From positions 1 through 34,881 of the IMG/VR virus record IMGVR_UViG_3300042458_001409: 34,881 bases of DNA; one strand, written 5' to 3'. This stretch comes from a virus. How positions within the stretch are numbered: position 1 is the first letter of the stretch; every line of letters starts with the position of its first letter. Of this stretch, positions 1 to 34,881 are shown piece by piece. The translations under genes and the position numbers were made by a program. The notes beneath the pieces are model-generated. The model was not told the origin of the DNA, made no database searches, and saw nothing but the letters and a program-made list of their open reading frames with translations.

Positions 1-126
1 TCCATCAACATCCATCATAGTATATTCGTGACCTTCTTCTTCAAAAGATAAATTTAACTCATTTCGTCTTATTGATAAGACATTCCTTATATCTTCCGCA
101 ACTTTTGCTATTTCTTTTAAATTCAT
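1..126 (-). CDS. N-terminal fragment of a possible PD-(D/E)XK exonuclease
   Basis: Only the first 42 residues lie in the window and the gene runs off its left edge. The ATG at 126-124 overlaps the primase stop in an ATGA arrangement, so the two genes are probably translationally coupled. The visible protein starts MNLKEIAKVAEDIRN and continues with an acidic segment (FEEEGHEYTMMDVDG). The pattern F-x-x-E-x-H-x-Y-x-M-x-D-x-x-G resembles the start of phage RecB-like PD-(D/E)XK exonucleases, where a short 'HxY' strand precedes the nuclease core. That match is from memory of the family and no catalytic residue is visible here. A replication or recombination role would fit its position next to primase. 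Confidence 0.4.
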   Translation of the reverse strand, partial: MNLKEIAKVAEDIRNVLSIRRNELNLSFEEEGHEYTMMDVDG

Positions 127-1049
127 TTTTTTTCTTGTATATAATACGGAGTAATATCACCTCTTAAATCACAAACATCTTTATCTTTTGGTAGTTTGAC
201 AAGTTTTATTCTATTGTAGAGAGCACCTCCGTTTAGTTTATCGTATAGTTTTTTTGCGTCATCATAAGCATCACCATCCAAACAGATAATAATATCTTTT
301 TTTGCTTTGGTATATAGTTTTTCCCACATATTGTCGTTGATGTACTTTCCAAGTAATGCTATTGAGTTATCCAAAAAGAATGAGTCAAAAACACCTTCAA
401 CAATATAGATGTCTTTTTTAAAATCAACCAAACTTTCATTAAAAATCAAAAAGTCCTTCGCAGCTTCGGGGTTTTTATATTTAAGTCTTGATTTGGGATC
501 CCAAGATCTAGAAACGAAGAAGTTTAGATCACCTTTTTTATTAAACGATGGGACTATTATTCTTCCGGAGTATTCTCCTTCAATACAAATTCCGATTTGG
601 TATTTATCTATTATTTCTTGTGTTATTCCTCGTTTTTTGAGGTAGTTAAAAGCTTCTTTTCTTGGTATATGTAGGGGGTGGATTTCTTCAAACTTCTTAT
701 ACTCTTTTGGTAGTTCTAACTCTTTAAATACCTTTTCTTTCTTTTCAAACTTATCTGGTCTGATTAACTTGTAGGTTTTTTTGTCTTTTTTTGATCCGTA
801 TTTATCAATTAACTTACCTAAGTGTCCGTGAGTGTCGTGAGTTTCTGAACATGCCCAACATTTATAAACGTGGTTTTGGTAATTTATTTCAAGATTACCC
901 TTTCCGTCAGTTTTTGATAACGCTTTAATATCATACGAACAAACCGGACAATCAACGGATATTTGTCCTGAATATTCGTTGATGCTTTTTGGTTCACCAA
1001 ACATCGTCATTATTAAATCTATCAAAAGTGATTCATCATCCATAAACAT
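123..1049 (-). CDS. DnaG-type DNA primase (zinc finger plus TOPRIM)
   Basis: The protein should synthesise RNA primers for lagging-strand replication. The frame stays open up to a GTG at 1094; residue numbers here count from that GTG. The zinc-binding module has C49-x-x-C52 and C79-x-x-C82. The TOPRIM metal site has the EG motif at E233 (YIVEGVFDS) and the D273-x-D275 pair (ICLDGDA), followed by KDKDVCDL, which is typical of the third acidic motif. The GTG lies inside the stem of an intrinsic terminator, so the ATG at 1049 (residue 16) or 1043 (residue 18) is the more likely start, and 1049 is used. At about 310 residues it is short for bacterial DnaG and closer to phage primases such as T4 gp61. 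The helicase is not in this window. The stop overlaps the next gene by 4 nt. Confidence 0.88.
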   Translation of the reverse strand: MFMDDESLLIDLIMTMFGEPKSINEYSGQISVDCPVCSYDIKALSKTDGKGNLEINYQNHVYKCWACSETHDTHGHLGKLIDKYGSKKDKKTYKLIRPDKFEKKEKVFKELELPKEYKKFEEIHPLHIPRKEAFNYLKKRGITQEIIDKYQIGICIEGEYSGRIIVPSFNKKGDLNFFVSRSWDPKSRLKYKNPEAAKDFLIFNESLVDFKKDIYIVEGVFDSFFLDNSIALLGKYINDNMWEKLYTKAKKDIIICLDGDAYDDAKKLYDKLNGGALYNRIKLVKLPKDKDVCDLRGDITPYYIQEKK

Positions 1050-1082
1050 AAGATAAGTATATGAATCGGTTTTGTCAAACAA

Positions 1083-1111
1083 TAAAAAACCCACCTTTAT
1101 GGGGTGGGTTT
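1083..1111 (-). terminator. Intrinsic terminator ending the late fibre/structural operon
   Basis: On the minus strand a 9-bp perfect stem (AAACCCACC / GGTGGGTTT, arms 1103-1111 and 1087-1095) with a 7-nt loop is followed directly by a run of T residues. It lies between the 147-residue leader protein and the primase and separates the structural block from the replication genes. Confidence 0.85.
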
Positions 1112-1136
1112 ATATTGATCTAATATAGAATTTATT

Positions 1137-1580
1137 TTATATTTTTCGTCCTTTAAATGATGATATGATTGACGATTTTACATCAGATTTGTATTTACCC
1201 GTAATTGGTTCTAATTCTCTGATTATTTTTTTTATTGTACCTTTACTTACCTTTAATTCTTGTCCATCAATAGATAAAAAATATTCATTAATAAAATCAA
1301 AATGGTTAAGTATATTTTTCACAATAAATTTATGGTCATCAATATCAAATTTAAACCCAATAAATTTAGCATAATCACCAGTAGGTTTTAGTTCTTCAAT
1401 GTTTTCCGCTTCACCATTTTTAATAGCAGATAGTAATTCATTACCAACTTCATCATCTTCATTTCCTTTACTGAAGTAATCGAAAATACCTTCGGCTTGT
1501 GTTTCGATTTTAGACTCTTTAATAACTCTTTTAACTATTCTCGCTAAATCCGATTCGGATAATCTTACAAGTCTTTTCAT
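1137..1580 (-). CDS. Small protein with amphipathic (L/I)KE leader, candidate internal virion protein
   Basis: This is a 147-residue protein of unknown function. Its first 22 residues (starting MKRLVRLSESDLARIVKRVI, then KE) match the leader of the alpha/beta-hydrolase-like protein at 33928-34692 position by position: basic start, L-[ST]-E-x-D-L, I-[VI]-K-R-V-[IL]-K-E. After that the two proteins have nothing in common. I20-K21-E22 followed by S23 fits the (L/I)-x-E cleavage rule of T4-type prohead proteases, so this could be a capsid-targeting propeptide; that is inference. The rest is a charged soluble alpha/beta chain with no membrane segment and no recognised domain. A TATTTAT element lies 15 nt before the ATG, and a strong terminator follows the stop. 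Confidence 0.75.
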   Translation of the reverse strand: MKRLVRLSESDLARIVKRVIKESKIETQAEGIFDYFSKGNEDDEVGNELLSAIKNGEAENIEELKPTGDYAKFIGFKFDIDDHKFIVKNILNHFDFINEYFLSIDGQELKVSKGTIKKIIRELEPITGKYKSDVKSSIISSFKGRKI

Positions 1581-1595
1581 ATTTTTAATTTATAT

Positions 1596-1602
1596 ATAAA
1601 TA
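1596..1602 (-). promoter_or_regulatory. TATTTAT upstream element, 147-aa leader protein
   Basis: TATTTAT in the sense strand lies 15 nt before the ATG at 1580, inside the longer TATTTATATATAAA. The same 14-mer at the same distance precedes the gene at 33928-34692. It is probably a late promoter or part of an AT-rich initiation region. Confidence 0.4.
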
Positions 1603-1620
1603 TCACCTAATTAAAAAAAG

Positions 1621-2226
1621 TTACCAAATCTTTTCTTGATTCATATAACCAAGAACACAAGTATATGAATCGGACATATCATAACACTCTTTTTTAAGTG
1701 TATTGTTCCGTGTATATAACCAAGTTATTTGTGGTTCTTTATCTGAAACTTTCCTCCAAATTAAATCTTTTTTATCTATGTCTTTTGGTAGTCCACCAAA
1801 CAATACGTGTTTACCTTTATCGTTTGGCATAACTAAATCAGGCCAAGCATATTTTCTTGAGTTGTATGTTGATATGTATGATGGTACGATACCTAAAGTG
1901 TCGTAAATTGACTTCGTAATCATTGAGTTATACCGTAATAAAGTACCTACTGTCCAAACATTGTTTGAGTTTAATAATGGTTCTTCTATTATAACACTAG
2001 TTATTCCAAGATTTTTATAATTAACCAATTTTTCTTCAAACATGGTCACTTTCATCAATAATTCTTGTATTTTATCCTCAACTTTTGGTTTGATAACGGG
2101 TGAGAAATGTGTTAGTTCTAACAATTCTCGTGTTTGAATATCAAATAGGCACCAACCTATAGTTTTTGTTGAAATATCTAACCCTAACACCTTTGGTGAG
2201 TTTTTAAAATCAGTTTTGTTTGCCAT
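1621..2226 (-). CDS. RuvC-like Holliday junction resolvase / RNase H-fold nuclease
   Basis: At 201 residues the size suits a phage RuvC-like resolvase, which would cleave branched DNA before or during packaging. The first strand carries the catalytic Asp, D17, in VLGLDISTKTIGW. The second acidic site is E81/E82 at the end of a hydrophobic strand (SVIIEEPLL). Near the C-terminus D183-x-x-D186 (YDMSDSYTC) matches the closing D-x-x-D pair of RuvC. These four acids in this order are the family signature; overall similarity to bacterial RuvC is low. The ATG at 2226 lies 5 nt after the stop of the 730-residue fibre-like gene, so it is expressed with the late structural genes. That suits resolution of replicated DNA for packaging. 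Another RNase H-fold nuclease remains possible. Confidence 0.75.
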   Translation of the reverse strand: MANKTDFKNSPKVLGLDISTKTIGWCLFDIQTRELLELTHFSPVIKPKVEDKIQELLMKVTMFEEKLVNYKNLGITSVIIEEPLLNSNNVWTVGTLLRYNSMITKSIYDTLGIVPSYISTYNSRKYAWPDLVMPNDKGKHVLFGGLPKDIDKKDLIWRKVSDKEPQITWLYTRNNTLKKECYDMSDSYTCVLGYMNQEKIW

Positions 2227-2231
2227 AAAAA

Positions 2232-4424
2232 TTAAAAATCTAATTTAATAGGATACTGTTGTATTCCCTGTCTTTTTTCGGGTGATTGTATCTTAGAAAT
2301 AACCATAAGTTCTTTATCCGCGTTGTAAAGAGCAACTTCCGTGACGTGTGGCGTCTTAGTTTTACTCCAAGTAGGGTTCGATGAGTCGAAGAACTGTGTT
2401 TGTCCTAAATTACAAAGATAGTTCATAACGTATATTGTTGCTTGAATGTCTGTTTGTATCGTTCCATAAAAATAAAACTCTCCACCAAAATTAAACGTAG
2501 TTCCTGTTTGATTTAATGATGGTAAATTAATGTAATTGTCCAATCTATATGTAGGCGCAGAATTATACATTGTCTCAGTTAATTGTATTGTGGTTGCAGT
2601 TAATCCTGTTGACGTTAAATACCCACCAACTGTCGTTGCCGATAATTGTGAGGAAATATCTATTTCTTTCCATGCAATAGGGTTAGGTCTTGTTGTTCCA
2701 CTACTAACCTTTTGTGCTAATATTTTTATGTTATTTGCACTAAACCCACTTAGTGAGGTCCCCACTTGAGGACTTAAAAATGGAAATTCGTTTCCAAACC
2801 TAACTAATACGTCTGTAGATCCTTGTACCATTGTTTGATCGTAACCACTTATTCTTGAGTAGTAATTACAATGTAACGAATTGGTAAAGGCACTATTGTT
2901 AAATCTATAAGTAACGAAAAGACTTTCACTATTACCCGATAATAATCCGGTTGTTCCACCATCACCACCACATAAGGTGTTTGGTAAAATCAGACCTAAT
3001 TGTGGTGCCGGTAAAGTCCACGACCTATTAGATTTGTTGTTTAGTGTTGCAACAATCTCATCATCATCAAATATAACCATTTTTTGGTCAGGATATACCT
3101 TACCTACTCTATTTGGAATTCCGTTAGTGTTTGCATGTGTATCCCACAAATGGTAATATCTAAGACCAGGTGCGTTAAAGTTTAAATCCCTAGTTGATTC
3201 CATATAATGTGGTTCAAAAAGGTTTAATGAAGTAAATCCTGATGGGTCAACATAGAACTCCTCACCTATGGTCGCATTTTGATTTTTGTGCCACATCAAC
3301 CAAGGAAGGTTGATTTTGAAGTTTCTTGCTTGTCCTGTATTTCCGGGATTTGTCGGATCGTATTCTTGAAAGGCAAATTTTTCACCATAAAAATTATCTA
3401 TCGCCTGATTTGTGTAGTGTACGATTCCAATCGCTTTTTGATCAATAGGATTAACAGTAATCTTATCGGATAGTGAGTTGTAATAATATGTTGAGTCGGT
3501 ATCAGTTTGACCACCATTTAGGTTATATCCAAAATACTCTTTAGATCCTGTATACCCTGTTGACTCATATAAGTTATAATCTTGATTTAAGTTGTTAAAA
3601 ACACCAGCCGGTGATTCGGTCCAAGGTGAATTCATATTCCATATCGCCACGTTACGTTGTGATACGTCACAATTTGTTTCAAAATTAAACACGTCAGTTG
3701 CCCAATATGGTTGTGGTGTGAACGTATCGTATAAATCCGTCATTTTTTGCGGATAAAATAAACAAGACGAATTACCCGTAATACCCATATTACTAAAATC
3801 AGGCACCTGCCTATCGACTTGTATTGTTACCGTCGTTGCTGTTGAGGTGTCTCCGGTTATTCCAACTATCTTATAGGTAAACATAGGTGAGTTACCTGAT
3901 ATTGGTGATATGTTTCCGTTTGTAAATATAGTGATAAAGTCACCCTCACTTACGGTACCAGATACGGTTAAATTAACAGAAGATGAAGACAGCGTTATTG
4001 TAGTTCCTGATGATAAGGTCGTATTATCAATTATAAAGTTAGGATTTAAAGTGTATGCCGAAGAAGTGAATACCGTACTACCAGTAAAGAATCCCCTTGG
4101 TGCCGCACTATTAAAAACATCATCAATATAAGAATCATCATACGGAATACCAAAAGTACTACCAGATGTTGAGTCCACAAAAAGTGGATATTTGATGTTC
4201 ATTCTATTTCTGTCAGGAATCGGTGCCGTATTTTGAGAGTTATACTGAGGACTTAGAACGTTGGACTCAACCAAATTCATTCCATTAACACAGTTATAAC
4301 AAACCTCACTATCTCCAACTTGGAAATACGCGATATCGAATTTACCTTGCGATAACCTTTTTCTTGCAGCATCGGTTAATTGTGTATTAATGAGTGCTGA
4401 GGTATTTTTAATTATGTAAGACAT
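2232..4424 (-). CDS. Putative tail fibre or tail-surface protein, 730 aa
   Basis: This large Gly/Ser/Thr/Asn-rich protein ends the fibre block. The N-terminal region (MSYIIKNTSALINTQLTD, then ARKRLSQGKFDIAYFQVGDSE) resembles the start of phage tail-fibre N-terminal domains in which 'LT..GR..L..G' leads into a strand ending in GD, and probably anchors it to the baseplate or to another fibre. The middle is beta-rich with many TTATTVTI-type strands. The C-terminal part has aromatic segments and ends in a basic stretch (SPEKRQGIQQYPIKLDF). There is no signal peptide, membrane segment or collagen repeat. It is read 20 nt after the 544-residue protein and 5 nt before the resolvase. No enzymatic motif was seen. 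The fibre call comes mostly from composition and context. Confidence 0.6.
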   Translation of the reverse strand: MSYIIKNTSALINTQLTDAARKRLSQGKFDIAYFQVGDSEVCYNCVNGMNLVESNVLSPQYNSQNTAPIPDRNRMNIKYPLFVDSTSGSTFGIPYDDSYIDDVFNSAAPRGFFTGSTVFTSSAYTLNPNFIIDNTTLSSGTTITLSSSSVNLTVSGTVSEGDFITIFTNGNISPISGNSPMFTYKIVGITGDTSTATTVTIQVDRQVPDFSNMGITGNSSCLFYPQKMTDLYDTFTPQPYWATDVFNFETNCDVSQRNVAIWNMNSPWTESPAGVFNNLNQDYNLYESTGYTGSKEYFGYNLNGGQTDTDSTYYYNSLSDKITVNPIDQKAIGIVHYTNQAIDNFYGEKFAFQEYDPTNPGNTGQARNFKINLPWLMWHKNQNATIGEEFYVDPSGFTSLNLFEPHYMESTRDLNFNAPGLRYYHLWDTHANTNGIPNRVGKVYPDQKMVIFDDDEIVATLNNKSNRSWTLPAPQLGLILPNTLCGGDGGTTGLLSGNSESLFVTYRFNNSAFTNSLHCNYYSRISGYDQTMVQGSTDVLVRFGNEFPFLSPQVGTSLSGFSANNIKILAQKVSSGTTRPNPIAWKEIDISSQLSATTVGGYLTSTGLTATTIQLTETMYNSAPTYRLDNYINLPSLNQTGTTFNFGGEFYFYGTIQTDIQATIYVMNYLCNLGQTQFFDSSNPTWSKTKTPHVTEVALYNADKELMVISKIQSPEKRQGIQQYPIKLDF

Positions 4425-4429
4425 ATTTT

Positions 4430-4436
4430 ATAAATA
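4430..4436 (-). promoter_or_regulatory. TATTTAT upstream element, 730-aa fibre-like gene
   Basis: Sense-strand TATTTAT ends 5 nt before the ATG at 4424, in the short gap after the 544-residue gene. Confidence 0.35.
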
Positions 4437-4444
4437 TTCATGGT

Positions 4445-6079
4445 TTAAGAAAGTAACGGACAAATTGGTCCAAATTTTACCGCACTTGCGGTTCTATTAA
4501 TTATTGTCGAATCAATACCCTGACAATTTAACGGGGTTAATGATATTTTTTTAACGGTTAATGTAACATCGGAATACGCCTTTAATATACAAAAATTACT
4601 AGTTGCGCATATTTCACTTATATATTGGTTTATCGTTCCTGTAATATTTGATGTTGTGTCCGTCAATAAACAATTTAAGTATGAGATCGTATATGTTGTT
4701 GTAATTATGTCACCGGCAATACACAACGGTCTACTTACTGTTTGTGTAACAGGTATTGATGATATACCGCCAGGTAAAGTTGATCCAACACTTCCACTCG
4801 CATTTATCGTGTTTGCAATTATCGGAGCGTCCGTGGAATTTGTATATGCGGTAGTAGCAACATTAAAAATTAAATCAAACTTAACTGTTGAAGGTTGATT
4901 AAACGGGGTGTTTGGTGTTAGACTTATATTGAAATTAGTGTCTTGTGATAATGTGGTGGAATTGGCGGTTTGATTCGTTGTGGTGGTTGATTGTAGTCCT
5001 GGAGTGGTAAAGTTAACATTTATCTGATAGTTCGTGTAATTTTGAACTGGGATTATTGAAAACCCTTGATTCCCTACATTTTGTAATGGTGAAGAATCTT
5101 TAACATACACAGTTTTTGGTCCTGCAGCCAGACCCGTTAAAAGGTTAGTTGATGTGAAATTAATATTGTCTAACGAATATATGTAAGGTGGTGTTCCTCC
5201 AACTACATTAATAGTTGCCGATCCTAAACTTGTTGAACATGCCGGATTTTGTGTTTGAACTGTTATCTGTAAAGGTGATGTCGTACAAACTCCCGTAGCA
5301 ACAATAACGTTAGATATGAATGACCCTGGTAGTGTCCAAGACCCAACAGGTGGTATATTAGGATTTTGTAAGTATGGTACGTTAGGTGTTGTCCAACCAC
5401 TAACAGTCCATCTTGTATTTGTGTTATCGTAATAGATTGTTTGTGTACTACTTGTCCAAGAAGGGTAATTATTTATAGTATCACCACTATAGAACGTCGT
5501 CAGACTGGCTGTCGGTTGTATGTATCTTGTTAAACAAAGTGGTCCGGAATATGGTTGTGGTGCAGGTATATTTGCGATACAAGCAAAACATGAGTTATAT
5601 GGTCCTGAAGATTTAACGGCAACTGAATTACTATACGTTTGACCCGTATTTAACTCCAAACCTAAACTTGTCCAACATCCCGTTTGTGTTGTTAATTTGT
5701 ACACTTTATTAGGGGTAAACAATGATGGTGTGGATGCGATATAATATATGTATTGTGGTGTTACTGCGGATATTAATACACATTTTTCAAATTTTTCTAA
5801 ATAAAAACTTTCATATCCGACCTCACATGTTGTTGTCGCACTAAAATCACCATAATAATCAACAACTGTTGCCGTGTAATTACCAGGAATTAAATTGGTT
5901 ATGTAAGTACCTTGTGCTCCGTTACTCCAAGATACATTATAAGGTGGTGTCCCACCTGTTATTAAAATGGCCATATAACCATTTGATGAGTCAGGTGTTG
6001 ACGCATTTATGGTATCACAATCTATACCTAAAGGTAAGAGTGTTATTATATTACAACTATTTCCACTTAAATCTGCCAT
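4445..6079 (-). CDS. SprB-repeat adhesin-like fibre protein, 544 aa
   Basis: At least two SprB-like repeats are visible. One spans residues 35-85 (GGTPPYNVSWSNGAQGTYIT, then LIPGNYTATVVD) and one about 275-335 (GSATINVVGGTPPYIYSL, then LAAGPKTVYVKD). Each has the family pattern G-G-x-x-P-[FY], a central W/L-x-N/D-G or equivalent, then L-x-x-G-x-Y-x-[VA]-x-V-x-D. SprB repeats are known from the cell-surface gliding adhesin of flavobacteria. The intervening region contains W-rich strands, and the C-terminal part is Thr/Asn-rich with a Cys-containing beta domain. There is no signal peptide, so delivery must be by assembly onto the virion. Only 3 nt separate it from the 173-residue short fibre, suggesting co-translation. 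The likely role is host-surface binding, but which surface it contacts is unknown. Confidence 0.65.
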   Translation of the reverse strand: MADLSGNSCNIITLLPLGIDCDTINASTPDSSNGYMAILITGGTPPYNVSWSNGAQGTYITNLIPGNYTATVVDYYGDFSATTTCEVGYESFYLEKFEKCVLISAVTPQYIYYIASTPSLFTPNKVYKLTTQTGCWTSLGLELNTGQTYSNSVAVKSSGPYNSCFACIANIPAPQPYSGPLCLTRYIQPTASLTTFYSGDTINNYPSWTSSTQTIYYDNTNTRWTVSGWTTPNVPYLQNPNIPPVGSWTLPGSFISNVIVATGVCTTSPLQITVQTQNPACSTSLGSATINVVGGTPPYIYSLDNINFTSTNLLTGLAAGPKTVYVKDSSPLQNVGNQGFSIIPVQNYTNYQINVNFTTPGLQSTTTTNQTANSTTLSQDTNFNISLTPNTPFNQPSTVKFDLIFNVATTAYTNSTDAPIIANTINASGSVGSTLPGGISSIPVTQTVSRPLCIAGDIITTTYTISYLNCLLTDTTSNITGTINQYISEICATSNFCILKAYSDVTLTVKKISLTPLNCQGIDSTIINRTASAVKFGPICPLLS

Positions 6080-6082
6080 ATT

Positions 6083-6604
6083 TTATCCAAAATCAACTAT
6101 ATTATAGTATATTTTTATTTTCATAGTTCCATCACCTGCAGTTGGGTTAGATACAAGATCGGCCAATCGTAAATTAGAGTTAACTGGCATATAATTCAAT
6201 ATATCCATAGAACTCACCATTATCACATCTGCCGTTCCCTGTATGTCGAACTGTTTGGTAACAGTATTTGATGCATTATCAATAAGAAAAATTGGATTTG
6301 CTGAGTAACTTGATGTTCCGTACACATATTCAAAATATACCTTAAAATCATAATATTTATTAGATCCTGGTGCTGGTAGGATATTAACGGGTAAACTATT
6401 TAAAGTGAGAATTTCAGAATCAGATACCGTAATTTCACTATAATATTGATATCCACCAATAGTTGGTGCAATTTGATTTAACTCTACTTTATATGATGAT
6501 CCAGCCGGATTCTGTGACGGATCTCCCGTATACACAATATGTATAAGGGTTGTTGGTGTAATTGCCGTTGATTGGGCGAATGTTTTATCTGTTAATCTTG
6601 CCAT
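6083..6604 (-). CDS. Short tail fibre with shared N-terminal adapter, 173 aa
   Basis: Residues 8-50 (TFAQSTAITPTTLIHIVYTG, then DPSQNPAGSSYKVEL) are nearly the same as the N-terminus of the 1624-residue long fibre, so both probably dock on the same baseplate or fibre-connector site. The rest (SEILTLNSLPVNILPAPGSN, then strands with TSSYSANPIFL and a GDGTMKIKIYYNI end) follows a phage virion domain pattern in which 'ILTLNSxPVxIxPAPG' leads into a jelly-roll-like fold with a small-residue loop. It may be an alternative short fibre, a capping protein or an assembly competitor of the long fibre. The ATG at 6604 follows the third mini-adhesin by 19 nt, with only a degenerate TATTTAA in front. It ends 3 nt before the SprB-like 544-residue gene. 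Confidence 0.65.
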   Translation of the reverse strand: MARLTDKTFAQSTAITPTTLIHIVYTGDPSQNPAGSSYKVELNQIAPTIGGYQYYSEITVSDSEILTLNSLPVNILPAPGSNKYYDFKVYFEYVYGTSSYSANPIFLIDNASNTVTKQFDIQGTADVIMVSSMDILNYMPVNSNLRLADLVSNPTAGDGTMKIKIYYNIVDFG

Positions 6605-6623
6605 TTTTATATTTTTTTAAATA

Positions 6624-6908
6624 TTATTCAAATTGGTATTCTTCTCCGTCTTGGAATTCAAAATATTCCCCGTCTTCAAATTGTTTATATGTTGTCGATG
6701 CAACCTCACAAAAAACACAATTATTATTATCAATAATTTTTACAACATATGTTGGATATGTTTCGTATACTGTGGGTAACGTAAAGGTGTATGGTACCGT
6801 ATTTGTTGTTGCAACATAAACACATGTACCTGAACAACTATTACATATCCATACATCGTATGGTGACGTTCCGCTAGTTATTGAGTTTATTGTTATCTGA
6901 TATGACAT
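6624..6908 (-). CDS. Single-domain SprB-like mini-adhesin, copy 3 (94 aa)
   Basis: This small Cys-containing beta-protein is paralogous to the two at 14728-15015 and 15031-15318. Shared features are an N-terminal strand (ITINSITSGTSPYDVWIC), a C-x-x-C...C-x-[YF]-[VL] core, a middle strand ending in IIDNNNCVF, and an acidic aromatic C-terminus (FEFQDGEEYQFE). The first half reads like one SprB repeat (G-T-x-P-[YF] then D-x-x-G/N-C). It may cap, decorate or lock a fibre, as small phage fibre accessory proteins do. That role is inferred from size, paralogy and location. Confidence 0.65.
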   Translation of the reverse strand: MSYQITINSITSGTSPYDVWICNSCSGTCVYVATTNTVPYTFTLPTVYETYPTYVVKIIDNNNCVFCEVASTTYKQFEDGEYFEFQDGEEYQFE

Positions 6909-6914
6909 AATTTA

Positions 6915-6921
6915 ATAAATA
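6915..6921 (-). promoter_or_regulatory. TATTTAT upstream element, mini-adhesin 3
   Basis: Sense-strand TATTTAT lies 6 nt before the ATG at 6908. Confidence 0.35.
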
Positions 6922-6923
6922 TT

Positions 6924-8534
6924 TTATGTTATTTTTTTACAATTTCCGTTTAATGTACAATATTCTGTTACCATACCATATGTATCTACCCTATAGATTT
7001 TAGTTCCGTATTGTACATAATCAATAGTTACTGGTTTTGTTAAATTAATATCTTTATAAATATAAACTCCCGTTTGCATTATTGTGTTGGCAGATGAAGT
7101 GTAGAATGTGATTGCTGCCCCGAAGTTAGTTAATTGACAGACAGGGCAAGAAACAGAATATTCCCCTTTAGCTTCCCACGTTTTATATGTGGTTCCTGTT
7201 ATTACAGGCGTATTACACTCAACACAAGAATCGTAAACCGTCTGTGCTGATGATGTAAATATATTTGTGTTTGCAATTATAAATCCACTTGGTGGTGCAT
7301 AACCAACAAAATTACCAATATATCGATAACAAGTTCCACCAGTAGTTTTTAGTATATCGTCAACCACCACATTTGATGGTGGGTATGCTACTTGTATTAT
7401 CATACTATTGTTTGTACACGACGTGAACACAAAAGAAGTGTTGACTGGATATGATGTTGGTGTGGGGGTTGCCGTTGGTGTTGGTGTAGGGGTTGGTGTT
7501 GGTGTAGGGGTTGGTGTCGGTAAATTACATCCAGTACAACCTGATATCAACTCTATTATTTCAACCACAACCCTATTTGGTGATCCTCCAACATTTTCGG
7601 TGTATGTAACACACTGTATTTGGTCAGAATTAAAATCACTTAACGTAACAACAAACGTCGTTCCTGTGGTTATTTGTGATCCACTAAATAATAAATTGTC
7701 AGATACGTAATATATATCGGTCGTCTGACAGTCGACTAATTTCTTAACGGTAGGACAAACAAAATAACCCTGATCAACAACAAATGTAACACTTTCTCCC
7801 GTAACAGGTATTCCTGTCGGTGTCGGTGTTGGTGTAGGAGTCGGAGTTGGTGTAGGGGTCGGTGTAACCTCACTGTATGATAAATTAGCACTAAACCCAG
7901 AACAAGGGTCAACCGTAGGGGTTGGTGTGGGTGTAGGTGTAGGTGTTGGAGTTGGCGTAGGGGTCGGAGTTGGGGTTGGTATATCACACTCCAATAAAAT
8001 ATCAAAATCTAAAATAGAACAAGGGTCTGTTGGTGTGGGTGTCGGAGTTGGACAAATACCTGAAGATTGAATGCTTGGAGCAAAATCAGGACATTCACTT
8101 GTCGTTGGGCTTGATCCGTAAAACTCACAAACACCACCTAAAGATGAACTTAAGCACCATTTTGTTGTGTCAAAATAAACGTATCCAGGATTTGTTCCTC
8201 CTGTAAAATATATATGACCATTATAACTACCGTCAATTTGGTATGTTCCGGTTATTGCCGAATACGTACTACCCAATAGTTCGATACATATAGTGTCGTC
8301 ACAACACGAATAACATGACGGATCGGTACACCCTGTAACCACAGTTGCGGTACCAACTAACGATGTTGTTACTATTGTTGGTGTTGTTGCGGTAACAACA
8401 GTATAGCACCCTTCAACTATAACCGTATCTCCGGTCACATTAAAAACAGTACCTAAAGTTTGTAACCCAAGCCAACTCGTTGCACTATATGATATTTGAT
8501 TGTAACAACAACTACTTAATATTATGTCAGCCAT
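6924..8534 (-). CDS. Cys-rich fibre protein with four Thr-Pro linkers, 536 aa
   Basis: The protein alternates small Cys-rich beta domains with four stiff (Thr-Pro)n linkers at about residues 161-169, 185-207, 223-240 and 338-360. The N-terminal domain has CC, C-x-x-C-x-x-CC and other Cys clusters. The C-terminal domain contains SCPVCQL and ends in [11 protein letters not shown]. Such linkers hold binding modules away from a surface, as in extracellular bacterial proteins, and are classic O-glycosylation substrates. The gene follows the GT60-like glycosyltransferase by 57 nt, making it the best candidate for its product's target. The linkers are encoded by in-frame hexanucleotide repeats, so their length can change without a frameshift. 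No enzymatic motif is visible. A fibre or decoration role is inferred from neighbours and architecture. Confidence 0.65.
7456..7523 (-). repeat. In-frame hexanucleotide repeat encoding Thr-Pro linker 4
   Basis: Imperfect tandem copies of a 6-bp unit (plus strand GGTGTN/GGGGTT variants) encode alternating Thr-Pro with one Ala substitution. Confidence 0.85.
7815..7866 (-). repeat. In-frame hexanucleotide repeat encoding Thr-Pro linker 3
   Basis: Tandem 6-bp units with third-position variation encode an uninterrupted Thr-Pro run between two Cys-containing domains. Confidence 0.85.
7914..7980 (-). repeat. In-frame hexanucleotide repeat encoding Thr-Pro linker 2
   Basis: This is among the longest Thr-Pro tracts of the 536-residue protein. 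Wobble positions vary between units, so the tract is not a freshly expanded pure microsatellite. Confidence 0.85.
8028..8051 (-). repeat. Short hexanucleotide repeat encoding Thr-Pro linker 1
   Basis: About four 6-bp units encode the shortest Thr-Pro linker (PTPTPTPTD). Confidence 0.75.
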
Positions 8535-8554
8535 TCAATTTTTAAGTTTTTTAT

Positions 8555-8561
8555 ATAAATA
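8555..8561 (-). promoter_or_regulatory. TATTTAT upstream element, 536-aa Thr-Pro protein
   Basis: Sense-strand TATTTAT lies 20 nt before the ATG at 8534, in the 57-nt gap after the glycosyltransferase. It has the longest spacing of the set. Confidence 0.35.
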
Positions 8562-8591
8562 ACAGGAATTTCATTTTATTAATTGTTTTTA

Positions 8592-9791
8592 TCAATTGAT
8601 TATGAAATCTTTTCTATTTATCCAATTATCTGTATTATTGTAAACCCAATAAACCCATTTGTATGGTATCTCTAAGGTTTTAAATTGTATTTTTAATTTT
8701 TCTTGGTATTCTAATAAATCTTTTCTATATAACACGTCACCATTTTCATTTTCAATAGCGATGTAAATGAATTTAAAGTCTTCCGTGTATGGAATGTCAA
8801 ATTCATATTCATATTCTTTTTCGTCTTTTAGGTACCACTCGCTGTAATCATTAATGGGGGGCTCAATACCTTTTAATGTTTTCGGGTGTAGTTTTTTATA
8901 TTTAAAGTTTATTCCAGCATAATCTTCATACTCTTTATGTGTTCTTACACTTCCTAAACCATATTCACCTAAATCAATATTGTTATCCTCTTCTTGTAAC
9001 ATATGTCTGAGTCTTTTTTTTGCCTCGTTGTCCATTTCTGACCATTGTTTTTCAACAACACCAGATTTTTTGTTATCTTCATTAAAATCGGTCCAATGTT
9101 TTGTTTTACCCTCTCTTGTATATTCGTGCCAAATAATTGTTTTATGTGGGTGAAAAAAATCATAACCTAAAGTGTATGATCTAATTGCTAAACTAATCTC
9201 ATCGCCAGCAAAGTATAAATTAGGATCATACTTATATTCTTCACAGTGTTTTCCTATTGTAAAAAAATAACCACCCGCAACAAATCTAGACCTAATCGGT
9301 TTTTTTAAATCTTGCCAATTCTCGATTGGGGTTGGAAAAAACATTATAGTTCCGCTTGGTGTGAAATTATTCGCAACCATTTTATATGGTTCAACATTTA
9401 GTAATTGATTATCACTTGGTCTATACATACCAGGGTATGAAGAAATTATTGGTTTTTCTGAGTCAACCATATTCATCATTTCAATCAATTCTACATCCCA
9501 TTGTTTTTCAAAACGCATATGTGAATCTAATTGCATAGTGTATTCTTCACCATCCCATAGTTTTTGAATTTCACTACGAGCCCAACAAAGACCTTTACTC
9601 CAACTCCAATGGTAATCTAATATTTTAAATCTTGGGTCATTTGCAAATTCCTCCATTGATTCGGTATCATCATGTTGCCAACAAATTCCAAATGTTATAT
9701 TTTCGGGGTATTTTGCTTTATTAATACAATCTCTAATGGTTGGTAATAGTTCGGGATCTCTGTATGACGCTATTTGTACAAAAATTTTCAT
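8592..9791 (-). CDS. GT60-like polypeptide N-acetylglucosaminyltransferase
   Basis: This 399-residue protein starts MKIFVQIASYRDPELLPTIR, the opening strand of the 'GlcNAc' glycosyltransferase family (GT60, relatives of the Dictyostelium Skp1 hydroxyproline GlcNAc-transferase). Family landmarks are FGICWQHDD at residues 34-42, WSWSKGLCWAR, the DxH-type metal and donor motif D89-S90-H91 (MQLDSHMRF), and a later FFHPHKTIIWHEY segment. The fold is GT-A, with no signal peptide or membrane helix, so it should act in the host cytoplasm while virions assemble. Known members glycosylate Ser/Thr or hydroxyproline in proteins. It lies directly between the Thr-rich long fibre and the Thr-Pro linker protein, which points to virion fibre glycosylation. 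The donor sugar and target are inferred; host glycan or DNA modification is possible but less suited to this family. Confidence 0.82.
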   Translation of the reverse strand: MKIFVQIASYRDPELLPTIRDCINKAKYPENITFGICWQHDDTESMEEFANDPRFKILDYHWSWSKGLCWARSEIQKLWDGEEYTMQLDSHMRFEKQWDVELIEMMNMVDSEKPIISSYPGMYRPSDNQLLNVEPYKMVANNFTPSGTIMFFPTPIENWQDLKKPIRSRFVAGGYFFTIGKHCEEYKYDPNLYFAGDEISLAIRSYTLGYDFFHPHKTIIWHEYTREGKTKHWTDFNEDNKKSGVVEKQWSEMDNEAKKRLRHMLQEEDNNIDLGEYGLGSVRTHKEYEDYAGINFKYKKLHPKTLKGIEPPINDYSEWYLKDEKEYEYEFDIPYTEDFKFIYIAIENENGDVLYRKDLLEYQEKLKIQFKTLEIPYKWVYWVYNNTDNWINRKDFIIN

Positions 9792-9807
9792 AGACTAAAA
9801 ATAGTCT
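9792..9807 (-). promoter_or_regulatory. Hairpin abutting the glycosyltransferase start
   Basis: AGACTATTTTTAGTCT is a perfect 6-bp stem with a TTTT loop whose last base touches the ATG at 9791. It could limit ribosome access or, read as DNA, include a flavobacterial -7-like TATTTTTA. It is short and AT-rich, so chance is possible. Confidence 0.35.
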
Positions 9808-9831
9808 CTTATGGTCTTTTGTAAACAAAAT

Positions 9832-12800
9832 TTAAGATTCTAAATTAGTAACCCTTAGTTTTAAATTTGTAATTTCCACTTTTAGATCTTCTATCATTTG
9901 TTGTTGTTCTTTAATAGCTTCAACTAAAACTGAAGTTATTTCAGAATACTTAACAGTTTTATAATCTTTACTACCGCTTAAGATTACCGCCTCAGGTAAA
10001 TAAGTTTCCACTTCTTGTGCAATAAAACCAAATTGTCTTGAACTATCACCTGATTGGAAGTCTTCATTATCTTTCCAATTATAGTAAACTCCACGTAAAT
10101 TATTAACTATATTTAATGCATTTGGTATTTGCTCAACGTTTTGTTTTAATCTTTCATCTGATACTACCACAGCCAAAATACCGGTTGTTGCATCTCTACT
10201 TAATGCCGCTCCCGTGCCAATAACAGTACCAACACTTGTAGTACCGGTTACCTTTAAATTACCTCTAACTAAAACTCCAAATCCACCGTCTACTTCCGTT
10301 CTACCACTGTGAAAAATGGATACTTCATCTGATTTTTGTAATCCACCAAATAATGTCTCACCTGAAGTCACATTATTTAAAATAAAGTGTTGACTACCAG
10401 CAGATCCACCATTGTTAGCAAGCCAAGTACCATATGTCGCATATTGAGTAAACTCTATATTTCTATTTCGACTCGACCCATCGAATATTTTAAGTTGTGC
10501 CGCATTACTAGCAATAATAAATGTCATTCCACTAAGACCTAAAGCAAGGGTAGGGCTATTACTAATGGTAGGTAAGTTAAGAGTAAACCCTGTTGTGAAT
10601 TGTAAATATAAACCCGTATTACTTGGTGATGCTGATGTGTCTGTTCTATATGACACATTAAATGAGTTTGACGCCGATTTATCAACACCCATCGAATATG
10701 TTGGTGTTCCTGCGGATGTAGCAACAAACCTAATATACGGGTCGTTTAAAGTATTGCCCGTGTCACTTATAATTAGATTTGGGTTTGTACTATTTTTTTT
10801 CAGGTCTAAGGTAGTTCCGTCAAAATTAAAAGTACTACCAGTAACAGTTAAGTTACCATTAATTGTTGTCGTTGTTGCCGTTAATGTTTTTAGATTAGTA
10901 CTACCAGTAACTGTTAAATTACCATTAATTGTTAACCCTGTAACCGTATTAAATAAAACCGTGTATGTGCCACCTGTATTATTTCTATGTGTAAAAGTGT
11001 TGTTAGAATAAGTAGCACCTGTTATACGAATATCCGTTGGTAGATTTTGGTATGTTGTAGCGGATATTGTTGTTGCAGTTAACCCTCGTAAAGAAGTATT
11101 ACCTGTAACAGATAACTGACCGTTTACCGTCAAACCCGTAACCGTGTTAAATAAAACGGTGTACGTTCCTCCGGTGTTATTTCTATGTGTGAAAGTGTTG
11201 TTAGAATATGTTGCTCCTGTTATACGGATATCTAATGGTAGGTTTTGATATGTGGTAGCAGAAATTGTATTCGCGGTTAATCCATTTGTAAAATTTGTCG
11301 CCCCATTAACTGTTCCTCCGGTAAAAGTTCCTCCACCTGTTGTACCTGTAACGACATTCCCACTAGAATCCAACCCTAAATTAATTAAAGGTGTTCCAGC
11401 CCCAATTGTACCAATGTTTAATGTTCCTGTAATATTTGTATTACCACTAACTGTTAATTTTTCTGTCGGTGTGTTTGTAGATATACCTACCCTGTTATTT
11501 GTACCATCAACAAAAAATATATTTTGATTATTATCCGTTTCTACTCTAAAATTATTAGGGGTTAAAGAAATAAGGGTTGTATTTACACCATTTGTTGTTG
11601 AACCTGATATTTGATTATTGTTTAATTTCCATTTAGTTACTTCACTACTACCTGAAACGATTATACTAGATATTTGATCATCCTTTTGATTTACACTTGA
11701 ATAGTCTGTATTTGTTGAATTACCAACATAATCATTTATAACACCAAGTTGTCTTGTCGTTCTACTAAAATTATTTAAAGCGGGGTCTCCAACAATTTCA
11801 AACATCACGTTATTACTTACATCAAGTTGAATTGTAGCATAATATCCATCATCATTATTTGTAGCGTTTAATGTTATAAATTCTTTATCTAAACTTATTT
11901 CAGTTGTTTTATCTATATTATCCGTAGCATATTGGTACATCGTCGCACCGGTTTTAAATTGTATTCCGATAGTATTACCGGTATTGATAATACTATCCAT
12001 ATCATTTAAAACGATATCTTCACCTAAAGTTTGATTACCTTCAATTAGAACTTGGTTCAGTGTTGGTACGGATATGTTTAAATATGTTGTAGCACTTATT
12101 GTATTTGCCGTTAACCCGTTAGTGAAGGTTGTTGACCCACTTACAGTCCCCCCACTTAAAGGTAAATAATCCCCACTTACTGATGAGGTAGTACCTGTAG
12201 TGAATCCTGTTACGTTAAAAGTTCCTCCTGTGTTGTTCGTAAATGTTGTTGTACCTGCAGAATACGTTCCACCAGTCACCCTTATGTCTAATGGTAAGTT
12301 TAAATATGTTGTTGCAGATATAGTATTAGATGAAACCAATCCTGTTGACGTTAATCCTGTGACAGTATTGAATAATACATCAAAAGTACCTCCCGTTGAA
12401 TTTGTAAACGTAAAGGTGTTATTGTTGTATGTTGATCCCGTAACTTCAACATCTGTGTATCCAACTAAAAACCCTGAAACATCAAATGTTCCTCCAGTGT
12501 TATTAGTAAACGTACCGACACCTGTTAATGAGTTATACGTTCCTCCTGTTATTGTATTATCTGAAGCTAAAACACCTAAATTATCAGTAAATGTAACACC
12601 ATCGTTTCTTCCTAACGTTAAATTATAATTTAATGTATTGAATGTTAGTCCTGTAACATATGTATCTCCGGTAATTTTTACTCCATTTACAAATAAAGTA
12701 CTAGCGGACATTGTGTTTGCAGTTAACCCATTTGTGAAGTTTGTTGCTCCACTTACGGTCCCACCACTTAAAGGTAAATACTCCCCACTTACTGATGATG

Positions 12801-14706
12801 TTGATCCGGTAGTAAAACCCGTTACGTTAAATGTGCCTCCCGTGTTGTTAGTAAATGTTGTTGTACCTGCAGAATACGTTCCACCAGTCACTCTTATGTC
12901 TAATGGTAAGTTTAAATATGTTGTTGCGGATATTGTTGTTGCGGTTAATCCGCTTTGGAAAATGGTTCCTCCTGTTACTGTCCCACCACTTAATGGTAAA
13001 AAATTACCACTTACGGTTGATGTTGATCCTGTGGTTAATCCGGTTACATTAAAAGTCCCACCGGTGTTGTTAGTGAATGAGATAGTTCCGGCGGAGTATG
13101 TTCCACCTGTAACTCTAATATCTGTTGGTAAATTCTGATATGTTGTTGCTGATATTGTGTTTGCACTTAACCCATTTGTAAAGTTAGTTGTGCCACTTAC
13201 AGTTCCACCAGTAAAGGTACTTGAAGGTAAATTTTGATATGTGGTTGCGGATATTGTTGACGCTGTAACACCATTTAAATTAATATTATTGTCCAAGTTT
13301 AAAACAACTGTTGAGGCTCCAGATATAAAAGAACCGATGTTTGTACCACCTGATATAGTTAAAGTGGCGTTAGGGTTAGGGGCGATAATCGTCGTCGATC
13401 CATCACCTTTAATTGTTGTCCATGCGTTAGTAGGTGGAGACGAGGCTAATCCCTCAACTAATTGTATCATATCAAAATAGTACCTAGCGTTCGGACTATT
13501 AAATGAAACATCTAAAACTTGAACGTTTGTGTTAGTTAAGTAAAATCTCCATAAAGGTATTGATATTAACTGCCAAGAGGACGTATTCGTACTACTATAT
13601 TGAACATACCCCGAAGAACCAGCAGCATTCATATAAACATAATTACCGTTCTGTGTGTTTCCAGTGGTTCTAAAACCCAACCGTATTTGACTTGATGTTG
13701 TGTTTGCTGATAAATTTCTTATCGCAAACTGTAATGTTGCGAATTGGTTTGTGTCTACCGTTGTTGATCCTGTCAATCTGAACGACGTAGTAAATGTTCC
13801 GGTAACCCCACTAACTCTAATAGCTGTTAAACCACTATATGTTTGGTCAGTTGATGATCCACTTATTCTTGTTGGTTGTAAACCAACTGCACCAAATGAC
13901 CATTCAGTTGGTGGCCCCACATTTTCGTTATATAATAATAATAAATCTATATCTGGTGTCGTACCATTTGCAGGTATTGATACAAACGTCACTTCAACTT
14001 GAGTTTCTTCGTCAATATCAGGTTTTTCTGGATTTGCGGACGGAGTACCCCCCACTACCGAAGTATTTCCACTCACATCAGCAACAATAACATCGATTCT
14101 ATTAAAAACAGGATCACCACTACTCAAAACAAGTGTGGTTGGTAGTGGTATGTCGTATATTGTACCACCAATAATGTATTCCAAAGCACTCGTTTCGAAA
14201 GTTAATCCACTAACATACGAGACACCTCCACTTATTAATCGATTACCTTGTACAACTAAAGACCACAAATCTAAATTTTGTTCATTAATTCCGACCTCAA
14301 TAGTGTTAGAAAATAATGTGGTAGTTATCTTTTCTAAAGTGTCTCCCGTGATAGAATTTATTTTTATATCCCTATCAATTACACTATCAAATATTGTAAC
14401 ACCCGTACCAACACTAGTTGCTCCTGTAATTGTCGTTGTGTCACCTGTAGTTAATCCGGTTACATCAAAAGTTCCGCCGCTACTGTTTATAAATGTTATT
14501 GTACCAGCAGAATAGGTTCCTCCTGTAACAAAAGTATCTGACGTACCACTAAATAATCCGGCAAGTTGTCCAAGTTCGGCCTTATATGATGATCCCGCAA
14601 TATTTTGAGATGGGTCACCAGTATAAACAATATGTATGAGTGTCGTCGGCGTTATTGCCGATGATTGGGCTAAAGACCTGTCTGTTAATAATTGATATGT
14701 TGGCAT
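9832..14706 (-). CDS. Long repetitive tail fibre with S74 self-cleaving chaperone end, 1624 aa
   Basis: Residues 12-50 (SLAQSSAITPTTLIHIVYTG, then DPSQNIAGSSYKAEL) form the adapter shared with the 173-residue short fibre. The long middle is made of alternating units of the type TGGTYSAGTITFxNxxGGTF and LTANTISATTYQNLPTDIR, separated by GGTVSGxTNFTNG, as in trimeric beta-helical shafts. The C-terminal 109 residues are an endosialidase-type intramolecular chaperone (Peptidase_S74). They begin at S1516 in SDERLK, the Ser/Lys autocleavage site, continue with YYNWKD and FGFIAQEVETYLPEAV, and end in a coiled coil. In known fibres this domain drives trimerisation and then cleaves itself off just before that Ser. 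The fibre is very rich in Thr, Ser and Asn, a plausible substrate for the next gene. No lyase or sialidase motif was recognised in the shaft, so it is more likely a receptor binder than a depolymerase. Confidence 0.9.
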   Translation of the reverse strand: MPTYQLLTDRSLAQSSAITPTTLIHIVYTGDPSQNIAGSSYKAELGQLAGLFSGTSDTFVTGGTYSAGTITFINSSGGTFDVTGLTTGDTTTITGATSVGTGVTIFDSVIDRDIKINSITGDTLEKITTTLFSNTIEVGINEQNLDLWSLVVQGNRLISGGVSYVSGLTFETSALEYIIGGTIYDIPLPTTLVLSSGDPVFNRIDVIVADVSGNTSVVGGTPSANPEKPDIDEETQVEVTFVSIPANGTTPDIDLLLLYNENVGPPTEWSFGAVGLQPTRISGSSTDQTYSGLTAIRVSGVTGTFTTSFRLTGSTTVDTNQFATLQFAIRNLSANTTSSQIRLGFRTTGNTQNGNYVYMNAAGSSGYVQYSSTNTSSWQLISIPLWRFYLTNTNVQVLDVSFNSPNARYYFDMIQLVEGLASSPPTNAWTTIKGDGSTTIIAPNPNATLTISGGTNIGSFISGASTVVLNLDNNINLNGVTASTISATTYQNLPSSTFTGGTVSGTTNFTNGLSANTISATTYQNLPTDIRVTGGTYSAGTISFTNNTGGTFNVTGLTTGSTSTVSGNFLPLSGGTVTGGTIFQSGLTATTISATTYLNLPLDIRVTGGTYSAGTTTFTNNTGGTFNVTGFTTGSTSSVSGEYLPLSGGTVSGATNFTNGLTANTMSASTLFVNGVKITGDTYVTGLTFNTLNYNLTLGRNDGVTFTDNLGVLASDNTITGGTYNSLTGVGTFTNNTGGTFDVSGFLVGYTDVEVTGSTYNNNTFTFTNSTGGTFDVLFNTVTGLTSTGLVSSNTISATTYLNLPLDIRVTGGTYSAGTTTFTNNTGGTFNVTGFTTGTTSSVSGDYLPLSGGTVSGSTTFTNGLTANTISATTYLNISVPTLNQVLIEGNQTLGEDIVLNDMDSIINTGNTIGIQFKTGATMYQYATDNIDKTTEISLDKEFITLNATNNDDGYYATIQLDVSNNVMFEIVGDPALNNFSRTTRQLGVINDYVGNSTNTDYSSVNQKDDQISSIIVSGSSEVTKWKLNNNQISGSTTNGVNTTLISLTPNNFRVETDNNQNIFFVDGTNNRVGISTNTPTEKLTVSGNTNITGTLNIGTIGAGTPLINLGLDSSGNVVTGTTGGGTFTGGTVNGATNFTNGLTANTISATTYQNLPLDIRITGATYSNNTFTHRNNTGGTYTVLFNTVTGLTVNGQLSVTGNTSLRGLTATTISATTYQNLPTDIRITGATYSNNTFTHRNNTGGTYTVLFNTVTGLTINGNLTVTGSTNLKTLTATTTTINGNLTVTGSTFNFDGTTLDLKKNSTNPNLIISDTGNTLNDPYIRFVATSAGTPTYSMGVDKSASNSFNVSYRTDTSASPSNTGLYLQFTTGFTLNLPTISNSPTLALGLSGMTFIIASNAAQLKIFDGSSRNRNIEFTQYATYGTWLANNGGSAGSQHFILNNVTSGETLFGGLQKSDEVSIFHSGRTEVDGGFGVLVRGNLKVTGTTSVGTVIGTGAALSRDATTGILAVVVSDERLKQNVEQIPNALNIVNNLRGVYYNWKDNEDFQSGDSSRQFGFIAQEVETYLPEAVILSGSKDYKTVKYSEITSVLVEAIKEQQQMIEDLKVEITNLKLRVTNLES
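10921..11270 (-). repeat. Direct repeat pair in the long-fibre gene (about 150 bp each)
   Basis: 10921-11070 and 11121-11270 are near copies. Both encode TYQNLP, then DIRITGATYSNNTFTHRNNT, then GGTYTVLFNTVTGL. Differences are mostly at third codon positions. Confidence 0.8.
12110..13140 (-). repeat. Tandem shaft repeats in the long-fibre gene (about 200 bp units)
   Basis: Units near 12110-12320, 12720-12930 and 12940-13140 are highly alike. Each encodes GGTVSG-x-TNFTNGLTANT or a close form, then ISATTYLNLP, then VTGGTYSAGTTTFTNNTGGT. Stretches of about 60 bp are almost identical (for example 12235-12295 and 12850-12905). Confidence 0.8.
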
Positions 14707-14716
14707 AGTTTATTTA

Positions 14717-14723
14717 ATAAATA
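14717..14723 (-). promoter_or_regulatory. TATTTAT upstream element, long fibre
   Basis: Sense-strand TATTTAT lies 10 nt before the ATG at 14706. Confidence 0.35.
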
Positions 14724-14727
14724 TTAT

Positions 14728-15015
14728 TTATTGGAAAATATAACCAAACCCGTCCATAAAATTAAAGTATATATCATTTTGGAACGCCTTTTGACCCGCA
14801 CAATCAATAACTGTCGAGTAAACACATCCATTTGTATCAATAATTCTTAAATAAAGGTAATTTTCGTTTGGAAAATAACTTTCCGTATTAATAACAACCG
14901 TTGCAGGTATGTTTGTTAATCCTGAAACGTAGAAACAACCCGTATTTGTTGGATCACATAAAAAAATGTCGTATGGTTCTAACCCTCCTGTGTCTCCTGT
15001 TATATTAACTATCAT
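14728..15015 (-). CDS. Single-domain SprB-like mini-adhesin, copy 2 (95 aa)
   Basis: This is a paralogue of the proteins at 6624-6908 and 15031-15318. It opens with a strand MIVNITGDTGGLEPYDIFLC, has D-x-x-x-x-G-C-F-Y-V, a central L-x-[IL]-[RK]-[IS]-I-D-[TS]-x-G-C segment (YLRIIDTNGCVYS), a second Cys pair and an aromatic acidic end (YFNFMDGFGYIFQ). The Cys positions suit two disulfides or a metal site in an Ig-like fold. It sits between copy 1 and the long fibre, 21 nt before that fibre's start, so it may be a fibre accessory. Function is unknown beyond that. Confidence 0.65.
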   Translation of the reverse strand: MIVNITGDTGGLEPYDIFLCDPTNTGCFYVSGLTNIPATVVINTESYFPNENYLYLRIIDTNGCVYSTVIDCAGQKAFQNDIYFNFMDGFGYIFQ

Positions 15016-15019
15016 ATAG

Positions 15020-15026
15020 ATAAATA
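15020..15026 (-). promoter_or_regulatory. TATTTAT upstream element, mini-adhesin 2
   Basis: Sense-strand TATTTAT lies 4 nt before the ATG at 15015, the shortest spacing in the set. Confidence 0.35.
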
Positions 15027-15030
15027 CTTT

Positions 15031-15318
15031 TTATTCAAAAACTAAAGTGTCACCATCTTCTGTGGTTAAAGAATCTCCAAGTTCTGTTAAAATTAAGAAA
15101 GTCTCAACGTCACAAGATATTATTTTAAAGAACGTACACCCGCCACTATCAATAGATTTTATCATAATGGTTGTTGCCGTTTGTAATAATGCCGGTAATA
15201 TATAAACACCAGGAGCAATCCCTAAAAATGAACAATTGTTCCCATATTCGTCACAAGCGTAGAAACTAATCGGTGCGGTACCACCTGAAACGCCTGTTAT
15301 GTCTATTGAATATGCCAT
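15031..15318 (-). CDS. Single-domain SprB-like mini-adhesin, copy 1 (95 aa)
   Basis: The frame is open from 15348, but the ATG at 15318 is chosen. It overlaps the adhesin stop in a TAATG, gives the same length as the paralogues, and starts MAYSIDITGVSGGTAPISFY just as they do. Shared features are G-G-T-A-P-[IY]-x-[FVI]-x-x-C near the start, a C-x-F/Y-[LV] strand, MIKSIDSGGCTFF, and an acidic end (ELGDSLTTEDGDTLVFE). The protein reads as one SprB-type repeat plus a conserved tail. Tight coupling to the large adhesin suggests it acts with it, for example as a tip cap or chaperone; this is inference. Confidence 0.65.
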   Translation of the reverse strand: MAYSIDITGVSGGTAPISFYACDEYGNNCSFLGIAPGVYILPALLQTATTIMIKSIDSGGCTFFKIISCDVETFLILTELGDSLTTEDGDTLVFE

Positions 15319-18300
15319 TATACAGGACCACCATCGTTTATTAGCCAACCTTTGGTACCTGTTAGGTACGTTCTTGATGCTGCTGCCGATAGTCCATATT
15401 TAGAAGAACCAAAGTCACAAATAACACCATTTTGTAAAGATGACCCATATGATGCCCATCCGTTTAATAAACTATCATAATTTGTACTGTTTAACCCCGA
15501 TACGTAAACACCTCCATTAGCTAAAAATGCCCCCATGTTGGTAATATCCCTAACATTCCAAGATCCAATATTATTAATATTTGTAAATCCTGTAAATGTG
15601 TTCTCAAATAACAAAGCTAATGAATCATCAGGAGTGCCATCATAAAGTTGTGGACTATCTGTTGTTGCTGACAATGATAGGTTGTGGAATCCAAAGAAAG
15701 AATTTGTATAACCCCCATCAAATTGTAAATCTCCCCACTCATCTATTGATAAAAATTTTAATCTATCATTAGCAATTGGGTTAGCTCCTATACCATTAAA
15801 GGCTCCTCCAGAATTCACTGTAATAGTAATCTGATATATTCCTGGGCCGGTTGTATATGTATGGGTTCTGTTAGCGTAAGATAGTGTTGAGGTTGTCCCA
15901 TCCCCCCAATAAATAGTTCCGTTTGTGATATTAGTTTGTCCGATAACATTAAATGGTAATCTTATAACATTATTTCCGGTTGATGCCGGTAAAAACAAAC
16001 CAGTATATGGATCATATAATGAACCATAAACAATTCTAGTATCCACAGTCGCCCTAAATCCAGGTGTTGGGGTAGGTGTTGGTGTTGGAGTAGGGGTAGG
16101 TGTTGGAGTAGGGGTAGGTGTTGGTGTTGTGTAAATGTATGAGTTTGAGTCGTTACTAATAGTTGATCCACAATTTTTGGTCATTCTAAAATATGTTGTT
16201 CCTGTCGTTGTTGCCGTTGTTGCTATTGTTCTATATGTACTACAACTTGACGTATTACTAGTACTCCATGTTGATCCACTGTCTGTTGAGTATTGTATTG
16301 ATGTTAAAGTACATGAACCACAATTTAAATTGAAGTATATCCCGTAAAGTCCACTTCCAAGGTCGTTTACGTCAACAATAGTTGGTGCACAACACACAAC
16401 GATAGGTGTTGTTGTTGCGCTTCCCGCACAAGTAGAGTCATAATCTATGGTTAATTCTAACTTAAATTCAGAATTACCAATAGGGTCTTGGTCTCCACTA
16501 CAATTAGATTCAATATGTATTGTGTTATTCAATTGGTTGATAGTATAACTACCAACGGCACTTGTTGATGATAGTAAGTATTCTATCGATTGTACCCATA
16601 AGTCGTCTGAAGGAATATCATCAATGTTTGTGATATTTGCAAACGTCTGTGTAAAAGCACTACCGTTTATCGTTATTGTACAGGTTAAATCAGCATTGTC
16701 TATCGTACACCCAGTATATCCTGATGTTGCATCCATAAACCCTTCAAAGAACATCTCGGAAATTCCTCGACGATTTCCCGATGTGGTATTAAAGTTATTC
16801 GAACAAAGGTTGTAAAGTTCGTAACCTTCTATACTATTACCAACACACGTTATATTAAAATAATTGGTGTCAGAACAAGTATTACTATCAGTAACAACCA
16901 AACTATAAGTACCTGCGGTTAATCCTGTTGCCGTCGTTCCTGTTTGCCCGTCAGACCATAAATACATGAATGGTGGTTCTCCTTGATATATCGATGCGGT
17001 TGCATATCCCGGAACACCAAGAAGACAATTAACGGGGTTTATCGCAAAACTAACAAAGTTGGTTGTCGTGATTGAGAAGTCCTCACTAACAACACATCCT
17101 TGAATATCTATAACATTTATTCTATAATTTCCTGGTATTAAACTTGTGAATGTTTCAGCACTTGATGATGTTGATGGTACTACACTATCATTAACTAATG
17201 GTGTATCGAGGTTTTCCAATACGTAAGTAATAAATCCAGTATATCCCGTACCCACCGTCACCGTGACTTCACCGTTCGGTTGTCCACAAGTAGATCCTGA
17301 AGTGGTTGCCGTTATTGTGAATTTTTGTTGTGAGTTTATTGTTGCGGTTGTGGTATAAGCACAAGGTGATCCCGTCCCCGAAATAATTAAATCATAAATA
17401 CCATTAGTTAACCCCGCTTGTTGGAATGTTTGGTTAGTACCAAAATAACTATAGACGGTTCCTCCTGTCTGTGCACTTAACACATAAAGGTAATCTTGAC
17501 TACCCGTTCCGTTTATTGAAACCGATATCTCACCATTGTTTTGACTACATATTGAGTTGGTTATGTTTAAACTAGATAATGAAAACCCATTTTGAGTGTT
17601 GAGTGATCCTGAAACGTTTATTTCACAAAAATTAGCATCTCGTATTAATACGTTGTAATTACCACTTCCTAAATTAGTCAATGTAAACGTGTCAGATAAA
17701 GTGTACCCAACTTGTCCCGTATTAGCAGAATAGAAAAACGGTGCGGTTCCACCTGAAACAGTATATGTTAAACTACCATCAGACGCAAAACAACTCGGAC
17801 TAACACTACTTGTCCCTAATATTCCTAAAGGTAATGCTTGTCCTATGGTTTCTGAAACTGTGGTTGAGCAACCAATACTATCGGTTACTGTACAACTATA
17901 TGTTCCTTGAGTTAATCCCGTAACTAATTGTGTTGTATCTCCGTTACTCCATAAGTACGTGAATGGTCCGGTTCCTGTTAATCCTGTTACGGCGAGTTTA
18001 CCCGTGTTGATCACACATGTCGATGTGTTCACTTTCCATAAACCAAAGTTAACACTTGTTGAACTATATATTAAAATGTTCGGTGTATTTGCACTTACCG
18101 CTCCGTAATCAAACACAGTCGCATAGTACTCACCGGCACCTAAACTAGGAAAAATGTAAGGTAATGTTATTGTTTGTTGGACATCATATAACACATCGTC
18201 TTTATAAAGAATAATATTATATGGACTATTGGTTGATGTTGCACTAACAGATACAAATCCATTATCCAACCCACATGTTGTTGTTGTATCTGTTATATTA

Positions 18301-18734
18301 GCAATAAAACATTCAGAAACAAATACGTTTATAAACGCCTCGTTGTTTTGTAACCCTAAAAAATCGTTAAGTCTAAAAACATAAGTACCCCCCGTTAAAC
18401 CTGTATAAGTGAAAGGCCCGTTACTGGTCTGAGCACTTATAGTCCCTGGTATGATATTATCTATCGTATATGGTAAAACACCACCAAACGGTGTAATTAC
18501 TGTGGTACCCGAAGAAGAATCACAAACACCTGTTACGGTGAAAGTGTATGTTAAAATTCCTGTATTACAATTTTGTGTACAGGTTTGTCCTGTCGCAATG
18601 TAAACGCCAGACGCACTACCAGAGTACGTATCATCAATACAAATACCCACACCTAATGAAACTCCCGCCTGTAAATTACCACAACAATCTACATAACTAT
18701 ATACCCCATTTGTTAATCCTGAAACACATGCCAT
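15318..18734 (-). CDS. Large modular adhesin/tail fibre: SprB repeats, Thr-Pro linker, PKD, BspA-like LRR (1138 aa)
   Basis: Domains in order: a Cys-rich N-terminus (residues 1-60, YVDCCGNLQ, CTQNCNTG); a run of SprB-type repeats to about residue 640 (clear units TGTGPFTYLWSNGDTTQLVT, then GLTQGTYSCTVTDSIGCS; and GGTAPFFYSANTG, then LGSGNYNVLIRDANFC); a Cys-containing domain starting EGYELYNLCSNNF; a Thr-Pro linker at about 868-891; a PKD-like domain with YWGDGTTS and HTYTTGPGIYQITI (about 930-965); and a C-terminal BspA-like leucine-rich domain (NNIGSWNVRDITNMGAFL, LNSTNYDSLLNGWASYG, YGLSAAASRTYL, GWLINDGG). These are cell-surface adhesion modules of flavobacteria, here without signal peptide or type IX sorting domain, so assembly onto the virion is expected. 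The BspA-like end, set off by the linker, is the likely receptor-binding tip. It starts 9 nt after the 991-residue baseplate gene. Confidence 0.78.
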   Translation of the reverse strand: MACVSGLTNGVYSYVDCCGNLQAGVSLGVGICIDDTYSGSASGVYIATGQTCTQNCNTGILTYTFTVTGVCDSSSGTTVITPFGGVLPYTIDNIIPGTISAQTSNGPFTYTGLTGGTYVFRLNDFLGLQNNEAFINVFVSECFIANITDTTTTCGLDNGFVSVSATSTNSPYNIILYKDDVLYDVQQTITLPYIFPSLGAGEYYATVFDYGAVSANTPNILIYSSTSVNFGLWKVNTSTCVINTGKLAVTGLTGTGPFTYLWSNGDTTQLVTGLTQGTYSCTVTDSIGCSTTVSETIGQALPLGILGTSSVSPSCFASDGSLTYTVSGGTAPFFYSANTGQVGYTLSDTFTLTNLGSGNYNVLIRDANFCEINVSGSLNTQNGFSLSSLNITNSICSQNNGEISVSINGTGSQDYLYVLSAQTGGTVYSYFGTNQTFQQAGLTNGIYDLIISGTGSPCAYTTTATINSQQKFTITATTSGSTCGQPNGEVTVTVGTGYTGFITYVLENLDTPLVNDSVVPSTSSSAETFTSLIPGNYRINVIDIQGCVVSEDFSITTTNFVSFAINPVNCLLGVPGYATASIYQGEPPFMYLWSDGQTGTTATGLTAGTYSLVVTDSNTCSDTNYFNITCVGNSIEGYELYNLCSNNFNTTSGNRRGISEMFFEGFMDATSGYTGCTIDNADLTCTITINGSAFTQTFANITNIDDIPSDDLWVQSIEYLLSSTSAVGSYTINQLNNTIHIESNCSGDQDPIGNSEFKLELTIDYDSTCAGSATTTPIVVCCAPTIVDVNDLGSGLYGIYFNLNCGSCTLTSIQYSTDSGSTWSTSNTSSCSTYRTIATTATTTGTTYFRMTKNCGSTISNDSNSYIYTTPTPTPTPTPTPTPTPTPTPTPGFRATVDTRIVYGSLYDPYTGLFLPASTGNNVIRLPFNVIGQTNITNGTIYWGDGTTSTLSYANRTHTYTTGPGIYQITITVNSGGAFNGIGANPIANDRLKFLSIDEWGDLQFDGGYTNSFFGFHNLSLSATTDSPQLYDGTPDDSLALLFENTFTGFTNINNIGSWNVRDITNMGAFLANGGVYVSGLNSTNYDSLLNGWASYGSSLQNGVICDFGSSKYGLSAAASRTYLTGTKGWLINDGGPV
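16062..16129 (-). repeat. In-frame hexanucleotide repeat encoding the adhesin Thr-Pro linker
   Basis: Tandem 6-bp units encode alternating Thr-Pro just before the PKD domain. They match the linker repeats at 7456-8051 in type and codon pattern. Confidence 0.85.
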
Positions 18735-18743
18735 AATCTATAA

Positions 18744-21719
18744 TTAGTTCGTACAATTTATATCTATATCCACACCGATATTTATGTGGAAAGTTTTATT
18801 AGTAAAGTTATCGTAGCAAGTAGTGTTACTCACTATTAAATTATTACCCGCCAAATAATAATTTAAACCAAAACTGTATAAAGTATCTAATTCAGTTTCA
18901 ATCGCCGTTAAAATTTGAGTTGTTGTTGGTGTCTGATCTCCATACCCTGTAAAGAACGAACCTTGTATTAATATGTCACTATCTAAACGACAATCGATAT
19001 ACCAAGTACTAACAACACTAGTTTCGTCACACTGTGTTTGTGTATACCCACTAGACGCTATTAGGTTATTCACACTATCGCTCAGTACTTGACTTGGAAA
19101 TAATGGGTTACTTAGATTAGTTAAAGAACAAGTTAATGTTTGATCAATACAATCATATGTAAATAACTGACCGTTATATGCACAAGGAATACAACTAACA
19201 GGAATAAATATACAACCCCTTTGTCTTCTCCAAACTATTTTTTGTCTATGAAATGCCGAGTTATCCATTTTTTGCCCTGTCATCCATATTGTTGTTGCTG
19301 GAACAACTTGCTCTAAAAGTCTTTGCCAATAATCACCTAACCCTAACGTAAAATCTATCATTTTTTGATAGGTGAATTTATTAGATGGTATTCCAACCGT
19401 TTCTTCAGATTGTAAATAATTCCAAAAAACAGATTGTAGTGTTGGATATCCTCCGGTTTTACCGTCAGATATTGTCCACCGATTTCTTACATTAATAAAA
19501 TTATTATAAAAACTTTGAGCAAACTCAAAAAACGATTTCTCTTTTGGTTTTGGATTTATGAATGTCCAATCTATTAATCCTGGCGATGGGTATGGTGCGG
19601 TTAACCCCGTATTAGGTATAGGGTAATCGTATTGTGCTGACATATCCCATACATCGTAAGTGATACCTTGACCCATGTTCAAATAAACCTCAACCATTTT
19701 AGTATTTAAAACCAAATTATCACTTTCCGTCGTATAATCAACACCATTGAAGTCACTATTATTTTTTCTTGTTTCTGTATTTATCTCCCACGATTTTTGG
19801 TTGTCAATTGTCTTTGTTATTTCAAAACCAAAAGTACCCATAGATGGAAAGTTTCTATACTTATCTAAATATTCTTGACCATAAGTGAACGGTTTTAAGG
19901 ATGATATTAAATACGGGTTTGCTGGATCAAATGAAGAATTTGCTAAATCAGCAACCTCATCAGATCTATGTTCAGGTGTCTGTTCAAACCATCCACTTCC
20001 AAGTTGGTAATAATAACTGTCGTTGTTTGTTGGTGGTTTTGGATAACCATAAGGGTCAACCGGATAATCAGCTAACGTAGAAGTTGTTAATTCTATACTA
20101 GCAGACGTTGTATACCCCGTGTATGTTGTTCCTAAAACACTAAAAGTGTTGGTTGGGTCTAATGTTGGTGATACGTTTAAGTAAGTACCTCCAGACACGT
20201 TATCATAAAGTTCGTAAAATCTATTTATGTTTATCTTAGAGTCGGCCAAATAAACAATTTCATTTAGTTCAATCAAAGCATCAGGAGCACCAATAAATCT
20301 CAAGATATATTCTATCGATTTTCTCGTACCTTTAGACTTAAACATATAAGACGCATTCAATATTAAATTTCTATAATATTGATAATTAAGTTCGGTTGGT
20401 GTGTCCGGTTTTGATTGTCCCGGATATGTTTGTGTGGCGTTTGGATTAAATACCGACGTTAAAAAGTTTTCATTAGTTATTGGTGAAATATTGGTACTGA
20501 TCCCTAAAGTTTGAGCCAAATTAACCAATAGTTGCGACGGTATGTCGTTCCCCACAACATAGTTAACTGAGTTCATATTAGCCAACGCGTCGATAAATTT
20601 TTTAACCTCATCAAAACTTCTACCATATATTTGAAGTACCTTTTCAATTTTTTGATCTGCAGTATCAAACTCGATAAACGAACCAGTAATTAAAAACCGA
20701 CTAATCAAATTGGTTTTATAAAGGTCTAACGCTTCTGCAATTTTTTGTACTTTAGTTAGGTAGTTGTCAAAATTTGGCGAAGTGATATCTAAATTCCAAT
20801 AAACATCCAATTTCCAAGTCACCTTTTCGTTGTACATAACATAATTGCCGTCACCATCATAATCGGGATATTTAAAGGTTGAGGTATAAAGGGGTATACT
20901 TTTTCTATTAAGTAAAAAGTCCTCGACCTCATCAAAACTATCTGAAAAAATTTGTTCAGTAACTAAGTTATTTGGTTTTATTATTAACGTTTCGTTTGAT
21001 TGTGTAATTGTAGATGTTTTATTATTAAACGGATCACCCTTAACCGTAACATTAACCGTACCACCAGTCAAAGACGTTGTTGGCACCAAATCAAGTAAAT
21101 TATATTCTACATCTAAGGTTTTAAAATAAAGAGAATAACTCGTAAAGTTATCCGTTATATTTCTATATTTAGATACCGCTAAAGGTCTTGTTTCTAAATT
21201 TCTTTTGGCGTTTGTCGAATAGTCAATACCAAATGGGTTGTTAAATAAAAAGACGTTAATATCGAAAGTAGTCTCATCATCAACACTATCATAAACAATG
21301 TTGGTTGCTGTTGGATAGGTTCCGATACCTGATGATTGGTTACTATATATCTCAATGGCTGCAGGGAAAAAGTTAATAACCTTAGTGATAGATGCTAATA
21401 ACCGTTTCTGTAGTGACCCATATAGTGAAAAACTTGTTATTTGTGAGATATCAAAATTAGGGTAAACCTTAAAGTTTTTTTCAATAATTTTTTTAGTCTC
21501 TTCAATATTTTCAATATTTAAATTCTCTAAAGTAAATGGCTCTGAAAAAACGCCAGTATCAAACTTTCGATTTACCTTTTCATATATCGCCGAAGTAAAC
21601 TCAAAATTACCTTGCGTTAGACCTCCACCCGCAACTAATTGTAAACCAACTATGTTGTCCGAAAACGTTTGTGACCCAACGGATGGGGCAGGAGGGTAAA
21701 AGTATTTTGTTTTTGCCAT
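18744..21719 (-). CDS. Baseplate protein with gpI/gp7-like segment, 991 aa
   Basis: A helical segment at about residues 330-490 includes QIYGRSFDEVKKFIDALA and LNASYMFKSKGTRKSIEYIL, then RFIGAP and ELNEIVYL. Phage tail protein I (gpI of P2, related to part of T4 gp7) has this layout: helices followed by a conserved 'sKGT..ai..il...G' turn and an acidic strand. Downstream lie aromatic-rich beta regions. The C-terminus is Cys-rich (RRQRGCIFIPVSCIPCAYNG, then YDCIDQTLTC), which may bind metal or attach fibres. The ATG at 21719 overlaps the preceding stop by one base (TAATG). Following the gp25-like and gp6-like genes and preceding the fibres fits a wedge arm to which fibres attach. The gpI link is from motif memory only. 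Confidence 0.6.
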   Translation of the reverse strand: MAKTKYFYPPAPSVGSQTFSDNIVGLQLVAGGGLTQGNFEFTSAIYEKVNRKFDTGVFSEPFTLENLNIENIEETKKIIEKNFKVYPNFDISQITSFSLYGSLQKRLLASITKVINFFPAAIEIYSNQSSGIGTYPTATNIVYDSVDDETTFDINVFLFNNPFGIDYSTNAKRNLETRPLAVSKYRNITDNFTSYSLYFKTLDVEYNLLDLVPTTSLTGGTVNVTVKGDPFNNKTSTITQSNETLIIKPNNLVTEQIFSDSFDEVEDFLLNRKSIPLYTSTFKYPDYDGDGNYVMYNEKVTWKLDVYWNLDITSPNFDNYLTKVQKIAEALDLYKTNLISRFLITGSFIEFDTADQKIEKVLQIYGRSFDEVKKFIDALANMNSVNYVVGNDIPSQLLVNLAQTLGISTNISPITNENFLTSVFNPNATQTYPGQSKPDTPTELNYQYYRNLILNASYMFKSKGTRKSIEYILRFIGAPDALIELNEIVYLADSKININRFYELYDNVSGGTYLNVSPTLDPTNTFSVLGTTYTGYTTSASIELTTSTLADYPVDPYGYPKPPTNNDSYYYQLGSGWFEQTPEHRSDEVADLANSSFDPANPYLISSLKPFTYGQEYLDKYRNFPSMGTFGFEITKTIDNQKSWEINTETRKNNSDFNGVDYTTESDNLVLNTKMVEVYLNMGQGITYDVWDMSAQYDYPIPNTGLTAPYPSPGLIDWTFINPKPKEKSFFEFAQSFYNNFINVRNRWTISDGKTGGYPTLQSVFWNYLQSEETVGIPSNKFTYQKMIDFTLGLGDYWQRLLEQVVPATTIWMTGQKMDNSAFHRQKIVWRRQRGCIFIPVSCIPCAYNGQLFTYDCIDQTLTCSLTNLSNPLFPSQVLSDSVNNLIASSGYTQTQCDETSVVSTWYIDCRLDSDILIQGSFFTGYGDQTPTTTQILTAIETELDTLYSFGLNYYLAGNNLIVSNTTCYDNFTNKTFHINIGVDIDINCTN

Positions 21720-22627
21720 TAACTAATAATATTTGTAAAATTCTTACTAAAATCTACGTTAGATCCCCTATCTTGTCTAACTTCATAAAGTAATTCATTA
21801 AAGTTATCTCTAATCTCAAACAAGTTGTATTGTTTATATATGTTACCAGCACTATCGTATAACGTGTAAATACCATCTTCAATACTCTTAGTTTGATTCC
21901 CGTAAAGGGCTATCGCTATAGTATCTAAATCATGTTCAGCCATTTGTATATCGATAGTTAACGGATTAAAAAATGTGTTAGTTACTATAATATTTTGATT
22001 TGGTTGTCCAATATATGGTGTTGCAGTTGGTTTGTTTGTTGGTGCGGTTGATGGTGATAGTGTACAAAAAATTAAATCGCTTCCTCCGTCAACATACCTA
22101 TATCTTATTGTTTTTTGTGTGCTATTTGTTTGATCACTCAAGACAGGTTCACAATAAAACGATGAGGTCACTATTCTATAGAAATTTTGTATTTTACTAC
22201 CATCGGAGTTTAAATATTCAATTCTATACCCAACCAACCCTTGATTAGTAAATTTATTCCTATATAAATTTGGTACGTTGTTTAAATCTATTACTATACC
22301 TTTAACATTTGGTAAAGACGATAAAACCCCACAATCAGTAATAACTGTCCTAACTTCTGCAGGTCTAATATAAAGTGTGTAAATTCCAATTTTATTAAAT
22401 TCGGATGCGGGTAATTTTAAATTATATAACCCACCTAAAATCTCAACACCATCATTTCCTCCGGTATCTGTATTATTAAAGTAAGGTGTTAAAATTGTTC
22501 TTGCGTTTAACTTTTTTAATGTGAAGTTGGTTGTCACATCCCTAGATTCGGTATAATGTAAAATTATATCAACATCTTCAGGTGATACGTCTGCCGGTCT
22601 TACTGTTCCGTATGTTCCTAATGCCAT
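21719..22627 (-). CDS. Baseplate-associated protein of unknown function, 302 aa
   Basis: No known domain was recognised. The protein is beta-rich with segments VDIILHYTESRDVTTNFTLK and KIGIYTLYIRPAEVRTVI, and a C-terminal region (DGIYTLYDSAGNIYKQYNLF) that looks like a small strand-turn-strand binding domain. A Thr-Pro-like patch (PTNKPTATPYIGQP) falls near residue 200. It is transcribed after the PKD protein with a 33-nt gap and overlaps the gpI-like gene by one base, so it is probably made in a fixed ratio with it. Baseplate membership is inferred from position. Confidence 0.5.
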   Translation of the reverse strand: MALGTYGTVRPADVSPEDVDIILHYTESRDVTTNFTLKKLNARTILTPYFNNTDTGGNDGVEILGGLYNLKLPASEFNKIGIYTLYIRPAEVRTVITDCGVLSSLPNVKGIVIDLNNVPNLYRNKFTNQGLVGYRIEYLNSDGSKIQNFYRIVTSSFYCEPVLSDQTNSTQKTIRYRYVDGGSDLIFCTLSPSTAPTNKPTATPYIGQPNQNIIVTNTFFNPLTIDIQMAEHDLDTIAIALYGNQTKSIEDGIYTLYDSAGNIYKQYNLFEIRDNFNELLYEVRQDRGSNVDFSKNFTNIIS

Positions 22628-22638
22628 TTTTTTTATTT

Positions 22639-22645
22639 ATAAATA
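22639..22645 (-). promoter_or_regulatory. TATTTAT upstream element, 302-aa baseplate protein
   Basis: Sense-strand TATTTAT lies 11 nt before the ATG at 22627. The sequence around it (TATTTATAAATA) also contains TATAAATA, the T4 late-promoter consensus, in the sense direction. Confidence 0.4.
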
Positions 22646-22660
22646 GTTTATCTTCATTTT

Positions 22661-23749
22661 TTATGTAGTATTAATCTTGAAAAAACCGTAACCATACCTA
22701 ACCATATCTCCCGTATTATCAATTTCACCTAACCTTTCTAACGACTCAAAAGCGGAATATTTACCTCTTTCGATGAAAACATCGGCCTGTATTTCAGGAC
22801 TCATAACAAAATCTAACAAATATTCATTTTTTGTAATCGCTGAAGCAACAATCATATTGTCAGTTATACCGGAAGAATTTAAAATAAAGAATGTTTTACC
22901 GTCAGGAAAGTCAAAATAACTTATATTATTAATTGTGTATGCCGTGTAATCACTAGTGATCAAGTCTATTTGACCTAAAATGTCGTTATTTTTAAAAAAC
23001 TGATAACCAACCGTATATGATTGGGTACCATATCTTCTAAGTTCGTTTAATTTAGATTTTGTATATCCCGAAAGAATAAACGGGATCGTTGTAAAATTAT
23101 CTGAAGTTTGTCCCGATACTTGGTTATTACTATCACCTTGGAATATTGTGTCCAATGTTATTGTATTTGTCGGCCAACTACCTCCTTGTGGTGTGTAGGT
23201 AACTGTACCGTTTGGATTATCTATTGTTACCCCTGATAGTGGTATTGTGATTGGTTTTTGTATGATAGTTAGGCCAAACGAGTTAGATCCCGACATAGTG
23301 ATGGTATAAGTACCACTAACATTATATGTGTGGTTAATACTATCAGATATCATTGGATCCGCAGGTGACCCATCACCCCAATCAATATTATATGTTGAGA
23401 AGTTTAAAAATGTTTTTGTAAACTTTTCAGATGTGTTATATAACTGTACTTGGTATAAATTAAATTGGTTGTATCCCGAATAAAGGAAATTGGTTATTAC
23501 ATCTTTTTGTTCCATTAATCCGTCAAACTCAGAATAAAATCCAACATCATTATAAGTTTGTGTAAGGAAGATTGGTATGGTCAGACCACTAAGTAGTGAC
23601 GTACCACCTGTACCCCCACTTAAAACGTAAGACATACCACTATATAGACCAAAATTATTCAGTCCACTATCTCCTGAATAACTTTCAGAAAAAATATCAT
23701 CCTTTAATACTTCAGGTGAGATTCTATAATATATTTTATTCTCTATCAT
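22661..23749 (-). CDS. PKD-domain baseplate/tail protein, 362 aa
   Basis: A PKD-type Ig-like domain sits at about residues 110-170, with the hallmark YNIDWGDGSPADP, then INHTYNVSGTYTITMSGSNS. PKD folds in phage virions usually serve as decorations or spacers that contact carbohydrate. The N-terminus (MIENKIYYRISPEVLKDDIF) and the C-terminal 150 residues (with YFDFPDGKTFFILN and SPEIQADVFIERGKYSAFE) are not recognised but are likely the virion-binding parts. The ATG overlaps the preceding stop by 4 nt (ATGA), so translation is coupled. Placement among baseplate genes points to the baseplate rather than the capsid. Confidence 0.65.
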   Translation of the reverse strand: MIENKIYYRISPEVLKDDIFSESYSGDSGLNNFGLYSGMSYVLSGGTGGTSLLSGLTIPIFLTQTYNDVGFYSEFDGLMEQKDVITNFLYSGYNQFNLYQVQLYNTSEKFTKTFLNFSTYNIDWGDGSPADPMISDSINHTYNVSGTYTITMSGSNSFGLTIIQKPITIPLSGVTIDNPNGTVTYTPQGGSWPTNTITLDTIFQGDSNNQVSGQTSDNFTTIPFILSGYTKSKLNELRRYGTQSYTVGYQFFKNNDILGQIDLITSDYTAYTINNISYFDFPDGKTFFILNSSGITDNMIVASAITKNEYLLDFVMSPEIQADVFIERGKYSAFESLERLGEIDNTGDMVRYGYGFFKINTT

Positions 23750-24597
23750 AGTGGGTTAACATATTCATACCAGTTTATTGGTGTTGTTTGTCCTTCACCA
23801 ACTCTAACATAAATAAAGTTTGATTGACCTGAAGGGACTTCCCTATAAACACTATATTCGTAATTAGTGTAATCTATAAAGACTTTATAGTAAAAATATT
23901 GACTTTTATTAAAATCGTACACATTTGGACCAACAAAATTACTTTGTGGTGTATTCATCATTCTAACAAACTGTCCTTTTTTTGCGTTGTAAAATTTACA
24001 ACTCATATACATTTCGGTTTGTGATAAATACGTTTGGTTTTTTAACCAATAAAGAAAGAACCCCTCTTTATCTGCACCAATAGAATCTAAAACCATTAAT
24101 GGTTTTTTAACTAACACTTGTAAGTTAGGGTTTGCAAATAATATTCCCGGTTCTTTTAACCCTTGTTGTGTTGGTAAAACAACAGAAAACAATATTTTTT
24201 GATTTTCGGTCGTGTTCCTATCATAAAAATCCAACTTAAAAAAACTTTTCTTAAATGAATTTGCAAAATAATATATTTCTTCATCTAAGAATCCAGCATT
24301 TTGGTAATCATCCAACCATTGGTTTATGTTTGGTGGGTTATTTAAAAAATCGGTTTGTCCTTGTGAGTTGTAAAAATTAAATTTATAATTTATTTCTGTT
24401 TTTGTGGTATCTACATCCCAAGTGGCATGACTAAATCTTGTTAGTTCAAAATCACTAATCGGGTTTAACACCTCTTCTTTGATCTGATTTTGTAAGATGT
24501 CGATAGCATCATCTCTACCCTCCATATCAAAATTGATTTGGATTGGTATATTAATACTTTTATCGTCCGCGTTAAATGAAAATCTATAATTACTCAC
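23746..24597 (-). CDS. Baseplate/tail protein of unknown function, 283 aa (GTG start)
   Basis: No family was recognised. The start is GTG at 24597, inside the last codons of the preceding gene (8-nt overlap, GTGAGTAA). The next Met is 24 residues in, so GTG is preferred. The sequence starts MSNYRFSFNADDKSINIPIQ and has many aromatic residues and short strands (FLYWLKNQTYLSQTEMYMSC, YYKVFIDYTNYEYSVYREVP). It forms a tightly overlapping run with the genes on either side, which suggests a complex with fixed stoichiometry in the baseplate wedge. Confidence 0.5.
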   Translation of the reverse strand: MSNYRFSFNADDKSINIPIQINFDMEGRDDAIDILQNQIKEEVLNPISDFELTRFSHATWDVDTTKTEINYKFNFYNSQGQTDFLNNPPNINQWLDDYQNAGFLDEEIYYFANSFKKSFFKLDFYDRNTTENQKILFSVVLPTQQGLKEPGILFANPNLQVLVKKPLMVLDSIGADKEGFFLYWLKNQTYLSQTEMYMSCKFYNAKKGQFVRMMNTPQSNFVGPNVYDFNKSQYFYYKVFIDYTNYEYSVYREVPSGQSNFIYVRVGEGQTTPINWYEYVNPL

Positions 24598-26332
24598 AAT
24601 CGTCAGTTTGTATTGTGTTTATTTGGTTTGTTTGAACAAACATATCTCGTTTTTGTGGGTATTGGTTAAATAGTATGTTTGAAAACGGGTAATGAGCCCC
24701 ATTCAAAAACGGGTAGTTTACCCCCCTACCGTCACCATCAATAAACCCATATGTATATATATCACGCCAAAAGAATGTTTGTTCTATTTCTGAAAACCAA
24801 GAGTAACTTGGTACGTTATCCACTTCACCTTTTTTACCCGTTTCAATATCCCCACTAAAAACTCTTATTGTGATTTCATGGTGAGGTTTATAAAAATATC
24901 CACTTGGATATGTTACAGGTGAACTGTCCCACAATAAAGATGGGTTAAAAGAGTATTTGTGTGTTATGGGTGATAAAACATATTCTTGTTGTTCAAAATC
25001 GTTATACTCACAAAAATCACCCTTCAATGTAGATCCTAAAGGTAATAATTCGTTATAATAAAAATTTAACGAATTGTAGTTATAACTGGTAAGTGGTATG
25101 TTGTCTTTATTTACGGTGCCCGAATGATCCCACCAAGTATCAACACTATTCTTTAAAAAGTTAAATTCCCATCCAATATCTATCGCTGTCGGCGTACCAT
25201 CTGCGGTTAGTGTTGGTGGGTTGAAGTATCCCATATACCCTCTTTGGACTGCAGTTAAATATAAACTTGTCAATGGTTTTCCATTGTTATCTAATAAACC
25301 ATCAATCACCACATCTTTGGAAAAAGAAAAGGAATAGTTTTGATTGTCGTCTTTAAAAGACACTCTTTGAACGTTGTTTGGTGTAATTGCCGAATATTCA
25401 ATTTTAGATTGTGTTCTGAACGCATTCCTATCGAATCCAGATTTAAATATATCCAAATCTTTAGTCTCAGTTAATGTCTTATGTAATCTTATGTAGTATC
25501 TTGATTTGGTTTCGGCACTATTCGTATTAGTTAAAATTCTTTTAAAATTACCGTAAGTACCGGTTTGTATTTGGTTTGAGTTAAACTTTTGATTGAATAT
25601 TGTGAATACATATCTTTCAGATCCATAACTACCGTCACCAATCGAAAAGACTTGAAATACTTTTTTACCGTCAATACCTAAAGGTTGTTGTGGTAACTTT
25701 ATCTCTAAAAAGTCACCGATATTTAAATTATGATTGGTTCCGCAATAAAAATAAATTAATTGTTTTCCATTGAGTGTCCCTGATTCCATAACAAAAGGGA
25801 TCCCGTCGGATACCGAAAAGTTTGCATTAGTTATATTAAACTTTTCACTTGTCCACGACATTTTTTGTGTGGTATCACTACTAAACGGATAGGAAACATA
25901 AACCATCCAATTATATGAAGATGCACTTTTAGCAACAAACGGTACGTGACCAGGTATTCCTTGTTCTCTAAAAAACGTAAACTCATAAAATTGTGGATAC
26001 CCTTCCCAAGGGGCATTAGGGTTTGACACATTAGAAATCGCATTACTAATACCGTTAGTATAATATAGGAAATTTTTATATGGTGCGTATTGTGTAGAAC
26101 CACTTAACTGATTTTGAAATAAATTAACAAGTTTCCCTGATAATCTAAATTTACCACTACTTTGTCTTTCATCATTAAACTGAGTTGCTTGGTTAATAAA
26201 AACATTTCGTTCCCCCTCAACCATAGTTCTTCTTTCACCGGCAAGTGGTAATTGGATCCATACCGGTTTATCCGTACTAGACGCATATCTTTTAGATCCT
26301 AAAACTATTCTTTTTTCATCGTCTCTAGACAT
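24590..26332 (-). CDS. Baseplate protein of unknown function, 580 aa
   Basis: No recognised domain. The N-terminus is charged (MSRDDEKRIVLGSKRYASST) and followed by VWIQLPLAGERRTMVEGERN, which looks like an extended arm that threads into a partner. The rest is aromatic-rich and beta-rich, with no membrane segment and few Cys. Its gene begins 1 nt after the stop of the 1724-residue gene (TAAAATG) and ends in an 8-nt overlap with the 283-residue gene. In T4 the gene two after gp6 is gp8, but no sequence likeness to gp8 was recognised, so that assignment is not made. Confidence 0.5.
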   Translation of the reverse strand: MSRDDEKRIVLGSKRYASSTDKPVWIQLPLAGERRTMVEGERNVFINQATQFNDERQSSGKFRLSGKLVNLFQNQLSGSTQYAPYKNFLYYTNGISNAISNVSNPNAPWEGYPQFYEFTFFREQGIPGHVPFVAKSASSYNWMVYVSYPFSSDTTQKMSWTSEKFNITNANFSVSDGIPFVMESGTLNGKQLIYFYCGTNHNLNIGDFLEIKLPQQPLGIDGKKVFQVFSIGDGSYGSERYVFTIFNQKFNSNQIQTGTYGNFKRILTNTNSAETKSRYYIRLHKTLTETKDLDIFKSGFDRNAFRTQSKIEYSAITPNNVQRVSFKDDNQNYSFSFSKDVVIDGLLDNNGKPLTSLYLTAVQRGYMGYFNPPTLTADGTPTAIDIGWEFNFLKNSVDTWWDHSGTVNKDNIPLTSYNYNSLNFYYNELLPLGSTLKGDFCEYNDFEQQEYVLSPITHKYSFNPSLLWDSSPVTYPSGYFYKPHHEITIRVFSGDIETGKKGEVDNVPSYSWFSEIEQTFFWRDIYTYGFIDGDGRGVNYPFLNGAHYPFSNILFNQYPQKRDMFVQTNQINTIQTDDCE

Positions 26333-26333
26333 T

Positions 26334-29300
26334 TTAATTACCTATATAGTTTGTTATAAATTTATTAAGTGCAGTTTTACCTTTATTTAAACCAAAGTAA
26401 AAATGGAATGGTGCTCCAACCACAAAAGATTGTGGGGTATTAATAGTACCAGTCCAGTTAGGGTCGTTATTACCGTTGTTATCGGAATTAAAAATATACC
26501 CCTTTTGTCCTGTTGGTGTCACATTAAAGTAATCCGTTGTTGGTGCGTATTGAAAACTCATTGATTGGTATTTTTGTGAGTAGAATTTATTGTTAGTCAC
26601 GTCAGTATCCCACTCATTATTATCCGTACCAAAGATTGTTTGTTGTCCGGTAGTTACACTATCCGATCTCCATTTATACATCGGTACTTCTTGTGTTTTT
26701 GAATAACCGAAATAATTTAATAATGGTGGTGTTAAAGAAAATGTTTGAACTCCGGGTGTTAGTATGTTTCTACTAACAGTGTCGGACGAGAAAAAGATAC
26801 CAACCAAACTATTTAATCCTCCACCTTGAACATATAAATCCGTGTCGTCATATTCTTCATCACCAAAAGGTATAACACCAAATTCTGAATTTATACTAAA
26901 CATTTGAGCAATGTCCCCATCTATTCTATCGCCGCTTCTTGAGAAGAATCTATTTACCGATTTATCGCCTAAACCGACCGCCTGTAACCAAAAGTTTTTA
27001 TTCACGAATCTTGATATAATCGCCAATTGTAAGACATCTCCTTGATCGTTATATGATGTACTTTGTAATCCGTTCATAAGATATCCTTCAAAACTTGGAT
27101 TAGCACAAATTTCTTTCGTGTAAAGATCTCTTGGCCCTAAATCCATAATTGTTGTGGGGAAAAATAAATTCCTTTCGTTTTTTGCGGAGAATGGTACCTC
27201 TTGTGCCGGCCCAAATATAAAAGGTTTATTTTGAGGTATCTGACCAACAAACGTCGAAGAACTACCATTGTACGGCGTCGACCTGTAAAATATGCCGTTG
27301 GATGTCCCTTCAGCGTAGAACATAGTCCCTTGGCCTTCCCTATAAAGACTATCGACCGTTCCACAGAATTTATATTTTTTTGGTTCACCAACAACATTAT
27401 AGATGGTTTGTTTTTTAAACGAAAACATGTAAAGTGATCCGTTCAACCAATTATTTTGGAATACCTGTGAAAAGATACCTCGACATGCAGCATATGTTAC
27501 TCTAAATCTAGATCTCCATTCTCTAAAGTACCTTATATCGTTAGGTATAGAAACTATTAGTGGTTTATCAACAAAAAAGTAACAACCACCAACAACACGA
27601 CTACCAGTGTTTTGTAAGGAAATGGTATCAAGTGGGTCTGTACATGGTGTTTCAACTCCAAAATTATTACCACTACCTGAGTAACAAGTGATGGGTACCA
27701 TACCTTCACAGGTTAATGTATTTAGTATTGCATCTGTATACGCATTACTAGTATCTCCCGTTAAATCTTGAGCGTTAAACGTGTTATCGGTTCCTTCAAA
27801 ATCATTTGATGGTATTGCGGTTGCGGAACCACTATCATCAACCAAATACATTTCAAAATTATTATTAAAATGTAACGAATATGATGTATTACCCGAAACT
27901 TCCGTAACATCTGATGTAGGTAACCTATCAGACCTAAACACCAATCTATTATTATTAGTAATAGTTATATTCGGGTTAGTGTTGTTTGTGTGGTATGCAA
28001 ATGAATAAACCCTTGAGTCAAACACTCCTGGTTGTTGATACGATTTAACACCTATTAACGTACCCCCTTCTATACTGCCTTGGTCTATGTTTTGTAATTG
28101 AGCACTAATACCACTATTAATGTTATATGGGTTACCTATTATTTGACCCGTAAAGAAAATTGAAACAACATAAACGGTTGTGGACCCTATCAGTTGTACT
28201 CTAATTAAATCATTACCAACAGTAAACACATTTAAAAATGCTGGATCAGTATAGAATTTTGCTCCTTCAGGTAAAGATGGGTTAGGTCTATATAACGTTA
28301 ATGGAACACCAGACGTACCATTTGTTTGATCAATAGCATCTTGTAAGTTGTTGTAAGACTCACCGTTAGTATACCAAACATATTGGTCAAGAGTTGATAC
28401 TCCCTGACCCCATTGAAATCCCATATAATTCGTTGCTGCTAAGTTCGATAACTGAAATACTTGCGAATAAATAGACCCTTGTGTGTAATATGATAAATCG
28501 TGAAGGTCATTTGAGAACGCTTTTTGTGTTAACGTTGATTTATCTGTTGAGTTATAGTAATATGGTGAGTTATTAGTGAAACTTGAAAACTGAATAGGGT
28601 CAACATTAAAACCAAACGGTTGGTGGTATAGTGCCACGTTACTATTGTTAGTAACTAAGTGCGATTCGGGAGTTTTAAAATCATTCCACCATGAAGGTGC
28701 TCCGACCGGTGTTGTTACCGTATTTGGTTGGATTGGAATATTTAAGTAGTATTGACCTTCAATTACCGGTCCTAAACCAAAATTACTATAACCAAATAAT
28801 TTTGATAAATCATATCTTATGTTTTGTTTATCGGTATAGGGATCAACACCTTTGACTAGTATCAGAACCTCCAAATCATTAAAACCGTCTACTTGGTCTT
28901 TTACAAATAAATAAGAAGTTTGTTGAGTTCCAAATGTTGGCCAGTCTTCTAATCTTTGAGTTTTATTAAAAATATACTTTCTAAGTAGTCCACTATTTGA
29001 AGACACGGTTAACCCAGACATTTGTGATACGGTTCCACCAGTTATTAGTTGAAAGTACTCTGTTCCTGATTTAAAATTATATTCTTTACCGTCAGATGTG
29101 ATTAATAGTTTTAAGTTGACGGTGTCCACCGTCCCATCTTGTTTAATATAAGTAACGGGTTTATTCACCAAGTTATTAGCATTATATGGTGTGGATCCTG
29201 TAATCGCAGTTGTATTAAATTGATTTCCACTAGTTAATCCGGTTGTATTTGGGTCGTTTATATTATCAAGACTATTAAATGTTAATAATTGTCCCGGATT

Positions 29301-31508
29301 TATGTTTGATATTGTTTGAGAATCACATAATAAAACCAATACATTATCAGTAAATGGTGTTGAGGGTTGTGGTACATTACTATTAGGTGGTGTGTTATAT
29401 ACTGTGGTTTGAATTATGTTTTCACCCTGAAAATATCTCTCTCTCATGTTTGCCATGTTTATCGATTGAGCTAACGACACATCGTAAGGTGCTTTACCCC
29501 AACCTGGTGTAAAATCGTGAGAAGCGAAAGGTACTTTATTTAATCGGTCGAATGCGTCTCCCTGTGGTTGATATCCAGAAAGGAACTGTCTAAATGCTAT
29601 GTTTAAATTTTCATTATCAGGATCTATACTTGTATTTAATTTTGAGTAAGTGTCAACACTAGTTAAATTCGACAAAATACTGTAATTACCAACAGTTATT
29701 GTGTAAATATCATTTTCAGTATCACTAGACGTATCAAGATCTTGTTCGGTACATGGGCAAGACTCACAATCAGGATAAGACATCATTGGTAATGAGATTC
29801 TTTTAAATGGGTTTGTTTTTGATAATGGTTTAATGTTTTGTTTTTTACAGTCATCTTTCCTTAATCGAGGGGATAGTATTGCAACCACAATACATATTGA
29901 ATAAATAAACGTATTAATTAACCATATAAATAAATTAATAATCACTCTAAATATTGGATATAAAAGGGCTAATACGTGTAATATAGTTAAAATAGTCGGC
30001 ACTAATAAAGAAACGATGGTTATTAAAAACATCATTAAGAAAAATATAGAATCAAAATTTCTTACCCCGTCATTAACTGGTAATTTATTTATCTGATTAC
30101 AATCTTTACTATCAATCTCTTTTATCCCTAAATGTCTTGATCTATTATATCCCCACTTAAATCTATCGATAAAATTTGCTACAGTATAAACTTTATTAAA
30201 ATTAAACTCATAAAAGTAATCTTCACAATTAATCGCTGCTTGTGGATCAGCATAGTCGTTCCAATCTAAACTAAACGCATAAGATTTTAGTTGTAATGAT
30301 GTATCAACATCTTCATATTTACCGGTGTTAGTCCAACCATACTCTCTAATGTTTGGTACCAAATAATCACCTCTTTCTACAGTTGTATTTTCCGGATCTT
30401 CGTTTTGGTACTGTACTCTAAATCTGTATTTACCTTTTGTTGGTATTCCGACAGATGGGTCGTTAGATATTACTTGTTCACCAAACTCGTTAGTGGTTAC
30501 GTAATCAAGGTTCATCGGCACTTCCACTAACCATGTACCGTCTTCATCTATAATTTTACCACCATTAGGTAAACTGTGTTGTTCTAATATTGGTTGTCCA
30601 CTACTATCATAATCTATTGTCTGTCTTATTGATAATATTTTACCTGGTCCTGTTTCTAAATTACAAAGGTTACCAACATCTTTTTTTGGTTTACAATTAC
30701 TTCTTAAAAAATCTTCGTTAGATGTTGAAAACAAAGATCCCATAAAAATTGCTTGTGGTTTAACTTCAACACCTAAATCTCTAAGGTCAAAGTCAGTTCT
30801 TGTTATTCCAATATTACATAAATCTTCTTCACCCCAAAATGGTGTTACGTCTATGTTTCTTACAAAATTCACAATTTGTGGTAGTGAAGATAAATCCTCA
30901 GATGATTTAAATTTTTCACCGTTAAATTGTTCTTCAGCACCAAGACCCACCCGTATTAAGTCTTTTGGTCTTAACGAAAAACACCCCATATCGGATAAAT
31001 CGAGATCCATAACTATTGTTTGTACACCTAAAGGTACACCAATAATCATAAAATCACCACTATCGTTAGTCTTTGTTGTGTACTTATAGTATTTTTCATA
31101 CACCTCCAAAACCTCAGACCTAGTTAATACATCGTCTTTTTCGGGAAATGTCCCTGTCGGTGTGTGTCCTCCGAATGTTTGTTTGTATGGTAATAAATTA
31201 TACCTATACCCGTCCTCGTTTTTATCTGCGGGTTTTTTATATGGATATAATGAGGAAATAACGGGATCGGTTTCGTCAATCTGATCTAATGGTATAAAAA
31301 TAGAAACGCTAGCGTTTGGTACTCCGTAACCCCCATTAACGATTACTCTACCGGCAACTACACCGTAGTCTGCACAAAATCGAGTATAAACATCACCCTG
31401 TCTTAATTTTAAAGAAAGTATCTCTAAAAAATCAAAGTCTTGGTTTATATTTATTCTGATATTTTTATCGGTACCAATTTCAGTTCTTAACCTATAGCTT
31501 TTGGTCAT
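26334..31508 (-). CDS. Giant baseplate-region protein with central membrane helices, 1724 aa
   Basis: The N-terminus (MTKSYRLRTEIGTDKNIRIN) leads into a carboxypeptidase-regulatory-like beta-sandwich at residues 48-175 (VVAGRVIVNGGYGVPNASVS, then NDSGDFMIIGVPLGVQTIVM). Residues about 484-546 are strongly hydrophobic (FFLMMFLITIVSLLVPTILT, then further Leu/Ile/Val-rich stretches ending VVAILSPRLRKDDCKK). That is long enough for two membrane helices and ends in a basic patch. A Cys cluster, CESCPC, follows near residue 583. The remaining 1100 residues are beta-rich and resemble tail structural protein. It directly follows the gp6-like gene and takes the place gp7 has in T4, although the gpI/gp7-like segment is in another gene. 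A protein that inserts into the host membrane during injection is plausible; so is a host-membrane anchor for baseplate assembly. Confidence 0.6.
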   Translation of the reverse strand: MTKSYRLRTEIGTDKNIRININQDFDFLEILSLKLRQGDVYTRFCADYGVVAGRVIVNGGYGVPNASVSIFIPLDQIDETDPVISSLYPYKKPADKNEDGYRYNLLPYKQTFGGHTPTGTFPEKDDVLTRSEVLEVYEKYYKYTTKTNDSGDFMIIGVPLGVQTIVMDLDLSDMGCFSLRPKDLIRVGLGAEEQFNGEKFKSSEDLSSLPQIVNFVRNIDVTPFWGEEDLCNIGITRTDFDLRDLGVEVKPQAIFMGSLFSTSNEDFLRSNCKPKKDVGNLCNLETGPGKILSIRQTIDYDSSGQPILEQHSLPNGGKIIDEDGTWLVEVPMNLDYVTTNEFGEQVISNDPSVGIPTKGKYRFRVQYQNEDPENTTVERGDYLVPNIREYGWTNTGKYEDVDTSLQLKSYAFSLDWNDYADPQAAINCEDYFYEFNFNKVYTVANFIDRFKWGYNRSRHLGIKEIDSKDCNQINKLPVNDGVRNFDSIFFLMMFLITIVSLLVPTILTILHVLALLYPIFRVIINLFIWLINTFIYSICIVVAILSPRLRKDDCKKQNIKPLSKTNPFKRISLPMMSYPDCESCPCTEQDLDTSSDTENDIYTITVGNYSILSNLTSVDTYSKLNTSIDPDNENLNIAFRQFLSGYQPQGDAFDRLNKVPFASHDFTPGWGKAPYDVSLAQSINMANMRERYFQGENIIQTTVYNTPPNSNVPQPSTPFTDNVLVLLCDSQTISNINPGQLLTFNSLDNINDPNTTGLTSGNQFNTTAITGSTPYNANNLVNKPVTYIKQDGTVDTVNLKLLITSDGKEYNFKSGTEYFQLITGGTVSQMSGLTVSSNSGLLRKYIFNKTQRLEDWPTFGTQQTSYLFVKDQVDGFNDLEVLILVKGVDPYTDKQNIRYDLSKLFGYSNFGLGPVIEGQYYLNIPIQPNTVTTPVGAPSWWNDFKTPESHLVTNNSNVALYHQPFGFNVDPIQFSSFTNNSPYYYNSTDKSTLTQKAFSNDLHDLSYYTQGSIYSQVFQLSNLAATNYMGFQWGQGVSTLDQYVWYTNGESYNNLQDAIDQTNGTSGVPLTLYRPNPSLPEGAKFYTDPAFLNVFTVGNDLIRVQLIGSTTVYVVSIFFTGQIIGNPYNINSGISAQLQNIDQGSIEGGTLIGVKSYQQPGVFDSRVYSFAYHTNNTNPNITITNNNRLVFRSDRLPTSDVTEVSGNTSYSLHFNNNFEMYLVDDSGSATAIPSNDFEGTDNTFNAQDLTGDTSNAYTDAILNTLTCEGMVPITCYSGSGNNFGVETPCTDPLDTISLQNTGSRVVGGCYFFVDKPLIVSIPNDIRYFREWRSRFRVTYAACRGIFSQVFQNNWLNGSLYMFSFKKQTIYNVVGEPKKYKFCGTVDSLYREGQGTMFYAEGTSNGIFYRSTPYNGSSSTFVGQIPQNKPFIFGPAQEVPFSAKNERNLFFPTTIMDLGPRDLYTKEICANPSFEGYLMNGLQSTSYNDQGDVLQLAIISRFVNKNFWLQAVGLGDKSVNRFFSRSGDRIDGDIAQMFSINSEFGVIPFGDEEYDDTDLYVQGGGLNSLVGIFFSSDTVSRNILTPGVQTFSLTPPLLNYFGYSKTQEVPMYKWRSDSVTTGQQTIFGTDNNEWDTDVTNNKFYSQKYQSMSFQYAPTTDYFNVTPTGQKGYIFNSDNNGNNDPNWTGTINTPQSFVVGAPFHFYFGLNKGKTALNKFITNYIGN

Positions 31509-31522
31509 CTTTTCTTTTAAAA

Positions 31523-31529
31523 ATAAATA
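31523..31529 (-). promoter_or_regulatory. TATTTAT upstream element, 1724-aa protein
   Basis: Sense-strand TATTTAT lies 14 nt before the ATG at 31508, in a 72-nt intergenic gap, the longest between genes of the baseplate block. Confidence 0.4.
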
Positions 31530-31580
31530 GTTATGTATGTATTTTTAAAGGTAGGTTAGATAAAAACAAAATAAACATTC

Positions 31581-33422
31581 TTATGAGAAGTCTACCGATT
31601 TAAGGTTTTTAACCCTTACTTTAATGTCTTTATTGTCGAATCTTATTTGGTATATTTGATCCGGCTCAGCAAATACTGTGTCGTCTATTAATTCAATTTG
31701 TTTGGTTGCCGTATCAATAAATCTTTGGGACGTTTGAGACGATGAGTATTGTCCCCCAACCTTGTTATAAACTTTAAGTTCGGATAGTGATATCACCCCC
31801 GCACTATTTTGGATTAATCGTCTAACGTCCGATACGTTCACATTTTGACCAAGTTCTCGATTTTTTGGATTCATATAGTTTGATACTTGATCAATTATTT
31901 GCGTAACTGTCTGTCCTTGATTCTGTGAGGAATCTAAAACAACAAATATCTCAAACTCCAAATCCACAACCTTAGCAACGTCAAGAGCAACGTAGTCGTT
32001 TATCATTCTATATTTTGATAGGTAGGTTGCTAAATTTGTTTTTAAGTTGTTTGAAACAACCTGTGTTAGTTTACCTATTGTGTCGTAAGATAGTATTTGT
32101 ACGTTAATTTTATTATTCTTTTCTGTTATAGAAACTTTAGCTGGTGCACCAAACCTACCAGGCATTGTATCAATAATAGATTTATAATCGTTTATTGTTA
32201 CCGCCCTTTTTTGTGACGAAAAATTAAATGAAACCATATTTCTAACTTCTTCGGTAGATGGTGGGTTTGCTCCTCCAATTGCTGCAGTAACATTATTACA
32301 AGTGAGTGACTGAACAACATTTCTATTTATTGAATCTGATGGTCCTGTAACCGACAATTCTACAGACCCAATTTGGTTTATAACACCAACCCCCACATTT
32401 GTCGCTAAACCTCCACCAACTCGATACTGTATAAATATTGTAGTGTTAGGTCTAACAGTTAACCCCAATCCAATGTTATTTTGATAGTTGTTTATATCTA
32501 ATGGAACTCCAGTGTTAGTAAAGTTTTTTAATTGTTCGTTTGGTGTTGTCGTTCCTCCACCAAACTGTACCTTCATAAACCCTTCAGGTGTGTATTCAGT
32601 TATAAATCTTTGATCTGTTTTTAAATACCTACCTACCTTAACACCCGCATTATCCACCGGTTTTGTTTGATCTTCAATGAAGATAGTGTCCTCAGCCAAG
32701 GCATCAACCTCATACCACTTATTATCTGTCGCATTTAAAAAATCTTGAAACGTGGGGGTACCAGGATATGATGTTCCATCTTTTTGTATTACTGTAGCAA
32801 CACCTAAAACATTCCTTTCAGGTAAAAATAAGTTAAAGAATGGAACCGCATCTACAGGGTTAATAACTTTTTTAAACACCTTAGTAAATCCATTAACAAC
32901 CACTTCTCTTTTTGTGATAACATAATTTATGATTTTGTTATTGGCATCAAACGTTGGTATTTTAGTTCTGTTAACAAACCCTTCTTGGTTGTATTGTGTT
33001 GAGAAGTCAATATCATATACGGTTTCAAACGTCGTACCTCCCCCATTGATTTGTGCTCCTGCCCTTAAAATTCCTAAATATCTTGTATCTTCCGAATCCC
33101 CTAATGGTGGTACCGTGATTGACACGTCAACAAGAGCAACCGATGGTCTATATCCGGGGATTTTTAAACCATATGTTCTTGCTATATTATAAATCGATGA
33201 TCTTTGTTGTGCATATTGTAATACAGTTTCTTGTATACTCCTATCTATGTGGAAATGTAAGTTGTCAGCAATTGCCGCATTTAAATCCATTAATACAGAA
33301 TAAACTGATGCGTCATTAAAATTCTGTATCAGTTCCGGATAATACTGTTTTGTGTAATTAATAAGGTCTTGTCTTAACCCCTCAAAATCTCTCTCCGTAT
33401 AGTTTATCCTATTATTTGCCAT
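31581..33422 (-). CDS. Baseplate wedge protein, gp6/gpJ-like
   Basis: At 613 residues it is close to the 660 of T4 gp6. It starts MANNRINYTERDFEGLRQDL and goes on with the family's first helices (FNDASVYSVLMDLNAAIADN, LHFHIDRSIQETVLQYAQQR, YNIARTYGLKIPGYRP). This is the 'baseplate J-like' N-terminal layout. A beta domain follows, then a later conserved stretch around EEVRNMVSFNFSSQKRAVTI and YKSIIDTMPGRFGAPAK, also typical of gpJ/gp6. In known phages it forms the dimeric core of the wedge and, with the gp25 and gp7 equivalents, builds the ring around the tube hub. The ATG is 1 nt after the gp25-like stop, a pairing seen widely in contractile-tail phages (gpW then gpJ). Confidence 0.88.
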   Translation of the reverse strand: MANNRINYTERDFEGLRQDLINYTKQYYPELIQNFNDASVYSVLMDLNAAIADNLHFHIDRSIQETVLQYAQQRSSIYNIARTYGLKIPGYRPSVALVDVSITVPPLGDSEDTRYLGILRAGAQINGGGTTFETVYDIDFSTQYNQEGFVNRTKIPTFDANNKIINYVITKREVVVNGFTKVFKKVINPVDAVPFFNLFLPERNVLGVATVIQKDGTSYPGTPTFQDFLNATDNKWYEVDALAEDTIFIEDQTKPVDNAGVKVGRYLKTDQRFITEYTPEGFMKVQFGGGTTTPNEQLKNFTNTGVPLDINNYQNNIGLGLTVRPNTTIFIQYRVGGGLATNVGVGVINQIGSVELSVTGPSDSINRNVVQSLTCNNVTAAIGGANPPSTEEVRNMVSFNFSSQKRAVTINDYKSIIDTMPGRFGAPAKVSITEKNNKINVQILSYDTIGKLTQVVSNNLKTNLATYLSKYRMINDYVALDVAKVVDLEFEIFVVLDSSQNQGQTVTQIIDQVSNYMNPKNRELGQNVNVSDVRRLIQNSAGVISLSELKVYNKVGGQYSSSQTSQRFIDTATKQIELIDDTVFAEPDQIYQIRFDNKDIKVRVKNLKSVDFS

Positions 33423-33423
33423 T

Positions 33424-33888
33424 TTATAAATTAATTATAACGAACTCTCGACTTCCAAAAGCCTTAGCTTCGTCAGTGTAGTCTATTTTAAGTTTAGCGG
33501 TGTATTCACCAGTGTTTTGTCCGGGTATTCTATATATACTAGCCTGACCTAAAAGTTCATAATTTAAATCACCGGGAGCCTCATCGCTTTCTAAATATGG
33601 TTCAATGGTGATATTATTTATAGTTAGGTTAGGTATGTATTTTGCAACCTGTTGCTCAATGTCGGATCTAATACTATCGAACGTCTCACCATCTAATGGT
33701 TCAAAAATAAATTCATAGATTCTTGTACCAAAATCAGGTAAATAATATCTAGTCCCTTTTTTTGTTAATATTAAATGTAATAGGTTACTTCTTATCTCTT
33801 CTGAAGATTCTTCAGAAATAGACAAATAAAAACCTTTTTCACTTTGTCTAAAGGGAAAATTTATACCATAAGTAATTCCGTCTGCCAT
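33424..33888 (-). CDS. Baseplate wedge protein, gp25/gpW-like
   Basis: At 154 residues it fits the GPW_gp25 family. Landmarks are an early strand (MADGITYGINFPFRQSEKGF), helix EEIRSNLLHLILTKKGTRYY, then LPDFGTRIYEFIFEPLDGET. That last segment corresponds to the 'G-x-R-...-F-G-x-x-l-...f-e' core that contacts the sheath and inner baseplate. The following helix (FDSIRSDIEQQVAKYIPNL) and the terminal strands are also as expected. It links the sheath initiator ring to the wedge in contractile phages. It is translated directly before the gp6-like protein. Older annotations call this family lysozyme-like, but no lysozyme active site is claimed here. Confidence 0.9.
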   Translation of the reverse strand: MADGITYGINFPFRQSEKGFYLSISEESSEEIRSNLLHLILTKKGTRYYLPDFGTRIYEFIFEPLDGETFDSIRSDIEQQVAKYIPNLTINNITIEPYLESDEAPGDLNYELLGQASIYRIPGQNTGEYTAKLKIDYTDEAKAFGSREFVIINL

Positions 33889-33893
33889 ATAAA

Positions 33894-33900
33894 ATAAATA
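33894..33900 (-). promoter_or_regulatory. TATTTAT upstream element, gp25-like gene
   Basis: Sense-strand TATTTAT lies 5 nt before the ATG at 33888, ahead of the baseplate block. Confidence 0.35.
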
Positions 33901-33927
33901 TAGAGGAAGTCAATTTTGAATAAAGAG

Positions 33928-34692
33928 TTACATTGAACTAGAATATTTTTGAAAAAATATTTTTGGCATTTCTAAATGGTTATAATATGATGCTTCAATT
34001 CTTTTTGATAATCCGCTTTTTTCCATTTGTTTAAGATAAGCTCTATACGACGGACAACAACCCCAATTTTCCCATCTAGATATCATTTTAGCGTTGTTAG
34101 GTAAACTTTTATATAGTGTTGGTGTTGATGGGTCAATTAACCCCACAAAGTCATATCCACCTTTAAGTTCTCCCCACACATTGATTCCTCCTCTTGAGAA
34201 TCCACTAACAGATTTAATTCTAAAATCTTTAACACCATTATTTTTAAGGATACCTTTTAATGTGCTAAGAGAATTTTCGTAATTACTATATATAACATTT
34301 TTATTAGTAAAAAGTCCCTTACCTTCTTTTTTCATAAATTTAGCTCCGTATTGTGAACTTGGCATCCCTCCCCATATTACTGTAATATCTTTTGAGTTGG
34401 GGTTATTCATGTCTAATATATATGATCCTCCACTTACTGTTTGTGGTTTTTTTGCTGTTATTGTAAACTCAGGTAAGTCTTTATTGATTACGTCAGTACT
34501 TTTATCGTATGTTGATTTACTGGTATTAATTGGACCGTCTTTTTTTTGTTGTACACTTTTAGTTAGTTGGTCAGCGATTTTCTTAGCGGCTTCAGACCCT
34601 AACCTCCCTATTTCTTCAAAAGGACCTTCTTTTAAGACTCTTTTAATAATTGTTGTTAAATCATCCTCTGTGAGTTTAATAATTTTTCTCAT
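33928..34692 (-). CDS. Alpha/beta-hydrolase-like protein with (L/I)KE leader, candidate injected enzyme
   Basis: A 254-residue protein. Residues 1-22 (MRKIIKLTEDDLTTIIKRVL then KE) match the leader of the protein at 1137-1580. A linker of low complexity follows (about 40-95). The rest looks like an alpha/beta-hydrolase core: strand DITVIWGGMPS (102-112) with a possible oxyanion GG; nucleophile elbow SVSGFSRGG with S166 in G-x-S-x-G; strand GLIDPSTP with D187 where the acid is usual; and H239 in YYNHLEM as the likely catalytic His. All three triad residues are in the right order. The core is short for the fold. L20-K21-E22 followed by G23 fits T4-type prohead protease cleavage. It precedes the gp25-like gene and follows a terminator, so it may begin the late transcript. 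The substrate is unknown; an esterase, peptidase or acyl hydrolase that acts on the host after injection is one reading. Confidence 0.65.
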   Translation of the reverse strand: MRKIIKLTEDDLTTIIKRVLKEGPFEEIGRLGSEAAKKIADQLTKSVQQKKDGPINTSKSTYDKSTDVINKDLPEFTITAKKPQTVSGGSYILDMNNPNSKDITVIWGGMPSSQYGAKFMKKEGKGLFTNKNVIYSNYENSLSTLKGILKNNGVKDFRIKSVSGFSRGGINVWGELKGGYDFVGLIDPSTPTLYKSLPNNAKMISRWENWGCCPSYRAYLKQMEKSGLSKRIEASYYNHLEMPKIFFQKYSSSM

Positions 34693-34707
34693 TATAATAT
34701 TTTATAT

Positions 34708-34714
34708 ATAAATA
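34708..34714 (-). promoter_or_regulatory. TATTTAT upstream element, hydrolase-like gene
   Basis: Sense-strand TATTTAT, inside TATTTATATATAAA, lies 15 nt before the ATG at 34692 and directly after a terminator, so a promoter here would start the late block. Confidence 0.45.
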
Positions 34715-34720
34715 TACTGT

Positions 34721-34750
34721 AAAAAAAAATCCCAACTTAATGTCGGGATT
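34721..34750 (-). terminator. Intrinsic terminator after the DUF5522-like gene
   Basis: On the minus strand a 9-bp stem with one G-T pair (AATCCCGAC / GTTGGGATT, arms 34742-34750 and 34728-34736) and a 5-nt loop runs into a T tract. The loop contains the stop codon of the gene it ends. Confidence 0.85.
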
Positions 34751-34881
34751 CTTGTAAAACTTTATTTCCTTTTTCGTGTATGGGTTCGTACGGACATTTT
34801 AAACATCCGTTACCACAACAACTACCTCTACGTGTATGATATTCTTCAGTCATAACCATTCTACCTTCTTTATCGTAATAG
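34737..34881 (-). CDS. C-terminal fragment of a DUF5522-like Cys-rich protein
   Basis: The last 47 codons plus one base are in the window; the start lies beyond the right edge. The sequence contains YYDKEGRMVMTEEYHTRRGS followed by CCGNGCLKCPYEP. This matches the DUF5522 signature 'EYH..RG.CCGNGC.HCPY' common in Bacteroidota, except that the usual His before the final Cys-Pro is Lys. The CC-x-x-x-C-x-x-C cluster probably binds zinc or an iron-sulfur centre. Family function is unknown to me. The remaining 14 residues after the motif are a charged tail. The stop codon falls in the loop of the terminator. Confidence 0.75.
   Translation of the reverse strand, partial: YYDKEGRMVMTEEYHTRRGSCCGNGCLKCPYEPIHEKGNKVLQESRH

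Follow-up and report, generated by a model that had tools for sequence, protein, structure and literature searches.

The window and its two leader genes

The window, the whole stretch of viral DNA analysed here, is an IMG/VR record of 34,881 bases (IMGVR_UViG_3300042458_001409). It is contained, in reverse orientation and with 99.997% identity, in positions 8400-43280 of a 109-kb contig, G008, a linear record that is perhaps a fragment. The genes of the window include those for T4-type baseplate proteins (gp25-like and gp6-like), a primase and a RuvC-like protein. Two further ORFs encode proteins that begin with similar leaders (Table 1).

Table 1. Features of the two leader genes, in positions of the window
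Feature	Position	Strand	Description
Leader protein 1	1137..1580	-	ORF, 147 aa: 22-residue leader and 125-residue cargo, fold unassigned
Leader 1	1515..1580	-	MKRLVRLSESDLARIVKRVIKE; predicted cut after Glu22 (VIKE, then S); leader PSSM score 58.6
Promoter-like element, gene 1	1589..1602	-	TATTTATATATAAA; first T 22 nt before the A of the ATG
Leader protein 2	33928..34692	-	254 aa: leader, linker of ~60 residues, alpha/beta-hydrolase-like cargo
Leader 2	34627..34692	-	MRKIIKLTEDDLTTIIKRVLKE; predicted cut after Glu22 (VLKE, then G); leader PSSM score 46.8
His239 codon	33976-33978	-	putative partner of Ser166 in cargo 2
Asp187 codon	34132-34134	-	putative partner of Ser166 in cargo 2
Ser166 codon	34195..34197	-	in GFSRGG; putative nucleophile of cargo 2
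Promoter-like element, gene 2	34701..34714	-	TATTTATATATAAA; first T 22 nt before the A of the ATG

Both ORFs and their leaders were found where the original prediction had placed them, and its view that the leaders match in length and pattern holds up. When the N-termini of all 44 ORFs of 60 aa or more in the window were compared without gaps (946 pairs), the two leaders formed the top-scoring pair, with a BLOSUM62 score of 63 that none of 200,000 shuffles of one leader matched (maximum 44). They are identical at 11 of 22 residues and at 43 of 66 nucleotides, and each has a further L-x-E at residues 7-9. The mature parts are unrelated, as had also been claimed, their best BLASTP match having an E value of 16. 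Leader protein 1 matched no Pfam family at E<=0.1, and its PHROG matches stayed at 0.016 or worse. Cargo 2 is probably an alpha/beta hydrolase, judging from residues conserved in a homologue and from a low-confidence structural model. The GFSRGG motif and the Asp and His residues are kept in this homologue (L300, 57% identical), which has LTE at residues 6-8 and no I-x-E near residue 22. The model of cargo 2 (pLDDT 52.6) gave Foldseek matches to esterases at 7.6e-4 with a TM score of ~0.4, and leader 2 is predicted to be helical at residues 9-22 in one model of low confidence. A tblastn search of 50,697 named phages with cargo 2 gave no match.

The two genes had further been said to share an upstream motif at the same spacing, as parts of a duplicated 5' DNA cassette. 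The motif itself is there: the exact 14-mer TATTTATATATAAA occurs twice in the window, both times at a leader gene and at equal distance from the ATG, and the 7-mer TATTTAT ends 15 nt upstream of the ATG in both genes, the distance that had been claimed. With up to three mismatches allowed, TATTTATATATAAA showed no significant enrichment in the window (55 matches versus 41.6 expected). Across the wider leader family described below, 94 of 122 representatives have TATTTAT in the 60 nt before the gene start, versus 7.6% of shuffled leader upstream sequences, and the distance of the motif to the gene start varies. Since four related contigs also have TATTTAT in this 60-nt range before 208 of their 794 non-leader ORFs of 100 aa or more, among them genes for terminase, portal, protease and tail proteins, motifs of this type are best read as a general promoter-like element that is not specific to leader genes. 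Given a general motif and window leaders that differ synonymously, with five of the 11 residues common to both encoded by different codons, we gave up the idea of a duplicated DNA cassette.

A leader family with a sharp end

The rest of the phage had been named as a place to look for further leaders, and the search was productive: G008 holds 10 leader ORFs, of which two are the window's own, and across the related loci we found a family of 176 proteins (family A, defined by a leader PSSM score >35), up to two of which are possibly double-counted, as two pairs have identical first 50 residues. The bodies of these proteins fall into 125 cargo clusters by BLAST. None of 96,380 shuffled ORF starts came near the PSSM threshold, the best scoring -1.0. 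A degenerate pattern for the leader DNA was observed in at least 120 stretches of viral contigs and in four stretches among 84,980 bacterial and archaeal species genomes. Two of these four lie on one contig filed under Prochlorococcus and one in a Prevotellaceae MAG; the remaining one overlaps an ORF of 2027 residues, where no leader gene was listed. Searches of 50,697 named phages by tblastn with 22- and 50-residue leader queries, which are short and make the search insensitive, returned no match. Because three of the large contigs considered below (G017, G018 and G019) are without family-A leaders and a fourth (G016) has only three, we read the leader genes as concentrated in particular, probably accessory, regions.

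The family-A leader has two (L/I)-x-E sites, L7-T-E9 and I20-x-E22. Across the 125 cluster representatives M1, L7 and E9 are invariant, Glu22 is present in 124 of the 125 clusters (one representative each), and position 20 holds I or L in 117, V in seven and M in one. Most leader positions carry about 3-4 bits per column; residue 22 has 4.15 bits, after which the values drop to 1.35, 0.7 and ~0.2 at residues 23, 24 and 29. Residue 23 is mostly Q, S, N, E or D, with A in two of the 125 clusters. The search pattern fixes most of residues 7-19 in many leaders and leaves residues 20-22 free; of 179 ORFs picked on residues 2-19 alone, 176 had Glu22 and 163 had I or L at residue 20.

Between cluster representatives, that is, between leaders on unrelated cargos, pS is 0.586 versus a pN of 0.184, a roughly threefold difference, and codons vary at the invariant leader residues. 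On this sequence evidence the family-A leader is constrained as protein and not as DNA. Within single contigs, some pairs of leaders are 97% identical in DNA (64 of 66 nucleotides; G008 and G003), and a pair at 100% in G001 is a single gene present in two overlapping stretches.

The cargos are diverse. At an E value of 1e-3, Pfam sees eight families among the 125 family-A representatives, each in one or two members, including peptidoglycan binding, LysM, sigma-70 region 4 and PIN. Likewise, 79 proteins of the other leader types described below match 18 Pfam families, including M23, VanY and cell-wall hydrolases. Cell-wall hydrolases as head contents would be unusual.

Head genes, other leader types and a second group of phages

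The original prediction implied a gp21-like protease, and this was found in relatives of the phage. Among 19 large contigs, many of them fragments (14 picked by the leader pattern and five by gp6), Peptidase_S77 is present in 12 and Gp23 in 13. The protease of one of them, G001 (positions 66499-67218, plus strand), matches the T4 gp21 structure 5JBL, a construct with Ala at the His position, at 8.5e-18, and the NHP and SSRG motifs are present in all 12 of the relatives' proteases. The relatives' capsid protein matches gp23 at 1.7e-23, and in 12 of 12 aligned capsid proteins the pro-region ends in (H/F)LINE followed by A or S, where we infer, by analogy with T4, that the capsid protein is cleaved. 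The residue after the cut site is A or S in the capsid protein, whereas it is mostly Q, S, N, E or D in the leaders. Products of genes near the G001 capsid gene begin with short relatives of the leader (MSKLDTQIKKVLKE, MKNLNNIIKKVLKE). Neither gp21 nor gp23 was found in the window, in the 109 kb of its parent G008, perhaps a fragment, or in G005. Given that a homologous gp23 in G019 lies ~76 kb away from gp6, both head genes would be expected past the ends of G008 and G005 if gene order is kept as in G019.

We also scanned genomes blindly for clusters of at least three proteins that are alike in their first 34 residues and unlike in their bodies. In the T4 control, six of 223 genes fell into two three-member clusters, one of which consists of two proteins beginning with MKTYQEFIAE and one beginning with MKTFKEF, which we take to be the known internal proteins; the other starts differently. 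In crAss001, none of 101 genes clustered and S77 was not found. The leader-like clusters comprise 30 of 265 genes in G001 (25 body groups), 48 of 354 in G003 (two clusters with 26 and 12 body groups, 38 together), 45 of 249 in G005 (45 body groups) and nine of 129 in G008 (eight body groups), the counts of 30, 48 and 45 being for all leader types pooled. Some of the clustered proteins are paralogues, since body groups can be fewer than members. Among named phages, clusters of three or more comprise 45 of 443 genes in LR756508, 12 of 200 in immuto (five of them signal peptides) and three of 230 in Mel-JY01.

An (L/I)-x-E near the N-terminus was observed in 128 of 132 leader-like proteins, a set that leaves out non-leader clusters (two low-complexity and one tail-type in G001; signal peptides in G003 and immuto). 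When those clusters are kept and one more leader-like G003 cluster of three is added, the motif is present in 135 of 150 cluster members versus 296 of 847 other genes; cluster members are mutually related, so Fisher p values for this comparison are inflated. The control motifs (L/I)-x-D, (L/I)-x-N and (L/I)-x-S were not enriched in cluster members, and (L/I)-x-K and (L/I)-x-x-E were also enriched, less strongly. Because (L/I)-x-E is only modestly enriched near N-termini as a whole (1.34-fold when family A is left out), we relied on the clustered set and the conservation boundary.

Besides family A, seven leader types were set by eye and regular expression, one of them with two members. Different types occur on the same cargo: the RYMFFSNL cargo carries leader A in three contigs and leader B in two, and further exchanges on one cargo were observed for A/D, A/E, B/C, C/D and E/H, as counted in single-linkage clusters, of which larger mixed ones are maybe chained via common domains. 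Leaderless homologues of leader-bearing cargos occur as well.

A pattern for a diverged leader matched 72 stretches in viral contigs and defines a second group of phages, sampled here as all 16 listed contigs of at least 126 kb (up to about 413 kb). S77 is above the cut-off in 12 of the 16, and Gp23 is present in 13, in one of them merely as a short weak match. From 94 listed ORFs, some with alternative starts, a stricter pattern kept 73, which fall into 53 cargo clusters. The boundary column, in a part of the leader where the pattern leaves the last three residues free, is Glu in 70 of the 73, and (L/I)-x-E is present in 68; the information falls from 4.0 to 0.9 bits one residue past the leader end. 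In the capsid protein of this group we observed HLIYE followed by A in each of the nine proteins that were read out of 12 loci. Judging from sample-number ranges and from the Prevotellaceae link, these phages probably come from rumen. Of 201 genomes from the same family as the Prevotellaceae MAG, 13 have a related N-terminus, MNKKLIRLTESDLHRIVKESVNRILxE, and four are matched by the MAG's own leader as query. S77 was found in none of the 13 leader-bearing bacterial genomes, in a search whose control also gave zero matches, so that this zero is no evidence of absence. These bacterial matches may be phage sequence in draft genomes.

Function of the leader and comparison with known systems

Because the invariant residues of the leader fit the T4 cleavage rule, we read the 22-residue leader as a removable capsid-targeting propeptide that a gp21-type protease would cut, and we give this reading a probability of roughly four in five. 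The original prediction had proposed the same from the (L/I)-x-E at the leader end, and the constancy of Glu22, the gp21 and gp23 genes of relatives, the T4 control, the swapping of leaders and the second group all speak for it. Several observations speak against it: no protease gene was found in the window's own contigs, the residue after the leader's cut site differs from that in the capsid protein, L300 has no I-x-E near residue 22, a related leader occurs in bacterial genomes, some cargos are cell-wall hydrolases, and G017, G018 and G019 are without family-A leaders. Late in infection, the leader would dock its protein onto the prohead core. Inside the head, a gp21-type protease would release the cargo by a cut behind Glu22 and perhaps a second one behind Glu9. 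The cargo would be packaged along with the DNA and presumably carried into the host.

Alternatively, the leader could stay on its protein uncut and act as a tag for packaging or scaffold docking, with the head or some other part of the virion as its target. Its predicted helix at residues 9-22 would suit such a tag, as would the absence of the second site from L300, and the available text on phage SPN3US reports that ~80% of its head proteins are uncleaved (PMC10052503). An uncut tag is nevertheless unlikely, given that conservation ends right after Glu22, that the combination of Glu22 and an I or L two residues earlier meets the needs of gp21, that 128 of the 132 leader-type proteins, which belong to several types, have an (L/I)-x-E close to the N-terminus, and that this motif closes the leader of the second group too. 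We hold it just as improbable that the leader is a sorting or complex-forming N-terminus acting outside virions, for example towards a phage compartment or a host complex. The leader's occurrence in phages of two groups that have gp21 and gp23, the short-leader proteins encoded next to the capsid gene and the recovery of T4 internal proteins as the same kind of pattern in the blind scan all argue for the virion instead, against the observations that the cargos are mostly small proteins with no function assigned, that some contigs around tail genes are without leader genes, and that a related leader is present in bacterial genomes where S77 went undetected (the control matching nowhere).

By far the least probable explanation is a mobile 5' DNA cassette, a promoter with the first codons spread by recombination, whose peptide is functionless. 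The 14-nt motif at equal distance on both window copies and the leader pairs that are 97% identical in DNA would be expected from such a cassette, yet the motif is general and its spacing varies, and the many synonymous differences on a constant protein (pS well above pN, with varied codons at invariant residues) are the opposite of what it predicts.

A broader possible reading is that uncultured giant phages, probably of lakes and rumen, load 30-50 different accessory proteins per head via interchangeable removable leaders whose types are swapped between cargos, as a modular injected payload much bigger than that of T4 and legible from the sequence itself; we would put the odds of this somewhat above even. 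Which proteins a phage injects with its DNA is difficult to establish, and nearly all uncultured phages are uncharted in this respect. Were the leader a mark of head cargo, injected proteins could be listed from sequence alone. The more than 100 cargo clusters, most of them without a Pfam match, would then likely include host-takeover and counter-defence proteins, and the leaders would provide new protein-loading tags for engineered capsids.

As far as our searches show, the kind of system is already known, and the leader families, their number and their exchange are apparently undescribed, no description having been found in the literature searched. In G001, a bS21 gene (PF01165, 2e-10) lies on the reverse strand between the portal and protease genes, a context that resembles the bS21-encoding freshwater Bacteroidetes phages, for which the available part of the source makes no mention of leaders (PMC9723584). 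The host of the phages with the family-A leader is probably a member of the Bacteroidota.

The named capsid relatives ranked highest are the uncultured 484-kb phage LR756508.1 and Flavobacterium phage immuto, which share S77 and each have N-terminal families of their own on proteins that are otherwise unrelated, namely one cluster of 48 members within the first 381 kb of LR756508 and clusters of five and four, besides signal peptides, in immuto. Their leaders differ from family A (best PSSM scores -27.3 and -31.1, respectively), and the LR756508 leader, which hhalign pairs with family A at a probability of 77% in local mode and 5% in global mode, is at best a distant relative in sequence. Paralogues in LR756508 have a YRGT...E pattern that could suggest an ADP-ribosyltransferase; this assignment was not supported, as a PDB profile search gave designed proteins or other helical or coiled-coil chains as best matches and Pfam gave no support. 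No virion proteome of immuto was among the literature matches listed.

Phages phiKZ, 201phi2-1 and SPN3US are likewise large and, in the available portions of their descriptions, cut many head proteins after a short motif ending in Glu; the protease substrates number nine in SPN3US and 19 or more in phiKZ and 201phi2-1. SPN3US differs in its motif, A-x-E, and in that most of its N-terminal propeptides exceed 100 residues, and those portions describe no single leader on so many cargos in any of the three.

The closest likeness is to T4. According to the accessible text of PMC9026906, the leaders of T4 internal proteins are 10-19 residues long and attach to the prohead core, and gp21 removes them by cutting behind L/I-x-E; in IPIII, processing depends on the residue at the cut and on the one two positions before it, and Asp at the cut blocks it. 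IPI is described as a counter-defence protein in the accessible text of PMC3012670. Like the leaders of T4 IPI, IPII, IPIII and Alt, the leader described here is a short N-terminal peptide on unrelated proteins with an (L/I)-x-E end, and the relatives have gp21 and gp23, with the same kind of site in the capsid protein, as far as these sources describe T4 (PMC9026906, PMC3012670). In sequence, no similarity to the T4 leader (MKTYQEFIAE) was found, the best T4 ORF having a PSSM score of -25.3 and one MKTYQEFIAE protein -70.4. Unlike those of T4, the leaders are 22 residues long (~25-27 in the second group) rather than 10-19, and they come in several exchangeable types on 30, 48 and 45 proteins in three contigs, as opposed to a handful.

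Spacing of the TATTTAT element and a sigma-like leader protein

Upstream of genes on the related large phage contigs G001, G003, G005 and G008 (loci L234-L284), we observed two favored classes of TATTTAT-to-ATG spacing, 11-13 and 20-24 nt counted from the first T, which differ by approximately one helical turn. If TATTTAT is a -10 element, transcripts of the short-spacing class would have hardly any 5' untranslated region. The body of one leader protein encoded by G008, the window's own phage, looks like the helix-turn-helix of sigma-70 region 4. A Sigma70_r4 match was obtained for one of the 125 proteins of family A, the window's leader type.

Coordinates of features in the window and related contigs
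Feature	Location	Strand	Basis
TATTTAT element	window 1589-1602, 34701-34714
Leader protein, sigma-70 region 4-like body	L238:15835-16275 (G008)		by eye
Different proteins, N-terminal segment LTDxxxAQSxAITPTTLIHIVYTGDPSQ in common	window 6083-6604, 9832-14706
Short protein type, PxDxxxC-like start, N-terminal segment in common	window 6624-6908, 14728-15015, 15031-15348
Two large structural-type proteins, each with long Thr-Pro repeat tracts	window 6924-8534, 15318-18734
bS21 ribosomal-protein gene	G001 65756-65941 (L243:8756-8941)	minus	PF01165, 2e-10

Other shared N-termini

The window proteins that have the LTDxxxAQSxAITPTTLIHIVYTGDPSQ segment or the PxDxxxC-like start are apparently tail proteins. 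In LR756508.1, an uncultured 484-kb phage (L421-L429), 16 aligned proteins begin with MKLKxLLxE, L7 and E9 being invariant, and also conserve an LYRGT...E pattern. They are apparently paralogues, and 13 of the 16 match phrog_11975.

Leader genes in bacterial records

A 64-kb contig filed under Prochlorococcus, QCKH01000009.1, carries two leader genes (L387, L388) and, as judged by eye, further short-leader genes; it is probably a phage contig. In the Prevotellaceae MAG RUG12065 (L389), a 203-residue protein with the leader adjoins genes that by eye are birA-like and pyrH-like, and because of these neighbors it is possibly a chromosomal relic.

Relation to published phages

In G001, the bS21 gene is flanked by portal and protease genes. 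This gene ties the phage group to the published freshwater bS21 phages of Bacteroidetes (PMC9723584).
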